Under the pieces are notes generated by a model. The model saw nothing but the letters and a program-made list of their open reading frames with translations. It ran no database searches and had not been told where the DNA came from. A stretch of DNA of 62,565 bases from Bacteroidota bacterium (lineage in GTDB: Bacteria > Bacteroidota > Bacteroidia > Chitinophagales > Saprospiraceae). Numbering within the stretch: the stretch's first letter is position 1; the number at the start of each line of letters is the position of its first letter. The position numbers and the translations under genes are program-made. Of this stretch, positions 1 to 62,565 are shown in pieces. Location of the stretch: assembly GCA_020160935.1 (NCBI GenBank), contig JAIUPL010000030.1:1-62565 (forward strand). The letters are read 5' to 3'.

Positions 1-260
1 GCGACTGGAACCAGGGCCGCATCATCGCCTATCCCAGCAACACGATTCAGTATTGGCTCAACGGGTTTAAAGTGCTGGAATACGAACGCAAGTCCAACAT
101 TTTCAAGGCATTGGTGGCCCGCAGCAAGTACGAAAAGTTTGATGGTTTCGGGATGAACGACGCTGGCCCGATCCTTTTGCAGGACCACGGCAATGCCGTT
201 CGGTTTCGCAGCCTGAAAATTCGGGTTTTGACGGAGTCGCCGGCATCCTGCAACGAATGA
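1..260 (+). CDS. DUF1080 (3-keto-disaccharide hydrolase-like) protein, C-terminal fragment
   Basis: The reading frame enters from the left edge with its first full codon at base 3 and ends at TGA 258-260, so only about 85 residues are visible. The visible part has the tail of the DUF1080 jelly-roll fold: an Asn-Gly-containing strand followed by the ending DHGNAVRFRSLKIRVL, which matches the usual DHGN-VRFRNIKIR end of the family. DUF1080 proteins act on glycosides whose sugar has been oxidised at C3, usually beside Gfo/Idh/MocA oxidoreductases, and one follows here 35 bases downstream. The pairing supports a role in keto-sugar catabolism. Substrate and localisation cannot be judged because the N-terminus is missing. 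Confidence 0.7.
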   Translation, partial: DWNQGRIIAYPSNTIQYWLNGFKVLEYERKSNIFKALVARSKYEKFDGFGMNDAGPILLQDHGNAVRFRSLKIRVLTESPASCNE

Positions 261-295
261 TTAGTTTCACCACCCCATTTCATAAAAAATCCGAT

Positions 296-1636
296 ATGAA
301 AAGAAGAAAATTCATCAAAAACACCGCCATGGCTTCTGCGGCTATGGCATTCAGCGCCCAGTCGTATGCCCGCATCATGGGCGCCAACGACCGCGTGCGC
401 GTCGGGGTGGTCGGCTTTTCCGATCGTTTTAAAAGTTCGCTGCTACCGCCTTTTCTCAGCCTGCAAAAAGAACTGAACTTCGACATTGTGGCGCTTTCCG
501 ATACCTGGAATCGCCGCCGCGACGAAGGACGTGCCCACCTGAAAGAAAAACTCGGGCACGACATCAGCGTTTTTCCCAACAATGAAGCACTCTACGACTC
601 CAAAAGCGTGGATGCAGTGTTTATCAGCACCGCCGATTTCCAGCATGCCGTGCATACCATCGAGGCAGTGCGGGCCGGTTGCGACACCTACACGGAAAAA
701 CCCCTGGCAGAAACCATGGCCGATGCCAGGGCTGTTCTGAAAGCCGTAAAGGAAACAGGCCGCATCGTACAGATTGGTTCCCAGCGGCGCAGCGGCGAAA
801 ACTACCGTGCAGCCGCCGAATTTATCCAGTCGGGGCAGTTTGGGCCGATTGTTATGGTCGAATTGATCTGGAATGTCAACCAGCCCGGCCGCTGGCGCCG
901 CCCTCAACTGGTAGCAAACCTCCAAGAATCGGATGTAGACTGGAAGCGCTTCCTGATCAATCGCCCTTACGAGGATTTTGACCCGCGCAAATACATCGAA
1001 TATCGCCTGTTCTGGCCCTATTCTTCGGGTATTCCCGGCCAGTGGATGAGCCACCAGATCGATACGGTACATTGGTTTTCGGGCTTGCAACACCCACGCA
1101 GTGTGGTGGCCAACGGCGGCATTTACCAATGGAAAGATGGCCGGAAAAATGCAGACACGCTCACAGTAGTGTTCGACTACGGCCCGCAAAACGACCCGAC
1201 ATCGGGCTTTCAGGTGCAGTTTACCTCGCGATTTTCCAATTCGGCGGGCGATACCAAAGAACTGTACTACTCCAATGGCGGCATGATCAACCTCGACACC
1301 AACGAGATCAGTGCCAACGGTGGTTTGCAGGAAAGAGAAGCGTCGGCCATGGGCATGAAACCCAATCTGCTCATCCCGCGAAAAATTGAAGGGCCCAGCG
1401 TGGTGTACGACGCCAATACCGGTTCCGATTCGCACACTTTCAACCATGTAAAAAACTGGATGGAATGTGTGCGCAGCCGCAAACAACCCCATGCGCCCAT
1501 CGAAGCCGGCTATCAACATTCCATCGCCAATATGATGGCCAATGCGGCCTACCGAACGGGCCTGAAAATTACTTTCGACGAACAAAAACAGGAAATAATG
1601 GCCGGCGGAAAGGCCTGGAAGCCATTTAAAAAATAA
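296..1636 (+). CDS. Gfo/Idh/MocA-family oxidoreductase with Tat signal
   Basis: This 446-residue protein begins [19 protein letters not shown], a twin-arginine signal followed by a hydrophobic stretch and an AQSYA-like cleavage region, so it is probably exported folded with its cofactor. A Rossmann start [11 protein letters not shown] follows at about residues 33-43, and [15 protein letters not shown] carries the family's EKP motif whose lysine acts in catalysis. I chose the start at 296 because it gives an intact Tat signal; an in-frame ATG at 257 overlaps the preceding stop and would add 13 unlikely residues. The family oxidises sugars with NAD(P). Between a DUF1080 protein and mannonate dehydratase, a role in sugar-acid or keto-glycoside breakdown is likely; the substrate is unknown. 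Confidence 0.85.
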
Positions 1637-1647
1637 CAGAGCACCCC

Positions 1648-2811
1648 ATGATAAAAATGCACCAGACCATGCGCTGGTACGGCCCGCACGACCCCGTGAG
1701 CCTGCGCGACATCCGGCAGGCAGGCTGTGCAGGTGTGGTCACAGCATTGCACCATATTCCGTATGGCGAAGTGTGGCCCGTTTCGGAAATTGAACAACGC
1801 AAACAACAGGTAGAAGCCGCAGGCATGACCTGGACGGTGATCGAAAGCCTGCCGGTACACGACGATATCAAACGCCAAACCGGGAACTGGAAACAATACA
1901 TCGAAAACTACAAAACCAGTTTGCGCAATGTCGCGGCATGTGGGCTGAAAGTGGTCACCTACAATTTTATGCCCGTGCTCGACTGGCTGCGTACCGACAT
2001 CGAATATGAAATGCCCGATGGAAGCCGCGCCCTGTATTTTGAAAAAGCGGCCTTTGCCGCGTTCGACCTGTTTCTGTTGAAACGCCCAAATGCGGAAAAT
2101 GACTACTCAGAGGCTGAAATTGAAACAGCCCGCAAGAAACTGTCGGGTATGTCAGAGGCAGAAAAGGAGCGGGTTTTTCGCAACCTCCTGCTCGGCTTGC
2201 CCGGCAGCGACGATGCCTTCACACCCGAACTCGTGCTGGCCGAACTTGAAAAATACCGGAACATCGACGCCGATAAACTCCGGCAGCACCTCATCGATTT
2301 TTTGCGGGAAGTGGCGCCTGTGGCGGAGGCTTCCGGCCTGAAGATGGCCATTCACCCCGACGACCCGCCATACCCGGTGCTGGGGCTGCCACGTATTGTG
2401 AGTACCGAACAAGACCTGGCTGATTTGCTGGAAGCCGTGCCCTCCGAGGCAAACGGCCTTTGTTTCTGCACCGGCTCGCTGGGAGCCCGCGCCGACAACC
2501 TGATACCACAAATGCTTCGACGTTTTGGCGACTGCATTCATTTCCTGCACTTGCGCAATACCCGCCGCGATGCTGCCGGCAATTTTTACGAAGCCGATCA
2601 CCTCGATGGAGATACCGATATGGCCGCCGTCATGCAGGAAATTGTACAACTGATGCAACGCACGGGTATTGCTATACCCATGCGCCCCGACCACGGCCAT
2701 CAGATGCTCGACGACTTGAATAAAAAAACCTATCCGGGATATTCGGCCATCGGGCGCCTGCGCGGGCTAGCGGAATTGCGCGGGCTGGAGTTGGGGATCG
2801 GGTACAGGTGA
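1648..2811 (+). CDS. uxuA: Mannonate dehydratase
   Basis: This 387-residue protein matches UxuA along its whole length. UxuA dehydrates D-mannonate to 2-keto-3-deoxygluconate in glucuronate catabolism (EC 4.2.1.8). Characteristic stretches are [19 protein letters not shown] and [13 protein letters not shown] near the N-terminus, [13 protein letters not shown] in the middle, [20 protein letters not shown] (metal-site region) and [14 protein letters not shown] near the C-terminus. It lies 11 bases after the oxidoreductase on the same strand, so co-transcription is likely. Codon 4 (ATG 1657) is an alternative start that fits the usual family N-terminus equally well. A ggcaa-word repeat begins almost at its stop codon. 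Confidence 0.96.
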
Positions 2812-2820
2812 AAAGGGAGA

Positions 2821-2863
2821 AAAGGCAAAAAACAAGAGGCAAGGGGCAAAAGGCAAAGGGCAA
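2821..2863. repeat. ggcaa-word repeat (single arm) after uxuA
   Basis: Purine-rich words of the form AGAGGCA, AGGGGCA and AAAGGCA are strung together directly after the uxuA stop. The same vocabulary reappears in a larger two-armed copy at 33001-33201. No complementary arm is present here, so this copy alone would not form a hairpin. Confidence 0.7.
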
Positions 2864-2901
2864 TTTCTTGAACATTTAGGTGAATCAGGGGTTAAAGACC
2901 C

Positions 2902-2934
2902 TTTTGAACCCTCGCAAAAGACCTGTTACCTTTA
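2902..2934 (+). promoter_or_regulatory. Bacteroidota-type promoter of lpxK
   Basis: TTTTG (2902-2906) is followed after 20 bases by TACCTTTA (2927-2934), one mismatch from the TAnnTTTG -7 element. It predicts transcription starting just before the ATG at 2949 and argues against longer upstream starts for lpxK. Confidence 0.65.
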
Positions 2935-2948
2935 CCGCATCAACATTC

Positions 2949-4016
2949 ATGTCAGAAGATATCGTCATTCGGGTTTTGCTGTTGCCATTTTCCCTGTTGT
3001 ATGGAATAGGCATTGGGCTCCGCGACCTGCTTTACCGCGTCGGAGTGCTGCGCAGCGTCCGATTTGATATTCCAGTCATTTCGGTGGGCAATCTGTCGGT
3101 TGGCGGGGCGGGCAAATCGCCCCACATCGAATACCTGTTGGGATGGCTGGGACAATACATCGATGTAGCCGTGCTGAGCCGGGGATACGGGCGCAAAACG
3201 ATGGGGTATCGGGCTGTGAGCACGATCGATACCGCCGAACAAGCGGGAGACGAACCCTTGCAATTCAAAAGAAAATTTCCGGATGCTGCCATCAGCGTGA
3301 GCGAAAGCAGGGCGCTGGGAGTGCCGGAATTGGTGAAATACAACCCGGGCCTGCAATGCGTATTGCTCGACGATGCGTTTCAGCACTTGGCTGTCACACC
3401 GGGGCTCAATATTATGCTGACGGAATACAGCCGGCCTTTCACCCGCGATTGGCTATTGCCTTCCGGCCGGCTTCGTGAATGGCGCTACGGATACCGCCGC
3501 GCCGATGTTATTGTGGTAAGCAAATGCCCCCCGGAAATGACCAATCGCCAGCGGCGCGAAATGCTGGCAGAAATAGACCCTTATTCACACCAAAAAGTGT
3601 TCTTTTCCCGCTATGAATACGGACAACCGTATCACATACTACATCCGGAAGACAAACGCCCTTTTGATCTTCAAACCGACATGCTGCTGCTCAGCGCTAT
3701 TGCCAATACCGACTATTTGCTGGCGTACCTCGGCGAACAGGCCAAATCCGTACAAACCCTCGAGTTTGTAGACCATCATTATTTCAAGGAAGAGGACTTG
3801 ATAGAGATGAAACGTCGTTTTGAACGCATGGACTCGAAAAACAAGATCATTGTAACAACCGAAAAGGATGCTGCTCGACTGGAGTTGCACCGTGATTTTT
3901 TCCTCGAACACCGCCTTCCGGTATATGTATTACCTGTACAGGTCGCTTTTTGCGACGACGATGAAGCCGGTTTTCAGGAAGCAGTGAAGTCTTTTATGCT
4001 GGGGTTTAAAGTGTGA
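2949..4016 (+). CDS. lpxK: Tetraacyldisaccharide 4'-kinase
   Basis: This is a 355-residue inner-membrane-associated kinase of lipid A assembly that adds the 4'-phosphate to tetraacyldisaccharide-1-phosphate. An N-terminal hydrophobic helix (IVIRVLLLPFSLLYGIGIGL) precedes the family's P-loop GNLSVGGAGKSPH at about residues 46-58, then VAVLSRGYGRK and the acidic LLDDAFQH motif. Length is normal for LpxK. The chosen start sits about 15 bases after a good -7 element; a 23-residue extension to 2880 would run through that promoter. It stands alone in its transcription unit, with the convergent hydrolase gene downstream and an inverted repeat filling the gap between the two stops. Confidence 0.94.
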   Translation: MSEDIVIRVLLLPFSLLYGIGIGLRDLLYRVGVLRSVRFDIPVISVGNLSVGGAGKSPHIEYLLGWLGQYIDVAVLSRGYGRKTMGYRAVSTIDTAEQAGDEPLQFKRKFPDAAISVSESRALGVPELVKYNPGLQCVLLDDAFQHLAVTPGLNIMLTEYSRPFTRDWLLPSGRLREWRYGYRRADVIVVSKCPPEMTNRQRREMLAEIDPYSHQKVFFSRYEYGQPYHILHPEDKRPFDLQTDMLLLSAIANTDYLLAYLGEQAKSVQTLEFVDHHYFKEEDLIEMKRRFERMDSKNKIIVTTEKDAARLELHRDFFLEHRLPVYVLPVQVAFCDDDEAGFQEAVKSFMLGFKV

Positions 4017-4134
4017 AACACGGATTACGCGGAGAAAGGCGGATTGCACGGATTGGATTTGGAAGAAAGAAGAAATGGTTCCATACCAGAAATCCAATCC
4101 GTGCAATCCGCAACTATCTGTGTAATCCGTGTTC
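4015..4134. repeat. Inverted repeat filling the gap between two convergent stop codons
   Basis: Left arm 4015-4060 and right arm 4090-4134 are complementary except for a block in the middle (GGAGAAAG against AACTATCTG). The arms are built of GGATT-containing words (acGGATTACg, gcGGATTGCa, cGGATTGGATTT). The element starts inside the lpxK TGA and ends one base before the stop of the opposing hydrolase gene, so it occupies the whole intergenic space. It could act as a bidirectional terminator, although neither side has a strong T-tract. Confidence 0.8.
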
Positions 4135-4135
4135 C

Positions 4136-5266
4136 CTATTTATGCATTTCCACCGCAGCCGGCCCTGAAGTCTGGGCGGGCACTACACTTGCTGCCTGTT
4201 TATCGGTGGGCAAGAACACCTGCATCGGTCGCATGTGTATACCATTCGACCAGCAACCGAGGTAGCATTGCTCGGGTGTGTTGCCGAAGGCAATGTGTTC
4301 GTTGCAGCCGTTGCGCGTATAATCCATCAGCGCATCGCCGAATTTCCAGTAGCAGTTAAAATCCACTTCGTTGAGTCGGGAAGTCATGAGTACCCGTTTG
4401 GCCGTGTAGTTGCGTACGCCGGTATCAAAGTCGAGGTCGTAGCAGTACGGCTCGGAATGCGAGGCCAGCACCCAGCGGTGACCGGTGGTGTCGCGGTCGC
4501 GGCGTTGGAGGACCAGGTTGCGCTGGGGCGTGTTGACGGCCGTTTCAAAAACCAGGCGGCCAAATTCCTGGCCCACCACGTAGTCGTCTTCTCCTACTAC
4601 TACTACCATCGCCATATCGGAAGGCATATGGCAGTAATCGCTCAGTCGGGCGCCTTTGAACGGCCCGCTTCCAGGCTCGCAGAGCAACACGGATGCCGGC
4701 TTGGGGATGCGGTATTTTTCCCAGTGACAGGCCAGGTTGCTGACGATGACGCCACCATAAGAATGTCCGATATAGGCCACCTTGTCAGTACGGGGCTTCA
4801 CATGGCCGTCTTTTTCCAGTGCTTTCAGCGCATCGCGGATGCCTTTTGCGGCATTTTGCGGGAAGCCGTCGGGGCGGGGCCACACCAGGTTTTTCTGATA
4901 GCGGGGGTAAATGACAATATTACCTTTGGCGACGAGGTGTTTGATCCATTTGCCATAAGCCATGGGGTTGTAGGCGCCATAGCCGTGCATAAAGACCACG
5001 ACTTCGGCAGAATCGGGTTGCGGGTCACGCGGCTCGAACAGCCAGTAACCGTCGGCTGCTGTAGCATGGTCGAAAAAGGCCACCGACTGGTGCGTGTACT
5101 CTGCACCACCGGGCCCGTAAGCAGGCTGTCCGGGATATGGCGTCGATTGTGCAGCGGCGAATATGCCCCTCAACAGCAATGGAGACATAGGGAACACCGT
5201 TCTCAAAAATTGTCTGAAACTACGCCCTTTTTTGTACGGGCGTTCTATAAATTGACTTGTACTCAT
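4136..5266 (-). CDS. Secreted alpha/beta hydrolase
   Basis: With the start at 5266 the protein has 376 residues. A basic N-terminus (YKKGRSFRQFLR) followed by a short hydrophobic stretch ending AAAQS suggests export. The alpha/beta-hydrolase landmarks are VVVFMHGYGAYNP (oxyanion region, about residue 94) and the nucleophile elbow GHSYGG with Ser169. The central FEPRDP and late CDS regions do not identify a substrate. ATGs at 5269 and 5272 are equally possible starts; the longer frame up to 5419 runs across the upstream promoter region and is unlikely. Chlorophyllase-, esterase- and cutinase-like families share this layout, so I call only the fold. It converges on lpxK. Confidence 0.75.
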   Translation of the reverse strand: MSTSQFIERPYKKGRSFRQFLRTVFPMSPLLLRGIFAAAQSTPYPGQPAYGPGGAEYTHQSVAFFDHATAADGYWLFEPRDPQPDSAEVVVFMHGYGAYNPMAYGKWIKHLVAKGNIVIYPRYQKNLVWPRPDGFPQNAAKGIRDALKALEKDGHVKPRTDKVAYIGHSYGGVIVSNLACHWEKYRIPKPASVLLCEPGSGPFKGARLSDYCHMPSDMAMVVVVGEDDYVVGQEFGRLVFETAVNTPQRNLVLQRRDRDTTGHRWVLASHSEPYCYDLDFDTGVRNYTAKRVLMTSRLNEVDFNCYWKFGDALMDYTRNGCNEHIAFGNTPEQCYLGCWSNGIHMRPMQVFLPTDKQAASVVPAQTSGPAAVEMHK

Positions 5267-5349
5267 CATCATAATTAAAGAGACGTTTAAACGCTCAAAA
5301 TGCCTCTTTCGTTTACAAAAAATCGATAAAAGCCCGGAAAGGAAGGACG

Positions 5350-5357
5350 TATCTTTG
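5350..5357 (+). promoter_or_regulatory. -7 element TATCTTTG upstream of the dipeptidase gene
   Basis: TATCTTTG is a perfect TAnnTTTG match 69 bases before the ATG at 5426. No good TTTG is seen at the -33 distance, so this rests on the -7 box alone. Confidence 0.5.
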
Positions 5358-5425
5358 TCCGGCAACTGAAATAAGAACCGGATCGGCACGTTTTCCCGGC
5401 CTGCCATGAAACACAACACATTACC

Positions 5426-6214
5426 ATGAAAATACTGCCCGTACTTTTATTCCTGTCACTTCCATTGTTTGCCTGCCAGTCGGAGCAGCCAAAGCCGCCG
5501 GCCAATCCCATCGCTGCTTTACCACAAGAGACGGCGTCCATCGATACCATCGCTCCTCCCAAGCCCTCGCCCAATCCGGAAGCGAGTCCGCAGTCGGAAA
5601 CGCAGCAAAAGGATGCCAACGCCGGGTACAAATCTGGCAGTAGCGCTGCCACAGGCATTGCACAGGGCGGATTTTCGGATGTGGCTGTGCTCGACCCTGG
5701 CATTCGGCTGGATATCCGATATGCTACGGCCAATAATTTCACCAAGTCGAAAATATATGATTGCCCCCGCTGCCTCTTGAGGCCGGAAGCAGCAGAAGCC
5801 CTTGTAAAAGCGAACAAGGCACTCAAAGCAAAAGGATATGCACTAAAAATGTTCGATTGCTACCGCCCCAGGCCTTATCAGCAACGCCTTTGGGACAAGG
5901 TACCCGACCCTGATTACGTGACGCCTCCCACGAAAGGCTCCATGCACAGCCGTGGGGCGGCCGTCGACCTGACCATTGTGGATATGCAGGGCCGTGAACT
6001 GGAAATGGGTACGCCCTACGATTTCTTTGGAAAGGAAGCACATACCGACTACAAAGGTTTGTCGGCCAGGGTGCAGGCCAACCGCGATTTGTTGCGCACT
6101 ACACTGGAAGCCGTAGGATTCAAAGGCATTCGCACAGAATGGTGGCATTTTTCCTATCAAAAACGCAGTTACCCTTTGTCGGACTACGTGTGGCCCTGCC
6201 CCGATGACAAATAG
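5426..6214 (+). CDS. D-alanyl-D-alanine dipeptidase (VanX/DdpX-like), lipoprotein
   Basis: The 262-residue protein begins with a lipoprotein signal ending LPLFAC (Cys17), followed by a Pro/Gln/Ser-rich linker to about residue 80 and a peptidase M15D domain. The zinc site is complete: SMHSRGAAVDLT supplies His174 and Asp181, and TEWWHF supplies His241, with Glu238 as catalytic base. The substrate-binding DCYRPR motif is also present. The family hydrolyses D-Ala-D-Ala and is used in cell-wall recycling or glycopeptide resistance. With no vanH/vanA-like genes nearby, wall recycling in the periplasm is the more likely job. The next gene starts 20 bases downstream. Confidence 0.9.
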   Translation: MKILPVLLFLSLPLFACQSEQPKPPANPIAALPQETASIDTIAPPKPSPNPEASPQSETQQKDANAGYKSGSSAATGIAQGGFSDVAVLDPGIRLDIRYATANNFTKSKIYDCPRCLLRPEAAEALVKANKALKAKGYALKMFDCYRPRPYQQRLWDKVPDPDYVTPPTKGSMHSRGAAVDLTIVDMQGRELEMGTPYDFFGKEAHTDYKGLSARVQANRDLLRTTLEAVGFKGIRTEWWHFSYQKRSYPLSDYVWPCPDDK

Positions 6215-6234
6215 ACGCTTTTTCTTCCGTTGTT

Positions 6235-6900
6235 ATGGATATTATTTTTGAAGACTATTACCTGCTTGCCATCAATAAACCGGCGGGCCTTTCTTCCGAA
6301 AGCGGTAAAGAGCGGCACCCTTCGGCCGAGCAGGAGGCTTTGCTTTATTTTACAAAGGCACTGCAACAGCATTCGACCTCGAAACGGCTCAAGGAGACAC
6401 CGTATTTGCGTGCGGTACATCGACTCGACCGGGTGTCCAGTGGCGTACTGCTTTTTGCAAAAACAAAACAGGCATTGCAGGCGCTGATGCAACAATTCGA
6501 GCAACGCAGTGTACAAAAAGTGTATCATGCAGTACTGGAAAAACAGCCACCCTCGCCATCGGGCCAGTTGCTTCACTGGCTGCTGAAAGACGATACCGGC
6601 CGAAAGGCGCTGGTGTCGGACGTGCAGGTACGCAACAGCCAACAGGCGCTGTTGGAATACAAAACCCTCTCGGTCGGCCCCCAATCGGTTTTGGTGGAAG
6701 TGTACCCCTCCACCGGTCGTTTTCACCAGATACGCGCGCAGTTTGCGCATGTAGGATGTCCCATTGCAGGAGATATTGCCTATGGTGGCCGCCCCTGGAA
6801 AGAGTATCAAATAAAACTCCATGCGCAGCGGCTGACCTTTCATCATCCAAAAACCGGTACTCCAATGACCCTGGAAGCCCCGGCGCCCGAGGGATTTTGA
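6235..6900 (+). CDS. RluA-family pseudouridine synthase
   Basis: This compact 221-residue enzyme lacks an S4 domain and consists of the catalytic fold alone. It opens with FEDYYLLAINKPAGLSSE, has the catalytic motif AVHRLDRVSSG with Asp65, and closes with the RFHQIRAQFAHVGCPIAGD motif typical of RluA/RluC/RluD/TruC relatives. It should isomerise uridine in rRNA or tRNA; the target cannot be told from sequence. It follows the dipeptidase at 20 bases and precedes the secretion plug gene, so these may share a transcript. Confidence 0.9.
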   Translation: MDIIFEDYYLLAINKPAGLSSESGKERHPSAEQEALLYFTKALQQHSTSKRLKETPYLRAVHRLDRVSSGVLLFAKTKQALQALMQQFEQRSVQKVYHAVLEKQPPSPSGQLLHWLLKDDTGRKALVSDVQVRNSQQALLEYKTLSVGPQSVLVEVYPSTGRFHQIRAQFAHVGCPIAGDIAYGGRPWKEYQIKLHAQRLTFHHPKTGTPMTLEAPAPEGF

Positions 6901-6951
6901 ACGAACAGGCAAGAAATGAGACCTTTATACGTTTATGACGTCTTTTACACT

Positions 6952-8217
6952 ATGAAAACGCGATTATTACAGTCTTTTTTCTGTTTGTTGCCTCTCTTTC
7001 TGAGTGCGCAAAACGAAACGGAAAACAATATTTTTGATGAAGATATTCGGACAGTACAGTTCCAGTTGACCAACTCTCCGCTATCGCTCCCAATGGTCGA
7101 TTACCCTACGCGCCCCAGTGCGTTGATGCTTGAATTCGACCACATGGGAGAAGACATCAAAGATTACAAATACACGCTGGTGCATTGCAACAGCGACTGG
7201 CAACCCTCCGATCTGGTTGACAACCAATACCTCGACGGGTTTTTGGAAGACCGAATCACCAACATCCAGAGTTCGTTCAATACGCTCAAACAATACACCC
7301 ATTACATGTTGCCGCTGCCCAACGGCAATATGCGCTGGAGTAAATCGGGCAACTACCTGCTGAAAGTGTTCGATGTAGATGAAGGCGATGAACTGGTGTT
7401 GGTGCGCCGATTTATGGTAGTAGAACCTACCTGGCGTATCGCTGCGCAATTTGTCCGCACAGCCAAGGTGAGCAAGTACAATACGCACCACGAAATTGAT
7501 TTCAGTGTAAAACCCAAGGGCGAACGCATTTCAAATCCTCAAAACGACGTAAAAGCGTTTGTGCTGCAAAACGGCCGTTGGGACAATGCGATCGGACCCA
7601 TCAAACCCTACATCACCCGCGGCGAGGATATTGTGTACGACTATCAGGATGAGATCGTATTCCCGGCGGGAAAGGAATTTCGTTTTTTCGATATGCGCAC
7701 CTTCGATGTGCGCGGCGAACGTGTAAAAGGCATTGCCGAAAAATATGACTATTACGAAGTAACCCTGCAACGCGACGAATCGCGATTCGACCGGGCCGCT
7801 ACATTTCGGGAAGATGCAGACGGGCGATTTGTGATCGATAACCGCAATTACAACCAGACGCTCCTGCAATGTGATTATGCCAAAGTGCTGTTCTCGCTCG
7901 ACCGCAATGCACCCCTGGAAGATGAAGATGTATATGTTTTCGGAGAATTGTCGGATTGGCAACTGAAACCCGAATTCAAAATGGAGTACAGTGCCGAGGC
8001 AAAAGCCTACTATTGCGAGCCGTTTCTGAAACAGGGCTATTACAACTATCAGTATATCGTGGTAGACCGCAAAACAGGCGTGGAAGACACCGATGGATTC
8101 GAAGGCAACTGGTATGAAACGGGAAATCAGTACACTATTCTGGTTTATTTCCGACCTTTCGGCGCCCGATACGACCGGCTCATGGGTGCGGCCACGCTTA
8201 AAAGCGGCCGCCAGTGA
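6952..8217 (+). CDS. Type IX secretion system plug protein (former DUF5103)
   Basis: The 421-residue protein starts MKTRLLQSFFCLLPLFLSAQ, a clear Sec signal, which is why I take ATG 6952 over the upstream ATG 6916. The mature N-terminal domain shows the family hallmarks: RTVQFQLTNSPLSLPMV, LEFDHMGEDIKDYKYTLVHCNSDWQPSDL, and FNTLKQYTHYMLPLPNGNMRWSKSGNY split over residues 100-135. The C-terminal half has EDVYVFGELSDWQ and GYYNYQYIVVD strands. In the T9SS, this protein plugs the outer-membrane translocon SprA. A T9SS substrate-like giant protein is encoded at 51.4-57.8 kb, consistent with an active system. Confidence 0.88.
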   Translation: MKTRLLQSFFCLLPLFLSAQNETENNIFDEDIRTVQFQLTNSPLSLPMVDYPTRPSALMLEFDHMGEDIKDYKYTLVHCNSDWQPSDLVDNQYLDGFLEDRITNIQSSFNTLKQYTHYMLPLPNGNMRWSKSGNYLLKVFDVDEGDELVLVRRFMVVEPTWRIAAQFVRTAKVSKYNTHHEIDFSVKPKGERISNPQNDVKAFVLQNGRWDNAIGPIKPYITRGEDIVYDYQDEIVFPAGKEFRFFDMRTFDVRGERVKGIAEKYDYYEVTLQRDESRFDRAATFREDADGRFVIDNRNYNQTLLQCDYAKVLFSLDRNAPLEDEDVYVFGELSDWQLKPEFKMEYSAEAKAYYCEPFLKQGYYNYQYIVVDRKTGVEDTDGFEGNWYETGNQYTILVYFRPFGARYDRLMGAATLKSGRQ

Positions 8218-8273
8218 ACGCCGGACGGTTTATTCTGTTTATCAAATGACTGTCGAGCAACAATCGCCTACCA

Positions 8274-8308
8274 ACTGACGACTGTTGACTGTTGACTGAC
8301 GACTCTAC
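8274..8308 (+). repeat. In-register heptamers ACTGACG/ACTGTTG before the response regulator
   Basis: Four tandem heptamers (ACTGACG, ACTGTTG, ACTGTTG, ACTGACG) and a degenerate fifth (ACTCTAC) end four bases before the ATG at 8312. The words belong to the same family as the repeats at 26757-26909 and 58062-58110. Confidence 0.85.
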
Positions 8309-8311
8309 ATT

Positions 8312-8959
8312 ATGATTCGCATTTTTATAGCCGACGATCACGTCATGTTTGCTGAAGGCGTGGAAAGTTTGTTGGTAGGTGAGCCCGACTTTTTACTCAC
8401 AGGTAAAGCCGGTACGGCCGCCGATACGCTCAAACACGTGCGCCTCAACCCGCCCGATGTGCTTTTGCTCGACATCAACCTGCCCGACCAATCGGGTATG
8501 GAGGTATGTAAAATACTCCGGGAAGAGCAGCCCGACCTGAAAATTCTGGTGCTTTCCATGTTCAGCGAGGAAAGTTACATCACGGCCATGCTGGGCCTGG
8601 GCGCCCAAGGCTACCTGCTCAAAAACACAGGCAAAGTAGAACTATGCAACGCCATACGCACCCTGGTGACCGGGAAAACATATTTCTGCCAGGAAGTAAC
8701 CGATGTGGTCATGCGAGGCCTTATGCACAGCCGTACCGCTTCTACTTCCAAGGAAAATCCGAAAATCAGCCGTCGGGAAAAAGAAGTACTGCGTTTGATC
8801 GTTGAAGAGAAAACGACGCAGGAAATTGCTTCCGAACTGTTCATTTCTGAAAAAACCGTGGAAAGCCACCGCGCTGCCCTGCTGGCCAAACTGGGCGTTC
8901 GAAACACTGCTGGCCTGGTAAAATCGGCCCTGCAACTCAAACTTCTGGAAGGCGAATAA
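8312..8959 (+). CDS. NarL/FixJ-type response regulator
   Basis: This is a 215-residue two-component regulator. The receiver domain (about 1-120) has the acidic pair Asp8-Asp9, phosphoacceptor Asp54 in DVLLLDINLP, and the late Lys in YLLKN. The output domain (about 145-215) is a LuxR-type helix-turn-helix: ISRREKEVLRLIVEEKTTQEIA, then SELFISEKTVESHRAALLAKLG split by the turn. It binds DNA when phosphorylated, probably by the kinase encoded 35 bases downstream. Heptamer repeats lie directly before its start codon. Confidence 0.95.
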   Translation: MIRIFIADDHVMFAEGVESLLVGEPDFLLTGKAGTAADTLKHVRLNPPDVLLLDINLPDQSGMEVCKILREEQPDLKILVLSMFSEESYITAMLGLGAQGYLLKNTGKVELCNAIRTLVTGKTYFCQEVTDVVMRGLMHSRTASTSKENPKISRREKEVLRLIVEEKTTQEIASELFISEKTVESHRAALLAKLGVRNTAGLVKSALQLKLLEGE

Positions 8960-8994
8960 ACCTCTTTCTACCCAACCGATACAAATCCTCGTTC

Positions 8995-10818
8995 ATGCAA
9001 AAATCCCCCGACCGACAAACGTTTTTGGGCTGTCTGCGCCCGCTCTTGTTTGTATGGCTGCTGATATGCTGCGGTTCGGCTACTCGTTTGCATGCCCAGG
9101 CTGAATTTGAGCAACGCCTGACCCTCGATCAGATTCAGGCATTGATGAATGAAGGTATTTTTCAGCCCGATCTGCGCAAACAGGCGCTTGCCTGGTACCA
9201 TTGGGCCATTTACGATGAAACCCAGACCGGCATTACCGATTCTGCTTTCCAATATCTGGCCAAGAGTATGGATAAGTTCGGGAAGGCAAAGGATTCCCTG
9301 GGGTATTACAGAGCCGGCATGGAACTGGCCGATCGCCTTGCTGACCGTGGTTTTAGCGATGAAGCGATTCGGATGCATCAGGCGGCACTGGGGTATTTTC
9401 AACGTTCCAATAACCTGTATCTCGAAACGCATACGCTGGCCCGCCTGAGCAAAATTTATCTCGCCAACGGGAATGCCGACCTGGCATTGATTGCCAAAAG
9501 AAAATTCGTTGACAAGAACAAGGTGTTGAAAGACAGCGTGCTGGAGGTAAAACTGCTGATGGACGAGGCCATGCAGTCTTTTTACCAGAAAAAATACAGC
9601 AACGCCCGCTACACGGCATCGCGTGCCCTGCGCCTCGCCGAACAGTGCAATTATACCTACCTGGCCAACGACGCGCGCACAGCCATCGGTCGCTTTTGTG
9701 TACTGGAAGGCGATTTCAAGACAGCCATTTTTTTTCTGAAAAAGGCCGAAGCCGAAGCCCAACGGGCCAATGAACCACAGCGCCACGATATTTATCATTA
9801 TCTCTCCAAGGCGTATGCTGCCCTCGACAGCATCCCGCTGGCGTATGAATATGGGCTCCGATACGGAGAACTGACCGATACGCTCCTGAAACGGGAAAAG
9901 GAAATGACCCTCCAGCGCCTGGCGCTTCAGTTTGATACCCGTCAGAAACGGGCACAGATACAAAGCCTCGAACAGGAGAAACGAGCCGTGGAAAGTCGCG
10001 CCCAGGGCCATCGCCTCACCGCGGCTGCTTTGGCTGTAGCCCTGTTCGCCGTGTCGCTGGCTATGTTTTTTATCATCCGCGACTATCGCCACCGCCTGCA
10101 TACCGACCGCGTGATCGCGTCCCAGAATGAAGAATTGAACAAACGCATCATCCGCGAACTGGAAGACAGCCTGCAAATCGAAACCATGCGGAGCATGCTG
10201 GCAGGGCAGGAAGGCGAACGAAGGCGCATCGCACAGGATTTGCACGACAGCGTAGGGGGCATGCTGGCGGCTACCCGTATTCAGGTAGAAAGTGTATTGG
10301 CTAAATACGCTCAGTTGAACGATAATGCCGATCTGATCAAGGTAAAAACCCTGTTGGACGACACGGTATCCGAAACGCGCAACATTGCCCGGAATATGCA
10401 ACCCGGCGCGCTGATGGAATTTGGCCTGGCAAAAGCCGTGCAAGACCTTACCAGCCGTATTTATGGCGAGAGCGCGCCGAATATCACATTCGAACACTTT
10501 GGCGATACGCGCGATCTCGATCAGACCGTAGCGCTGAATTCGTACCGCATCATTCAGGAATTGATTCAAAACAGCCTGAAATATGCAAAATCAAAGGAAA
10601 TTCTGGTACAAATCACTCGTACCGAGGGCCAACTTGCCCTGTTGGTAGAAGACGATGGCATTGGCTACGACCCGGACACCGTACGCAAAGGAATGGGTAC
10701 CGACAATATTGCCAACCGTATACAGTTTTTACGCGGCGAACTCAATATTCAAACCGCGCCAGGAAAGGGCGTCAGCACACTGGTAACTATTCCTTTGGAA
10801 CATCAGGGAAAACCCTGA
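8995..10818 (+). CDS. TPR-containing sensor histidine kinase (HisKA_3 type)
   Basis: The 607-residue kinase has a signal peptide ending LHAQA, a periplasmic helical region of TPR-like repeats (about 40-300), a short coiled coil (about 300-340), one membrane helix at 341-361, the HisKA_3 dimerisation domain GERRRIAQDLHDSVGGMLA with phospho-His417, and a C-terminal ATPase domain (IIQELIQNSLKYAKSKE N-box; DDGIGYDP G1 box; GMGTDNIANRI). It pairs with the NarL-type regulator upstream. This TPR-HK architecture is common in Bacteroidota. The signal sensed is not visible. Confidence 0.93.
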   Translation: MQKSPDRQTFLGCLRPLLFVWLLICCGSATRLHAQAEFEQRLTLDQIQALMNEGIFQPDLRKQALAWYHWAIYDETQTGITDSAFQYLAKSMDKFGKAKDSLGYYRAGMELADRLADRGFSDEAIRMHQAALGYFQRSNNLYLETHTLARLSKIYLANGNADLALIAKRKFVDKNKVLKDSVLEVKLLMDEAMQSFYQKKYSNARYTASRALRLAEQCNYTYLANDARTAIGRFCVLEGDFKTAIFFLKKAEAEAQRANEPQRHDIYHYLSKAYAALDSIPLAYEYGLRYGELTDTLLKREKEMTLQRLALQFDTRQKRAQIQSLEQEKRAVESRAQGHRLTAAALAVALFAVSLAMFFIIRDYRHRLHTDRVIASQNEELNKRIIRELEDSLQIETMRSMLAGQEGERRRIAQDLHDSVGGMLAATRIQVESVLAKYAQLNDNADLIKVKTLLDDTVSETRNIARNMQPGALMEFGLAKAVQDLTSRIYGESAPNITFEHFGDTRDLDQTVALNSYRIIQELIQNSLKYAKSKEILVQITRTEGQLALLVEDDGIGYDPDTVRKGMGTDNIANRIQFLRGELNIQTAPGKGVSTLVTIPLEHQGKP

Positions 10819-10865
10819 AAAAAAATCCCGGTTTTCCACGGATGCTTGAAGGATGTGCATGGGGC

Positions 10866-11206
10866 TAACTTTGCACCACATTGCAAAAACCGGTTTTTGC
10901 GTGCTCCTGTACGCATTTTCAGAATTTTGCAAATGCTCCCCAAGTTGAGATCCCACTCAAGTATATTCCCTGACAACCAAAGTGTGTTGTGTCGGCCGTG
11001 TCAAATTCGATGCCGATAACATAGATGCTATTTCAATCTCCCGCAACCTGAAAAGACAGGTTGTTATTCCCCCCCCTGTTTAATCCGCTATACTTCCTAG
11101 CCGGCATATCCGGTTTTGACCGGCCGTCGAGTTAGAATTAATTGTGCATACTATGTCAGAACAAGGCGCCCGTCGTTCGTGAGAACGGCGAGCGCCTATT
11201 TTTTTT
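10866..11206 (+). ncRNA. Candidate structured RNA between the kinase and superoxide dismutase genes
   Basis: The 488 bases between 10818 and 11307 hold no credible protein. A perfect -7 box TAACTTTG sits at 10866-10873 and a strong intrinsic terminator ends at 11206, framing a possible transcript of about 320 bases. Inside are perfect hairpins: CAACCTG/CAGGTTG at 11044-11063 and CCGGT-TTTG-ACCGG near 11112-11125, with an unusual run of eight C in between. I see no RNase P, tmRNA or SRP signature. A 6S-like RNA is one possibility I cannot test. It could also be a long leader with a premature terminator upstream of superoxide dismutase. Confidence 0.35.
11164..11206 (+). terminator. Intrinsic terminator
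   Basis: AGGCGC (11164-11169) pairs with GCGCCT (11192-11197), extended inward by CGTCGTTC against GAACGGCG around a GTGA loop, and is followed by eight T from 11199. It lies about 100 bases before the superoxide dismutase start, so it ends either a separate RNA or an attenuated leader. Confidence 0.8.
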
Positions 11207-11306
11207 ATGTGCCCGGTCAATATGATACCTGTATTCTGAACATCTTACTTTGCAGCCTGTTCTACCCACATCACAACCGTGCTACACCATTTAACAACAC
11301 AGAAAT

Positions 11307-11912
11307 ATGGCATTTACACTTCCCAACCTTCCTTACGAATTTGCTGCCCTTGAACCGCATATCGATGCCCGCACCATGGAAATCCACCACGACAAACACC
11401 ATGCTGCTTACGTCAACAATCTGAATGCTGCGCTGCAAGGCACCGAGCATGAAGGCAAATCATTGGAAGAACTACTCGCTAACATATCCAAACTGCCAGC
11501 TGCTGTGCGCAACAACGGCGGCGGACACTGGAACCACTCCCTGTTCTGGACGATTATGGCCCCCAATGCCGGTGGCGCTCCTACGGGCGATCTGGCAGCA
11601 GCCATCGATCAGGCGTTCGGATCTTTTGATGAATTCAAAAAATTGTTTGCACAAGCCGCTACTACGCGCTTCGGCTCCGGCTGGGCCTGGCTGAGCGTAG
11701 GCGCCGATGGCAAGTTGTTCATTTCATCCACACCCAATCAGGACAATCCGCTGATGGATGTTGCCGAGCAAAAAGGTACACCCATTCTCGGCCTCGACGT
11801 GTGGGAACACGCCTACTACCTGCACTACCAGAACCGCCGTCCGGATTATATCACTTCCTGGTGGAATACGGTGAATTGGGCGGAAGTAAGCAGACTGTTT
11901 AGTCAGGTATGA
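11307..11912 (+). CDS. sodA: Superoxide dismutase, Mn/Fe family
   Basis: The 201-residue enzyme dismutates superoxide to oxygen and hydrogen peroxide. Metal ligands are all visible: His27 in MEIHHDKHH, His77 in [11 protein letters not shown], and Asp164 and His168 in [11 protein letters not shown]. The GGGHWNH motif and the [10 protein letters not shown] stretch favour manganese or cambialistic use, but metal choice cannot be fixed from sequence. It has no signal peptide and should be cytosolic. A -7-like TTACTTTG (11245-11252) lies 55 bases upstream, after the terminator at 11164-11206. Its stop TGA is part of the first unit of a heptamer repeat. Confidence 0.95.
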
Positions 11913-12032
11913 GTTATGAGTTATAAAGTTATGAGTTATGAGTTATGAGTTATACTCACTTTGCTCTCGGCTATCCTAATGAAGAAGCCAAAAGCAAAGT
12001 GAGTATAACTCATAACTTTATAACTCATAACT
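11911..12032. repeat. Heptamer inverted repeat between sod and folE stop codons
   Basis: The left arm is built from GAGTTAT/GAGTTATAAA units and ends ACTCACTTTGCT; the right arm (11993-12032) is its complement. The left arm has two more GAGTTAT heptamers than the right, so the arms differ by exactly 14 bases. The element begins inside the sod TGA and ends at the base before the folE stop (12033-12035), filling the space between convergent genes. Confidence 0.88.
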
Positions 12033-12728
12033 CTATTCCGGCATCTTCGTTCGGATGGCCTGCAAAAACTCCTGGCGGGCAGTATCCTGCAAAAATTTTC
12101 CACTATATTCGGCTGTAATGGTACTGGCGCCGTGGTGTTCAACGCCCCGGGCCTGTACACACATGTGCCGTGCGTCGATGTAGACGGCCACATCTTCGGT
12201 GTGCAGCACTTTCTTCAGTTCTTCTGCAATTTGTACCACCAATCGTTCCTGCACCTGAGGGCGGCGAGCGAAAAAGTCGACGATGCGGTTGAGTTTCGAC
12301 AGGCCGATCACCCGGCCATTAGGAACATAGGCTACGTGTGCCACGCCGAAAATGGGCTGGAAGTGGTGCTCGCAGGTGCTTTGCACGGGGATATTGCGTT
12401 CGATGACCAGCCCGGCGTACTGGTATTTGTTTTCAAAGGTAGTAATGGCAGGTTTGTTGGCCGGGTTGAGGCCGCGAAAAATTTCATTTACATACATTTT
12501 GGCCACCCGCTGCGGCGTACCGCTGAGACTGTCGTCTTTCAGATCGAGCCCCAGGATGTGCATAATCTGGCTGAAATGCTCGCTGATCCGTTTGATTTTC
12601 TGTTCATCCGGCATTTCAAAGGCTTCCGGCCGCATAGGCGTATGGGCAGAAGTGGCAATGTGCGCATCGCCCAGGTCGTCGGTGTGGCTGAGGCCGTTGG
12701 AATGACCGTTCAAATTCAGGTGTACCAT
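12033..12728 (-). CDS. folE: GTP cyclohydrolase I
   Basis: The 231-residue protein converts GTP to dihydroneopterin triphosphate, the first step of folate and pterin synthesis. The zinc site is intact: Cys and His in VQSTCEHHFQPIFG and the second Cys in DARHMCVQARGVEHHG. The GLSKLNRIVDFFARRPQVQE stretch is typical. A variable 50-residue N-terminus precedes the conserved domain. A promoter-like TTTTG with TACTTGTT 19 bases on lies so close to ATG 12746 that ATG 12728 is the better start; 12746 and 12761 remain possible. It lies downstream of the DUF4175 gene but is separated from it by a strong terminator. Confidence 0.93.
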   Translation of the reverse strand: MVHLNLNGHSNGLSHTDDLGDAHIATSAHTPMRPEAFEMPDEQKIKRISEHFSQIMHILGLDLKDDSLSGTPQRVAKMYVNEIFRGLNPANKPAITTFENKYQYAGLVIERNIPVQSTCEHHFQPIFGVAHVAYVPNGRVIGLSKLNRIVDFFARRPQVQERLVVQIAEELKKVLHTEDVAVYIDARHMCVQARGVEHHGASTITAEYSGKFLQDTARQEFLQAIRTKMPE

Positions 12729-12822
12729 GTTTAATTGGTTTAGCATGAAGAAGGGAAACAAGTAGCGGAGAAGTTATGTTTAACAAAACGATCCTTTTAA
12801 TTAAAAAACTTTAAACAAAAAA

Positions 12823-12859
12823 AGGAGGCTGTATCCCTGTTGAAGAGATACAGCCTCCT
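12823..12859 (-). terminator. Intrinsic terminator after the DUF4175 gene
   Basis: On the minus strand a perfect 13-bp stem (12847-12859 with 12823-12835, loop 12836-12846) is followed by a T-rich run (A-run at 12816-12823 on the plus strand). It separates the DUF4175 gene from folE. Unlike most spacers here it is a conventional terminator with no word repeats. Confidence 0.92.
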
Positions 12860-12889
12860 GCTATTGTATGTTTTCTGTGAGACTTGGGT

Positions 12890-15800
12890 TTATTTGCCCT
12901 GTGTACCGCCTTTGAGGTATTCTTCTACCAGTTGTTTGTAGTAGGGTTTGAGTGCGGGCGACACGGTGCGGAACTGCTCGACTTCGGCCCGGCGCTTTTT
13001 GAGGTATTCTTCCAGGGCCGGCGGCATTTTTGGTTGTTGCTGACGCGCTGATTCAGCCTGGCGTTGCTCGTCCTGTTCGCGTTCGCGTTCGGCGCGTTCT
13101 TCTTCGAGCAGGCGGGTCAGGATTTGTTCCTGGCGTTTCATCATGTCATTGGTCAGGCGTTTGTTCACCAGGTCTGTCTCGATTTTATTCATGTCTTCCA
13201 TGATTTCGTCGAGCGCCTTGCTGCCTTTGCCCTGCTCCTGTTTTTCTTTTTGCATCTGGCGCAGGGCATTGCGCAGAGCGGCTTGTTTGGCAGCCATTTG
13301 AGCAAACTCTTTGCTGTTGCTGCCGGGTTGTCCTCCGGAAGCGCCCTTGCCCTGTTTTTCCATGCGTTCCTTGAGGTCTTTCATGATCTTGTTCAGGTCT
13401 TCCTGCCCTTTGCTGATCTTGTCTTTGGGTTCGCCCTGTTTGCCTTTGCCTTGTCCTTTCCCGCTGCCCGGTTTTTGGCACGACTGGCTTCCCGGCATAC
13501 CTTCGGCCATTTGCTGTTGCATGTTCTGCATGGCATCGGCCAGAAGCAGGGCCAGGTCGTTGAGGCTTTTCATGCTGCGCTGCTGCTGTTCGGTAGCGGT
13601 ATTGAGGCGGCGTTCTTCGAGTTCGTCAATGCTGTATTTGAGCGAGGACTTGATTTCAGACACTTTTTCGGTGATGATGCTCTCGATCTGGAACTGGCGG
13701 CTGGCCAGGGCCTGCAGGCTGTCTTCCACGAGTTTGAAATCGTCCTTGATTTTGAATTGTTGTTGCGTCAACTCGACATACCGCGGGGTATTGATGGTCG
13801 AATTGGTAACGTCTTTCATGTTTTGCTCCTGTGCGAAGGACAGGCCCACCAGGTTTTCGAGCAACTGACGGATGGCTTTGATGTCTTCCTCCATTTGCTT
13901 CTGGTCGCCGGACTCCTTGTTTTGCTTCATCTTGTTCGCCATGTTTTTCATTTTATTGGCGGCAGATTTCTGCTTTTTACCGGCGCTTTTGTTTTGCTGC
14001 TTGCCGATGTCCTGCTTGGCATCCTTCATCTCTTCCTTCGTGTCCTGCATGTCCTGCTTATTGTTCTCGATATTTTGCGGACGTTTCAGGTCTTCGTTTT
14101 TCTTGAGCAACTCATCCATTTTTTTGATGAGGTCTTCCATTTTCTCATTGAGTTGCTGTTGTTCTTTTTCCAGTTGCTGGTTGTCTTTTTGTTGCTCCTC
14201 GGTTTCTTTGGCCAGTTGTTCCTGTTCTTTGGCCATTTCTTCGAGTTGGTCGATCTGTTGATCGAGCATTTGCTCCACTTCGAGTTGTTTGTAGAGTTCC
14301 TGCAGGCGTTCGAGTTCCTTGTTCAGGTCTTCGGTATTTTGCTGCATATCTTCCATTTGCTCGAGCGCCTGATCCTTGTTCTGCTCTTCCATGAGTTTTT
14401 GCAGGTCTTCCATGAGTTGTTTCATCTCATCGGAAAGGGTTTCATCGAGCATTTCCTCGAGTTTTTCCTGCTTTTCCTGCATGTTTTCGTCAGATTTCTG
14501 GAATTCCTGCTGTTGCTTGTTGTTTTGCTCCAGGGTTTGTTTGGCTTCCTCCATCTGGGTTTGCAGTTCTTTCTGGCGTTGCATCAGGCGTTCCATTTCC
14601 TTGCGCGTTTGCCAGTCGAGTTCTTTTTTCTGCAACACCTTGTCGCGGAGTTTTTTGAGTTCTTCCTGGATTTTCAGGCTCTCCTTCACGGCTTTTTCGA
14701 GGTCTTTTTTGATCTCGGCGGAGTTGTCGGCCTGTTGCTGGCGGAATTCGTCGAGCGTCGGCATGCGGTATTGCATGATGCCGGTGCGGGCGCTTTTCGA
14801 GCCATTTACGCCGTCGTTGTCGAACACTTCGAAGTAGTAAGATACTTCATCGCCCGGTTCGAGGTTCAGGTTGGCCACATCCCAGGAGTATTCGTATTGT
14901 ACTTGTTTGCCGGCCGGTTTTTCCACCTTCACAGTGGTCATGGGCATCTGACCGCCCTTGCCTTTTTTAATTTGGTAATTGAACGTCAGGTTTTGCAGGC
15001 CATAGTCGTCGGAAGCGTCGCCAGCAAAAAACGATTGTTTCAGGTTGCTGCTGTCTTTGAATTCTTCTACAGAAATCTGCGGATGCAGGTCGGGAATAAC
15101 GGTGATGGTATAGGCTACCGAATCGCCGCCGACCAATAGGGCATTGCTCAGGAAAACCTTGTACGTTTCATCTTTAAGGGCCCGGCGGCTGTATTGAAAC
15201 AATTCGTCGTCGAAGCGCTTGGCTTCCGAACCCGCTTCGTTGCCAAAGCGCAACTGGAGATTGTCCGTGTGTTGTGCATTGAACACCCAGCCAATATTGG
15301 TGCCTTGGGGAATGACCAGATCGCCCACATTGGACAATTCTTCGGCGTTGCGACCGATATAGGAAGGGAAATTCAGTTTGGTTGTAAACGACAAAATGCT
15401 CGGTTTGCGCAGCACCTCCAGGGTGTAGTCGCGGCTTTCAAAACCACCCGAGAACAGGTTAAAATCGGTGTTTTGCTGAACGTTTACGAATTTGTAGGAA
15501 AATTCGTTGGCAGCCTCCTTGTTGAGTCGGTATTGCACATTGCCCAGGTTGATAAACACCTCGTTGGGCAGGGCATTGCCTTCCACTTTTACTTTCAGGG
15601 TAAAATCGGAAAACTGTACAGCCCGCAGTGTATCGGTATCGATGATAAACTTGAACGGCGCGGGTTTTTCAAATTTGGTGTTGCTGTGCCACAGGCGGTT
15701 GGTGCCTTCGCGAATGATATTGGGTGCACCCAGCAGCAGGAACAGCAGCAGCAAAACCGGCGGCAGGGCATAGCGCAGGTATTTGCGGTTTTTGGTGAGG

Positions 15801-16249
15801 TCGATGGCCGACTGGAAAGGCACCAGGCGAATTTCGTTGCTTTTCTGGTTGATACTGGCCGTGATCAGTTCGGCATAAATAGCATTGTTGCTTTGCTGGC
15901 GCAGTTGCAGAATATTGAGCAACTTGTCTTTTACATCCGTAAAGTGCTCGCCGATAATCACAGCGGCCTGCTCGTGGCTGATCACTTTGCCGAGGTGAAA
16001 ATAGTGCATCAGCGGCAAGGCCACCCATTGGTACAGCGCCACACCGCTCAGGCCCAGGAAGCCCCACAACATCACCGAGCGCACGCCGGTACCGAAGTAG
16101 AAATAATACTCCAGCAGGTTGAGCAGGATAAACATGCCCAGCACTGCACCTACGGTGTACAGCGCTCCGCGCAACAATTGATTGATATAAAACCGGCGAA
16201 TAAACGCATCGAGTTTTTCAATAAGCAGACTGTAATTATCTTTCACCAT
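12890..16249 (-). CDS. DUF4175-family membrane protein with long coiled coil
   Basis: This 1,119-residue protein is of the DUF4175 family found in Bacteroidota. It has two N-terminal membrane helices (about 25-45 and 58-80), a third near 158-172, then a beta-rich extracytoplasmic part to about residue 490. Beyond lies a very long Glu/Gln/Lys/Met-rich coiled coil (about 495-800), a helical region, and a Gly/Lys/Gln-rich low-complexity stretch before a basic C-terminus. No enzymatic motif is visible and the function of the family is unknown; the layout suggests an envelope scaffold. The biased composition produces a spurious long frame on the other strand. Confidence 0.85.
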   Translation of the reverse strand: MVKDNYSLLIEKLDAFIRRFYINQLLRGALYTVGAVLGMFILLNLLEYYFYFGTGVRSVMLWGFLGLSGVALYQWVALPLMHYFHLGKVISHEQAAVIIGEHFTDVKDKLLNILQLRQQSNNAIYAELITASINQKSNEIRLVPFQSAIDLTKNRKYLRYALPPVLLLLFLLLGAPNIIREGTNRLWHSNTKFEKPAPFKFIIDTDTLRAVQFSDFTLKVKVEGNALPNEVFINLGNVQYRLNKEAANEFSYKFVNVQQNTDFNLFSGGFESRDYTLEVLRKPSILSFTTKLNFPSYIGRNAEELSNVGDLVIPQGTNIGWVFNAQHTDNLQLRFGNEAGSEAKRFDDELFQYSRRALKDETYKVFLSNALLVGGDSVAYTITVIPDLHPQISVEEFKDSSNLKQSFFAGDASDDYGLQNLTFNYQIKKGKGGQMPMTTVKVEKPAGKQVQYEYSWDVANLNLEPGDEVSYYFEVFDNDGVNGSKSARTGIMQYRMPTLDEFRQQQADNSAEIKKDLEKAVKESLKIQEELKKLRDKVLQKKELDWQTRKEMERLMQRQKELQTQMEEAKQTLEQNNKQQQEFQKSDENMQEKQEKLEEMLDETLSDEMKQLMEDLQKLMEEQNKDQALEQMEDMQQNTEDLNKELERLQELYKQLEVEQMLDQQIDQLEEMAKEQEQLAKETEEQQKDNQQLEKEQQQLNEKMEDLIKKMDELLKKNEDLKRPQNIENNKQDMQDTKEEMKDAKQDIGKQQNKSAGKKQKSAANKMKNMANKMKQNKESGDQKQMEEDIKAIRQLLENLVGLSFAQEQNMKDVTNSTINTPRYVELTQQQFKIKDDFKLVEDSLQALASRQFQIESIITEKVSEIKSSLKYSIDELEERRLNTATEQQQRSMKSLNDLALLLADAMQNMQQQMAEGMPGSQSCQKPGSGKGQGKGKQGEPKDKISKGQEDLNKIMKDLKERMEKQGKGASGGQPGSNSKEFAQMAAKQAALRNALRQMQKEKQEQGKGSKALDEIMEDMNKIETDLVNKRLTNDMMKRQEQILTRLLEEERAEREREQDEQRQAESARQQQPKMPPALEEYLKKRRAEVEQFRTVSPALKPYYKQLVEEYLKGGTQGK

Positions 16250-16461
16250 CGCGAATCTGATAGAAATGCTGAAATGTCATCTCCCAAAGTTCCTTTACCA
16301 TGGAAAAGGTTGCAAAGAGGGAGCAAAATAAACGGTATTTTAGATGAAAAGTTGGGGCTGCTGCCTTTTTAACGGCAATGTGACATTTTTGAAAACATGA
16401 AACCGCGAAAGTAAGCAAAAAAACAACGTTGCAAATTGCCCAGGGCAATGATAAACAAGGG

Positions 16462-16492
16462 TTTGCAAAAGCCCGAAGGCAAAGTATTTTTG
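16462..16492 (+). promoter_or_regulatory. Promoter of aroE
   Basis: TTTG (16462-16465), 19 bases, then TATTTTTG (16485-16492): an exact match to the Bacteroidota consensus. It predicts a leader of about 15 bases before ATG 16514 and rules out longer upstream starts. Confidence 0.8.
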
Positions 16493-16513
16493 CCTTTTTA
16501 CACACCACAAATT

Positions 16514-17257
16514 ATGCGACTATTCGGCCTGATCGGTTATCCGCTTGGACATTCTTTCTCGCAAAAATACTTTACAGAAAAATTCGCCCGGGAAGGTATT
16601 CTGGACGCGCGCTATGAACTGTTTCCGATTCCAGAAATAGCGCAACTGCCAGATATTCTCCGCATGCACCCCGATCTGCATGGCCTAAATGTAACGATCC
16701 CGTATAAGGAGTCTGTACTGCCCTTTTTGCACGACCTCGACGAAACAGCCCGCGCAGTAGGCGCTGTCAATTGCATTCGGGTACGGGATGGACGGCTTAC
16801 AGGCTACAATACGGATGTGTACGGGTTCGAGCAATCGCTGCGCAACAGCATGGACGAAGCCGCCATGCTACACCAGGCGCTCATTCTGGGCACGGGTGGC
16901 GCCTCCAAGGCAGTGGCCTACGTATTACGGCGCATCGGCATTGATTATCAATTCGTTTCGCGCCAGGCAGATGCTGAAAAAGGCTGGCTGAATTACGAAG
17001 ATTTACGCCATGTTGACTGGTCGGCATATGCGCTGGTGGTCAACACTACCCCGCTGGGTACCTACCCGAATACCGAAGGCTGCCCCGACCTGCCATTTGA
17101 AAAACTTTCCGCGCAGCATCTGGTATTTGACCTGGTGTACAATCCGCCACAAACCGTACTTTTGCGCAACGCTTTGGAGCAGCATGCGCGTGTGCAGAAC
17201 GGACTCGATATGTTGCACCTCCAGGCCGAAAAAGCCTGGGAAGTGTGGCAACAGTAA
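16514..17257 (+). CDS. aroE: Shikimate dehydrogenase
   Basis: The 247-residue enzyme reduces 3-dehydroshikimate with NADPH in the shikimate pathway. The N-terminus RLFGLIGYPLGHSFSQKYF carries the substrate-binding Ser pair, and LNVTIPYKESVLPFLHDLD supplies the catalytic lysine. LILGTGGASKAVAYVLRRIG is the nucleotide-binding loop, and VVNTTPLGTYP and QNGLDMLHLQA follow as expected. The start fits the perfect promoter just upstream. Proline dehydrogenase follows after 14 bases, so the two may share a transcript despite unrelated roles. Confidence 0.94.
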   Translation: MRLFGLIGYPLGHSFSQKYFTEKFAREGILDARYELFPIPEIAQLPDILRMHPDLHGLNVTIPYKESVLPFLHDLDETARAVGAVNCIRVRDGRLTGYNTDVYGFEQSLRNSMDEAAMLHQALILGTGGASKAVAYVLRRIGIDYQFVSRQADAEKGWLNYEDLRHVDWSAYALVVNTTPLGTYPNTEGCPDLPFEKLSAQHLVFDLVYNPPQTVLLRNALEQHARVQNGLDMLHLQAEKAWEVWQQ

Positions 17258-17271
17258 AACCTAACCAATTT

Positions 17272-18447
17272 ATGGCCACAATAGATTTTTCCAATACAGA
17301 AATTGCCTTCTCCCACCTGACCGATACCGAACTCAGAAAAACCGCCTGGCTCTTCAAACTTATGAGCCATTCCTGGCTGGTGAAATACGGTTCCAGCCTC
17401 GGGTTGTGGGCAGTGGAAAACGGGATGCCATTTGCGGAAGTCATCGTGAAAAAAACCATTTTCGAACAATTCTGCGGAGGCACCACGCTGCTGGATTGTC
17501 AGGGAAATATCGATCGACTGGCAGCCAATCATACACTTACCATTCTTGATTATGGCGTGGAAGCCAAGGAGTCGGAAATCGATTTCAACCTCACCATGAA
17601 CGAGAATATTCGCGCCATCGATTTTGCCTGTCGTTCCAAACACATTCCCGTAGTGGTATCGAAAGTAACCGGTATTGCGCGTTTCGGATTGCTGGAGCGC
17701 ATGCAGAGCGGCTCGGAACTGACCAAAACCGAACTGGCCGAATACCGCAATGTACTCAAGCGCCTGGATGCCGTTTGTTACCATGCTGCCAACAAAGGTG
17801 TGTCTATTTTTATCGACGCGGAAGAATCGTGGATTCAGGATTCAATCGACCATCTCGTATGGCTCATGATGAAACGGTACAACAAAACCCGCGTGGTGGT
17901 GTACAATACTTTCCAGATGTATCGAAAAGACCGGCTTCAGTTTTTGCTGGAAAGTTATGACCGTGCACAAAGCGCAGGCTTCCTGCTCGGCGCCAAACTC
18001 GTGCGCGGCGCCTACATGGAAAAGGAACAACTGCGTGCGGCTGAAATGGGCTATGAAAATCCGATCAACCCGGACAAGGATACCACCGACGATCATTACA
18101 ATACGGCCCTCCGCTTCTGCATCGATCATGTCGACACGATGGCTTTCTGCAATGCCAGCCACAACACCGAAAGCACCCGCTTGCAGGTAGAATTGATGGA
18201 CAAAAAAGGGATCGCGCACGATCACCAGCACTGCATGTTCAGCCAGTTGTTTGGTATGGGAGATATTCTCACATTCAACCTGGCGCATGCTGGCTTCCGC
18301 GTGGCCAAATACATGCCTTATGGGCAGGTGGCCGATGTGATTCCTTACCTGATTCGCCGTGCCCAGGAAAATTCGACGGTGACGGGCGACGTGGGCCGCG
18401 AGTTGTCTTTTATTCAGCAGGAAATAAGCCGCCGGGGTATTGATTAA
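17272..18447 (+). CDS. Proline dehydrogenase
   Basis: This 391-residue monofunctional FAD enzyme oxidises proline to pyrroline-5-carboxylate. It resembles the larger, eukaryote-like PRODH branch common in Bacteroidota. The barrel motifs are present: VSIFIDAEESWIQ, VYNTFQMYRKD, GAKLVRGAYMEKEQ, AFCNASHNTES, and the C-terminal YMPYGQVADVIPYLIRRAQEN with the paired arginines that hold the substrate carboxylate. The start at 17272 gives the normal family N-terminus; nine extra codons upstream overlap the aroE end. No P5C dehydrogenase gene is in the window. Confidence 0.93.
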   Translation: MATIDFSNTEIAFSHLTDTELRKTAWLFKLMSHSWLVKYGSSLGLWAVENGMPFAEVIVKKTIFEQFCGGTTLLDCQGNIDRLAANHTLTILDYGVEAKESEIDFNLTMNENIRAIDFACRSKHIPVVVSKVTGIARFGLLERMQSGSELTKTELAEYRNVLKRLDAVCYHAANKGVSIFIDAEESWIQDSIDHLVWLMMKRYNKTRVVVYNTFQMYRKDRLQFLLESYDRAQSAGFLLGAKLVRGAYMEKEQLRAAEMGYENPINPDKDTTDDHYNTALRFCIDHVDTMAFCNASHNTESTRLQVELMDKKGIAHDHQHCMFSQLFGMGDILTFNLAHAGFRVAKYMPYGQVADVIPYLIRRAQENSTVTGDVGRELSFIQQEISRRGID

Positions 18448-18480
18448 GAACAGAAATCAACCAAACACCCCTTCCATCTG

Positions 18481-18536
18481 TTCTCGCTTCTCACCTCCCA
18501 CTTCTCGCTTCTCACCTCTCACCTCTCACCTCTGCC
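18481..18536 (+). repeat. Eight in-register heptamers ending at the Fur-family start codon
   Basis: The units TTCTCGC, TTCTCAC, CTCCCAC, TTCTCGC, TTCTCAC, CTCTCAC, CTCTCAC and CTCTGCC follow one another without a slip and the next three bases are the ATG at 18537. The same vocabulary occurs at 31940-31981, 39225-39252 and 45222-45258. There is no Shine-Dalgarno, so the translation initiation region consists of repeat. Confidence 0.92.
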
Positions 18537-19061
18537 ATGACCGCTCCACGCAACGAACAGGAAATTATCCAGCAGGTACTCAATATTTTTTCCTCCCAAC
18601 TGGAAAAAAACGGGTTTCGCAAAACGCCCGAGCGATTTGCCATTCTGGAAGAGATATACAAACGCACCGATCACTTCGATGCGGAGGCTTTGTACATCCA
18701 TATGAAAAACCGCAATTACCGCGTGAGCCGCGCTACGGTGTACAATACGCTGGAATTGCTGGTGGCCTGCGATCTGGTAAAAAAGCACCAGTTTGGCAAA
18801 AACCTGGCGCAGTATGAGAAGTCGTACGGTTACAAACAGCACGATCACATGATCTGCGCCAATTGTGGGAAGGTGGTGGAGTTTTGCGACCCGCGTGTAC
18901 AGCAAATCAAGGATATGGTGGGCGAATTGCTCAATTTCAAGGTGACGCACCACTCGCTCAACCTGTACGGTATTTGCGGCTCCTGCCAAAAAGAAATCGA
19001 ATACGGTATCGTGCGCAAGCAGCCGAAAGTAGTGGAAGACGAGCCGGGCTGGGGAGATTGA
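18537..19061 (+). CDS. Fur-family transcriptional regulator
   Basis: The 174-residue protein has the Fur winged helix (FRKTPERFAILEEIYKRTDHFDAEALYIHMK and SRATVYNTLELLVACDLV) and a C-terminal dimerisation domain with two zinc CxxC pairs, CANC and CGSC. The His-rich YKQHDHMICANCGKVVEF stretch supplies the regulatory metal site. It should act as a metal- or peroxide-responsive repressor (Fur, PerR or Zur type), but I cannot choose between these. The start codon directly follows eight heptamer repeats. An inverted repeat begins right after its TGA. Confidence 0.92.
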   Translation: MTAPRNEQEIIQQVLNIFSSQLEKNGFRKTPERFAILEEIYKRTDHFDAEALYIHMKNRNYRVSRATVYNTLELLVACDLVKKHQFGKNLAQYEKSYGYKQHDHMICANCGKVVEFCDPRVQQIKDMVGELLNFKVTHHSLNLYGICGSCQKEIEYGIVRKQPKVVEDEPGWGD

Positions 19062-19208
19062 GATGTACGATTTCCGATTACATGATGTACGATTTCCGAT
19101 TGGATGGAAGATTTGAGAATGTTGATTGATAGCATCTCGATCAATCCTAAATCATATTTCTTCCATCCAATCGGAAATCGTACATCATGTAATCGGAAAT
19201 CGTACATC
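19062..19208. repeat. Perfect 49-bp inverted repeat exactly between two stop codons
   Basis: Left arm 19062-19110 and right arm 19160-19208 are perfect complements. Each arm contains two copies of an 18-base word starting GATGTACGATTTCCGATT. The left arm begins at the base after the Fur-family TGA (19059-19061), and the right arm ends at the base before the cyclase stop (19209-19211). The 49-base loop carries no obvious gene. Confidence 0.95.
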
Positions 19209-20831
19209 CTAGTACTGCTTCACCGCTGTCACATAATACATATCCATGGCGCCCTTGTTTTTGGCGGCAATTTTTCCGCGGTAGTTCCATTCAAATTCAT
19301 AGCGGGCGAAATCGTACACGTTTTCGCTCACATTGACGCGGCCTGGTTCGCAGGCTTCCTCGAATCGGGCTGCCACGTTTACGGTATCGCCCCAGATGTC
19401 GTAGGCGAATTTTTTCGCGCCTACCACACCGGCTACCACCGGGCCAATGTGAATACCTACACGTGCTTCAAAGTAGGGCATGCTGCGATCCATGCGTTCG
19501 GCTTTGAGGGCCAGCAGGAAGTCCTGAATTTCGAGGGCCGCCCGAATAATATCGGAAGGGCTGGCATTCATGTCCGAGAGGCCGCTGGCGCAGAGGTAGG
19601 CATCGCCGATGGTTTTGATTTTTTCGATGCGATACTGGCTGATAATGCGGTCGAAATTGGAAAAACAGTAGTCGAGTTCTTCCACCAGCATTTCCGGACT
19701 CAGGCGTTCGGCTACCTGCGTAAAGCCTGTAAAGTCGATAAACATTACTGTGGCCTGGTCGTATTTGCGGGCGGCTACCTTGTTGCGTGTTTTCAATTCC
19801 TGGGCAATGGCCGGGGGAAGGATATTGAGCAGGAGGTTGTCGCTACGTTTTTTTTCGGCTTCCACCAGCGCATTTTTCTCGGCCAGTTCGTTGGCGGCCC
19901 GGCGTTTGGCGCGGAATCGGAAATAAAAAAGCATGGCCATCACCAGTACGAATGCTGCTACGAGTCCCAGCAAATTGCGCATGTTCTCGCTTTGTTGTTT
20001 ACCCAGTTCGGCTTCGGCTACCAGCGTTTTTTGCAGTTGAAGTTCTTTTTCCTGTTGGGCACGCACGATGGCGTCGGCCATTTGTTCCTTGGTAAGGGTT
20101 TCCACCATGCGGCTTTTTGAACTGGCCAGCGAGTCGAGCCGCTGCCGTGCCTGTTCAATCTGGGTGATGGTTTGGTCTTTCTCGGTGATTTCCTGTTTGC
20201 TTTTTTCCTGAACCTCTTTCAGTTGGCTCTGGTAAGTAGTCTCCAGCACCTGGGTTTGTCCGGTAATTTGCGCCAGTTGTTCGCGCAAGGCCCGGTTGTT
20301 GGCTTCTGCTGTAGCCAGTTGGTTTTCGAGTCGGCGCTGGGCATCACCGCCGCCGCGCACACCGCCGCCGGAATCCTTGAGGTAATTGACCGTTTCGCGG
20401 CTCCATTTAAGTGCTTCGCGGTAGTCGTTTTGTTTGAGCGCAATGTCTTGCAATTTTTCTGTTGAACTCAGGGCCACATCGCGCAAGCCATAGTTGCGCG
20501 CAGCATTCCAGGAGTGCATAAAACGACTGGAGGCTTCCTTGAAATTTCGCAGGCGATACTCGGCTTCTGCCGAAAGGAAAGTGGCATCGGCTTCGCGGCG
20601 TTTGTCGCCGATTTCCGTTGCCAACTGGCTGGCACGGTTGGCAAAATCCGATGCTTTTTTGGCATTGCTGGCACTCAGGCTTTTTTCAGCAATCTGATAG
20701 GCAAGGTTCATCCGCTCGCTTTTGGAGCCGGACTTGTTGTATTTGGCTTCCAGTTCGGAAATGGACTGGGCATTTGCCGGCAACCATCCGGCAAGGATAA
20801 AGAGTAAAAAAAAGGCGGTTAGGTACTTCAT
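19209..20831 (-). CDS. Membrane adenylate cyclase, class III, with TPR sensor domain
   Basis: This 540-residue protein has a signal peptide ending PANAQ, a TPR-like periplasmic region (about 25-160), a coiled coil (about 165-280), one membrane helix (about 286-305) and a class III cyclase domain (about 345-540). Metal-binding aspartates are in VMFIDFTGF and IKTIGDAYL. The lysine of EKIKTIGDA and aspartate of YDIWGDTVN are the adenine-specifying pair, and NVAAR supplies the transition-state Asn and Arg, so ATP rather than GTP is the predicted substrate. The domain layout matches other Bacteroidota sensor cyclases. Its ATG is close to the promoter at 20837-20867. Confidence 0.9.
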   Translation of the reverse strand: MKYLTAFFLLFILAGWLPANAQSISELEAKYNKSGSKSERMNLAYQIAEKSLSASNAKKASDFANRASQLATEIGDKRREADATFLSAEAEYRLRNFKEASSRFMHSWNAARNYGLRDVALSSTEKLQDIALKQNDYREALKWSRETVNYLKDSGGGVRGGGDAQRRLENQLATAEANNRALREQLAQITGQTQVLETTYQSQLKEVQEKSKQEITEKDQTITQIEQARQRLDSLASSKSRMVETLTKEQMADAIVRAQQEKELQLQKTLVAEAELGKQQSENMRNLLGLVAAFVLVMAMLFYFRFRAKRRAANELAEKNALVEAEKKRSDNLLLNILPPAIAQELKTRNKVAARKYDQATVMFIDFTGFTQVAERLSPEMLVEELDYCFSNFDRIISQYRIEKIKTIGDAYLCASGLSDMNASPSDIIRAALEIQDFLLALKAERMDRSMPYFEARVGIHIGPVVAGVVGAKKFAYDIWGDTVNVAARFEEACEPGRVNVSENVYDFARYEFEWNYRGKIAAKNKGAMDMYYVTAVKQY

Positions 20832-20836
20832 AGGTG

Positions 20837-20867
20837 CAAAGTCGGCAGGGCGAAGTGCGAAGTCAAA
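20837..20867 (-). promoter_or_regulatory. Probable promoter of the adenylate cyclase gene
   Basis: On the minus strand TTTG (20867-20864) is followed after 19 bases by CGACTTTG (20844-20837), which keeps the TTTG part of the -7 box but not TA. It would give an almost leaderless message. Confidence 0.4.
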
Positions 20868-21037
20868 TGGTGTAACGGTTTTCGGAAAGGATTAATGCAC
20901 AAGGCATATTAATCGCAAAAATTCAAAATTTATTGATTCTGACCCAAAGAATGTTCTGCTGGAACCATAAATCAGCCGCGAAGGTCGAAGATTTTGGCAC
21001 AAAAACGACAGAATCCGGATGCGGTTTGAAAAAGCAT

Positions 21038-21045
21038 TATTTTTG
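21038..21045 (+). promoter_or_regulatory. -7 element TATTTTTG upstream of the DUF1015 gene
   Basis: An exact TAnnTTTG box lies 68 bases before ATG 21114. A TTTG is present at 21025-21028 but only nine bases away, too close for the -33 box. Confidence 0.45.
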
Positions 21046-21113
21046 CCCGGCCTTGCAGACGAGAAGCATGTTGCCTTCCAACGAAACTTGTTTGCTCAAC
21101 CGATCGTGCCGAT

Positions 21114-22223
21114 ATGAAAATTAAACCTTTTCAGGCCTTGTTCCCTGATTTCAGTAAAATCGGTTCGCCGGATGTGTTCTGCGAAACAGCAAAGGAGGCA
21201 TTCCCGGAATTCAGAAAGCAAGGATTATACCGGGAATTTCCACAGGCAGCCTTTTACGTCTACCAAATAGAGGACGGCCACCGCAAGCACACCGGCCTGA
21301 TTGCCCTCAACGAGGTGTCTGATTTGAAGGATGGAAAAATAAAAAAGCATGAGCACACCATCCACGTCAAGGAACGCCAGCAGATGGACTTGTTTCTGGA
21401 ATGGGGAGCCATGCTGAAGCCTGTGTTGCTCACGTATTCTTCCGTGCCCGACATCGAGCAATGGTTGCAGACATACATCCGACAGATACCTGCGTTTTTC
21501 ACCACACGGTTTCAAAAAGACGGGCAAATCCATCGGATGTGGCCTGTGAGCGCTCCTGATGACATATCATTGCTGAAAAACCTGTTTGCACAACACATAC
21601 ACGCTGCCTACATTGCAGATGGTCACCATCGTACGACATCGGTAGCACTCTTGCAGGAACAGTTTGAAGGGCAAAAGCACTCGTATGATTTCGAGCACCT
21701 GTTTTGCATTTTCATTGGCGCCGATGAACTCGATATACTCGATTTTAACCGTGTGGTGGATTTGCCGGATTCCTGGCAAGCAGAAACATTTCCCGAAAAG
21801 TTGAACGAACTCTTCGATGTCGACCCCTTGGACGAACCTTGCCGACCTGCGCACAAATATGAACTGGTACTATTTGCAGGGGGGCGATGGTACGCGCTTC
21901 GCTGGAAACAAACATTGTTGGAAAGTTTTCCGCCAGAACAGGTGCTGCTGGATGTGTCGCTGCTCAATCAATTTGTATTGCACGATCTTTTGGGTATCCA
22001 TGACGTCCGCACTGACCGACGCATCGCTTATGTAGACGGCAGCAAGGGTATTCATGGCCTTCAAAACGCCGTAGGCGCAGGTAGCAACCGCATTGGTTTT
22101 ATGTTGTTTCCGGTAAAATTGGAAGATATGATGCGCATAGCCGACACAGGTGAAAGCCTGCCCCCCAAAAGCACGTATTTTGAACCTCGTATCAGGACGG
22201 GGGTGATGGTGAAGGGGCTTTGA
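21114..22223 (+). CDS. DUF1015-family protein
   Basis: The 369-residue protein has the conserved marks of DUF1015: MKIKPFQALFPD at the start, a KKHEHTIHVKERQ block, AAYIADGHHRTTSVALLQEQ at about residues 164-183, LDFNRVVDLPD, and the C-terminal GFMLFPVKLEDMMRIADTGESLPPKSTYFEPR split by short turns. No signal peptide is present. In many Bacteroidota, members sit beside serine biosynthesis genes, but no such gene is here, so a role is not assignable. Its stop TGA lies inside the first unit of the decamer repeat that fills the gap to the aldehyde dehydrogenase gene. Confidence 0.88.
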   Translation: MKIKPFQALFPDFSKIGSPDVFCETAKEAFPEFRKQGLYREFPQAAFYVYQIEDGHRKHTGLIALNEVSDLKDGKIKKHEHTIHVKERQQMDLFLEWGAMLKPVLLTYSSVPDIEQWLQTYIRQIPAFFTTRFQKDGQIHRMWPVSAPDDISLLKNLFAQHIHAAYIADGHHRTTSVALLQEQFEGQKHSYDFEHLFCIFIGADELDILDFNRVVDLPDSWQAETFPEKLNELFDVDPLDEPCRPAHKYELVLFAGGRWYALRWKQTLLESFPPEQVLLDVSLLNQFVLHDLLGIHDVRTDRRIAYVDGSKGIHGLQNAVGAGSNRIGFMLFPVKLEDMMRIADTGESLPPKSTYFEPRIRTGVMVKGL

Positions 22224-22377
22224 AAGGGTTGATGAGGGTTGATAAAGGTTGATGAGGGTTGATATTCATCCACTCGATGAATGTGAAATACAATCCTTAC
22301 CCCGAGCAGATGATTATCAACCCTCATCAACCTTTATCAACCTCATCAACCTTTATCAACCCTCATCAACCACAAAC
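22221..22377. repeat. Decamer inverted repeat with conserved loop, copy 1
   Basis: Decamers GGTTGATGAG and GGTTGATAAA alternate from the DUF1015 stop onward; complementary CAACCCTCAT and CAACCTTTAT units fill the other arm and stop just before ATG 22378. The loop region 22257-22306 is identical to 38586-38635 at 49 of 50 bases and contains the small hairpin ATTCATC-CACTC-GATGAAT. Confidence 0.9.
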
Positions 22378-23817
22378 ATGCAAACAATAAACAACTTCAT
22401 CAATGGCCAGTACGTGCCGCCGCTGAGTGGCGAGTACCTCGATAATTTCGCGCCCGCCACGGGGACTGTGAGCGGTAAAATTGCACGCTCCGGCACCGCC
22501 GACGTCGACCGCGCTGTGCAGGCTGCATGGGCTGCTTTTCCGGCATGGTCGGGCCTGTCGCTCGATCAGCGCCACGATATTCTGCGTGCGGTAGCCGATG
22601 GTATTCTGCAAAACCTCAATCGTTTGGCAGAAGCGGAAAGCGCCGATTCAGGCAAAACGATTACGACAGCCCGCACGATTGACATCCCAAGAGCAGCACA
22701 GAATTTCAAATTTTTTGCTACAGCCCTTCTTCATTTTTCTTCTGAAAGCCACCAGCGGCCCGATGCGCTAAGTTATACGCTTCGGCAACCGCTGGGCGTG
22801 GTAGGCTGCATTTCGCCCTGGAATCTTCCCCTGTACCTGTTTACCTGGAAAATAGCGCCTGCCCTGGCAGCAGGCAACTGCGTGGTGGGCAAGCCCTCAG
22901 AAATTACGCCGCTGACCGCTGCACTTTTAGGCGAAATTTGCAATGATGCCGGGCTGCCCCCCGGGGTGCTCAATATCCTGCACGGGCTGGGCCCGGAAGT
23001 GGGCGCCGCCATCGTGGAGCACCCGCAGATAAAAGCCATTTCCTTCACCGGCAGCACACGAGCGGGGGCAGAAATTGCCCGGGTGGCTGCCCCGAAGTTT
23101 AAAAAACTCAGCCTCGAACTGGGCGGCAAAAACCCCAACCTCATTTTTGCCGACTGCGACTATGATAAGATGCTGGAAACGACAGTTCGATCCTCTTTTA
23201 ACAACCAGGGACAGATTTGTCTGTGCGGCTCCCGCATTTATGTAGAAAAAAGCCTGTACGAGCGTTTCAAAAAGGATTTTGTAGCGCAAGTGCGTCAGAT
23301 TCGTGTGGGCGACCCCGCTGCCCCTGACAGCCGCCTCGGAGCGGTCGTATCGAAAATGCATTTTGAAAAAGTATTGTCCTACATCCAACTGGCGCGCGAA
23401 GAAGGTGGCGCCGTACTTTGCGGCGGCGAGGCGATTCAGTTGCCAACGCCCCATGAAAATGGCTGGTTTATAGCGCCAACGGTTATTGAAGGTCTGCCCA
23501 CGAAGTGCCGCACCAATCAGGAGGAAATTTTTGGCCCGGTGGTCACTATTCAGTCCTTTGATGACGAGGCGGATGCCCTGCAACAGGCCAATGATTCGCC
23601 GTACGGCCTCAGTGCCACCATCTGGACCAGCGATCTCAATCGGACGCATCGGCTGGCTTCGGCCCTGCAATGCGGCATCGTCTGGGTAAATACCTGGATG
23701 CTGCGCGACTTGCGTACACCGTTTGGAGGCGTAAAAAACTCCGGCATGGGACGCGAAGGCGGCTGGGATGCCCTGCGTTTTTTCACCGAATCCAAAAATG
23801 TAACCATCGAATTTTAA
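22378..23817 (+). CDS. Aldehyde dehydrogenase, 2-aminomuconate semialdehyde dehydrogenase-like
   Basis: This 479-residue NAD-dependent aldehyde dehydrogenase is complete. Landmarks are GCISPWNLPLYLFTWKIAPALAAGN (cofactor entry), SFTGSTRAGAEIA, the general base Glu in LELGGKNPNLIF, and catalytic Cys281 in NNQGQICLCGSR. The GQICLCGSR variant and the FFTESKNVTIEF end resemble the ALDH8/AMSDH group, which oxidises 2-aminomuconate or 2-hydroxymuconate semialdehyde. Kynurenine 3-monooxygenase at 45.2 kb makes the kynurenine route plausible. ATG 22378 is the natural start; longer frames only translate the repeat. The next gene starts nine bases after the stop. Confidence 0.88.
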   Translation: MQTINNFINGQYVPPLSGEYLDNFAPATGTVSGKIARSGTADVDRAVQAAWAAFPAWSGLSLDQRHDILRAVADGILQNLNRLAEAESADSGKTITTARTIDIPRAAQNFKFFATALLHFSSESHQRPDALSYTLRQPLGVVGCISPWNLPLYLFTWKIAPALAAGNCVVGKPSEITPLTAALLGEICNDAGLPPGVLNILHGLGPEVGAAIVEHPQIKAISFTGSTRAGAEIARVAAPKFKKLSLELGGKNPNLIFADCDYDKMLETTVRSSFNNQGQICLCGSRIYVEKSLYERFKKDFVAQVRQIRVGDPAAPDSRLGAVVSKMHFEKVLSYIQLAREEGGAVLCGGEAIQLPTPHENGWFIAPTVIEGLPTKCRTNQEEIFGPVVTIQSFDDEADALQQANDSPYGLSATIWTSDLNRTHRLASALQCGIVWVNTWMLRDLRTPFGGVKNSGMGREGGWDALRFFTESKNVTIEF

Positions 23818-23826
23818 GAGCGCAAC

Positions 23827-25779
23827 ATGCGGCTGTCTATTGTAATTGTCAACTACAACGTGCGCTATTTCCTCGAACAGGCGCTCGGTTCGGTACGGCG
23901 TGCCCTGCGCCACATCGACGCGGAAGTATGGGTGGTCGACAACAATTCGGTAGACGATTCAGTGCGCATGGTGGAAGAAAAGTTTCCGGAGGTAAAACTC
24001 ATCGTCAACCACGATAATCCAGGTTTTGCAAAAGCCAACAACCAGGCGATTCGGCAAAGCAGCGGTGAATACGTATTGCTGCTCAATCCCGACACGCTGG
24101 TGGAGGAAGATACCTTTGAAAAATGCCTGGCTTTTATGGACACACACACCGACGCCGGCGCACTGGGCTGTAAACTGATCGATGGCAGTGGCAAATTCCT
24201 GCCTGAAAGCAAACGAGGGTTCCCATCGCCCTGGGTTGCCTTTTGTAAAACTTTTGGTCTATCGGCCATTTTCCCTCGAAGCAAAACCTTCAACCGATAC
24301 TACCTGGGCTACCTCGATGCCGACCAGACCAACGAGGTGGATGTGCTGGCAGGCTGTTTTATGTTTATCCGGCGCAGCGCACTCGACCGGGCCGGACTGC
24401 TCGACGAGGCATTCTTCATGTATGGGGAAGATATAGACCTGTCGTACCGCATCATTCAGGCGGGGTACAGAAACTACTATTTCCCTGAAACAAAAATCAT
24501 TCATTACAAGGGAGAAAGCACCAAAAAAGGCAGCCTGAATTACGTACGGACGTTTTATCAGGCCATGATCATTTTTACCCAAAAACATTTTTCAGGTAGA
24601 AAAGCGGGCTTGTTTGTTTCCATGTTGCAAGCCGCCATCTGGCTCCGCGCGGGTATGACGCTGGCGAAGAATTTCTGGGATAAAATCTGGCTGCCTGCGC
24701 TGGATGCGGGCCTGATATATGCGGGGCTGGTGGTGCTAAAAAACTTCTGGGCCAATTATTACTACAAAGACCCTGAATGGTTTAAAACCAATGTCCTTTG
24801 GTTTAATTTTCCCTTGTATATCCTGATCTGGCTCGGAACCGCCTGGCTCAATGGCGGCTACGACCGACGCTATGATATCAGGCGACTGGCGCGGGGGCTG
24901 GCTTTCGGCACGGTGGTGCTCGCAGCCGTGTACGGGTTTCTCGACCTCGACTACCGGCCTTCCCGGGCACTGGTGTTGATGGGCGCCGTGTGGGCAGTGC
25001 TGGCAACGCTGGGGTTGCGCGCAGCAGCCCACTTCATTGAATTCAGAAATTTCCGATTGGGGCTTGACAAGATCCGCAACCTGCTTATCATTGGTTCCAA
25101 CTCCGAAGCGGATCGGGTTTCGGGACTGTTGAGGCAAGTGGGTATTTCACAGAATATGATCGGCGTCATTGCACCGCCTTCGGAGCCCGACCCACGTGAA
25201 TACCTGAGTGCCTTCAACCAGATGGACGAAGTGGTGCGGATTTACAGGGTCAATGAAATCATTTTTTGTTCCCGGGATATTCGCAGCCAGGATATTATGG
25301 CCTGCATGACCAGCCTTGGCCCGGGAATTTCCTATAAAATTGTGCCCGAAGAAAGCCTCAGCATTATCGGGAGCAGCAACAAGGATGAACCGGGTGAATT
25401 GTACACCATTACCATTCGTTACAACATCGCTCAGTCGGGGCAGCGCCGCAACAAACGTGTTTTTGATTTGCTGTTGTGCCTGAGTCTTATTCCAACAGCC
25501 CCATTGTGGCTTCTTTTTTCAGGCCGTCGAAAAACATGGCTAGCCAGTTGGTGGGCCGTTTTAAGCGGGCAGAAAACATGGATCGGATATGTGCCACAAG
25601 GAAATATTGCCAGCCTGCCACCCCTGAAACCAGGCGTTTTTTCACCCATAGATGATCTCCAAAACCTGCACCCCACGGCCCAAATGATTGAAAGACTTAA
25701 TTTTTTATATGCCAAAGACTGGAATGTGTGGAGAGATATGGCGCTGGCTGGAAGAATGCTATATCGGGGGGAGGGTTGA
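23827..25779 (+). CDS. GT2 glycosyltransferase fused to a membrane and Rossmann-like polyprenyl-phosphotransferase-type region
   Basis: The 650-residue protein starts with a family 2 glycosyltransferase (about 1-290): SIVIVNYNVRYFLEQAL, VVDNNSVDDS, LLLNPDTLVEEDTF with the DxD-like acidic site, and FFMYGEDIDLSYRIIQAGY, as in rhamnosyltransferase WbbL relatives. Membrane helices follow (about 295-315, 330-345, 360-400), then a Rossmann-like segment NLLIIGSNSEADRVSGLL and a tail with NKRVFDLLLCLSLIPTAPLWLLF, which resemble the CoA-binding and membrane parts of WbaP/CpsE-type sugar transferases. The catalytic sugar-phosphotransferase core is not evident. It probably builds a surface polysaccharide. 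Its TGA lies inside a decamer repeat. Confidence 0.82.
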   Translation: MRLSIVIVNYNVRYFLEQALGSVRRALRHIDAEVWVVDNNSVDDSVRMVEEKFPEVKLIVNHDNPGFAKANNQAIRQSSGEYVLLLNPDTLVEEDTFEKCLAFMDTHTDAGALGCKLIDGSGKFLPESKRGFPSPWVAFCKTFGLSAIFPRSKTFNRYYLGYLDADQTNEVDVLAGCFMFIRRSALDRAGLLDEAFFMYGEDIDLSYRIIQAGYRNYYFPETKIIHYKGESTKKGSLNYVRTFYQAMIIFTQKHFSGRKAGLFVSMLQAAIWLRAGMTLAKNFWDKIWLPALDAGLIYAGLVVLKNFWANYYYKDPEWFKTNVLWFNFPLYILIWLGTAWLNGGYDRRYDIRRLARGLAFGTVVLAAVYGFLDLDYRPSRALVLMGAVWAVLATLGLRAAAHFIEFRNFRLGLDKIRNLLIIGSNSEADRVSGLLRQVGISQNMIGVIAPPSEPDPREYLSAFNQMDEVVRIYRVNEIIFCSRDIRSQDIMACMTSLGPGISYKIVPEESLSIIGSSNKDEPGELYTITIRYNIAQSGQRRNKRVFDLLLCLSLIPTAPLWLLFSGRRKTWLASWWAVLSGQKTWIGYVPQGNIASLPPLKPGVFSPIDDLQNLHPTAQMIERLNFLYAKDWNVWRDMALAGRMLYRGEG

Positions 25780-26016
25780 AAAGTTGATGAGGGTTGATAA
25801 AAGTTGATGAGGGTTGATAAAGGTTGATGAGGGTTGATATTCATCGGCTCGATAGGGATCAATTCTTTCGTATTTCGAGTGTCCAATCATCAACCTTTAT
25901 CAACCTTTATCAACCTTTATCAACCTTTATCAACCTTTATCAACCTTTATCAACCCTAATCAACCTTTATCAACCCTCATCAACTTTTATCAACCTCATC
26001 AACCCTCATCATCAAC
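25777..26016. repeat. Decamer inverted repeat, copy 2, with expanded right arm
   Basis: The left arm uses the same GTTGATGAGG/GTTGATAAAA words as copy 1 and starts within the upstream TGA. The right arm has six exact CAACCTTTAT decamers at 25891-25950 and further variants up to the ATG at 26017. The loop starts with the family's ATTCATC but then differs from copies 1 and 3. The arms have unequal unit numbers, consistent with slippage. Confidence 0.9.
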
Positions 26017-26772
26017 ATGCTCAACGACAAACATATCTATTCCAATCTCCTAGCGGCCAAACAGCGTGGCGAAAAAAAACTTGCCATTCTGTTCGATCCC
26101 GACAAATTGCGGCTCCAGAAAATGGAACAAGCCCTCGAACTCGCTGTCGATTGCGGGGTCGATTACTTTTTCATTGGCGGGAGTCTCGTTGTCAACAACA
26201 TGCTCGATGCCGTGCTGACGCGCATTCGGGAGCAGTGTTCTATTCCCATGATACTGTTCCCGGGAAATTCATTCCAATTGAGTTACCGGGCAGATGCCAT
26301 TCTGTTTCTATCGCTCATCAGCGGCAGAAACCCCGAATTGCTAATCGGGCAGCACGTCATTTCAGCGCCGTTTTTAAAAATGTCGCCACTGGAAATCATC
26401 AGTACCGGATATATGCTCATTGATGGCGGCGTACAAACATCGGTGCAATACATGTCGAACACCTACCCTATCCCGGCACACAAAGACGATATTGCTGTCT
26501 GTACGGCGCTGGCAGGCGAAATGCTCGGACTCAAAATGATCTACCTCGACGCTGGTTCGGGCGCAAAAAATCCGGTACAGGAAAGTATGATCGAGGCCGT
26601 TTCCGGGGCTGTTTCTCTTCCTCTTATTGTAGGCGGCGGCATTCGGACACCCGAAAAAGTAGCCGCCAACCTCGACGCTGGCGCCGATGTCGTGGTGGTT
26701 GGCAATGCAGTGGAAAAGGACCCGGGTTTGATCCGGGAAATGGCTAAAGAAGTCCACAGTCGTCAGTCCTGA
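26017..26772 (+). CDS. Geranylgeranylglyceryl/heptaprenylglyceryl phosphate synthase
   Basis: The 251-residue TIM-barrel prenyltransferase joins a long isoprenoid to glycerol-1-phosphate, giving an ether-lipid precursor. Diagnostic segments are KLAILFDPDKL, DYFFIGGSLV, PMILFPGNSFQLSYRADAIL, FLSLISGRNPELLIGQHV, MIYLDAGSGAK, and PLIVGGGIRTPEKV, which together form the phosphate and prenyl sites of the bacterial group II enzymes known from Bacteroidota. The product chain length cannot be read directly. The start codon follows the decamer repeat, and the last residues (HSRQS) are encoded by CAGTC-word repeats that also provide the TGA, so the C-terminus may have been reshaped by the repeat. Confidence 0.93.
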   Translation: MLNDKHIYSNLLAAKQRGEKKLAILFDPDKLRLQKMEQALELAVDCGVDYFFIGGSLVVNNMLDAVLTRIREQCSIPMILFPGNSFQLSYRADAILFLSLISGRNPELLIGQHVISAPFLKMSPLEIISTGYMLIDGGVQTSVQYMSNTYPIPAHKDDIAVCTALAGEMLGLKMIYLDAGSGAKNPVQESMIEAVSGAVSLPLIVGGGIRTPEKVAANLDAGADVVVVGNAVEKDPGLIREMAKEVHSRQS

Positions 26773-26909
26773 ACAGTCGTCAGTCGACAGTTGTCAGTCC
26801 TCAGTCCGTAGAGTAATCCTAGATACGCTTGGTGCCTTTGCTATTCAGCCCATGAATACAAATGTGTACTCTACGGACTGAGGACTTAGGACTGTCGACT
26901 GAGGACTGA
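26757..26909. repeat. CAGTC heptamer inverted repeat overlapping the end of the GGGP synthase gene
   Basis: Units CAGTCGT, CAGTCCT, CAGTCGA, CAGTTGT, CAGTCCT and CAGTCCG run from inside the coding region through its TGA. The complementary arm (about 26864-26909) ends three bases before the stop of the LytTR regulator. One heptamer differs between the arms. The loop is about 50 bases. Confidence 0.87.
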
Positions 26910-26911
26910 AT

Positions 26912-27661
26912 TCATCCTCCCAACCAGGCTTTAAACTCGTTTACCCTTTCCCGGCTCACAAAAATTTCTTCGGGCGCGGCGGGGCTGGTTTCCAGTTTGA
27001 GCCGGCCGTTGAGGTGGGGCATGATTTTGGCGATGGCATCGATGCGGAGGGTCATGCTTCGGCTGATGCGGAAATAGTCGCGCGGGTTGAGCAGGCGCTC
27101 CAGTTCTTCGAGCGTATTTTCCACAAAATACTTTTTGCCGCTGCTGGTAAACGCCTGCGTTAGTCCGTCGGAAGAGCGGAAAAAAGAGATGTCGCTGGTA
27201 TTTATAAAAGCCAGTTGCTGGCCGGATTTCACCAGAAAACGATCCTTGAACTGTTCTTTTTTGAAATACTGGGCCAGCATTTCATATTCGAATGCCGGGG
27301 CAGGCGTGCGGCGATTTTCCATTTTTTGCAAGGCATTCGACAGATCCTGCGGGTCGATGGGTTTGAGCAGGTAGTCGATTGCATTGACTTTGAAGGCCTG
27401 AACTGCGTAATGATCGAATGCCGTGGTAAATATAACAGGCGCTGGCACCGACACCTGTTTAAAAATATCGAAACTCAAGCCGTCGGCAATCTGAATATCC
27501 ATAAACATCAGATCGGGTGCAGGGAAAGTGCGCAACCACTGCACGGCGCTTTCCACAGAATCAAGCGTGTCTAATATCTGCAAGGAAGGGCGTTGTTCCA
27601 GCAAGAGTTTGCTCAATTGGCGCGCCGCGGGTATTTCGTCTTCTATGAGGAGTACTTTCAT
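26912..27661 (-). CDS. LytTR-family response regulator
   Basis: The 249-residue regulator has a receiver domain (about 1-115) with Glu7-Asp8 and phosphoacceptor Asp55 in DLMFMDIQIADG, the FTTAFDHYAVQAFKVNAIDYLLKP pattern typical of the LytR/AlgR class, and a C-terminal LytTR DNA-binding domain (about 145-249) with FFRSSDGLTQAF and RDYFRISRSMTLRIDAI. It lies 11 bases downstream of the LytS-type kinase and clearly forms a two-component pair with it. It converges on the GGGP synthase gene across a heptamer inverted repeat. Confidence 0.95.
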   Translation of the reverse strand: MKVLLIEDEIPAARQLSKLLLEQRPSLQILDTLDSVESAVQWLRTFPAPDLMFMDIQIADGLSFDIFKQVSVPAPVIFTTAFDHYAVQAFKVNAIDYLLKPIDPQDLSNALQKMENRRTPAPAFEYEMLAQYFKKEQFKDRFLVKSGQQLAFINTSDISFFRSSDGLTQAFTSSGKKYFVENTLEELERLLNPRDYFRISRSMTLRIDAIAKIMPHLNGRLKLETSPAAPEEIFVSRERVNEFKAWLGG

Positions 27662-27672
27662 GTTATTTCATC

Positions 27673-28725
27673 TTATGCCATGGCGGCAACGGTAATTTCG
27701 GGCAATATCACCGTAAAATACTGCTGGGAAGCGATCACTTCCACGCTCTGATCGGTCAGCATGCGGTAGCGATCGCGGATATTTTGTAGCCCGACGCCGG
27801 TAGAGTCCATCACCTGATTTTTTTTCTGGAGCGTGTTGCGCACAATCAAATGGCCGTTTTCCATAAAAACTTCAACTTTCAAGGGTTTTTGTGTGGAAAT
27901 GACATTGTGTTTGATGGCATTTTCAAACAGCATTTGCAAGGTGAGTGGCACGATGGCCGCGTTTTCATCCATTTTTTTCCCAATATCTACCTGCAAATTT
28001 TCCCCAAAACGTTCGCGCAGGAGAAAAATATAGGACTGCAAAAATTCCAGTTCGGTTTGCAGTGGAATCACCCGGTCGTCGCGGCTTTCCAGCACATATC
28101 GGTACACTTTGCTGAGTTGTTGTACAAAGCGTACGGCTTTATCGGGCGCTTCCGGGATGAGGTAGGTCAGCGTATTGAGGCTGTTAAACAGGAAATGAGG
28201 ATTCACCTGATTGCGCAGGCCTTCCAGTTGGCTGGCGATGTGCGCGCGTTCGAGTTGTTCTTTTTCCACCGCGGTGGTTTTCCAAAGTTGGAAAAAACGA
28301 ATGCTTTCATAAATAGATCCCAGTGCCAGCAACATCATGTAAGAAGCACCGAAGCCTGCTAGTGTGTCGGGCACCAGGGTGGCGTCGCGTTGTACGGAAA
28401 AGAGCAGCCCCACTTTTGTAATGAGGGTACATACAACACCTGTATACGCCACAGATAGCACAACCAGCCAACGCATTCTTTTTTTCCAGTCCTTCCAGTC
28501 GGGAAAGCGCCGCGACAAGGCCTTGAAGATAGCCCGCACGCCTTGCCAGGTAGCAGCCGTATGTATCAGCCCGAATCCTGCAATTTGCCAGTAACTCGGC
28601 ATATCGCGCACAATACCCCTGAAAAACAGCAGCGGAATCACCATTGCCACAACAGGTATGCCGATAAGCCGGAACAGGCGATCGTCGAAACCCAGCAGGG
28701 TGCAGTCTTTTTGTGAATTGGTCAT
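27673..28725 (-). CDS. LytS-like membrane histidine kinase
   Basis: The 350-residue protein has four hydrophobic segments in its first 155 residues (about 20-36, 47-60, 86-106, 124-142), then a His_kinase domain with phospho-His in QVNPHFLFNSLNTLTYL and a C-terminal ATPase domain with FENAIKHNV as N-box and STGVGLQNIRDRYRML as the glycine-rich part. This 4-helix layout is common in Bacteroidota LytS-type sensors. It is the partner of the LytTR regulator downstream. Its signal is unknown; a TonB receptor gene lies upstream but an inverted repeat separates them. Confidence 0.93.
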   Translation of the reverse strand: MTNSQKDCTLLGFDDRLFRLIGIPVVAMVIPLLFFRGIVRDMPSYWQIAGFGLIHTAATWQGVRAIFKALSRRFPDWKDWKKRMRWLVVLSVAYTGVVCTLITKVGLLFSVQRDATLVPDTLAGFGASYMMLLALGSIYESIRFFQLWKTTAVEKEQLERAHIASQLEGLRNQVNPHFLFNSLNTLTYLIPEAPDKAVRFVQQLSKVYRYVLESRDDRVIPLQTELEFLQSYIFLLRERFGENLQVDIGKKMDENAAIVPLTLQMLFENAIKHNVISTQKPLKVEVFMENGHLIVRNTLQKKNQVMDSTGVGLQNIRDRYRMLTDQSVEVIASQQYFTVILPEITVAAMA

Positions 28726-28738
28726 GGCAAATGTGATG

Positions 28739-28829
28739 GGTTGGAACAGGATTATCAGGATTAGAAGGACAAAAATTTATTGAATCAATCCTTCTAATCC
28801 CAATAAATCCGGATAATCCTGTTCCAACC
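28739..28829. repeat. Inverted repeat between TonB receptor and kinase genes
   Basis: The outer parts are complementary (GGTTGGAACAGGATTATC with GATAATCCTGTTCCAACC), and so are inner blocks with GGATTAGAAGG. The right arm holds an extra block of about 11 bases relative to the left. GGATTAGAAGG words also occur inside the repeat at 51175-51411. Confidence 0.8.
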
Positions 28830-28834
28830 GCTCT

Positions 28835-31228
28835 TTAAAACTCTACGCGGTACAACACATCCGGGAAAAATCCGATCTGGTAAATTTTGCCCACATCGCC
28901 TTTCACTTCATTGTAGCGCATGGCGAATATATTCTGGTGGTTGGTCACATTCTGGAAATCCAGAAAAAAAGTTTGCGACAGTTTGCGGCGCGGGCTGTTG
29001 GTGCGGAACCCGATTTTCACATCCCAGCGGAAGTAATCATCCAGTTTTTCACTGAAAGCCAGGTTGTCGTACAATACTTCCTTGCCGGCAGCGCGGCTGG
29101 CTTCGAGGTTGACGGGGGTGTAAGGGCGTCCTCCGGCAAAGGAAGCCTTGGTGTCGAGGGTAAGGAAACGGCGGCCGGTGCTGCCAAGTTTAAACTCCTT
29201 GCCTGCCAGCACATTGGCAACGTAATTTCCGTTAAAAGCCGTGTTGCGTTCTACGCCGTCGGAGCCTTTGTATTTGGAATCAAACAGGCTGACGGTGACC
29301 ATGGCGTAGTAGCCCTGCGAAAAGAACTTTTCAGCAGTCAGTTCCAGCCCGAGGTTGGTGCCGGTTCCTTCGTTTACGAGTGAACCTTTATCCGGGAAAA
29401 TGAAATCGGCGCCCGTGTTCAGCAGCGAGAAACTGGAAGAAAATGTTTCCACCGGCACCTTGCTCAGCCATTGGTAATAGGATTCTACTTTCAGGTGCCA
29501 GTCGGTGGCTGGTTTGAAGTCGTAACCCAATACGAGGTGCTGGTTTCGGGTAAATCCGAGGTTTTCGTTGTTGTTCAGGTAAGAGCCGTCGGGCTGGCGT
29601 TCGCGGAAAAAGAAAACGGGTAGCGGTTGTTGCTGACTGTGCATGCCGTAGCCGAAATTGAGCGACTGTCGGGGCGAAAACTTCCAGTTGATGGCAGCGC
29701 GGGGTTCCAGCACAAAATCTTCCGTTTTATCAAAATACTGGCTGTGCAAGCCGGCATTGAGCGTGAGTTTTTCGGTGAGGCGGTACTGCGTTTGGGCATA
29801 CACTTCCAGCAGGTTGAATGCGCCGTTGAAATCACGTTGGGTTACCCAGTCAGGACTACCATCTCCATTGTAATCCAATTGGTTCTGGCGCGTGTTGATA
29901 TAGGTATCCAGGTGCTGGTTTTGCAGCAACAAACCTGTGCGCAGGGTAAGCCGGCTGTTGATTTTGTTGTTGTAAAACGACGACAGCCGATAGGTTGCCA
30001 GAGCGTCTTTTACGTCGTTGAGTTGGAAAGGTTTGCCGTCTTCCAGTATTGTTTCATCTTCGCTCTTATAGGTATTGCCGGTGTAAGACGCGCTGAGCAC
30101 CGTGCGCAGGAAAGCGTGGTCGTTGAGCAAGAGGTTGTGTTTCACGCCCACCACACCGAATTTCGAAACATTGAAAGCGTTTTGAGTAGGGTCGGCAAAA
30201 AGGTCGGTGGTGTCGATTTCGGCCCCCAGGAAGTCGATGGCACTCCAGCCGCCAATGCCGAACACCGAAAATTTGCCGGCTTTGGTATTGCCCAGATCGG
30301 CATTGAACGAAAGGTCTTTGTAGCGTGGCGTGGCAGTAGTACCCACATTAATGCCGGCAGCCGAAGCCAGTTCTACAAAAGAGTGGCGGTAGGCTACCAC
30401 GAACGAACCATTGTCTTTTTTATTCAGCGGGCCTTCGACCAGGGCTTCCATGCCCGAAAAAGCACCCAGTTGGCCCATGAATTCAAATTTTTCCTTGTTG
30501 CCTGTGCGCAGGTTGATATCGAATACGCCTGCCGTGGCATTGCCATATTCTGCTGGAAAGGCGCCTGTGAGGAAATCGGAATTGGCGATCATATTCGGGT
30601 TGAGTGCCGATACCGGGCCGCCGGTAGTGCCGAGCGTGGAAAAGTGGTTGGGGTTGGGGATCGGAGTGCCTTCGAGGCGCCATAGTACGCCGGTGGGTGA
30701 ATTCCCCCGGATAATGATGTCGTTGCGGGCGTCGTTGTTGGCTGCCACGCCGGCGAAACTGGCCACCATTTTGGCCACGTCGTTGCGGCCGCCGGAATAA
30801 CGCATCACTTCTTCGGTATTGAACTGACGCGCCGAAATGGTGGCCAGTTCGTTCATCGGACGGTCTTTGTCGCGGCGGGCAGTAACAGTTATTTCATTCA
30901 ATTTGGAATAGGATTCCTGCATGCGTACATCGAGCAGTACTTCCTTGCCGGCAGTTACCAGCAGGTTGCTGACGGTTTGGGGTTCGTAGCCCAGGTACGT
31001 AATACGCAGTGCCTGCCTGCCGACAGGTACATTTTTGAGCGTAAAAATGCCGTTTACATCTGTTGTGGCGCCGTTGGACTGGCCATCCGTCATAAGTTGA
31101 ACGGTAGCGCCGATCAAGGGTGTTTCGGATTGTTGATCATACACCGTGCCACGGAGGGTTTGGGTTTGCGCGGCCGCAAAAAACGGCAGTAGTGCAACGA
31201 GGAGGGTAAAGAGTTGTCTAGTATTCAT
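28835..31228 (-). CDS. TonB-dependent outer-membrane receptor with carboxypeptidase-like N-terminal domain
   Basis: This is a 797-residue outer-membrane transporter. The signal peptide ends FFAAAQ; a CarboxypepD_reg-like domain follows (about 22-105: LRGTVYDQQSETPLIGATVQ, GIFTLKNVPVGRQALRITY). The plug comes next (about 115-240) with DIIIRGNSPTGVLWRLEG and DFLTGAFPAEYGNATAGV, then a beta barrel ending in an aromatic terminal strand (FPDVLYRVEF). Such receptors import substrates with TonB energy. No SusD-like partner is adjacent, so this is probably not a glycan SusCD system; the substrate is not identifiable. Confidence 0.92.
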   Translation of the reverse strand: MNTRQLFTLLVALLPFFAAAQTQTLRGTVYDQQSETPLIGATVQLMTDGQSNGATTDVNGIFTLKNVPVGRQALRITYLGYEPQTVSNLLVTAGKEVLLDVRMQESYSKLNEITVTARRDKDRPMNELATISARQFNTEEVMRYSGGRNDVAKMVASFAGVAANNDARNDIIIRGNSPTGVLWRLEGTPIPNPNHFSTLGTTGGPVSALNPNMIANSDFLTGAFPAEYGNATAGVFDINLRTGNKEKFEFMGQLGAFSGMEALVEGPLNKKDNGSFVVAYRHSFVELASAAGINVGTTATPRYKDLSFNADLGNTKAGKFSVFGIGGWSAIDFLGAEIDTTDLFADPTQNAFNVSKFGVVGVKHNLLLNDHAFLRTVLSASYTGNTYKSEDETILEDGKPFQLNDVKDALATYRLSSFYNNKINSRLTLRTGLLLQNQHLDTYINTRQNQLDYNGDGSPDWVTQRDFNGAFNLLEVYAQTQYRLTEKLTLNAGLHSQYFDKTEDFVLEPRAAINWKFSPRQSLNFGYGMHSQQQPLPVFFFRERQPDGSYLNNNENLGFTRNQHLVLGYDFKPATDWHLKVESYYQWLSKVPVETFSSSFSLLNTGADFIFPDKGSLVNEGTGTNLGLELTAEKFFSQGYYAMVTVSLFDSKYKGSDGVERNTAFNGNYVANVLAGKEFKLGSTGRRFLTLDTKASFAGGRPYTPVNLEASRAAGKEVLYDNLAFSEKLDDYFRWDVKIGFRTNSPRRKLSQTFFLDFQNVTNHQNIFAMRYNEVKGDVGKIYQIGFFPDVLYRVEF

Positions 31229-31451
31229 AATTCAGAGGTGTGATAACTTTTATTTGTCAGAGGACACACAAATGTGTCGGATACCCTGACTTGTAAAGAA
31301 GTCAAAACCTGTGAACTGTAGAATGAGGCGGCTGAACTGTAGAAAATGATGCCAGTACTTCGTCGACAGATTTCCGCTTTTCAGGCTGAACTTTGGGCTA
31401 TTGGCCGCTGCACAGGTAAACAAGCCTTGATTTTTCCCGTTTTTTCTGCTT

Positions 31452-31934
31452 ATGAAACAGATATTGTTGATTGCGCTGCTCTTAAATACCGCATTCTTGC
31501 AGGCCCAGGAACTTCCATTTATCAAGGCCGATCAAATAGACCGATGGAAGGAAGCCGACACGGATACGGTATGGGTACTTAATTTCTGGGCTACCTGGTG
31601 CGGCCCTTGCGTGGCGGAGTTGCCTTCTTTTGAAAAATTGAATAAGGAATATGCCGACCAAAAAGTGCAGGTAATACTGGTGAGCAATGACTTTAAAAAA
31701 CAGGTCGAAACCAAAGTAAAACCCTTTGTGGCTAAAAAAAAACTCAAAAGCAAGGTGGTTTTTATGGATGAATCCAACCCCAATACCTGGATCGACCGCG
31801 TCAGCCCCGAATGGTCGGGGGCTATTCCGGCTACTCTGATTATTTCCAAAAAAAAGAATCAATACCTGTTTTTTGAAAAACAACTCTCGTATGAGGAACT
31901 GGAAACAGCGGTGAAGAAGGTTTTAGAGCGGTGA
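31452..31934 (+). CDS. TlpA-like secreted thioredoxin
   Basis: The 160-residue protein has a signal peptide ending FLQAQ and a thioredoxin fold with the redox motif NFWATWCGPCVAELP at about residues 44-58 and the cis-Pro in GAIPATLII. It is of the TlpA/ResA type, reducing or exchanging disulfides in the periplasm. The tail contains a poly-lysine surface loop. A second exported thioredoxin-fold protein is encoded downstream, with a heptamer repeat between them whose first bases include this gene's TGA. Confidence 0.9.
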   Translation: MKQILLIALLLNTAFLQAQELPFIKADQIDRWKEADTDTVWVLNFWATWCGPCVAELPSFEKLNKEYADQKVQVILVSNDFKKQVETKVKPFVAKKKLKSKVVFMDESNPNTWIDRVSPEWSGAIPATLIISKKKNQYLFFEKQLSYEELETAVKKVLER

Positions 31935-31939
31935 GTGGA

Positions 31940-31981
31940 GAGAAGTAAGAGGCGAGAAGTGAGAAGTGAGAGGCGAGAAAT
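31940..31981 (+). repeat. Six in-register heptamers after the thioredoxin gene
   Basis: GAGAAGT, AAGAGGC, GAGAAGT, GAGAAGT, GAGAGGC and GAGAAAT follow each other in register, starting five bases after the TGA. Read on the other strand they are the same words (CTCTCAC, TTCTCAC, TTCTCGC) as at 18481-18536. Confidence 0.85.
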
Positions 31982-32039
31982 TTTAGCCAATCAGGGATTG
32001 GCAATACCCATATGTTCATCATTAAATATTTTCATCACC

Positions 32040-32648
32040 ATGAAAAAACTCCTTGCATTGTGTACGCTTGCAACAGTATTGATTGCTTTTTCCTTTACAC
32101 AGAAAGACCCCGGAACCGGGTACCTGGTGGGCGATACGGCCCGCGATTTCAGCCTGAAAAATGTGGATGGTAAAATGGTGTCGCTGGCCGACATCAAGGA
32201 CGCCAAGGGCTATATCGTTGTGTTTACCTGCAACCAGTGTCCGTACGCCATCGCGTATGAAGATCGGATCATCGAACTGCACAAAAAATACGCCCCGCTG
32301 GGCTATCCGGTTATTGCTATCAATTCGAACGATAAAGTAAGACAGCCGGGCGACAGTTACGATAACATGCAAAAACGGGTAAAAGAGAAAAGCATTCCTT
32401 ACGCGTACCTATATGACGAAACGCAGGAAATAGCACAGACCTATGGCGCTACCCGTACGCCGCATGTTTTCCTGCTCGATAAAGACCGTGTAGTGCGCTA
32501 TATCGGCGCCATCGACGACAACTCGGAAGAGGCTTCGGAAGCCAAAGAAAAATATGTGGAAAATGCGATTGACGCGCTACGTGCCGGAAAAGAAGTGCCG
32601 GTAAAACAAACCAAAGCCATCGGCTGCGGCATTAAGTGGAAAGCGTAG
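32040..32648 (+). CDS. Exported redoxin-family protein with CNQCPYA motif
   Basis: The 202-residue protein begins MKKLLALCTLATVLIAF, a signal sequence that fixes the start at 32040. The mature part is a redoxin/AhpC-TSA-like thioredoxin fold: GDTARDFSLKNVDGKMVSLADI, then VVFTCNQCPYAIAYEDRI with a CxxC pair in place of a single peroxidatic Cys, and RTPHVFLLDKD with the cis-Pro. This subgroup is common in Bacteroidota and usually called thioredoxin family protein. It is likely a periplasmic thiol oxidoreductase; partner unknown. Confidence 0.87.
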   Translation: MKKLLALCTLATVLIAFSFTQKDPGTGYLVGDTARDFSLKNVDGKMVSLADIKDAKGYIVVFTCNQCPYAIAYEDRIIELHKKYAPLGYPVIAINSNDKVRQPGDSYDNMQKRVKEKSIPYAYLYDETQEIAQTYGATRTPHVFLLDKDRVVRYIGAIDDNSEEASEAKEKYVENAIDALRAGKEVPVKQTKAIGCGIKWKA

Positions 32649-32654
32649 TTTTTT

Positions 32655-32998
32655 TAAAAAAACCTGAGTTCGGCTATAATTTGATTGTAATGAAACTGAA
32701 AAAGAGATTCTGAAAGTGGAATCATCGTGCTATACTGTACTTTTCCTTGATGAAAAAGTACCAAAAAATCAAGGCCTTATTCAAATCCTACGATTTTGCT
32801 CTCCTTGGAAGCGGGTTCACACCCAAACTCGTCCCGCCTGCGGCGGGCCTCAAACATGGGTGCTCACTGCCGCTTCCAAGGAGAGCAAAATCGGGATTTG
32901 AATAAGGCCCTCCGAACAAGGCTTGGTCAATGCATTGATTTTCAAATGTTTACACTGACTGAAGCGGGCGTATAATCCCGAACTCACGTTAAAAAAAC
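32655..32998. mobile_element. MITE-like nested inverted-repeat element without a gene
   Basis: The outer ends are TGAGTTCGG (32666-32674) and CCGAACTCA (32978-32986), flanked by the direct repeat TTAAAAAAAC (32655-32664 and 32989-32998), a possible target-site duplication although low in complexity. Inside is a 40-bp inverted repeat (about 32773-32813 with 32867-32906, two small differences), and within its loop another hairpin CCCGCC-TGC-GGCGGG. No reading frame of note is present. It fills most of the gap between the redoxin and DUF4290 genes. Confidence 0.55.
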
Positions 32999-33000
32999 AA

Positions 33001-33201
33001 GAAAGAGGGAAAGGGGAAAAACAAGAGGCAAAGGGCAAGAGGCAAAAAAACAAGAGGCAAAGGGCAAGAGGCAAAGGGCAAGAGGCAAGAGGCAAAAAAA
33101 CAAGAGGCAATGGGCAAGAGGCGAATACGCACACTCCTTGCATAAGTGCCAAATTTGCTTTTTGCCTCTTGCCCTTTGCCCTTTGCCCTTTGCCTCTTGC
33201 T
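33001..33201. repeat. ggcaa heptamer inverted repeat after the DUF4290 gene
   Basis: The left arm is a run of GAGGCAA and AGGGCAA heptamers interrupted by AAAAACAA blocks. The right arm, TTGCCTC and TTGCCCT units, starts at about 33160 and ends at the DUF4290 stop codon. The left arm has roughly twice as many units as the right. The same words occur at 2821-2863. Confidence 0.87.
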
Positions 33202-33203
33202 CC

Positions 33204-33926
33204 TTACTTCTTCCTTTTCCGGTAATTCCCGCCGCCGCCACCGCTATTGCGCTGGTTATTGTTGCGATTGCGCTGGTTGCCGCCGCCGTTGCGTTGTTTG
33301 CGGTTGCGCTGGTTATTGTTGTTTCGATTGCGCTGGTTGTCGAGTTTGCCAGCGCCTGCTGCCAGTTTATCCAGCGAATCGTGGCCTTCATGCAGCGCCA
33401 ATTGGCCATCAGACAGACTTTCAAGGTCTTCCTTCACAATGTCATCGCTCACGTAGTGTTCCTTGTTCCAGGTTTTGTAAGCCAGTTTCATGTAGGAAGC
33501 GATTACTTCTACAAAACCTTCCTTTTTAGAGCCTTCCGGCATATCGATGGCTTTTTTGATAAGCGCCTGTATGCTGTTGCCATAATGACGGAAACGCGTA
33601 GCAGAAGCCGGGTAGCCCAGCGGCTCTGCTTTGGGGCGCTCTTCGGCCCGGCGGATGAGGATGCCGGGCGGCGGCGTCACATCCAGTTCGTAGTTGGCAA
33701 TTTCAAACACATGGTTCCAGAGTTTTTCCCGGTAGTCGTCCATGTTTTTGTTGCCGGAAGGGCCCAACTGGATCATCAATCCTACGATGGATTCAACCGT
33801 TTTTTGCCGCAATCCCGGATTTTCAATGGTTTTGGCATGCTGGATCATTTCCTGTATAGAGCGTCCGTATTCTGGGAACTGAATTTGGGAGCGCTCGGTA
33901 TTGTATTCTATATCTAGTCTGTTCAT
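33204..33926 (-). CDS. DUF4290-family protein
   Basis: The 240-residue protein opens with the family signature LDIEYNTERSQIQFPEYGRSIQEM and has MIQLGPSGNKNMDDYREKLWNHVF split over residues 50-75, then VTPPPGILIRRAEERP and FRHYGNSIQALIKKAIDMP. The last 45 residues are Asn/Arg/Gln/Gly-rich low complexity, a likely nucleic-acid-binding tail. DUF4290 proteins are Bacteroidota-specific and without known function. No signal peptide is present. Its TAA is followed directly by ggcaa heptamers. Confidence 0.88.
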   Translation of the reverse strand: MNRLDIEYNTERSQIQFPEYGRSIQEMIQHAKTIENPGLRQKTVESIVGLMIQLGPSGNKNMDDYREKLWNHVFEIANYELDVTPPPGILIRRAEERPKAEPLGYPASATRFRHYGNSIQALIKKAIDMPEGSKKEGFVEVIASYMKLAYKTWNKEHYVSDDIVKEDLESLSDGQLALHEGHDSLDKLAAGAGKLDNQRNRNNNNQRNRKQRNGGGNQRNRNNNQRNSGGGGGNYRKRKK

Positions 33927-33956
33927 AAAGCAGGTTATTCAAATGATGTTACCCTG

Positions 33957-34019
33957 AACGTCGGCAAGGTTAACGTCAGCAGGGTTTCAAACCCTGCCGA
34001 CGTTAACCTTGCCGACGTT
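33957..34019. repeat. 31-bp near-perfect palindrome upstream of DUF4290 and after glmS
   Basis: Arms 33957-33987 and 33989-34019 pair with a single mismatch around a one-base centre. Words of the GTCGGCAAGG and GTTAACGTC type repeat within each arm. It starts eight bases after the glmS stop in the minus-strand direction. Confidence 0.88.
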
Positions 34020-34026
34020 AAAAGGT

Positions 34027-35868
34027 TTATTCCACCGTGACCGATTTAGCCAGATTGCGTGGCTGATCCACATTGCAGCCGCGCAATACGGCGATGTGGT
34101 AGGCCAGCAACTGAAGCGGGATAACCGACAGCAGCGGGGTAAACGGTTCTTCCGTTTCCGGTATTTCAATGGCAAAATCAGCCAGTGATTTGATGGTTTC
34201 GTCGCCTTCTGTGATTACAGCAATCACCACACCTTTGCGCGCTTTCACCTCCTGAATATTGGAGGCTACTTTTTCGTGGGCGCTTTTGTTGGTAGCAATA
34301 ACGAAGACAGGCATATTTTCGTCGATCAGCGCAATCGGGCCATGCTTCATTTCAGCGGCCGGATAGCCTTCGGCGTGTATGTAACTGATTTCTTTCAGTT
34401 TTAGTGCGCCTTCCAGCGCTACCGGGAAATTGTATCCCCGGCCCAGGTACAGTGCATTGGGGGCGTTTTTGAACTCTCCGGCAATGTACTCGACCTGTTT
34501 TTGGCAATTTTGAAGCAGTTCTTCCACTTTTTGTGGAATGCGTGCCAGTTCCTGCACCAGTTTCTGATACTGCGATTTGGGCAAAAATCCACGCTCGTAG
34601 CCCAGCACCAGCGCCATCATGGTGAGCATGGTTACCTGCCCCGTAAATGCTTTGGTGGATGCCACGCCAATTTCAGGGCCCACGTGAATATACGAACCAC
34701 TGTGTGTCAGGCGGGCAATGGAGGAGCCCACCACATTGACGATGCCGTAGGTGAGGGCGCCGCGTTCCTTGGCCAGTTCGAGTGCTGCGAAAGTGTCGGC
34801 TGTTTCGCCCGATTGGGAAATGGCGAGTACAACGTCATTTTCGCGCACAACAGGGTTGCGATAGCGGAATTCCGAAGCGTATTCGACTTCCACCGGCAAG
34901 CGGGCAATTTCTTCAAACAAATATTCGGCAATCATACCGGCATGCCAGGAAGTGCCACAGCCCAGAATGATCATGCGCTGGGCATTGATGATGCGCTTCA
35001 TGTGCTCTTCCATGCCGCCGAGGCGCACCCAGCCTTCTTCGGCATCCATACGACCACGCATACATTCGGCAATGGTGATGGGCTGCTCGTAAATTTCCTT
35101 GAGCATGAAATAATCGTACCCGCCTTTCTCCAGTTGTTCTATTTCGAGTTCAATCTGGTGGGTGGTCGGCGTCATCACCTCATTGCGCAGGGTTTTGATG
35201 GTGAGGTCGCCATCGAGGGTGCAGGTGGCTACTTCCTCGTCGTTGAGGTACACCACTTTTTTGGTGTGTTCAACAATCGGCGTGGCATCCGACCCGATAA
35301 AATATTCTCCTTTGCCAATACCGATTACCAGCGGGCTGGCGCGGCGGGCGGCTACGATTTTGTAGGGGTCCTGGCGATCCATCACCACAATGGCGTAGGC
35401 GCCATGCACCTGCGTGAGCGCCTGGCGTACGGCTTCCTCAATCGGCAGGTTTTCCTGTTGTTGTACTTCTTCAATGAGGTGCACCAGCACTTCGGTATCG
35501 GTTTCACTTTTGAAGGTGTGGCCGAGTTTGAGCAAAGCACTTTTGATGACGGCATAGTTTTCAATGATGCCGTTGTGGATAATCAGCAGGCGCCCGTTGC
35601 CGCTGGCATGCGGGTGTGCGTTCGTATCGTCGGGCTTCCCGTGGGTAGCCCAGCGAGTATGGCCCATACCGATACTGCCGTCGATGTTTTTGCCTTTCGT
35701 GAACTCGACCAGGTCGGCTACTTTGCCTTTCTTTTTATACACATTCAGTTCACCGTTCTGCAAGGCAATACCGGCGCTGTCATACCCTCTGTATTCGAGA
35801 CGGGCCAATCCTTTGATCAGGATCGGATAGGCTTTTTTGGAACCGATGTATGCAACAATTCCGCACAT
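34027..35868 (-). CDS. glmS: Glutamine--fructose-6-phosphate aminotransferase (isomerizing)
   Basis: The 613-residue enzyme makes glucosamine-6-phosphate for peptidoglycan and lipopolysaccharide. It starts MCGIVAYIGSKKAYPILIKG, so the N-terminal cysteine nucleophile of the glutaminase is exposed after Met removal. GLARLEYRGYDSAGIA and GMGHTRWATHGKPDD confirm this domain (1-240). Two SIS domains follow with MIILGCGTSWHAG, VLAISQSGETADTFAALE and AEMKHGPIALIDENMPVFVI, and the usual C-terminal LAKSVTVE. Frames extending to 36006 only translate the upstream repeat. It is the last gene of the conserved glycogen/starch synthase-like - DUF4270 - glmS run. Confidence 0.97.
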   Translation of the reverse strand: MCGIVAYIGSKKAYPILIKGLARLEYRGYDSAGIALQNGELNVYKKKGKVADLVEFTKGKNIDGSIGMGHTRWATHGKPDDTNAHPHASGNGRLLIIHNGIIENYAVIKSALLKLGHTFKSETDTEVLVHLIEEVQQQENLPIEEAVRQALTQVHGAYAIVVMDRQDPYKIVAARRASPLVIGIGKGEYFIGSDATPIVEHTKKVVYLNDEEVATCTLDGDLTIKTLRNEVMTPTTHQIELEIEQLEKGGYDYFMLKEIYEQPITIAECMRGRMDAEEGWVRLGGMEEHMKRIINAQRMIILGCGTSWHAGMIAEYLFEEIARLPVEVEYASEFRYRNPVVRENDVVLAISQSGETADTFAALELAKERGALTYGIVNVVGSSIARLTHSGSYIHVGPEIGVASTKAFTGQVTMLTMMALVLGYERGFLPKSQYQKLVQELARIPQKVEELLQNCQKQVEYIAGEFKNAPNALYLGRGYNFPVALEGALKLKEISYIHAEGYPAAEMKHGPIALIDENMPVFVIATNKSAHEKVASNIQEVKARKGVVIAVITEGDETIKSLADFAIEIPETEEPFTPLLSVIPLQLLAYHIAVLRGCNVDQPRNLAKSVTVE

Positions 35869-35912
35869 AGGCGAGGAGTAAGTTGGTTTGGATGTTGATG
35901 AGGGATGATGAA

Positions 35913-36046
35913 GGAGTTGAGAGGTTGAAGGGTTGAGAGGTTGAGATTGGGCTATTAAAAAAAGGAGCCCGGCAGGCGTTTGCTTAGGGCCTATCTCCAC
36001 TTTCAACCCCTCTCAACATCTCAACCCCTCTCAACCCCTCAACCTG
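35913..36046. repeat. GTTGAG-word inverted repeat between DUF4270 and glmS
   Basis: Left-arm words GTTGAGAG, GTTGAAGG and GTTGAGATT are matched by CTCTCAAC and CCCTCAAC words at 36001-36046. The loop contains a GGAGCCC/GGGCC-type pairing. The repeat starts a few bases after the DUF4270 stop in the direction of transcription. Related words end the window at 62511-62558. Confidence 0.8.
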
Positions 36047-36048
36047 CT

Positions 36049-37407
36049 TCACTTCACTCTCGAATACTTCAACAACAATTTCGCCGGGTAGGTTGTACTT
36101 CCCGGGCCATACAAAATGGAACGCATGGCAGTCCGGCTTTGAAGATTGAGGTTGAGGTAAACGGTTTTCTTTTTGATATCGCTTCCGGCCGGCAAGTCGA
36201 CCAGGCCTTGTAAATAATCGGACATATTGAGGTGATACCTCGTAACGATGCCTCCAGGCTCGGTTTCCTTGTTGGGTGCTCCCCCGAATCTTGAATAATT
36301 GTTGAGGGAGTTGATCGAGTTGGACACATCGGACGTGACGTCAAAAATAGTATCTCCGACAGAACGGGACAACACCAACTGAGTTGCAGGCTTTAAAAGG
36401 CCAGGCAGGTCATTGGCCAATTGGTCGTTGACGGTCAGCAGCAGGTCGGCTTCGTTCACGGCAATATTCTCCAACTGATCTACAAATGGAAACTCGATTT
36501 TTACCTTGATGCCTTCGGCGCCCTGCACGTACAGCAGGTCGCTGGCGCTATGGCCAAGCAGTGGTCCAACGACAGAGCCGGTGTAATCATGTTTGAAATT
36601 GGAAAACTTGTTGCTACCCTGGAAGAAGTAATCGAAGGTGCCATGTATGGTATCCTGACGCGTGTAGTATAGCCGGATGCGGCTGAAATTCTGGTCGTTC
36701 AGGTTGAGGGGCAGAATCAGACCGGGCGTGGCTCCGGAAGACGTGCTGGTAATTTTGATCCCGCGGAGTTTCTGATAAAACACGGAATCTTCAGCCAGGG
36801 TGGCGCTATCGAGCGCCATCAGTTCGCGCCCGAAGTCATCATTGAGGCGGATTTTAATGTAAGCGCCCCGGGCAGTTGTAGAAAAAAGGCTGTCCTGATT
36901 GCCCGGATGTGGTACAAAATTGTCGAGTCGGCCAATTTCGGTGGTAGCAGGCAACGACGAAGTGGAATAGTACACAGTAGTGGAACCGATGGAATAGCCT
37001 TCATCGACCCGTTGCACCAGGATGTTTTGCGGTTGCATGGTGTCGCCGTACAAACCAGTGTTTCCGTATCGCATGAACAGCATGATGGAGTCGAAACGAA
37101 GGGAGTTTTCCAGTGCAGTAGGTACGCTGGGCTGGAAGAGCGCATAAATATCGGCCTTTGTTTTGCCAAAATACGGGTCGGTCATGTCGCCGCACAAAAA
37201 GTAGGCGGCAGTAGAAATGCGATCTGAGGTAACCAGGCTGTCCTCGCGTTCGAGGCTGCAACGGATCGTAAGCGTGTCGGTAAAATCGTAGTCGGCTAAC
37301 TGGTCGCCCAGCAGGTCGGCGCCAAACGGGCTGGTGCGTGTGCAGGCAGTCCAAAACAGGATCGCCAGGACAAAGAATGCGGCGAATAGGGGGAATTTTT
37401 GTTTCAT
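36049..37407 (-). CDS. DUF4270-family lipoprotein
   Basis: The 452-residue protein has a lipoprotein signal ending FWTAC (Cys22), then a beta-rich domain typical of DUF4270: FGADLLGDQLADYDFTDTL, DPYFGKTKADIYALFQP, FDSIMLFMRYGNTGLYGD and a C-terminal TYPAKLLLKYSRVK. The family is found in Bacteroidota between a glycogen/starch synthase-like gene and glmS, as here, and has no known function. Attachment to an envelope membrane is expected. Confidence 0.87.
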   Translation of the reverse strand: MKQKFPLFAAFFVLAILFWTACTRTSPFGADLLGDQLADYDFTDTLTIRCSLEREDSLVTSDRISTAAYFLCGDMTDPYFGKTKADIYALFQPSVPTALENSLRFDSIMLFMRYGNTGLYGDTMQPQNILVQRVDEGYSIGSTTVYYSTSSLPATTEIGRLDNFVPHPGNQDSLFSTTARGAYIKIRLNDDFGRELMALDSATLAEDSVFYQKLRGIKITSTSSGATPGLILPLNLNDQNFSRIRLYYTRQDTIHGTFDYFFQGSNKFSNFKHDYTGSVVGPLLGHSASDLLYVQGAEGIKVKIEFPFVDQLENIAVNEADLLLTVNDQLANDLPGLLKPATQLVLSRSVGDTIFDVTSDVSNSINSLNNYSRFGGAPNKETEPGGIVTRYHLNMSDYLQGLVDLPAGSDIKKKTVYLNLNLQSRTAMRSILYGPGSTTYPAKLLLKYSRVK

Positions 37408-37421
37408 ATTTTTTTACAAGA

Positions 37422-37459
37422 CGAGGGAACCGGAGCATACATCGCTCCGGGCTCCCTCG
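37422..37459. repeat. Strong hairpin between DUF4270 and the glycogen/starch synthase-like gene
   Basis: CGAGGGA plus CCGGAGC pairs with GCTCCGG plus TCCCTCG across a seven-base loop with a small bulge. There is no T-tract on the minus side, so it may be a processing or attenuation hairpin rather than an intrinsic terminator. Confidence 0.65.
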
Positions 37460-37502
37460 CCGTCATACTGGAAATGAATTTGTTGAAAGTACGTCCGAAA
37501 GC

Positions 37503-38324
37503 CTATTGCGGCACTTCGGCTTCGAGCAGGCTGCGGAAAAACTCACCATAACTGGTCAGCATATCCTCCGTTCCCTTCCAGGGGAGTACGGGTTTGTCCT
37601 GCGCGACGGACAGGTAATCAACGTTGGTGTCTGCCGATTCGCTGCCGATGATCAAAGCATCCGAGTAAGCAGCCGCACCTTTGTGCATGGAAACACCCTC
37701 GCCATCCCGGAATACCTCGAGGTCTTTTTTCGACAGGTTGTTGATGGCTGCTTTTTCCATAAAACGGTCGCTGCCTTCGCGTTCGTGGGGCGTGCCGTAC
37801 ACAGAATATACGATTTGAGAATTGGCAAAAATTGGCTCCGTTTTGTAGGCTGTGCGCAGGTACAGCGGTACGAGGCTCGTCATCCAGCCGATACACAACA
37901 CAATATCCGGGGCCCAACCAAATTTTTTCACCGTTTCGATAGCGCCTTTACAAAAGAAAGCCGCGCGGTCGGGATTGTCTTCAAAAGCATTGCCCGATTC
38001 GTCTTCAAAAATGGCTTTACGCTTGAAAAAATCTTCGTTGTCGAGGAAATAAACCTGCAAACGGGAATTAGGCAAAGACGCAACTTTGATGATGAGCGGG
38101 TAATCGTCGTCGTCGACAATGATATTCATTCCGGAAAGACGTACCACCTCGTGCAGTCGGTGGCGCCGTTCATTTACTACGCCGTAACGCGGCATCAAAA
38201 TCCGCAATTCATACCCCGTATCCTGTAAAAATTTGGGCAATTTTGCCACCAGCGATGATATTTCGGGGCCTTCCGTATAAGGCTCCAACTCCTGGGTGAT
38301 AATAAGCAAACGCTTCTTTTCCAT
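37503..38324 (-). CDS. Glycogen/starch synthase N-terminal-domain protein
   Basis: The 273-residue protein corresponds only to the N-terminal Rossmann domain of GT5 glycogen synthase: LLIITQELEPYTEGPEISSLVAKLPKFLQ, LRILMPRYG, FAAFFCKGAIETVKKFGWAPDIV-like text and a late segment with YSVYGTPHE. Full GlgA enzymes have about 480 residues and the second domain is missing here, yet the frame is clean and the start and stop natural, so this is a short family form seen elsewhere in Bacteroidota rather than a broken gene. It might bind sugar nucleotides or regulate; catalysis by itself is doubtful. It heads the run with DUF4270 and glmS. Confidence 0.85.
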   Translation of the reverse strand: MEKKRLLIITQELEPYTEGPEISSLVAKLPKFLQDTGYELRILMPRYGVVNERRHRLHEVVRLSGMNIIVDDDDYPLIIKVASLPNSRLQVYFLDNEDFFKRKAIFEDESGNAFEDNPDRAAFFCKGAIETVKKFGWAPDIVLCIGWMTSLVPLYLRTAYKTEPIFANSQIVYSVYGTPHEREGSDRFMEKAAINNLSKKDLEVFRDGEGVSMHKGAAAYSDALIIGSESADTNVDYLSVAQDKPVLPWKGTEDMLTSYGEFFRSLLEAEVPQ

Positions 38325-38468
38325 GTTATCAGATAACCAGACTTGATTGGTGTGTAGAAATCCCTGTAAGCATAGTCGCCGATTTTACATAAACGCTGCG
38401 GTGTGTGTAAAAAATTTGTCGGACGACTTTGGGCTTTTGACAAAACCTTTGTTCTGACAAAGCCGGTG

Positions 38469-38476
38469 CAAAAGTA
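38469..38476 (-). promoter_or_regulatory. -7 element upstream of the glycogen/starch synthase-like gene
   Basis: TACTTTTG on the minus strand is an exact TAnnTTTG match, 145 bases before the ATG at 38324. The 38325-38549 stretch otherwise holds only a likely leader with TTTTG-rich text and a GTTATCAGATAAC palindrome at about 38326-38338. Confidence 0.45.
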
Positions 38477-38549
38477 TAAAAAATTGCGGGTTATTTTTGT
38501 ATCCACATGGCAGGATAAAATTATTGGGGGCGGATTTAACTAAATTGGG

Positions 38550-38720
38550 TTATAAAGGTTGATGAGGGTTGATAAGGGTTGATAAGGTTGATATTCATCC
38601 ACTCGATGAATGTGAAATACAATCCTTACCTCGAGCCGTCATTCATCAACCCTCATCAACCCTCATCAACCCTCATCAACCTTTATCAACCTTTATCAAC
38701 CTTTATCAACCCTATCAACC
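38550..38720. repeat. Decamer inverted repeat with conserved loop, copy 3
   Basis: GGTTGATGAG, GGTTGATAAG and related decamers lead into the loop 38586-38635, which matches copy 1 (22257-22306) at 49 of 50 bases. The right arm has CAACCCTCAT and CAACCTTTAT units and ends four bases before the stop of the DHFR gene (38725-38727). Confidence 0.9.
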
Positions 38721-38724
38721 CCAA

Positions 38725-39216
38725 CTAAACCCTCTCCAGCACCCTAAACACATACGCCCACTCATTCTTTTCGTCGGGCGCATGGGATTCCCGCGAGATT
38801 TCCCGCCATTCGGCCGGATTGATGTCTGGAAAAAACACATCACCCTCCACTGTTACATCCACTTCTGTCAGGTAAATTTTATCCCACAAATGGCTGCTTT
38901 CCCTGTAAATGGCGCCGCCACCAATGATAAACGCCTCCGTTTCGCCATTGTCGTGGGCAATTTCCAACGCCTCTTCCAGTGAATGCGCTACCAACACGCC
39001 TTCCGCAGTAAAAAACGGGTCGCGGGTAATCACAATATTGGTGCGTTTGGGCAATGGGCGTCCGATACTGTGAAAGGAATTGCGCCCCATGATGACATGG
39101 TGTTCCAGCGTGGTGCGTTTGAAATACTTCAGGTCGGCAGGCAGGTACCATGGGATCTGGTTGTCTTTCCCGATTACATTTTGGTGAGCAACGGCAACAA
39201 TAGCGGAAACGAGCAT
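38725..39216 (-). CDS. folA: Dihydrofolate reductase
   Basis: The 163-residue enzyme reduces dihydrofolate with NADPH. It has the classical start VSAIVAVAHQNVIGKDNQIPWYLPADLKYFKR with the catalytic acid in the DLKYFK helix, GRNSFHSIGRPLPKRTNIVITR (NADPH loop), AFIIGGGAIYRE and the YLTEVDVTVEGDVFFPDI strand. No thymidylate synthase gene is next to it. Upstream of its start, CTCTCAC heptamers lie in the same orientation as before the Fur-family gene. Confidence 0.96.
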   Translation of the reverse strand: MLVSAIVAVAHQNVIGKDNQIPWYLPADLKYFKRTTLEHHVIMGRNSFHSIGRPLPKRTNIVITRDPFFTAEGVLVAHSLEEALEIAHDNGETEAFIIGGGAIYRESSHLWDKIYLTEVDVTVEGDVFFPDINPAEWREISRESHAPDEKNEWAYVFRVLERV

Positions 39217-39224
39217 AAACAGAG

Positions 39225-39252
39225 GTGAGAGGTGAGAGACGAGAAGTGAGAG
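39225..39252 (-). repeat. CTCTCAC heptamers upstream of the DHFR start
   Basis: Four heptamers (plus strand GTGAGAG, GTGAGAG, ACGAGAA, GTGAGAG) end eight bases before the ATG at 39216. Read with the gene they are CTCTCAC, TTCTCGT, CTCTCAC, CTCTCAC followed by CTCTG, nearly the same order as at 18509-18534 before the Fur-family start. Confidence 0.85.
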
Positions 39253-39319
39253 GTGTGGGCTGCCCGCGGGTTTTAAAACAGTTTCTTACCTTCGCGGTTT
39301 CGACAAACAAAGGTACGAC

Positions 39320-40423
39320 GTGCAATTCGACGATTTGATCGGTCAGGAAAGAACCAAACATTTTCTGCTGCAACTGGCGGCCGGTGACCGCATACCGCAT
39401 GCCCTGCTGTTTCTGGGCCCTACCGGAAGTGGCAACCTGGCCCTGGCCCTGGCATTTGCCCAGTTGCTGCAATGCGAAAACCCCGGCCCTCGTGGCGCCT
39501 GTGGCCAATGCAATGCCTGCCACAAATCGGCGGCGTTCGTACACCCCGACATCCATTTTTCTTTCCCGTCAGTAGGCGCCAATGCTGTCAGCACCAATTA
39601 CCTGAAAGAATGGCGCGCATTTCTCGAAAACAACCCGTACAGCGACGTCAATGCCTGGCTCCAGCAACTCGGCGCCGACAACAAGCAGGGCAATATCACC
39701 AAGGACGAGTGCAATGCCATTATCAAAAAACTGAGCCTCGCTATTTTTGAAGGCAAATACAAAATCCTGCTGATGTGGCTACCCGAGTACCTGGGCAAAG
39801 AAGGCAATCGCCTCCTGAAACTCATTGAAGAGCCACCCGAACAAACCATTTTCCTGCTGGCTGCCGAAAACCAGGAAGCCATACTCAATACCATCCTCTC
39901 CCGCTGCCAACTGGTAAAAACCGATTTGCTCAGCGACGAGGAGGTAGCATGGGGGCTGCAACAGCGCCGGGGCCTCGATGCCACCCGCGCCCGGCAGGTG
40001 GCGTTTCTGGCAGGCGGCGATTTCGGCATCGCACTCGGCCTGGCCGACAATCCTGAAAACGACGACGCACACCTGCTGCTCGACTGGCTACGCAAATGCT
40101 GGCGCGGCCATCCGGTAGAATTGGTGAAATGGACCGAAAATTTTGCCCAATTGGGCCGGGAGAACCAGAAACAGTTTTTACAGTACGGCCTGCATTTTCT
40201 CCGCGAAATGCTGTTTTTGCTCACCACCCGGGATACCAACCTGCGGCTTCGCCCTGAAGAACTCAGTACGGCTCAAAATATGGCAAAAGTGCTTGATTTT
40301 GATAAAATTGCACAACTTGTCAGCCTGCTCAACGACAATATTTACTATATAGAACGCAACGCCAACCCCAAAACACTGTTCCTGGATACCTCTATTTCCA
40401 TGCACAGCATCTTTAAAAGTTGA
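39320..40423 (+). CDS. holB: DNA polymerase III delta' subunit
   Basis: The 367-residue clamp-loader protein opens MQFDDLIGQERTKHFLLQL from a GTG start. Its P-loop is degenerate (LGPTGSGNLA, with Asn39 where Lys is expected), as in delta' subunits that do not hydrolyse ATP. A zinc module with Cys52, Cys61, Cys64 and Cys67 follows, then LLKLIEEPPEQTIFLLAAENQEAILNTILSRCQ, the usual AAA+ sensor region. It loads the sliding clamp together with DnaX and delta. A small membrane protein gene follows after four bases. Confidence 0.93.
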   Translation: MQFDDLIGQERTKHFLLQLAAGDRIPHALLFLGPTGSGNLALALAFAQLLQCENPGPRGACGQCNACHKSAAFVHPDIHFSFPSVGANAVSTNYLKEWRAFLENNPYSDVNAWLQQLGADNKQGNITKDECNAIIKKLSLAIFEGKYKILLMWLPEYLGKEGNRLLKLIEEPPEQTIFLLAAENQEAILNTILSRCQLVKTDLLSDEEVAWGLQQRRGLDATRARQVAFLAGGDFGIALGLADNPENDDAHLLLDWLRKCWRGHPVELVKWTENFAQLGRENQKQFLQYGLHFLREMLFLLTTRDTNLRLRPEELSTAQNMAKVLDFDKIAQLVSLLNDNIYYIERNANPKTLFLDTSISMHSIFKS

Positions 40424-40427
40424 ACCC

Positions 40428-40685
40428 ATGAAAAAACTGAGCCGCGCCCTCGGCGTCGTACTGCTCACCTTGCTCATCGGAGCAGGAATTCTTGCAACAG
40501 CCTACCAGTTCAATGATGGAAAAATCAATCAGGCTGTGATTGGTACGATCTTTATCGGAATGGCTTTTCCCAATTTTTTTATTGCAGGAGTCATGCGCAT
40601 GTTCAGGCACAGGGCCGGTTTTTACTTCCTGTGGACGGGGTTGGCGTGTGCCATCATTGGCCTGCTCATTCTTGCTTTCAGGTAA
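40428..40685 (+). CDS. Small membrane protein, unknown
   Basis: The 85-residue protein has a basic start (MKKLSRALG) and three hydrophobic segments (about 8-24, 35-54, 66-84) connected by short charged loops. I do not recognise a family. The start lies four bases after the holB stop and the frame ends before the next gene, which supports translation as part of the holB transcript. Nothing indicates a function. Confidence 0.65.
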   Translation: MKKLSRALGVVLLTLLIGAGILATAYQFNDGKINQAVIGTIFIGMAFPNFFIAGVMRMFRHRAGFYFLWTGLACAIIGLLILAFR

Positions 40686-40815
40686 AAAATGCAGGAGAAA
40701 GAGACCTTTTTCTACATCTCGTGCCCCCGGCATGCAGTTCCTGCTTCTCACTTCTAATCTTTCGCTTATCTTTACTGCCTTTAAACTGATTATTCTCTCT
40801 TGAAATCAAAATAAT

Positions 40816-42327
40816 ATGGGATGTGTTGGATGTTCCTGCTCGACCGGTAAGGATGCAGTGAGCGGGTGTAATAGCAACGGCGGTTGCGCAACAGGCGGCT
40901 GTAACCGCCACAATACGTACGACTGGATTACGGCGCAAGGCATCAGCGATGCCCGCCCTTTCGATATGGTGGAGGTGAGTTTTAAAAATGGCTCCCGCAA
41001 GGAGTTTTACAAAAACCCGCCTTTCACCCGTGCCACTACGGGCGACTGGGTTATTGTAGAATCGCAGTCGGGCGGATTCGATGTGGGCAAGGTGTCGCTG
41101 TCCGGCGAACTGGTGCGCCTGCAAATGAAACGCAAGCGCGTACGCTCCGATGCGCGCCTCTCCAGCGTGGTGCGCAAAGCCCACGAACGCGACCTGGAAC
41201 GCCTCGACGAAGTGCGCCAGGAAGAAAAAAAAGTGCTGATTCAGGCACGCGCTATCGCTCGCACGCTCGACCTGGATATGAAAATCGGCGACGTGGAATT
41301 TCAGGGCGACGGCCGTAAATGCACGTTTTATTACACTGCCGACGGCCGTGTCGACTTCCGGGAACTGATTCGCCACTACGCCCGCGATTTCAAAGTGAAA
41401 ATTGAAATGCGCCAGATTGGCGCCCGGCAGGAGTCGGCCCGCATCGGCGGACTGGGCAATTGCGGCCGCGAACTGTGCTGCTCTACCTGGCTTACCGAGT
41501 TTAAAAGTGTAAATACTGCCGCAGCGCGCTATCAAAATCTGGCCATTAACCAGACCAAACTTTCGGGAATGTGCGGCCGCCTGAAATGCTGCCTCAACTA
41601 CGAACTCGATACATACATCGATGCGCTGGAAGATTTCCCGGATCGTGCCGAACGCCTCAAAACCGGCGCCGGGCTTGCGATCCTGATCAAGACGGACGTT
41701 TTCAAGCGCCTCATGTACTACACTTATGCCGATGATCGGAGCAAATTCCTGGCCGTACACGTCGACCAGATATGGGAGGCGCTCGACATGCTTAAATCAG
41801 GCAAAGTGCCCGGCAGCCTTGAAGATATTCTCGCCATGGCACCCCAGGTGGAAGCCGACGAGCCCGAGGAAGTAGAACCGGATTTCGAAAACGTGCAGGA
41901 TGTAATCCAGTTGCCGATCGAAAAACGCAAAAAGAAAAAGAAGAAAAACAAGGGCAATCGCGACCGCTCCCAAAGCGCAGCAGCAGCGGTGGAAAAAGCG
42001 GCTCAACAAGACGACCTTTCGCAGAAACAACCGCCTCGGCGCGATGATCGGCAGCGCAGGCCCGATAATCGTTCGAATCAACGGCCTCCTCAACAGCAGC
42101 AACAAAGAAAGGAAAGTGGCCCCCCACAGGCCAAACAAATGCCTCCAGGCCCTAAACCGCCTCAGAATCAGGGCGATAAAAGACCGCCCCAACAGCAGCA
42201 GCCCAGAAAAGAAGGCGAACAACGCCCACCTGATAGCGGCACGGGTGGCGACAATAACAACAAAGGGAATAATTTTAAAGGCAATAACCGCCGCCGCGAC
42301 AAGCGAAACTTTAAAGGTAAAGAGTAA
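40816..42327 (+). CDS. ricT: PSP1-domain protein, RicT/YaaT-like
   Basis: This 503-residue protein contains the PSP1 domain (about 35-330) with KKVLIQARAIARTLDLDMKIGDVEFQ, KCTFYYTADGRVDFRELIRHYA and the cysteine motifs LGNCGRELCCSTWL and SGMCGRLKCCLNYE. In Bacillus the ortholog RicT joins RicA/RicF in an iron-sulfur complex that aids RNase Y. An additional Cys-rich N-terminus (six Cys in the first 30 residues) and a 150-residue basic Gln/Pro/Asn/Arg-rich tail are unusual. The position just after holB is common for this gene. The tail suggests RNA contact; that is inference. Confidence 0.88.
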   Translation: MGCVGCSCSTGKDAVSGCNSNGGCATGGCNRHNTYDWITAQGISDARPFDMVEVSFKNGSRKEFYKNPPFTRATTGDWVIVESQSGGFDVGKVSLSGELVRLQMKRKRVRSDARLSSVVRKAHERDLERLDEVRQEEKKVLIQARAIARTLDLDMKIGDVEFQGDGRKCTFYYTADGRVDFRELIRHYARDFKVKIEMRQIGARQESARIGGLGNCGRELCCSTWLTEFKSVNTAAARYQNLAINQTKLSGMCGRLKCCLNYELDTYIDALEDFPDRAERLKTGAGLAILIKTDVFKRLMYYTYADDRSKFLAVHVDQIWEALDMLKSGKVPGSLEDILAMAPQVEADEPEEVEPDFENVQDVIQLPIEKRKKKKKKNKGNRDRSQSAAAAVEKAAQQDDLSQKQPPRRDDRQRRPDNRSNQRPPQQQQQRKESGPPQAKQMPPGPKPPQNQGDKRPPQQQQPRKEGEQRPPDSGTGGDNNNKGNNFKGNNRRRDKRNFKGKE

Positions 42328-42450
42328 CATGAGTCATCCCGAATTTTTGGGAGACAAGCATTCAGGATGACTCATGTTAAAAGCGACGTAATATACCCGA
42401 TGCCCGATTCAAGATGCATGACCTTTCATACTTCTTCAATCGGGCGTCGG
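42328..42450. repeat. Two hairpins filling the gap between convergent ricT and M56 genes
   Basis: ATGAGTCATCC/GGATGACTCAT (about 42329-42377) starts directly after the ricT TAA. A second stem pairs 42397-42412 (CCGATGCCCGATT) with 42434-42450 (AATCGGGCGTCGG) with two mismatches and ends 10 bases before the M56 stop. Confidence 0.8.
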
Positions 42451-42460
42451 ATCAATCCTG

Positions 42461-44593
42461 TCAATTGTGTACTTCCAAAGTATAATTATCTCTCTTTTCC
42501 ATACGCTTGCCGGTGAAGCGTTCGTACAGTTCCATGTATTTTTTGTGTGCCTCATCCGACTGTTTTTTGCCATTCACTTTCAATGACTTCGGATTAAGGT
42601 TGAAGGAAAAGTCGTTCGGATCACTGATTAATTTTTCCTGAAGCAGTTGGGCTCTCAATGCCGCCTGGAATTCCATACCACGGTTGTTGCGTTCCTGATT
42701 GCGGAGATCTTCCCGAAGTTGATGTTGATGTTCGCGAAAATCGCTCTGGTGCGCTTTCCAGTTTTCCATCTCTTTTTTCCATTCCTCCTGACCGGATTTC
42801 CATTCTTCCTCAAACTCTTTCAAATCTTTTTCGAGGTCTTTTCGGTCTTCATCGCTCATGTTGTGGTAACTTTCGCGCAAGGCATTGTAGTGATCGCGAA
42901 ATTCGTCGGCATGTTTTCTCCATTCCTCCATTTGCTCTTCCCATTGGGCACGGTCTTCATCGGAAAAAGAGTAAGACATGCCGCCGCCGCTGCTGTTGCC
43001 CCATCCAAAATTCATATCCGGCTGAGGCGTTGCGAAATGGAAACCCATTCCGGGCAAGTCAATTTTTTCGCCTTTTTCCAGTTTTTTGCCATTCATCCAT
43101 ACTTCACCTTTTTCCACCTTGATTTCCATGGGTTTACCATCTTTTTCCAGGGTGATAATGACATTTCCATCCGGGTCGGTGATGGTACTTAATTTTGGAT
43201 TGACAAACCCGAAACTGGGCACAGGAGGCACCGGTGGTACGGGTGGTACGGGAGGCACACCCGGCACAGGAGGCATGGGAGGAACCGGAGGCACTGGAGG
43301 TGCAATGTTTCGCTGAAGTTCCTGGGCCAGTTCGCCGTATTGAGCGAATTCATTGCTTGGAATTTCCTTGTCGTCTACTTTGAGGCGGGTAATCTGCCCG
43401 TTTTCCAGTTCCATTTCCACTTTGCCATTGTCATCTTCGCGGGTAATCTTCTGTATACTTTTGGATTTGGACTTAGGCACGCTGTCTTGTGGCATTTGGT
43501 GATGGTCGGTGCTCGAGAGCAGTCCGTCAGACCAGTCTGTAATTTGTGCGAAAGCAGCGGCCACCGTAGGCGGCGTATTTGCGCGCAGGCCGATGAAAGT
43601 CAACAAGGCAAGCAGAATAACTGTTGCTGTGAGTTTTTCCATAACTTGAGATTTTTGTTGTGGTTGATTCAGAATTCGCCGGACGCGTTCCAGCAGGAGC
43701 GGGCGGCGCGATGAACCGCCGATGCCCAGCGCCAGGCGCGGAGCAGGAATGGCCAGTTCCTGCACCTGTACCAGTGCTTTGGCAAAAATCAGCGGGTTGC
43801 CGGTGGCGGCCAGCGCAGCATCGTCGCAGCAGTTTTCCCGCTCGCGCCGAATGACGGCCGATACCCACCATACAGCAGGGTGATAGTAAAATACAGCCTC
43901 TACAAATGCTTGCAAAAGGTTGAAAAGCCAGTCGCGACGGGCAATGTGTGCCAATTCATGCGCCAAAACGGCTTCTACCTCGGCAAGGCTGAGGCGATTG
44001 ATCAAACCGATGGGAAACAAAACGACGGGCTTCAACCAGCCGATCGCCACGGGTGAGTACACCAGTGCCGATTCGAACAGTTTCACAGTAGCCACGAGCC
44101 CAAGCCGATGGCTCAGTTCGCCTACTTTTTGTTGCCAGTGATCTTCCACCGGTTTCAAGCGTTGCGTTTGTAGTTGATGAACCTGCCAAAGTCCGGTACT
44201 CAGGCGGATCATGAAAAAAAGAAATCCCATCAGCCACACCAGCACAATGGACACATAGTGGCTTTCCAGCCAGTCGGTCAGGCGGTCTGTCCACATGGTC
44301 TGCGTGTATGCCTGCTGCTGTGTGAGAAGGAACGGCCCGAAGGTCGGCGCCCCGTTTGAGGTGATGGTTACCGTTGTTTCAGGTTCGAAAACCCAGAAAA
44401 ACGTAGCGGCAGATACTGCAAAAACAGCCATCAGAGCACCGTAGGCAGCCAGGTAACGTTGGCGCGCCTTCGGTAGCCTTGGCAGCAGGATCAGCAGCAA
44501 CAATGCGAATGCAGCACCTTGCCAAATGGAGTGCGTGAGCGTCCAGCCCAGGGCCCGAACCACAGCGTCGGAAATAGCGAAACGATCGTTCAT
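42461..44593 (-). CDS. BlaR1-like M56 membrane metallopeptidase
   Basis: The 710-residue protein has four membrane helices in the first 320 residues and the peptidase M56 zinc motif VLAHELAHIARRDWLFN with the downstream Glu in RRERENCCDDAAL. The C-terminal half is extracytoplasmic and odd: a PPVPPVP repeat stretch (encoded at about 43215-43310), then a segment with DGKPMEIKVEKGEVWMNGKKLEKG and a 150-residue acidic/Trp/His-rich helical tail. BlaR1 relatives sense a signal and cleave a BlaI-type repressor; the repressor gene overlaps by four bases upstream. No penicillin-binding sensor domain is visible, so the signal is probably not a beta-lactam. Confidence 0.9.
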   Translation of the reverse strand: MNDRFAISDAVVRALGWTLTHSIWQGAAFALLLLILLPRLPKARQRYLAAYGALMAVFAVSAATFFWVFEPETTVTITSNGAPTFGPFLLTQQQAYTQTMWTDRLTDWLESHYVSIVLVWLMGFLFFMIRLSTGLWQVHQLQTQRLKPVEDHWQQKVGELSHRLGLVATVKLFESALVYSPVAIGWLKPVVLFPIGLINRLSLAEVEAVLAHELAHIARRDWLFNLLQAFVEAVFYYHPAVWWVSAVIRRERENCCDDAALAATGNPLIFAKALVQVQELAIPAPRLALGIGGSSRRPLLLERVRRILNQPQQKSQVMEKLTATVILLALLTFIGLRANTPPTVAAAFAQITDWSDGLLSSTDHHQMPQDSVPKSKSKSIQKITREDDNGKVEMELENGQITRLKVDDKEIPSNEFAQYGELAQELQRNIAPPVPPVPPMPPVPGVPPVPPVPPVPPVPSFGFVNPKLSTITDPDGNVIITLEKDGKPMEIKVEKGEVWMNGKKLEKGEKIDLPGMGFHFATPQPDMNFGWGNSSGGGMSYSFSDEDRAQWEEQMEEWRKHADEFRDHYNALRESYHNMSDEDRKDLEKDLKEFEEEWKSGQEEWKKEMENWKAHQSDFREHQHQLREDLRNQERNNRGMEFQAALRAQLLQEKLISDPNDFSFNLNPKSLKVNGKKQSDEAHKKYMELYERFTGKRMEKRDNYTLEVHN

Positions 44594-45012
44594 GGCTTGG
44601 GCGGGTTGTTTTCCAGTTGAGCAATAAGTGCTTTGATCTCGTCGAGTTCGTCGGCACTGGCTTCGTGGTTGCCCAGGGCCTGCATGACCAGCCGGGCTGC
44701 ATTGCCCCGAAACGTGTTGTCTACAAATTCCTGAAGCAGGAGTGACTGGGTGTCGCCTTCCTGGACGGCTGCCTTGTACAGGTGGGTACGCCCATCCTCT
44801 TCACGGGTCACCATGCCCTTTTCAAACATGATTTGCATCATTTTCAGGGTCGTGGTGTAGCCGATGACTTCTTTCGTCCGGGCAGTGTTGCGCGTTGCTG
44901 CCTGACTACTTTTGCGTTGCTCGTTCAGCAGATCGTTCACTGTGCGCACAGTGCTCGCACCTTGCTGCCAGAGTATTTGCAGAATCTCCAGTTCCGAATC
45001 GGTAGGTTTCAT
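44590..45012 (-). CDS. BlaI/MecI/CopY-family repressor
   Basis: The 140-residue winged-helix repressor starts MKPTDSELEILQILWQQGASTVRTVNDLL, has the recognition part GYTTTLKMMQIMFEKGMVTREEDGRTHLYKA with the proteolysis-site region, and a C-terminal dimerisation helix pair. ATG 45012 gives the standard family N-terminus; a 12-residue extension would cross the operator. It overlaps the M56 gene by four bases, a tight translational coupling. Two identical-spacing palindromes upstream are probably its own operators, so the pair should be autoregulated. Confidence 0.94.
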   Translation of the reverse strand: MKPTDSELEILQILWQQGASTVRTVNDLLNEQRKSSQAATRNTARTKEVIGYTTTLKMMQIMFEKGMVTREEDGRTHLYKAAVQEGDTQSLLLQEFVDNTFRGNAARLVMQALGNHEASADELDEIKALIAQLENNPPKP

Positions 45013-45041
45013 AAATAAACAGGTGGTTCGAATTCGAGACA

Positions 45042-45098
45042 CAAACATCTACGATTAATTTCGTAGATGCAAATTTTTTCTACGATTTTTTTCGTAGA
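45042..45098 (-). promoter_or_regulatory. Promoter and twin operator of the BlaI/M56 operon
   Basis: Two dyads with the same 6-base spacer lie upstream of the repressor gene: ATCTACGA-N6-TCGTAGAT (45047-45068, perfect) and TCTACGA-N6-TCGTAGA (45079-45098). On the minus strand TTTG (45073-45070), 20 bases and GATGTTTG (45049-45042) form a promoter, so the first dyad covers the spacer and touches the -7 box. This is the arrangement expected for repression by BlaI. Confidence 0.85.
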
Positions 45099-45128
45099 TG
45101 GGGAATTGTCGAATAGGTAGGGCGTTGT

Positions 45129-45188
45129 GCGTATCGAATACGTGCGTATCAAATACATGCGTATCGAATACGTAGGGCGTTGCCCTAC
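45129..45188. repeat. Three 15-bp quasi-palindromic repeats and a hairpin
   Basis: GCGTATCGAATACGT (45129-45143), GCGTATCAAATACAT (45144-45158) and GCGTATCGAATACGT (45159-45173) are tandem 15-mers, each nearly self-complementary. A perfect hairpin GTAGGGC-GTT-GCCCTAC (45172-45188) follows. GTAGGGCGTTG also occurs just before the array at 45118. Confidence 0.9.
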
Positions 45189-45221
45189 GCTATTGGAGAC
45201 GCCCTTTCAGGGCTATGCCGT

Positions 45222-45258
45222 GATTCTCACCCTCTCACCTCTCACCTCTCTCACCTCT
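45222..45258 (-). repeat. GTGAGAG heptamers overlapping the end of the kynurenine monooxygenase gene
   Basis: Read with the gene, GTGAGAG-type units start inside its last codons, supply the TGA and continue past it. The words are those of 18481-18536, 31940-31981 and 39225-39252. Confidence 0.8.
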
Positions 45259-46587
45259 AATTATCCTCTCCACCGCAGGATTATCCATCCAGTTATCTTC
45301 AATACCCGGCAGGTTGAGAATATCGGCGAAGAGGCGGTTTTGTGCGTCGTCTTCTTTCAGAGCGATGTGATACGGCGTATTGCTGAACGTAACCATCGAA
45401 TAGACAGGTAAAAAATCGGGGTGTTGCGCGTGCAGGTGGGCGGCAATTTTTTTGCGCAGCAGGAATTTCGGATCGGCCACGAGGTCGCGCATTTCTATGA
45501 AATTGCGTTGAGCAAGTTCCGCAATAGCATCGCCATCGGCTACTCGTTGAGCGGCAAAATGCGGGATCATTTTCGACCAGTCGCCGCCGAATTGATCGTG
45601 CAAACCATCCAGAATGGTACAATCTTCAAAACCGGCATTCATACCCTGTCCATAAAACGGCACAATCGCATGTGCGGCATCGCCCAGCAACAGGATCCGA
45701 TTTTGCCATTGCCAGGGGCGGCATTTTACCGTAATAAGCGAGGAGGTAGGGTTATTTTTGAAATCCTCCAGCAAGGTCGGCATCAGATCAAGCGTATCGG
45801 GGAAATAACGCTGGAAAAAAGACGTCACATTTGCATTGGTTGTCAGGTGCTGGAAAGACACCTCGCCTTCAAATGGCAGAAACAGCGTACAGGTAAAACT
45901 CCGGTCGGCATTGGGCAGCGCAATGAGCATAAAATTGCCGCGCGGCCAGATGTGCAGCGCCTTTGGGTCCATCCGATAACCACCATCGGCAGCAGGCGGG
46001 ATAGTGAGTTCCTTGTACCCGTGATCGAGGTAAAACTGTGTGTACTGAAACCGGTCGGTTTTTTGCAACGCATATCGAACAGCAGAAAAAGCGCCATCGG
46101 TACCAAAAATCAGCGGCGCCTCCACCTGCTGCGTATCACCGGTTTGCATATTTTCAAATGTGATGTAGGGCAAATCTAGGTCGACATCCACGCAGCGGTG
46201 TTCAAAAAAGAACTCCACATTGGGAAAACTGTCCGCAATTTCCAACAAAGCAAGGTTCAGGCCGCCCCTGGATACCGAATAAATGGCTTCTCCTTCTTTG
46301 CCATAGGGCTGAAAAGTTAGTTCACCCGTTACGGAATGCATCATTCGGCCGGGCATGGGCAGCGCAGTTTTGGACAATTGCTCGCGAATGCCCGCCATTT
46401 CCACGGCTTTCCAGCCGCGTTCGCTCATAGCCAGGTTGATAGAACGGCCGCCACGGTAGCCGGCAGCACGCATGTCGGGCCGACGCTCGTACACTTTCAC
46501 CTGGTAGCCACGGCGTGCCAGAAATACAGCCCAAAGGGAGCCGACCAGTCCGGCTCCGACGATGATAACAGAAGATGGTTGTTGCAT
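45235..46587 (-). CDS. kmo: Kynurenine 3-monooxygenase
   Basis: The 450-residue FAD enzyme hydroxylates L-kynurenine with NADPH and oxygen. It has the N-terminal dinucleotide fold VIIVGAGLVGSLWAVFLARRG, AAGYRGGRSINLAMSERGW, and the second FAD motif LLLGDAAHAIVPFYGQGMNAGFEDC; the C-terminus has two hydrophobic parts as in other KMOs. ATG 46587 gives the natural start 20-odd bases after a -7 box (TAGGTTTG on the minus strand, 46621-46614). The C-terminal GERGER is encoded by heptamer repeats that supply the TGA. It may work with the AMSDH-like dehydrogenase at 22.4 kb; other kynurenine-pathway genes are not in the window. Confidence 0.93.
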   Translation of the reverse strand: MQQPSSVIIVGAGLVGSLWAVFLARRGYQVKVYERRPDMRAAGYRGGRSINLAMSERGWKAVEMAGIREQLSKTALPMPGRMMHSVTGELTFQPYGKEGEAIYSVSRGGLNLALLEIADSFPNVEFFFEHRCVDVDLDLPYITFENMQTGDTQQVEAPLIFGTDGAFSAVRYALQKTDRFQYTQFYLDHGYKELTIPPAADGGYRMDPKALHIWPRGNFMLIALPNADRSFTCTLFLPFEGEVSFQHLTTNANVTSFFQRYFPDTLDLMPTLLEDFKNNPTSSLITVKCRPWQWQNRILLLGDAAHAIVPFYGQGMNAGFEDCTILDGLHDQFGGDWSKMIPHFAAQRVADGDAIAELAQRNFIEMRDLVADPKFLLRKKIAAHLHAQHPDFLPVYSMVTFSNTPYHIALKEDDAQNRLFADILNLPGIEDNWMDNPAVERIIRGERGER

Positions 46588-46613
46588 GATAAAATGGTTA
46601 GGCAAATGTTGCT

Positions 46614-46652
46614 CAAACCTACGCTGAATCCCCGAAGCCACTCTTACTTTTG
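46614..46652. promoter_or_regulatory. Divergent -7 elements for kmo and the beta-helix gene
   Basis: On the minus strand TAGGTTTG (46621-46614) serves kmo; on the plus strand TACTTTTG (46645-46652) serves the beta-helix gene. Both are exact TAnnTTTG boxes, 23 bases apart, so the two promoters overlap back to back. Confidence 0.6.
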
Positions 46653-46666
46653 CTCAAAAAAGCGGG

Positions 46667-48511
46667 ATGAGAAAAATTTGGTTCCTTGTTTTGTGGCTCT
46701 GCCTATATACTGTTTTGGATGCCCAAACGCCTGAGTTGCCGCTCACCAAAGGCATGCATATCACTTCCTCCTGCTCCATTCGGCCGGGAGCGTACCTTTT
46801 GGCAGCCGATTCGGCTTCACAAATGGTGGTTTGTACCATCGAGGGAAATGACATGGAAGTGGATTTTCAAAATGCCGAACTGCGCGGGGCAGAGGAAGGT
46901 GTGCTGCCTGATCGTTTTGCAGGCTACGGGCTTGTTGTCAAAGGCAACAACATTCGGGTAAAAAATGCCTGGATACGAGGATTTAAAGTTGCCATATACG
47001 CCGAAAATGCCCGCCATCTTACCCTTGAAAATTGCGATGTATCCTACAATTATCGCCCTCGCTTGCTGTCGACACGCCTGAAAGAAAACGAAAGCGACTG
47101 GCTAAGTTATCACCACAATGAAGCCGATGAGTGGCTGCGATACGGTGCTGGCATTTACCTGAAAAATTGCCCGGAAGCGACTGTGCGCGGTTGCCGCGCT
47201 ACGGGCAACCAGAACGCACTGCTCATGAGCGACTGCAACGACGGGCTGGTGTACAACAATACCTTTCATTTCAATTCCGGCCTGGGCGTTGGCATGTACC
47301 GAAGTAGCCGCAATCGAATCATGCACAACCTGCTCGACTGGAATGTGCGCGGATATTCTCACCGAATATATGCTCGCGGGCAGGATTCGGCAGGTATTCT
47401 GTTGTATGAGCAAAGCAGCGGCAATACCATTGCTTACAACTCCGCCACGCATTCGGGTGACGGCTTTTTTTTATGGGCCGGACAAAGCACCATGGACAGC
47501 GGCGAGGGCGGCTGCAACGACAACGTGATTTTTGGCAATGACTTCAGCCATGCTCCTACAAATGGCGTGGAAGTGACTTTTTCCCGCAACCGGATTCAGG
47601 GAAACATTATTCGGGAGTGTACCTATGGTATTTGGGGCGGATATAGTTATGGTTCGCGTATTTTGGGTAATTACCTGGCCGACTGCAAAACCGGTATTGC
47701 CATCGAACATGGCCAGCACGACACCATACGGCAAAACCTGTTTCAGGACGACAGTGTGGGTGTTCGGCTTTGGGCGCGTGATGAGCAACCGGCCGACTGG
47801 GGCTATAGCCAACACCGCGATGTACGCAGCCTGGGACACAACATCGACAGAAATGTGTTTATCGCCGTCCGAAAACCCCTTGTCATCAGTGCTTCCCAAA
47901 ACGTGTCGATCAATGGTGAAAACCTGTTCCTCGAATTTGACAAACTACTGGAAACACCCAAACCGAACGACAGCCTGCGCTTTTTACGCAATGATATTTA
48001 CGGCAACACCGCCCAAATTGCTTTTGTATGGCAAAACCCTGTGCTGGCGCCGTTTAAAGGCCTGAATTTTACGCACCCGGGCCAACCCCAGAACCCGTAT
48101 GCGCCGCTGGATATTCCGTATGGAGAACTGCACGAGCCCGACAGCCTGCCGGGGGGAATGCTGGCCGTTTTGCCCGACGGTTTTCCGCGTGGCCGCCGGT
48201 TTATTATTATGGGCGAATGGGGGCCATTCGATTTCAGCCGCCCTGTTGCAACCGTAGATACCGTAGCGGGGCGGCAGTATGCGCTTGTACTCGTGGGCCC
48301 GTCGGGCGACTGGAAAATAACCGAAAGCAAAGGCGTAAAAAACATCAGTGTCATGAAAGGACGCGTACCGGCCCAACTTACCTTCGAGCGGGAGCCTGGC
48401 GCACCAACCTGTTTGATCCGCTTTGAGTACAGCGGCGCCAAAACAATCGTCACTGAATTTGGAAAAAAAATACCGCCCGGAGAACGCTACATGTTTACAT
48501 TTACAGAGTAA
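46667..48511 (+). CDS. Exported right-handed beta-helix (NosD-like) protein
   Basis: The 614-residue protein has a signal peptide ending VLDAQ and then parallel beta-helix repeats from about residue 60 to 400. Typical rungs are NNIRVKNAWIRGFKVAIYAENARHLTLENC, NGLVYNNTFHFNSGLGVGMY-like text and SSGNTIAYNSATHSGDGFFLWAG. They resemble NosD/CASH-domain proteins and polysaccharide lyases. The last 200 residues form a separate beta domain beginning near NPYAPLDIPYGE. No catalytic residues can be assigned; it may bind or cleave polysaccharide in the periplasm or on the surface. Its promoter leaves only a short leader. Confidence 0.8.
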   Translation: MRKIWFLVLWLCLYTVLDAQTPELPLTKGMHITSSCSIRPGAYLLAADSASQMVVCTIEGNDMEVDFQNAELRGAEEGVLPDRFAGYGLVVKGNNIRVKNAWIRGFKVAIYAENARHLTLENCDVSYNYRPRLLSTRLKENESDWLSYHHNEADEWLRYGAGIYLKNCPEATVRGCRATGNQNALLMSDCNDGLVYNNTFHFNSGLGVGMYRSSRNRIMHNLLDWNVRGYSHRIYARGQDSAGILLYEQSSGNTIAYNSATHSGDGFFLWAGQSTMDSGEGGCNDNVIFGNDFSHAPTNGVEVTFSRNRIQGNIIRECTYGIWGGYSYGSRILGNYLADCKTGIAIEHGQHDTIRQNLFQDDSVGVRLWARDEQPADWGYSQHRDVRSLGHNIDRNVFIAVRKPLVISASQNVSINGENLFLEFDKLLETPKPNDSLRFLRNDIYGNTAQIAFVWQNPVLAPFKGLNFTHPGQPQNPYAPLDIPYGELHEPDSLPGGMLAVLPDGFPRGRRFIIMGEWGPFDFSRPVATVDTVAGRQYALVLVGPSGDWKITESKGVKNISVMKGRVPAQLTFEREPGAPTCLIRFEYSGAKTIVTEFGKKIPPGERYMFTFTE

Positions 48512-48577
48512 ATAACTGCCAAACACGCCGTATCCCTTGCATACCTGCAATTTGTAAACCACCAAACACCTTGGTAT

Positions 48578-49477
48578 ATGGCAAGAACTCCTAAAGAAAA
48601 ACGCTACCAAGCCATCGTCAACGCCGGGCTTAAACGTTTGTACGAACAACTGGGCTATCTTCAGAGCGATGTTCTCGGAAAACTTCGTACGCTTCGGCAC
48701 GAAATTTCATCGGCCTCTCTTTCGAATATCAAGAACGACAAGACCGTGGGTGTCGCTACGCTCGAAACAGCAGCCAAAGGCGTTTTATTGCTCATGGAGC
48801 AGGAACTTGACATGGCTTATGATGATACTACCAGCGATTTTATTTCCAGAAACACCCCTGAATGGAAGCCGATTATAGTGCCCGAGAAACAGGACCCTGC
48901 CAACCAAGGCATCAAAGTGTATGCAGAAGGCAGGGCTACGGTGGCCCAAAAAACGGCATTTTTTGCCGACGCAAAACAGGAGTTAGTGGAAGTTGGTATT
49001 CGCCTCAACTCCTTTTCTACGTATTTCATTTCGCAAAGTGACAGTGCGTATAAACAGCACATTCTCAATTTACTGCAAAGAGGTGTACACATAAAGGGAT
49101 ACCTGCTCGATCCGGATTGCGAACAGGCGCGCATATATTTTGAAGACCGGGCCGGAACACTGGATACCGAAAACAGATCATTGGATAAAATACGGGAAGT
49201 GATGGCGGATTTGCGCCATTTGTGTGCACAGTTCAAGTTGATGAACCTCCCCGGCACGTTTGAAATTTACGTTTACCAACATATTCCTTACAGCCTGTAC
49301 CTGATTGTAGATGGCGATTCGGATGACGGTAAAATGATGGTTTCGCCATATTTGTATGGCATTCGAAGAGCCAATTGTCCGGTATTGGAGTTTTCCAAAA
49401 AGGACCAGGAAACCATGTACAACCGCTACCTGGAAGCATATAAGGCTTTTACGCAAAGTGCCCGCCTGCTCGTGTAG
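48578..49477 (+). CDS. Putative HTH protein with DUF5919-like C-terminal domain
   Basis: The 299-residue protein has an N-terminal region (about 20-80) that looks like a divergent XRE-type helix-turn-helix: ERLYEQLGYLQSDVLGKL-like text, then ISSASLSNIKNDKTVGVATLETAAKGV. The C-terminal part (about 130-290) contains QHILNLLQRGVHIKGYLLDPDCEQARIYF and FEIYVYQHIPYSLYLIVDGD, which resemble the phospholipase-D-like DUF5919 domain found behind HTH domains. I recognise this only moderately well. There is no signal peptide. The last 27 bases of the gene are copied in inverted orientation 80 bases downstream as part of an 85-bp inverted repeat. Confidence 0.6.
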   Translation: MARTPKEKRYQAIVNAGLKRLYEQLGYLQSDVLGKLRTLRHEISSASLSNIKNDKTVGVATLETAAKGVLLLMEQELDMAYDDTTSDFISRNTPEWKPIIVPEKQDPANQGIKVYAEGRATVAQKTAFFADAKQELVEVGIRLNSFSTYFISQSDSAYKQHILNLLQRGVHIKGYLLDPDCEQARIYFEDRAGTLDTENRSLDKIREVMADLRHLCAQFKLMNLPGTFEIYVYQHIPYSLYLIVDGDSDDGKMMVSPYLYGIRRANCPVLEFSKKDQETMYNRYLEAYKAFTQSARLLV

Positions 49478-49641
49478 TTATCAGTTAATGGTTATTGGTT
49501 ATCAGGGTGATAGGGGGCCATTTGCACAATTGTTTCGCATCTTAATAAAGAATAACAAACAATTGTGCAAATGGCCCCCTATCACCCTGATAACCAATAA
49601 CCATTAACTGATAACTACACGAGCAGGCGGGCACTTTGCGT
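49451..49641. repeat. 85-bp perfect inverted repeat that includes the end of a gene
   Basis: Left arm 49451-49535 and right arm 49557-49641 are perfect complements around a 21-base loop. The first 27 bases of the left arm are the 3' end and stop codon of the upstream coding sequence. After the stop come the words TTATCAG, TTAATGG, TTATTGG and TTATCAG, shared with 51175-51411 and 62442-62480. Confidence 0.97.
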
Positions 49642-49729
49642 CGTTTGTGAATTTACATAAAATTCACATGTTGTTCATGTAAAACACTGTATTTCAATCA
49701 CTTAAGAATTTATTTGCTTGTTTGCCCCC

Positions 49730-49973
49730 TACCTTTGTATCAACAAACCGGATGGCAGTCAGGTATAGTAGTAGCAGCCAGGTCTACGGGTATGCTACCG
49801 CTGTAACAATCTGCAAAAGGTTGTAAGCGCTTTCCCCTTTTTTATTGCAACGAGCACCGGCTGGTACGGCTTTGATGACTGCGTATATGCGCCTTCAGGC
49901 CTTGCTCTCTCTATGCTCCTGCAGCAGGTTTCTGCCCTGCCATCCAACTTTTTTCACTTAACAATTTCAGACA
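49730..49973 (+). promoter_or_regulatory. Promoter and long leader of the small secreted protein gene
   Basis: TACCTTTG (49730-49737) is an exact -7 box 236 bases before ATG 49974. The intervening leader is GC-balanced and can form several short stems, with a T-run near 49838-49846. I recognise no riboswitch family. The stretch 49642-49729 is AT-rich and shows no gene. Confidence 0.45.
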
Positions 49974-50351
49974 ATGAAAAACAAAGTCAAAATGGTTTGG
50001 CAACAGGGAGCGCAAATATGTTTGCTGGTACTGTTGCTTTTGCCTGCAGGAGTTGGCTTGTCAGCCTCCTCTTTACACATCACAAGCGGAGAACCTGCTG
50101 TGACACTTGCTTCACAGACCAGCAATTCTGCAACATTTTCCTGGGCTGCCGTGGCAGAAGCCAGTTCGTACCAATCGTACTACGTAAGAGCAGAAAATGG
50201 GTACACCAGTGGCTTGGTTGGCACGACCGCTACAAGCCTGACCCACTCAGGTCTTGTTTCCGGCACCTACAAGTTTTACTTCAGAAGCGTCCTCAAAGAC
50301 GGCTCTTATTCCAGTTACATCATCATCGATGAAATAGTAATTGCGAATTAA
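49974..50351 (+). CDS. Small secreted protein with one fibronectin III-like domain
   Basis: The 125-residue protein has a long signal peptide (MKNKVKMVWQQGAQICLLVLL and on to AGVGLSA) followed by about 90 residues with the rhythm of a fibronectin type III domain: SNSATFSWAAVAEASSYQSYYVRAENG, TSLTHSGLVSGTYKFYFRSVLKDG. I do not recognise a specific family. It stands alone with its own promoter, long leader and strong terminator, so it may be highly or conditionally expressed. Length and Ser/Tyr-rich content suggest an extracellular or surface role. Confidence 0.72.
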   Translation: MKNKVKMVWQQGAQICLLVLLLLPAGVGLSASSLHITSGEPAVTLASQTSNSATFSWAAVAEASSYQSYYVRAENGYTSGLVGTTATSLTHSGLVSGTYKFYFRSVLKDGSYSSYIIIDEIVIAN

Positions 50352-50362
50352 TGTGGAATACA

Positions 50363-50397
50363 GGCTCCTGTGCATGGTGTACAGGAGCCATTTTTAT
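50363..50397 (+). terminator. Intrinsic terminator of the small secreted protein gene
   Basis: GGCTCCTGT (50363-50371) pairs perfectly with ACAGGAGCC (50381-50389) around a nine-base loop, followed by ATTTTTATTTG. Confidence 0.93.
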
Positions 50398-50412
50398 TTG
50401 TAGGATAGACTT

Positions 50413-51162
50413 TTATTCTCTGTATTTGGCCAATTCCCGGTACTTCCAATACGTTTCCAGCGCTGAAATCCTGCAAATTGTCCAGCCGGCGCGGCCATCC
50501 AGAAAGCCTGCTTTCAGGATATAATTCCGGATAAACTTAAAGACAGGGCTAAACCACATACGCCACCAGGCGCCCCTTTTACCCTGTTGGTGCATGGCCC
50601 GTGCTGCAATGACCGCATATTTCCGGGCACGCTCCAGGTGCTCTTCCACCGTATAGTAACTGTAGTGCAGCAGGTCGCCATCAAGGCGTGCGATGCTTGT
50701 TCCGACGTTCATTTCCACCTTGTCGTGCGGGTTGGTACCACCCCAGTGGCCCAGGCGTTTGTCGAACAAACGCAGTTTGCGGTCGGGGTACCAGCCAGAG
50801 TGTGCAATCCATTGGCCACAATAGTTGGTACGGCGATTCATCATAAAAGCATCGAAGCCAGGAGACTTTTTCACACCCAGAATAGACTGGCGGAGGCGCT
50901 CGCTCAGGGCTTCGTCGGCGTCCAGCGACAATACCAGCGGGTGGGTTGCCAATCCGAGTGCCCGGTTTTTTTGTTCGATGTGCCCGTCGAAGGCATGTTG
51001 TTCGAAGCGTACGCCATATGTGCGACAAATCTGCTCCGTGCCATCACTGGAAAATGAATCGAGCACCACAATTTCGTCGGCCACGCCTGCCAGCGATTCC
51101 AGGCAACGAGCAATGTTACGTTCCTCATTGAATGTGATGATGACAGCAGAAATGGGTGGCAT
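50413..51162 (-). CDS. GT2 glycosyltransferase, WaaE/KdtX-like
   Basis: The 249-residue enzyme is a short family 2 glycosyltransferase: ISAVIITFNEERNIARCLESL, EIVVLDSFSSDGTEQIC, LVLSLDADEALSE with the DxD metal site, and RKLRLFDKRLGHWGGTNPHDKVE. The YYTVEEHLERARKYAVIAARAM helix and FKFIRNYILKAGFLDGRAGW end match the LPS core glucosyltransferase group in Bacteroidota. It probably adds a sugar to LPS core at the inner membrane. It lies downstream of the giant protein gene on the same strand but a long inverted repeat separates them. Confidence 0.9.
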   Translation of the reverse strand: MPPISAVIITFNEERNIARCLESLAGVADEIVVLDSFSSDGTEQICRTYGVRFEQHAFDGHIEQKNRALGLATHPLVLSLDADEALSERLRQSILGVKKSPGFDAFMMNRRTNYCGQWIAHSGWYPDRKLRLFDKRLGHWGGTNPHDKVEMNVGTSIARLDGDLLHYSYYTVEEHLERARKYAVIAARAMHQQGKRGAWWRMWFSPVFKFIRNYILKAGFLDGRAGWTICRISALETYWKYRELAKYRE

Positions 51163-51174
51163 CCCGCAAAGATA

Positions 51175-51411
51175 ATCGGTTATCAGTTATTGGTTATCAG
51201 GGTGGGTAGAACCAGGATTTGTGCGATTTAAAGGATTAGAAGAATTCCCAATGAGATGTCGAAATTCCAATGATTAATTCAAGTGAATGAGGTGGTAATC
51301 TTTCAGCCTGATTTTTTTAATTTCGACATCCCGTTGGGAATTCTTCTAATCCTTTAAATCGCACAAATCCTGGTTCAACTCACCCCTGATAACCAATAAC
51401 TGATAACCGAT
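51175..51411. repeat. Long inverted repeat after the giant protein gene
   Basis: Arms of about 92 bases (51175-51266 and 51319-51411) are complementary with a few mismatches and a small indel. The outer part is the GTTATC-word family, the inner part contains GGATTAGAAG words. Read with the giant gene the element begins at its TAG: TAGTTATCGGTTATCAG, as at 49475 and 62442. It ends 12 bases before the GT2 start. Confidence 0.92.
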
Positions 51412-51413
51412 AA

Positions 51414-54400
51414 CTACCGTATCAGCGCCACATCTCCCTGCTTCCTGATCTGCACCACCCTTCCGCAGAAATCAATATCCGCTTCGAGTGTCCACACCCA
51501 AACGCCGGGGCGAAGTTTGGAGCCTTTGAAGGTGCCATTCCAACTGTCGGCGGGGTTTTCGCTTTGGAAAACTTGTGTTCCCCAGCGATCGAATACGGCG
51601 AAATTGTATTTCAGGATGGTCATGCCACTGGCGAAGTGTGGGCGGAAAGCGGCATTCTCAGGATCGGAGGCTTCCGTACTGATTACGTTGGGCATATACA
51701 CGAGACCTTGCTCGGCACTCAGTTCGGCCCATTCCACCTGGATGGTACCAGGCACGGTCAGGCACTGCCCGTCAATTCGCTGCACTGTAAAAGTGTATAT
51801 ACCTGCTTCCGATACCTTGATGCTGCGGGTAGAGTCGCCCGTCGACCAGAGGAACTTATATTCGTTCGGATTACCAACAGTAATTTCCGGCGCCAGGGTA
51901 ATTTCCGTGGAATCGCAAGGGATAATACCGCCAACTGTCACGATCGAAACTGCTGGAAGGGCGCTTATTTCAAGACTTTCCTCTACAACACAATTGGAGG
52001 CGTCGCGCAACTGAACCGTGTATTGCCCGGCTGCGAGGTCGCCGAACAAGGTTTCGCTTTGCCAGTTGCCGGAGTTGTTCAAATCGTATTCGTAGGGCGG
52101 AGTCCCTCCGCTGGCGCCTGCAATTTCCAGGCTACCATTCGTTTCGTTCGGACAACTTTCTGTGCCCGACAGTGAAAACGAAGCCGCTGGAAGCCCGCTC
52201 ACGGTTACCATCACGATGGAGTCGCAGCCATTGGCACTGGTCAGGTGTATGGTTTCGGTGGTTCCAATCTGGATTTGCTGACCATTGTAATTGTATGCCG
52301 TGCCCTGACAAACGGACACCTGCAAACTGCTCGAAGCGGAAGCATAAGCATGTACAACAAGCGTGACAATCGAATCGCAACCTACAGAATTGATGAGGGT
52401 GAAATTTTGCGTCTGGCCAGCAGGAACGGATACTCCCTGATAAACATATACCTCACCCGGGCAAACATACACATCCAGCGTCGAAGCCGATGGAGACAAG
52501 GTCATTACGGTAACGACCACTGTGGAATCGCAGCCATTGGCAGTCGTAACCATGAAATTCTGTGTAGTACCAGCCGGCACATCAACACCATTGTATTGTG
52601 CAGATTCCCCTGCACATGCCTGAAGTGTTACTGCGCCGGTACCGACCACATAAGGCTCTACGGTTACAACGGTTGTAGAGATACATCCAAACTGGTTGGT
52701 GTAGGTGAAGTAATTTTCACCAATCGGTACAGGCGTGCCTTGATAATCGGCCATACCGCCCGGGCAGGCATACAAAGTCAGATAATCAGTGAATGAAGGC
52801 AGCGGGTATACCGTAACCATGGTAAACACATCGCAGCCATGCACATCAGTGGATTGAAACACCTGACTGAAGCCTGCCGGAATAGGCGTATTGTTGTAAA
52901 CCGCAAAACTACCTTCGCATGCAGATAAATCTACCGATTCCATGATCGGTACACAGTCGAAGTCCATCAACAGATCAATGGGGACAAACCCTTCTCCGCA
53001 GCCGCTTACGTACACGGAATCTTTTCCAATCACGGATGACCAACCCGGTTCGAATGTGGTAGAATCGAGCATGACCACATACCATCCTGCCGTAATGTTG
53101 GAGAACTGGAATACGCCATTGGCATCGCTCAAGGTAGTATCAATCGGCACGCCATCTTTGAATAGCATCACTGTAATGCCAGCCAGGGTGGTGTCGGAAG
53201 TATAGCCTACTGCATCATCGTGGTTTACATCGGACCAGACAGTACCTTGCAGGTCGCCGGTTCCGCCGGTCAGTTGCACGTTGAGCGGGTCGCTCTGGGC
53301 CGAGCAACCACTCGCGTCGGTCAGCACTGCATAGTAACTACCATTTTCAGTAACAATTAGTTCAGGCGTGGTAGCGCCTGCGATCGGGCTACCATTCTGA
53401 TACCATTGCCAACTGGTTACACCCGGCAAATTAGGCACGCACAAGGTGTCGGGGGCGCAGCGTTCATGGCAGCCAGAAGGAATGGCCGACACCTGTGGGC
53501 CGGGCAGCACCGTTACAACATTACTCTTTGCCTCGCATCCAAATTCATTGATGACACGGATATAAAAACCGCCATAGTCTTCGGTCGTAAGCGTAGTGCC
53601 CGTGGCGCCGGTACTCCAGATAAACTGCCAGTTGGCAGGCTGCGGGCCTGTGTAACTCAGCACATTGGCCGGGCTGGCGCAACTGCTGCTACTGCTGATA
53701 CTGAAACCGCTGGGGTTGGGATGCACAGTTATTACAAACGGATCGGTCACGGCTGTGCAACCATTGGCCGGGTTGGTTACGGTTACATTATAGGTGTGTG
53801 TGCCTACGGGCAGCAGGTTGCCCCTGTTTTCAGAAAACTCGATTTCATCGGTCATGCCATTGCCACCGGACCATACATAATTATATATGCCGTCGCCCTG
53901 TACTTGCAAGAACACGTCTTCTCCGCTGCAAGTGCTCAGAGTAGGATAGGAAGTACCTACTATTTGCCCCAACTGGTTTTTCAGCAAGGCTTTGATCAGT
54001 GCATCCGGCGCAGGGGCCACGTCGATTTTTACAGGAGCTGGCACAAACGTACATCCATTGGCATCCGTAAGGGTTACCTGATACACGCCAGCCTCGGTCA
54101 CTGTCAGGGTTTGGGTGCTGGTCATGGCCGCATCCGACCACAAGTAACTGGCAGCACCGGCGGGCGCCGTAAGTATCATCGTAGCGCCTTCACACAGAAT
54201 ACCCGGGTTGGCGGGCGAAATCGCACCGCTCAACGGATTGGGTTCTACCGTAACAGGCAACGAATAAGAGGCCGAGCAACCGTACACGTTGGTGGCTGTT
54301 GCGCTTACAGTATATGTATTAGGTGTGCTGTAATGGTGATACACGGTAATTCCCAGCGCATCGTTGGCGCTACCGGACGATGGATCGCCAAAATCCCAGG

Positions 54401-57400
54401 ATACATCCAGCAAATCGCCGGGCATGCTGGAAGGCTGGAAAAGCAGGGCATTCCCTGCACATCGGGCGGCTGGTGCGGCAAAGGTAGCATCCGGCAGTGG
54501 GAATACTTCCACGGGTGCTGTAGCACTGGTAGTACATCCGCTATTGCCTGTGACGGTGAGTTTCACCTGATAAATACCGGATGTAGCGTAGTTGTGTGTG
54601 GGATCGGCTATATTATCGGTATTGGCAGCGCCGGAAGCCGGATCGCCGAAATCCCACGCATATGTGGTGATACTGTTGCCAGGCAGCAGTTCGCTCACGT
54701 CTTCAAACGTTGTTCCGTTGCCGGGGCAATCGGCTTCTGCATCGAAGCGCGCCACCAGTTCCACTTTTACCGAATCGAGGAATTTACAGGTGCTGCCATC
54801 CTGCAATTGTACGGTTGTGAACGACAGGTATTTACCGGCATTATTGAACACAAAATTGGGGTTGTCGCCTGTCGCCGTTCCCAGCACCTGCCCGCCCGAT
54901 ATGAAAAACAGCCAGGTGGCGCTGCCAGGCACATATTGGCCGGTATTGTCGACAATATGAAACTGGAATGAATCGCAGCGAACATTGGGGTCGAAAGTGG
55001 CGTCAAAAGCACCAGGCGGGCACAGTGCAGCACCGCCAGGTACGCCTACGCCACCACTACCGCCACCGCAGTAGTTAAAAATATTGATTGGCCCGGCCAC
55101 ATGGGTGCATCCATATTGATTGGTAGCCTGAACGGTATAAAATCCATACTGATTGGTGGCATAATCTACAGACGTAGCACCGGCAATGGCCGTTCCGTTT
55201 ACTGCCCATTGATAGGTGTAATTGGCATCCGCATTGGTGAGCGCGGTCAGCAGCACATACATGGAGTTGTTGCAAAATCCGGTAGGATCGGCTGTCGTAA
55301 GCGATACGTCCGGCGCATCGTAACTGAGTATGGTAAATTCCGATTTTCCTACGCAGCCATTGGCGTCGGTTACCTGAACGGCGTAGGTGCCAAAACCCAG
55401 ATTTGGATTGGCCGCAGTAGATAACACAGCGCCGTTGTCGTCTTTCCAGGAATAACCTGCAAAAGCCACACTCGTCTGGATAGCCGCCGTGCTGCCCGGG
55501 CAGAGTCCAGTTGGATGCTGCACCATGGGGTCAGGGTTGGCCCACACCGTGACAGGGAAAGAAGCCGTTTGGCCACACACAGCCACATTCACGGTATGGT
55601 TACCGGGTTGTGTCCAGAAAATATCGGCAGCACTGGTGCCCTGGCCATCAGACACAGCCCCTGCGCCCGCAGGTGAAATCGTCCACTGCACGTCAATGTT
55701 TTGTGGAATAATGGAATAACTGCCCACGGCATCTTCGCAGGATGTTGCAGTGCCCGCAATGGCCGGAATGCCGATGGCTGCCGGATGGATGCGCACGGTA
55801 TCGCTGGCGCAATTCAGTCCGTTGGTGCTCACGCTGGCGGCGGCCAGTTCGTAGGGGCCGGTGGCTGCCCAGGTCACATTGATCGGGTTACCATACACCG
55901 TTTGGGCTGCGCCGGCGCCATTGGTGACTGTCCAGCGTACTTTGGTGCCCGGCGTCACGCCTTGTGCCTCATAAGTGTAGGCACTACCAGGGCAAATATT
56001 GGGTTCTCCTGTAATGCCAGTGGGTTCGGTGGGCAATCCGGATACGCTCACACCCCATTCCTGTTCGTCGGTGCAGGTTTGTGCGGGGTTGGTTGGTATT
56101 GCGAGGATGCGGTATTTGCCTGCACCGTTGAGAAAATCGGGCATAACGGTAGCAGCGCCTGTTGCCGACCAGACGGAAGCGCCCGAAGGGTCGAACAGCG
56201 TCCAGTTGGAATTCAGGTTCTGGTTGGTGGCAAGCAATTTGGTCATCAGCATCACATTTCCGTTTTCGCAGGCTTCTACCGCCCCAGTAATAGCAAATGG
56301 CGACAAAATGTGCACTTGAAGCGAAGAAGAGCCACCACAACCCAGGTAACAATTTTCATAATCGACACTAATCGTATAGGCTGCAGCACTGGCAAAGGAT
56401 GCCCATGCTACGGTAATACGATTGGTGCCCTGGCCTTCCATAATAGTGCCGCCTCCGGAAATACTCCAGTTGAAACTGGTGCCTCCATATGGAGTAATGC
56501 TATACACCTCTACGGCCGAAGGGCATACCCGTTCGCGGCCCTGAATGGGCGCATTGTTGTCGATCACCGGAATTTCTATCACAGCCGGTGTGGGGCACAG
56601 CATGCCGCTGCAAGGTTGCGAGCCTAGTGTAATGGTTCCGACAGGCCCACTATTCCACGTAACAGCAATGGTATCCGATGTAGATGTGCCGCCGCCGGTA
56701 ATGGTACCGTTGGCCGACACTGACCAGGTGAAAGGCTGGCAACCATTGGAGGCGGTGTAGGTGATAGCCTCTCCGGGACATACGGTGCCTATACAGTCCA
56801 GCGTAGGCGAACTGGCATCCAGCACTTCGATGGTCATTTGTGTCGTGTCGGAACACAGGCAGTTGCTGGCGGCTACCAGCGTGACGGTATAAGTGCCCGG
56901 ATTGACAAATGTGTGTTGAGGACTGGTTTCGGTAGTGGTTGTTTGATCGTCGCTAAAAGTCCATTCGTACGTATCAGCGCCGCTGCTTTGATTCTGGAAA
57001 TAAACGGGCTGGTTTTTACATACCACCAGATTGCCAGTGGTCGGCGGAGGTGGGTTGGTGGTGAAGGCCGCTTCTGGTGCTTCAATAATATTTACACAAA
57101 TGGAAGACTCGCCAGCACATCCGGAGATGCCATCTGCGAATACGGATACCGATCCCGTCCCTGTATTTCCCCAGGTAACAGTGACAGAAGATCCCTGGTT
57201 TGACCCTCCACCCGGGTTGTTCACATGCCATTCGCTGGCGCCCGATACTTGCCAAGTGACAAATGTCTGACCAGTAGGGGTTTGTGGGAAAACGGAATAC
57301 GTCACAGTAGTTCCGGGGCACACTTTTTCGCAAATTGAACTGTCTGCCTGGTTGCAAGGCGCCTCGTTGGAAGAAATGATGTGCAAGGGTTGGAAAGGAA

Positions 57401-57758
57401 TAACATACACGACCATTGTATCCGTAGCAACTTGGCCATTGGCGCCCAACACTTGAGCCATAAGGACAGACTGGCCCGGCCCGGTATTGTACTGAGAAGG
57501 GCAAAAAACAAGGAAATTGGTATTCGGACTCGTCGTTACGGGAAATCCATTGATGCTCCATTGCACAGATGACGTTTGTGTAGAGCCGGGTGTAACGGTT
57601 ACAGCGTAGGTTCCACAGGAAAACTCACAAATGATATCAGGCCCTCCAATCTGAACCATCAGATCCTGCTGGGCTTTCAGCAAAGTAGACAAACAAAGGA
57701 GCATACAGCCGGACAATATCACTCGGCAGAAGGTCGGAAGGCGTAGTCGGTTTCCCAT
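51414..57758 (-). CDS. Giant T9SS-type surface protein with PKD, SdrD-like and gliding-motility C-terminal domains
   Basis: With ATG 57758 the protein has 2,114 residues; a signal peptide ends LSTLLKAQ. The body is a series of Ig-like/PKD modules; three clear PKD domains lie near residues 255-300, 1015-1070 and 1105-1155 (YEWTFSDDQ, YAWDFGDPASG, VSWDFGDPSSG). An SdrD B-like domain at about 1500-1570 (GTVWSDVNHDDAVGYTSD) is followed by five tandem repeats of about 55 residues (1600-1855) with a C-G-Y-G-G-GCDS pattern. The last 85 residues form the CHU_C/gliding-motility-associated domain (AVFDRWGTQVFQSENP, WNGTFKGSKLRPGVWVW), a T9SS sorting signal. It is a likely surface adhesin. Thirty extra upstream codons lack support. 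Confidence 0.93.
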   Translation of the reverse strand: MGNRLRLPTFCRVILSGCMLLCLSTLLKAQQDLMVQIGGPDIICEFSCGTYAVTVTPGSTQTSSVQWSINGFPVTTSPNTNFLVFCPSQYNTGPGQSVLMAQVLGANGQVATDTMVVYVIPFQPLHIISSNEAPCNQADSSICEKVCPGTTVTYSVFPQTPTGQTFVTWQVSGASEWHVNNPGGGSNQGSSVTVTWGNTGTGSVSVFADGISGCAGESSICVNIIEAPEAAFTTNPPPPTTGNLVVCKNQPVYFQNQSSGADTYEWTFSDDQTTTTETSPQHTFVNPGTYTVTLVAASNCLCSDTTQMTIEVLDASSPTLDCIGTVCPGEAITYTASNGCQPFTWSVSANGTITGGGTSTSDTIAVTWNSGPVGTITLGSQPCSGMLCPTPAVIEIPVIDNNAPIQGRERVCPSAVEVYSITPYGGTSFNWSISGGGTIMEGQGTNRITVAWASFASAAAYTISVDYENCYLGCGGSSSLQVHILSPFAITGAVEACENGNVMLMTKLLATNQNLNSNWTLFDPSGASVWSATGAATVMPDFLNGAGKYRILAIPTNPAQTCTDEQEWGVSVSGLPTEPTGITGEPNICPGSAYTYEAQGVTPGTKVRWTVTNGAGAAQTVYGNPINVTWAATGPYELAAASVSTNGLNCASDTVRIHPAAIGIPAIAGTATSCEDAVGSYSIIPQNIDVQWTISPAGAGAVSDGQGTSAADIFWTQPGNHTVNVAVCGQTASFPVTVWANPDPMVQHPTGLCPGSTAAIQTSVAFAGYSWKDDNGAVLSTAANPNLGFGTYAVQVTDANGCVGKSEFTILSYDAPDVSLTTADPTGFCNNSMYVLLTALTNADANYTYQWAVNGTAIAGATSVDYATNQYGFYTVQATNQYGCTHVAGPINIFNYCGGGSGGVGVPGGAALCPPGAFDATFDPNVRCDSFQFHIVDNTGQYVPGSATWLFFISGGQVLGTATGDNPNFVFNNAGKYLSFTTVQLQDGSTCKFLDSVKVELVARFDAEADCPGNGTTFEDVSELLPGNSITTYAWDFGDPASGAANTDNIADPTHNYATSGIYQVKLTVTGNSGCTTSATAPVEVFPLPDATFAAPAARCAGNALLFQPSSMPGDLLDVSWDFGDPSSGSANDALGITVYHHYSTPNTYTVSATATNVYGCSASYSLPVTVEPNPLSGAISPANPGILCEGATMILTAPAGAASYLWSDAAMTSTQTLTVTEAGVYQVTLTDANGCTFVPAPVKIDVAPAPDALIKALLKNQLGQIVGTSYPTLSTCSGEDVFLQVQGDGIYNYVWSGGNGMTDEIEFSENRGNLLPVGTHTYNVTVTNPANGCTAVTDPFVITVHPNPSGFSISSSSSCASPANVLSYTGPQPANWQFIWSTGATGTTLTTEDYGGFYIRVINEFGCEAKSNVVTVLPGPQVSAIPSGCHERCAPDTLCVPNLPGVTSWQWYQNGSPIAGATTPELIVTENGSYYAVLTDASGCSAQSDPLNVQLTGGTGDLQGTVWSDVNHDDAVGYTSDTTLAGITVMLFKDGVPIDTTLSDANGVFQFSNITAGWYVVMLDSTTFEPGWSSVIGKDSVYVSGCGEGFVPIDLLMDFDCVPIMESVDLSACEGSFAVYNNTPIPAGFSQVFQSTDVHGCDVFTMVTVYPLPSFTDYLTLYACPGGMADYQGTPVPIGENYFTYTNQFGCISTTVVTVEPYVVGTGAVTLQACAGESAQYNGVDVPAGTTQNFMVTTANGCDSTVVVTVMTLSPSASTLDVYVCPGEVYVYQGVSVPAGQTQNFTLINSVGCDSIVTLVVHAYASASSSLQVSVCQGTAYNYNGQQIQIGTTETIHLTSANGCDSIVMVTVSGLPAASFSLSGTESCPNETNGSLEIAGASGGTPPYEYDLNNSGNWQSETLFGDLAAGQYTVQLRDASNCVVEESLEISALPAVSIVTVGGIIPCDSTEITLAPEITVGNPNEYKFLWSTGDSTRSIKVSEAGIYTFTVQRIDGQCLTVPGTIQVEWAELSAEQGLVYMPNVISTEASDPENAAFRPHFASGMTILKYNFAVFDRWGTQVFQSENPADSWNGTFKGSKLRPGVWVWTLEADIDFCGRVVQIRKQGDVALIR

Positions 57759-57849
57759 TTTTGAATTTTTTTGAAACGGAAGGAATGCAGAAGAGATACG
57801 GCATGTTGGGAAAATGCTGCCGGAAGATAGGGCGTAGCAAGGAGTCACC

Positions 57850-58010
57850 CTCTAAAAAAAGGAGATTTTACCTCTATATAATAACAATACTATATCATTA
57901 ATAAAATTCTATATTAGTGTAAATTATTAGCATAAAAAATTTAAATTATTGCTATTTTAAGAATATTAAAATAAATAAGATCGAAATTATTACATTTTTA
58001 AAAAACATTG
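57850..58010. promoter_or_regulatory. Strongly AT-rich divergent intergenic region
   Basis: Between the giant protein gene and ftcD lies a stretch made almost only of A and T, very different from the surrounding GC-balanced DNA. It holds no reading frame. As the divergent spacer upstream of both genes it probably carries the giant gene's promoter, but I cannot single out one -7 box in such composition. Confidence 0.5.
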
Positions 58011-58061
58011 GAACGCGTAAAAAAATTGTTTCTTTTCACGTCCTTCATCGCCTGTCGCGGC

Positions 58062-58110
58062 CTGACGACTGTAGACTGACGACTGCTGACTGTAGACTGA
58101 CCACTGCTGC
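58062..58110 (+). repeat. Seven in-register CTG heptamers in the ftcD promoter
   Basis: CTGACGA, CTGTAGA, CTGACGA, CTGCTGA, CTGTAGA, CTGACCA and CTGCTGC follow one another without a slip and end one base before the TATCTTTG box. They are related to the heptamers at 8274-8308 and 26757-26909. Confidence 0.92.
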
Positions 58111-58111
58111 C

Positions 58112-58119
58112 TATCTTTG
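58112..58119 (+). promoter_or_regulatory. -7 element of ftcD
   Basis: TATCTTTG matches TAnnTTTG exactly, 29 bases before ATG 58148. The position where a TTTG -33 box should be is occupied by CTG heptamers, so either the -33 box is missing or the repeat replaces it. Confidence 0.6.
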
Positions 58120-58147
58120 CGCCCTGCCATAACCAGACATTCCGTTT

Positions 58148-59833
58148 ATGAAACAACTTATCGAATGCGTGCCCAATTTTTCCGAAGGGCGCGACCCCGC
58201 TGTGATCAAACAAATCACCGATGTTATTGAAACTGTAGAAGGCGTTACCCTGCTCGATGTAGACCCCGGCAAGGCCACCAACCGCACCGTCGTCACCTTT
58301 GTCGGCGAACCCGCGGCCGTCGTGGAAGCCGCTTTCCAGGCCATCAAAAAAGCCTGTGAAGTAATCGATATGAGCAAACACAGCGGCGAACACCCACGTA
58401 TGGGCGCTACCGACGTATGTCCACTCATTCCGATTGCCCATATTTCCATGCAGGAAACAGCGGAATGGGCGCGCCGCCTGGGCGAACGCGTCGGCCGCGA
58501 ACTCGATCTGCCTATTTACCTGTACGAGGCTGCAGCAAGCCGCCCCGAGCGCAAAAACCTGGCGGTCATCCGTGCCGGCGAATACGAAGCCTTGCCCGAA
58601 AAACTGGTACAACCCGAGTGGAAACCCGACTTTGGCCCGGCCCGATTCAATGCGAAAAGTGGCGCCACAGTGATCGGCGCCCGCGATTTTCTGATCGCCT
58701 ACAACGTCAACCTGAACACTACCTCTGTGCGCCGCGCCAACTCCGTAGCATTCGACGTGCGGGAAAAAGGCCGCGTGCTCAATGACCCAAACACAGGCAA
58801 ACCCATGAAGGATGAATCAGGCGAACCCATGCGCCAGCCCGGCATCCTGCAAGGCGTAAAAGCCATCGGGTGGTACATCGAGGAATACGGGATCGCACAG
58901 ATTTCGATGAACATCACCGACATTGCTGCCACGCCGCTGCACAAGGCTTTCGAGGCCTGCTGCAAAAGTGCCGACCAGCGTGGCATGCGCGTCTCGGGCT
59001 CCGAACTGGTAGGCCTGGTGCCCTTGAATGTGATGCTGGAGGCAGGTAAATATTTCCTCCGGAAGCAACAGCGCAGCGTTGGAGTAAGCGATTCCGAACT
59101 GATCAAAATTGCTGTAAAATCGATGGGGCTCGACGAACTCGCGCCGTTTGACCCGCAGCAAAAAATCATTGAATACAACCTCGAAAAAGGAAATGCCGCT
59201 GCGCAGAAAGCGCTGATAAACAAAACCTTGCGTGGGTTTGCCGACGAAACGGCTTCCGAAAGCCCGGCGCCGGGCGGCGGCTCCGTGAGCGCCTATGTCG
59301 GCGCGCTCGGTGTATCGCTTGCGACCATGGTAGCCAACCTTAGCAGCCACAAACGCGGCTGGGACGAGCGCTGGGAAGAGTTTTCCAATGCTGCCGAAAT
59401 AGGCCAGCAACTGAAGGATGCGCTGATCCGGTCGGTCGATGAAGATACCGATGCCTTTAATGAAATCATGACGGCATTCGGGATGCCCAACAGCACGCCG
59501 GAAGAAAAAACGGCGCGTAAAGCAGCCATACAGGCGGCTACCAAAAAAGCCATCGAAGTGCCGCTAAAAGTCATGCGCCTGAGCATGGATTCCTTCCCGT
59601 TGATTCGGCAAATGGTGGAAACCGGCAACCCTAATTCCGTGACAGATGCAGGAGTAGGCGCCTTGTGTGCCCGCGCTGCCGTGTATGGGGCTTTCCTGAA
59701 TGTAAAAGTGAATGCTACAGGCCTCGACGACAAGAACTACGCCACTCAGGTAGTAGCCGAAGCCGAAAAAATGGCACAGGCCGCAGATGCTGAAGAACGC
59801 GCTATTGTAGCCCTGGTACACGAAAAAATTTAA
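58148..59833 (+). CDS. ftcD: Bifunctional glutamate formimidoyltransferase / formimidoyltetrahydrofolate cyclodeaminase
   Basis: The 561-residue protein fuses both halves of FTCD. The transferase half (about 1-330) has the start LIECVPNFSEGRD, DVDPGKATNRTVVTFVG and DMSKHSGEHPRMGATDVCPLIP with the catalytic histidine. The cyclodeaminase half (about 350-561) begins LRGFADETASESPAPGGGSVSAYVGALG with its glycine-rich folate loop, and VDEDTDAFNEIMTAFGMP follows. It moves the formimino group of histidine breakdown to tetrahydrofolate and closes the ring with loss of ammonia. No other hut gene is adjacent. Heptamer repeats lie directly upstream of its -7 box. Confidence 0.96.
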   Translation: MKQLIECVPNFSEGRDPAVIKQITDVIETVEGVTLLDVDPGKATNRTVVTFVGEPAAVVEAAFQAIKKACEVIDMSKHSGEHPRMGATDVCPLIPIAHISMQETAEWARRLGERVGRELDLPIYLYEAAASRPERKNLAVIRAGEYEALPEKLVQPEWKPDFGPARFNAKSGATVIGARDFLIAYNVNLNTTSVRRANSVAFDVREKGRVLNDPNTGKPMKDESGEPMRQPGILQGVKAIGWYIEEYGIAQISMNITDIAATPLHKAFEACCKSADQRGMRVSGSELVGLVPLNVMLEAGKYFLRKQQRSVGVSDSELIKIAVKSMGLDELAPFDPQQKIIEYNLEKGNAAAQKALINKTLRGFADETASESPAPGGGSVSAYVGALGVSLATMVANLSSHKRGWDERWEEFSNAAEIGQQLKDALIRSVDEDTDAFNEIMTAFGMPNSTPEEKTARKAAIQAATKKAIEVPLKVMRLSMDSFPLIRQMVETGNPNSVTDAGVGALCARAAVYGAFLNVKVNATGLDDKNYATQVVAEAEKMAQAADAEERAIVALVHEKI

Positions 59834-59848
59834 TGATGTATTGCTACT

Positions 59849-59961
59849 TGTGATACAGCCTTTCGATTTTGAAAAAACGACATCCTGTGATATTTTTATT
59901 TAAAAATAAATGTCTTGGGTTTCATATATTTTGTTTTTTAATTTTGAAAGGCTGTATTACA
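59849..59961. repeat. Inverted repeat between ftcD and the GH57 gene
   Basis: TGTGATACAGCCTTTC (59849-59864) pairs with GAAAGGCTGTATTACA (59946-59961) with one mismatch, extended by AT-rich text. It follows the ftcD stop by 16 bases and could terminate that gene. Confidence 0.75.
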
Positions 59962-60029
59962 TCTTTCTAACACCTTGACAACCAGGGCGAAGACTTCTTT
60001 TCTTGTACGTGCATCTTATCTTCGCGCTT

Positions 60030-62444
60030 ATGTCTCGCAAGAATAAATACGTCTGTATACACGGCCACTTTTACCAGCCGCCGCGTGAAAATGCCTGGCT
60101 GGAAGTAGTAGAACGCCAGGAGTCGGCCCGCCCTTTTCACGACTGGAATACGCGCATCAATTTTGAATGCTACGCCCCGAATGCCTCGGCCCGTATTCTC
60201 GACGACAAAGGCTGGATTGTGAAAATCCGCAACAACTACAACCGCATTTCCTGGAACTTCGGGCCTACCCTGTTGTCGTGGTTACAAGAAAACGACCCGG
60301 ATGCCTACCACCTGCTGCAAACAGCCGACCATCGGAGCATGGAACGCTTCGGCGGACACGGTTCGGCACTGGCACAGGTGCACAGCCACCTCATCATGCC
60401 GCTCTGCAACTACCGCGACAAGGTAACGCAGGTAACCTGGGGCATCCGCGATTTCGAGCATCGCTTCGGGCGCTATCCGGAAGGTATCTGGCTGGCTGAA
60501 ACGGCTGCCGATACACAAACACTGGAAGTGCTGGCTTCACACGGCATCCAGTTTACCATCCTGGCGCCCCGACAAGCGAAGGCTATCCGGTCAATGGGCA
60601 GCGGCGATGAATGGCAAGGTGTAAGTGCCGACACCATCGATACCCGACAGCCCTACTGGTGTGTGCTTCCAAGCGGCCGCCGTATCGCACTGTTTTTTTA
60701 CCACGGCGGTATTGCACAGGAGGTGGCGTTCAACGGGCTGCTCAACAGCGGCCGAAATTTTGCCAACCGGCTGAGTGGTATTTTCGACAATAGCGACGAA
60801 CCGCAACTGGCACATATCGCTACAGATGGCGAAAGTTACGGTCACCACCACCGCTTCGGCGAAATGGCCCTGGCCGACTGCCTCAACCTCATCGAGGACA
60901 ACGAAACGGCTACCCTGACCAATTACGGACAGTTTCTCGAGATGTTTCCGCCCAAATGGGAAGTGCAAATTCACGAAAACTCTTCCTGGAGTTGTGTGCA
61001 TGGTGTGGAGCGCTGGAGGGCCGATTGCGGCTGCAATTCAGGCCGTGCAGGCTGGCATCAGCGCTGGCGAAAACCCCTGCGCGAAACACTCGACTGGCTG
61101 CGCGACCGACTGGCGCCTCTGTATGAAAAGGAGGCCGCCCGATTTCTGCAAGACCCCTGGGCTGCCCGCAACGACTACATTGACGTTACGCTCAATCGCT
61201 CTGATGCCGTTGTAAATGGTTTTCTGAAAAAACATGCCCGCCGCGAACTCAGCCATCTCGAACAGGTGGTCACCCTGCGCCTGCTCGAAATGCAGCGCCA
61301 TGCAGTGCTTATGTACACCAGTTGCGGCTGGTTTTTTGATGAAATTTCGGGTATTGAAACCAATCAGATTTTGCAGTATGCCCTGCGTGCCATGGACTAT
61401 GCGAACGATGCTGCGGGTCTCGATTTGTACCCGGAATTTGTACGGCGACTGAGCGAAGCGCCCAGCAATGTTTTCCCCAACGGCGCCGCCAGTTTTTTAC
61501 AAAATGTGGTGCCCACCCGCGTTACGCTCGAACGGGTAGCCATGCATTTTGCCGTAGCCTCCCTTTTTGAAGAACATCCGGAAGGGCTCAACCTGTTTAA
61601 TTATACCGCGGCGGTCGAGTTTTTTGAAAAAATAGAAGCAGGAACGCCTCAGTTTGCCGCCGGCAGGCTGGTGATTCGCTCCCGCCTGAGCCGCGCCGAA
61701 CGCCCTTTTTGTTTTGCCGTGTTGTACCTCGGTCAGCAACACATCATCGGCAACATCAGCGGCACGATGAACAAAACGACCTTCGAGGAAATGTTTGCCC
61801 GTACCGGCAAGGCATTTCACAATGCCAACCTGGGCGAAGTGATCGGTACCTTGCAGGAATATTTCGGTCCCGAAAAATTTACCCTGTCGAGCCTTTTTGC
61901 CGATGAAAAAATAAAAATCATCAGTGGCATCACCGACCACAGCCTTTCTGTGGCCGAGTCGAGTTTCCGGAATGTATTCAACGATAATTATCAGTTGATG
62001 ACCGGGCTTCAGGAGGCCGGATTGCCCTTGCCGGATGCCTGGCGAAATATTGCATCGTATGTTCTTAATTCCGATCTGCTCGATTTTTTCAGAAATGACC
62101 AGCCGACGGAAACACGTGTGCTGAATCGTATTGCCGGCGACTTGAAACAGTGGGGCATCAAACTCAATGATGAGGAAGCGATTCGCCACGCCATCAGTGA
62201 GCGGGTGTACCGGGAAATTGAAAAAATCAACCTCGGCGAATCTTCCGTTTCGAGGGTGGAATGGCTCAATCGCGTGCTCACCGCTGTGGCCGATATGGGT
62301 ATCAAACCCAGTATCTGGCGCAGCCAAAACGTGTTTTACCTGTTTACCAAAGGATATAGAAAAGGGCAATGGGTATTTGTCAATGAAGGCTGGAAAAAGG
62401 CGTTCGAACAATTGGCGCAGTTGCTGAAGGTCAGGCTGGGGTAG
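60030..62444 (+). CDS. GH57-type DUF3536 glycoside hydrolase
   Basis: The 804-residue protein opens with the GH57 start YVCIHGHFYQPPRENAWLEVVE, has NCHAxR-like FGPTLLSWLQENDPDAYHLL, GIWLAETAADTQTLEVLASHGIQFTILAP with the likely nucleophile Glu, and HIATDGESYGHHHRFGEMALA with the acid/base Asp. A DUF3536 helical domain makes up the second half. Such proteins are probably cytosolic alpha-glucan-active enzymes, for example amylases or branching enzymes; specificity is unknown. ATG 60030 fits the family start better than the TTG at 60003. The TAG stop is the first triplet of a GTTATC repeat. Confidence 0.9.
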   Translation: MSRKNKYVCIHGHFYQPPRENAWLEVVERQESARPFHDWNTRINFECYAPNASARILDDKGWIVKIRNNYNRISWNFGPTLLSWLQENDPDAYHLLQTADHRSMERFGGHGSALAQVHSHLIMPLCNYRDKVTQVTWGIRDFEHRFGRYPEGIWLAETAADTQTLEVLASHGIQFTILAPRQAKAIRSMGSGDEWQGVSADTIDTRQPYWCVLPSGRRIALFFYHGGIAQEVAFNGLLNSGRNFANRLSGIFDNSDEPQLAHIATDGESYGHHHRFGEMALADCLNLIEDNETATLTNYGQFLEMFPPKWEVQIHENSSWSCVHGVERWRADCGCNSGRAGWHQRWRKPLRETLDWLRDRLAPLYEKEAARFLQDPWAARNDYIDVTLNRSDAVVNGFLKKHARRELSHLEQVVTLRLLEMQRHAVLMYTSCGWFFDEISGIETNQILQYALRAMDYANDAAGLDLYPEFVRRLSEAPSNVFPNGAASFLQNVVPTRVTLERVAMHFAVASLFEEHPEGLNLFNYTAAVEFFEKIEAGTPQFAAGRLVIRSRLSRAERPFCFAVLYLGQQHIIGNISGTMNKTTFEEMFARTGKAFHNANLGEVIGTLQEYFGPEKFTLSSLFADEKIKIISGITDHSLSVAESSFRNVFNDNYQLMTGLQEAGLPLPDAWRNIASYVLNSDLLDFFRNDQPTETRVLNRIAGDLKQWGIKLNDEEAIRHAISERVYREIEKINLGESSVSRVEWLNRVLTAVADMGIKPSIWRSQNVFYLFTKGYRKGQWVFVNEGWKKAFEQLAQLLKVRLG

Positions 62445-62480
62445 TTATCGGTTATCTGTTATTGGTTATCAGGGAGGGGT
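62442..62480 (+). repeat. GTTATC-word repeat starting in the GH57 stop codon
   Basis: TAGTTATCGGTTATCTG and further GTTATTGGTTATCAGGG words begin at the TAG. The same text follows the stops at 49475 and 51416. A second arm, if any, lies beyond the window. Confidence 0.85.
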
Positions 62481-62510
62481 AAGGGTGGATGGGTGTTTCA
62501 GGCCAGGGAT

Positions 62511-62558
62511 TAGTTGAGGGGTTGAGTAGTTGAGGGGTTGAGTAGTTGAATGGTTGAG
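62511..62558 (+). repeat. Three tandem 16-mers at the window end
   Basis: TAGTTGAGGGGTTGAG occurs twice exactly (62511-62526, 62527-62542) and once with two changes (62543-62558). The words match those at 35913-36046. The element is cut by the window edge. Confidence 0.9.
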
Positions 62559-62565
62559 ATTCAGC

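Follow-up and report, generated by a model that had tools for sequence, protein, structure and literature searches.

The window, by which we mean the whole 62 565 bp contig analysed here, belongs to the 5.84 Mb genome of an uncultured Saprospiraceae bacterium (G000). It has 34 spacers of at least 40 nt, 20 of which hold an array of short words or a hairpin stem (Table 1); tandem arrays with the retained periods take up 1225 of its 7095 non-coding bases and 591 of its 55 470 coding bases. The initial annotation had put stop-anchored repeats in nearly all spacers. Such repeats are real and extend far beyond the window, but 'nearly all' was too strong. Eleven window stems reach our cut-off score of at least 25; that at 32773-32909 is the only one of these without tandem words. 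Rfam 15 gave no window match at gathering score.

Gene names were checked with Pfam for 20 window proteins. The names UxuA, LpxK, Sod, folE (GTP cyclohydrolase I), Fur, cyclase, DUF1015, GT, GGGP synthase (PcrB), LytTR, thioredoxin, DUF4290, glmS (SIS/GATase), DUF4270, folA (DHFR) and GH57 all agreed; the hydrolase had a weak Chlorophyllase match, and the protein at 48578-49474 had no Pfam match. Comparisons below use draft assemblies of congeners (G028, G006, G031, G016, G014 and others).

Table 1. Repeat elements of the window (strand '.' throughout)
Position	Arms	Element	Site	Remarks
4017..4133	4017-4060, 4090-4133	hairpin, CACGGATT/ACGCGG words	convergent LpxK / hydrolase	
11923..12036	11923-11972, 11986-12036	hairpin, TTATGAG words and inner core	convergent Sod / GTP cyclohydrolase I	
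19062..19208	19062-19111, 19159-19208	hairpin, GATTTCC/GATGTAC words	convergent Fur / cyclase	arms identical 50/50; loop inverted in G028
22220..22371		hairpin, GTTGATGAGG words around core common to other loci	DUF1015 gene to next gene	
25772..26013		hairpin, GTTGATGAGG words	GT2 gene to GGGP synthase (PcrB family)	
26751..26908	26774-26815, 26867-26908 (paired)	hairpin, CAGTC words and GTAGAGTA core	convergent GGGP synthase / LytTR	counterparts with other words in G028, G006, G031
28748..28830		weaker hairpin, GGATTATCAGGATTAG words	between two minus-strand genes	
33003..33203	33051-33096, 33154-33199 (one pair)	GGCAARR arrays, inverted orientation	convergent thioredoxin-like / DUF4290	
33957..34019		AACGTCGGCAAGGTT hairpin	GlmS stop side	30/31 paired
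35896..36044		GTTGAGAGG words, inverted	at DUF4270 stop	GTTGATGAGG words here in G028
38548..38721		hairpin, GTTGATGAGG words and core	at DHFR (folA) stop	
49451..49641	85 nt each	hairpin, GTTATC/GTTATTG words and inner core		arms 100% complementary; arm contains stop of gene ending at 49477
51175..51411		composite hairpin, GTTATC words outer, AGGATTAGAAGAATT words inner	stop of 2096-aa gene	AGTCC family at this site in G028
2811..2863		single-arm GGCAARR array	directly at UxuA stop	
8274..8305		single-arm GACTGNN array	ahead of start codon	
18481..18533		single-arm TTCTCAC array	ahead of Fur start	
31940..31979		single-arm GAGAAGT array	shortly past stop (31934)	
39221..39255		single-arm AGAGGTG array	divergent spacer	
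45225..45258		single-arm TCTCACC array	spans stop of minus-strand gene ending at 45235	
58062..58109		single-arm GACTGTA array	upstream of gene at 58148	
62444..62558		GTTATC array, then GTTGAG array	past GH57 stop	window ends here, partner arm beyond view; looks like left arm of composite GTTATC/GTTGAG element as found elsewhere

We sampled 1.26 Mb (22%) of the genome: a long inverted repeat was found in 161 of 676 spacers, and in none of 676 shuffled spacers or 676 coding stretches. The 178 stems in this sample (1.258 Mb) have a median length of 57 nt and a median arm identity of 0.96, and 35 are perfect; extrapolation gives about 800 long palindromes genome-wide. A typical element has a short loop, an inner core (e.g. 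GTAGAGTACACC or ATTCATCCGCTCG) and outer tandem words, with the reverse complement opposite. Short repeated words are present in 134 of the 178 stems, and array periods are 7, 14 and 21, also 8 and 10. Among the 163 stems with a same-family relative, the best match of the left arm was its own right arm in 130, with 7 ties.

Recurrence of word families at several loci, noted earlier for the window, holds genome-wide, and the words associate with gene ends and fold into arms, the folding being the main feature. The top 70 non-coding 12-mers of the sample (162 kb non-coding, 1082 kb coding) occur 32-80 times each in non-coding DNA and 0-12 times in coding DNA, so that enrichment neither stops at the window nor is equalled inside genes; nearly all are fragments of hairpin or array words. 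GGTTGATGAGGGTTGATAA, allowing one mismatch, occurs 310 times in the genome and, read backwards, not at all. Dispersed intergenic elements that form hairpins, of several families, occupy the spacers.

Occupancy depends on spacer type: 67/113 convergent, 80/399 co-directional and 14/164 divergent spacers hold an element. Co-directional elements lie a median of 2-3 nt from the stop codon. The initial annotation had repeats starting within about 10 bases of stops, as do 59 of 81 co-directional elements (uniform placement: mean 21.6, maximum 31 in 2000 runs); 5 of 81 lie that close to a start. The stop codon is inside the stem at 77 of 235 gene ends. Some single-arm arrays adjoin starts or occupy divergent spacers (8274-8305, 18481-18533, 39221-39255, 58062-58109).

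We compared arms between G000 and G028, two species with mostly 83-89% identity over the DNA aligned here, using stems only at 10 loci hand-picked from 33 orthologous spacers. The two arms of an element agreed at 434/459 and 370/394 positions (94-95%) within G000 and G028, values inflated by picking stems for self-match, and at 289/353 and 296/354 (82-84%) between the genomes. At these 10 elements, then, arms agree within a genome and differ between sister species, a feature newly seen here. Thirty-eight columns were altered jointly in both arms, and one column has a common arm mismatch. The order was reversed in a cruder comparison whose arms took in loops and non-elements (within 0.685 and 0.691, between 0.766 and 0.790). 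In one G006 hairpin, each arm contains two copies of a unit about 44 nt long.

Among 12 chosen sites, 8 had a G028 element whose closest match in G000 was at a different locus from the orthologous one, as was also the case for G006/G031 in 12 of 12 rows; both counts set the best of about 177 other elements against one orthologue and so favour the others. Different word families occupy one spacer at 22224-22377 (G028, G006, G031), 11913-12032 (G006, G031) and 51163-51413 (G028). Many sites look overwritten, some with a different word family. By eye, spacers 16250-16447, 42328-42460 and 50352-50412 look filled in G028 and empty in G000. A threshold score of 40 called 9 of the 33 G028 spacers filled in one genome only; three were confirmed by eye, the others reflecting the threshold or a weaker hairpin.

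Some of the words are dialects of particular clades. Counted over G000, G028 and 40 further genomes of the genus, RAGTCCTRAGTCCTRAGTC occurs 809 times in G000, 985 in G028 and once across the other 40. AAGTSCGAAGTSCGAAGTS occurs 0 times in G000, 2 in G028, 186/240/40/68 in G006/G016/G031/G014, and 6 in three others. Words can also be frequent where hairpins are few: G007 and G009 have 150 and 53 GTTGATGAGG-type matches and a single hairpin apiece in samples of 60 and 80 kb.

Matching arms with differing words at sister-species sites hint at active DNA copying. On balance we are evenly divided on the explanation we favour, in which copying at the DNA level, by fold-back or template switching, renews the dispersed elements. 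A DNA process would continually bring both arms into agreement: a 3′ end from one arm would take the other as template, by fold-back synthesis or arm-to-arm conversion, or would switch to the same words at a different locus. The repeated words would serve as landing sites, slippage would alter their number, and the first arm would be the template from which the second is rebuilt. Elements would survive mostly past stops, since the spacer DNA there can tolerate them. The initial annotation's 'substrates of an unknown copying system' accords with the mirrored arms, overwritten sites and dialects, although we only infer the copying itself; against it, we saw no intermediate, enzyme or within-species polymorphism in these genomes, and words and hairpins do not coincide everywhere.

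Much of the turnover can be accounted for by transposition of ready-made palindromes, with no arm copying. Whole hairpins may move as REPIN- or MITE-like non-autonomous elements through a Y1 (HUH) or other transposase, with mirrored differences inherited from source copies, a possibility we take seriously while thinking it improbable. The three spacers apparently filled only in G028 favour it, as does position: the elements are intergenic palindromes at gene ends, in convergent and unidirectional but few divergent spacers, matching the signature described for REPs (downstream, often within 20 bp, the stop sometimes supplied by the element; PMC3733652). Inverted repeats, as in MITEs, are present, and empty sites are heavily diverged from filled ones, obscuring any target-site duplication. 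Y1_Tnp matches are found in the hairpin-rich genomes (G000 2, G028 2, G006 3, G031 6, G016 2) but also in congeners with few or no sampled hairpins (G012 6, G021 4, G022 3, G007 2, G009 2) and so do not discriminate. Upstream of the strong Y1 gene in G000 (C42) lie a palindrome and ACATACGAAT-like words in a direct array, an arrangement similar to that at window 45127-45225, and a Bacteroidetes subclass of such genes is described with atypical flanking hairpins that have copies elsewhere (PMC6006769); yet no main hairpin word family lies within 4 kb of the C42 gene. Arm length and word number are variable, which also speaks against transposition, and in the part of the families inspected, with no REP model, we found neither a short REP-type unit (20-40 bp) nor an unpaired GTAG/CGTC foot, the GTAG of the AGTCC core sitting within the paired stem.

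Selection on RNA, with strong 3′ hairpins as mRNA stabilisers or terminators whose pairing is kept by compensatory mutation, would suit the gene-end bias (convergent against divergent spacers) and the closeness to stops, but it explains neither why hundreds of loci have words in common, nor how families replace one another at a single site, nor the dialects; we consider it unlikely. Mismatches carry no clear RNA signature: the slight G-U over A-C lean of co-directional elements (114 vs 93) is not significant (p = 0.16), and convergent ones have 90 vs 99. Canonical intrinsic terminators, one form of the 3′-end formation suggested initially, are not supported. A T-run (at least 5 T in 8 nt) follows the transcribed stem exit in only 19 of 235 cases, and gene ends beside an element have a terminator-like hairpin, if anything, slightly less often (31/219 ends, shuffled 12) than ends with no element (79/406, shuffled 14). 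An RNA role or a Y1 transposase may still be involved. Slippage alone, with 7-10-mers expanding independently in each spacer and no exchange between loci, accords with arrays that vary in copy number and are sometimes single-armed, but identical words and inner cores at many loci and the near-identical inverted arms make it very improbable. Least credible of all is an assembly or amplification artefact of fold-back chimeras: the 20 named relatives are all metagenome-assembled, but elements are confined to spacers, and orthologous spacers of separately assembled genomes have them with different sequences.

Reverse-transcriptase copying is not supported. RVT_1 has no match in the draft assemblies of hairpin-rich G028, G006, G031 and G016 (4 in G000), which argues against such an enzyme. 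SbcD gave no match in G000 with TIGR00619 or the 390-aa G028 protein as query. Loss of SbcCD was ruled out as the reason for tolerance, since hairpin-rich relatives retain a homologue (G028; whole in G031; in two pieces on two contigs in G006; with one stop codon read inside the match in G016).

STRR heptamer arrays of cyanobacteria are direct repeats, and we know of none with an inverted partner array. The likeness to STRRs seen at first holds for tandem heptamers between genes, which are present here, but not for orientation: partner arrays here are inverted, some arrays being single-armed. TAACTGA arrays are likewise direct and in BOGUAY mostly upstream of starts; they share intergenic tandem heptamers, patchiness, lack of a known mechanism and occurrence in some Bacteroidetes, and differ from our inverted arrays around a core, mostly past stops (PMC4679880). 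Our elements resemble REP/REPIN palindromes in position, but tag and unit size differ. REP, REPIN and BIME are described as intergenic palindromes tagged with GTAG or CGTC (PMC3733652, PMC3116915); numerous, with inverted doublets as hairpins, past stops or convergent and sometimes supplying the stop codon, they are similar in these respects, but ours have median 57-nt stems, mostly variable tandem words, many unrelated families, clade dialects, no unpaired tag seen and no cognate RAYT as yet linked to them. Other likenesses are more partial. BrickBuilt of Porphyromonas gingivalis is a Bacteroidetes intergenic minisatellite-MITE with tandem repeats and inverted ends, but it is described with a 23-nt direct repeat, small inverted ends and 19 copies in one strain (PMC4596501). 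Geobacter metallireducens has element families with tandem heptamers, but with four or five heptamers, 49 copies in one family and occurrence also inside genes, and the passages on them report no mirror arms (PMC2700814). Nematomorpha mitochondria have many long perfect inverted repeats in a single genome, within genes, and the abstract mentions no word arrays (PMC6649704). In the open-access literature searched we found no paper joining Saprospiraceae with inverted repeats or intergenic palindromic repeats, and no title or abstract opening among the matches listed describes such hairpins.

Quasipalindrome correction is known from sporadic small events; here it would operate at hundreds of long multi-word palindromes. 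The process is similar, an imperfect palindrome being perfected by template switching from arm to arm (sequence-directed mutagenesis, PMC4060949).

Long palindromes are generally considered unstable in bacteria; here, sites at gene ends stay fixed between two species while the palindromes at them differ. We suggest, tentatively and as a rather doubtful extension, a bacterial counterpart of satellite DNA, in which trans-acting fold-back or template-switch copying sets a genome-wide dialect at hundreds of gene-end hairpins and remakes the second arm from the first, the words rather than whole elements being the replicating unit. There may be a bearing on the patchy heptamer arrays of other phyla, which were described without a mechanism (PMC4679880). 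Should arm copying be responsible, comparing strains of this genus would show palindrome copying directly in the sequence.

The hairpin is the unit of these elements: two inverted arms, mostly with outer tandem words and an inner core, enclose a loop. Our sample, the window plus 1.2 Mb of its own genome (G000; 5.84 Mb, 51 contigs), makes up 22% of that genome and is the basis of the rates given here unless the whole genome is named; genes were called in it with our own hexamer model, and start positions are approximate. Each spacer of 40–1200 nt without N (n = 676) was aligned with its own reverse complement. A score of at least 40 was reached by 161 of the 676 spacers, versus none of 676 shuffled spacers (which preserve base composition only) and none of 676 equal-length coding stretches. 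A scan independent of gene calls found 178 hairpins in 1.258 Mb, or 14.1 per 100 kb.

In a looser set of 191 elements, 178 have stems scoring at least 25, with a median stem of 57 nt, a median loop of 24 nt and a median identity of 0.96; 35 stems are perfect, and in 136 of the 178 G exceeds C in the 5′ arm. The initial annotation had described repeated words folded into arms, and indeed in 134 of these stems one or more of 12 word patterns occurs at least twice in the 5′ arm. Arms with a single family are led by AGTCCTR (29), GTGAGAG (17), GTTGATRA (15), CACGGATT (14), TTATGAG (13), GTTATY (12) and CGCAGA (10), followed by smaller families, and six arms combine two families. Because 44 of the 178 arms match none of the 12 patterns, hairpins built of word arrays predominate without being the only type. 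The core GTAGAGTACACC, or a near variant, lies beneath differing outer words at several loci.

The commonest non-coding 12-mers of the sample are pieces of element words, in the face of coding DNA nearly 7 times larger: GTTATGAGTTAT (80 non-coding versus 1 coding), GATGAGGGTTGA (79 versus 5), GTGAGAGAGTGA (67 versus 11), GGCAAGGGGCAA (65 versus 0), ATAACCAATAAC (64 versus 0) and AGTCCTGAGTCC (55 versus 7). The words are thus enriched beyond the window and rare inside genes. Within the window, tandem arrays with retained periods of 6–12, 14, 16, 20 and 21 take up 1225 of the 7095 non-coding bases versus 591 of the 55470 coding bases. The earlier claim that such repeats fill nearly all spacers was too strong, since an array or stem occurs in 20 of the 34 window spacers of at least 40 nt, and an array in 17.

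Anchoring to stop codons was borne out. Of the convergent spacers, 67 of 113 hold a stem scoring at least 40; the corresponding counts are 80 of 399 for co-directional and 14 of 164 for divergent spacers. At this score, 59 of 81 co-directional elements lie no more than 10 nt past the stop, versus a mean of 21.6 expected under uniform placement, and five lie within 10 nt of a start; at a score of at least 30 (n = 97) the median distances are 3 nt from the upstream stop and 50 nt from the downstream start. The stop codon falls within the stem at 77 of 235 gene ends. REP elements, as described in PMC3733652, have a comparable placement and can likewise supply stop codons.

We placed 78 orthologous spacer pairs in congeners (33 in G028, 20 in G006, 15 in G031, seven in G007 and three in G009). 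Ten elements were hand-chosen from the 33 G028 spacers as belonging to the same family in G000 and G028. Here the arms match each other rather than the orthologue: identity is 434/459 and 370/394 between arms within a genome, values inflated by picking stems through self-match, versus 289/353 and 296/354 between genomes. A cruder comparison, with loops and non-elements mixed in, gave the reverse order. In the chosen set 38 columns changed alike in both arms, 30 are single changes, seven are other, and one is a mismatch common to both genomes; had old arms evolved independently, shared mismatches would still be expected to remain. Gap columns number 146 common to both arms versus eight others, many of them merely marking stem ends.

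Sites look overwritten between sister species, and three spacers with differing words are listed in the table below. For eight of 12 chosen loci, some element elsewhere in G000 is nearer to the G028 element than its positional orthologue is, and the same holds for the G006 and G031 elements in 12 of 12 rows, in a test biased by setting the best of ~177 other elements against one orthologue. The G028 orthologue is clearly closer at 19062, 28726 and 33927, with a tie at 38325; the loop at 19062 has opposite orientations in G000 and G028.

Features and their coordinates (window positions unless a contig or locus is named)
Location	Feature	Observation
10819-11306	Conserved spacer, possible structured RNA	Kept in G000, G028, G006 and G031, adjacent spacers turn over; TTGCAAAAACCGGTTTTTGC-like and GGCGCTCGTTGTTCG hairpins, T run after GGCGCTCGTTGTTCG
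11913-12032	Orthologous spacer	TTATGAG words common to G000 and G028; two other families in G006 and G031
12890-16249 (minus strand)	Gene, 1119 aa	Extreme AT skew, -0.44 in 12501-15000; 21-nt repeats inside
22224-22377	Orthologous spacer, each a hairpin	GTTGATGAGG in G000, TTTTGGTG in G028, GGTTTGATGG in G006 and G031
32711-32956	Second dispersed element type, ~240 bp	Long palindrome 32773-32909, without tandem words; 11 further matches among the matches listed in G028
45127-45225; locus L208, ~1583-1677	GCGTATCGAATAC/AGGGCGTTGCCC family	GCGTATCGAATAC tandem words, then AGGGCGTTGCCC palindrome
51163-51413	Orthologous spacer	AGTCC family in G028 where G000 has GTTATC
G000 C51:50455, C43:21327, C43:32023 (loci L031, L010)	GATTTGACAACTTTTCGAAAGTTGTCAAATC-type palindromes	Short arrays; centre in both orientations; spacers of ~25 nt repeated at C51:50455

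An Rfam search of the window, including 10819-11306, gave no match.

Words also differ by clade. With at most one mismatch, RAGTCCTRAGTCCTRAGTC occurs at 809 places in G000, 985 in G028 and a single one across the 40 further members of the genus that were searched; its backward control (132 and 161 in G000 and G028) is high because the pattern is self-similar. AAGTSCGAAGTSCGAAGTS is absent from G000 and occurs twice in G028, versus 186 times in G006, 240 in G016, 40 in G031, 68 in G014, four in G010 and once each in G063 and G064. At one locus, the spacer behind the GGGP synthase gene, clade-specific words are seen at a kept site: all of G000, G028, G006 and G031 have an element with a similar core, with CAGTC/AGTCCTR words in the first two and AGTSCGA in the others. 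The synthase itself is 97% identical to a homologue in a Saprospiraceae MAG (JAEUUT010000030.1) and 70–88% identical to 19 others, whose titles mostly name Saprospiraceae, Chitinophagales or Bacteroidetes; a Saprospiraceae-like contig with this gene (L091) inside a MAG titled Thermoanaerobaculia is probably mis-binned.

Of 36 congeners, 11 carry the word GTTGATGAGGGTTGATRA; all 23 relatives belonging to the order's other genera lack it, and in a draw of 295 genomes from the class it turned up only in the genome that holds the window. Hairpin samples, small for most genomes and not a census, were rich in G028 (39 in 381 kb), G006 (16 in 74 kb), G031 (eight in 33 kb) and G016 (eight in 31 kb), intermediate in G014 (two in 20 kb), G010 (one in 19 kb), G005 and G032 (one in 16 kb each), and poor in G007 (one in 60 kb), G009 (one in 80 kb), G022 (none in 40 kb), G013 (none in 32 kb) and G018 (none in 36 kb); eight genomes from other families of the order had none in ~179 kb sampled. 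Words and hairpins can be separated between genomes: word hits number 150 in G007 and 53 in G009, yet the samples of both hold almost no hairpins.

We infer a copying mechanism behind the elements. Shared, dialect-like words would need exchange between loci, and mirrored differences would need arm-to-arm copying or inheritance from a mirrored source; fold-back or a template switch at the stem could yield both, with words as landing sites. If selection on stems acted at the RNA level alone, G-U mismatches should be tolerated and A-C mismatches should not. Co-directional spacers lean slightly that way (114 G-U versus 93 A-C), but with p = 0.16, and convergent spacers have 90 versus 99, so that there is a slight lean and no clear RNA signature. 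Nor are the stems ordinary terminators.

The initial annotation had suggested looking for a dedicated enzyme confined to genomes with these words. A reverse transcriptase was not found in four hairpin-rich relatives and is not supported as the copier. A Y1 transposase might move the elements, and one G000 Y1 gene, on contig C42, adjoins a palindrome and word array of another family; however, the occurrence of Y1 genes, RAYT-like ones being the kind proposed, does not track the elements among congeners. Because that arrangement, directly upstream of the C42 gene, is like that of the GCGTATCGAATAC/AGGGCGTTGCCC family (11 core copies in the sample, on both strands), this family may belong to the transposase. 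Loss of SbcCD was rejected as the reason why the hairpins are tolerated: no SbcD-like nuclease was found in the whole G000 genome (listed as 97.9% complete), but this absence does not extend to hairpin-rich relatives, the close congener G028 having an SbcD-like (390 aa) and SbcC-like (801 aa) pair. Frequent template switching during ordinary replication may be enough for the inferred copying, without a special enzyme.

No description of such elements was found in the literature searched. They resemble REP/REPIN sequences in place and abundance and differ from them in build, diversity and dialect, and we do not class them as a REP family because its tag and unit-size features were not seen in them. 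The elements are a real, genome-wide variant of the intergenic palindrome.
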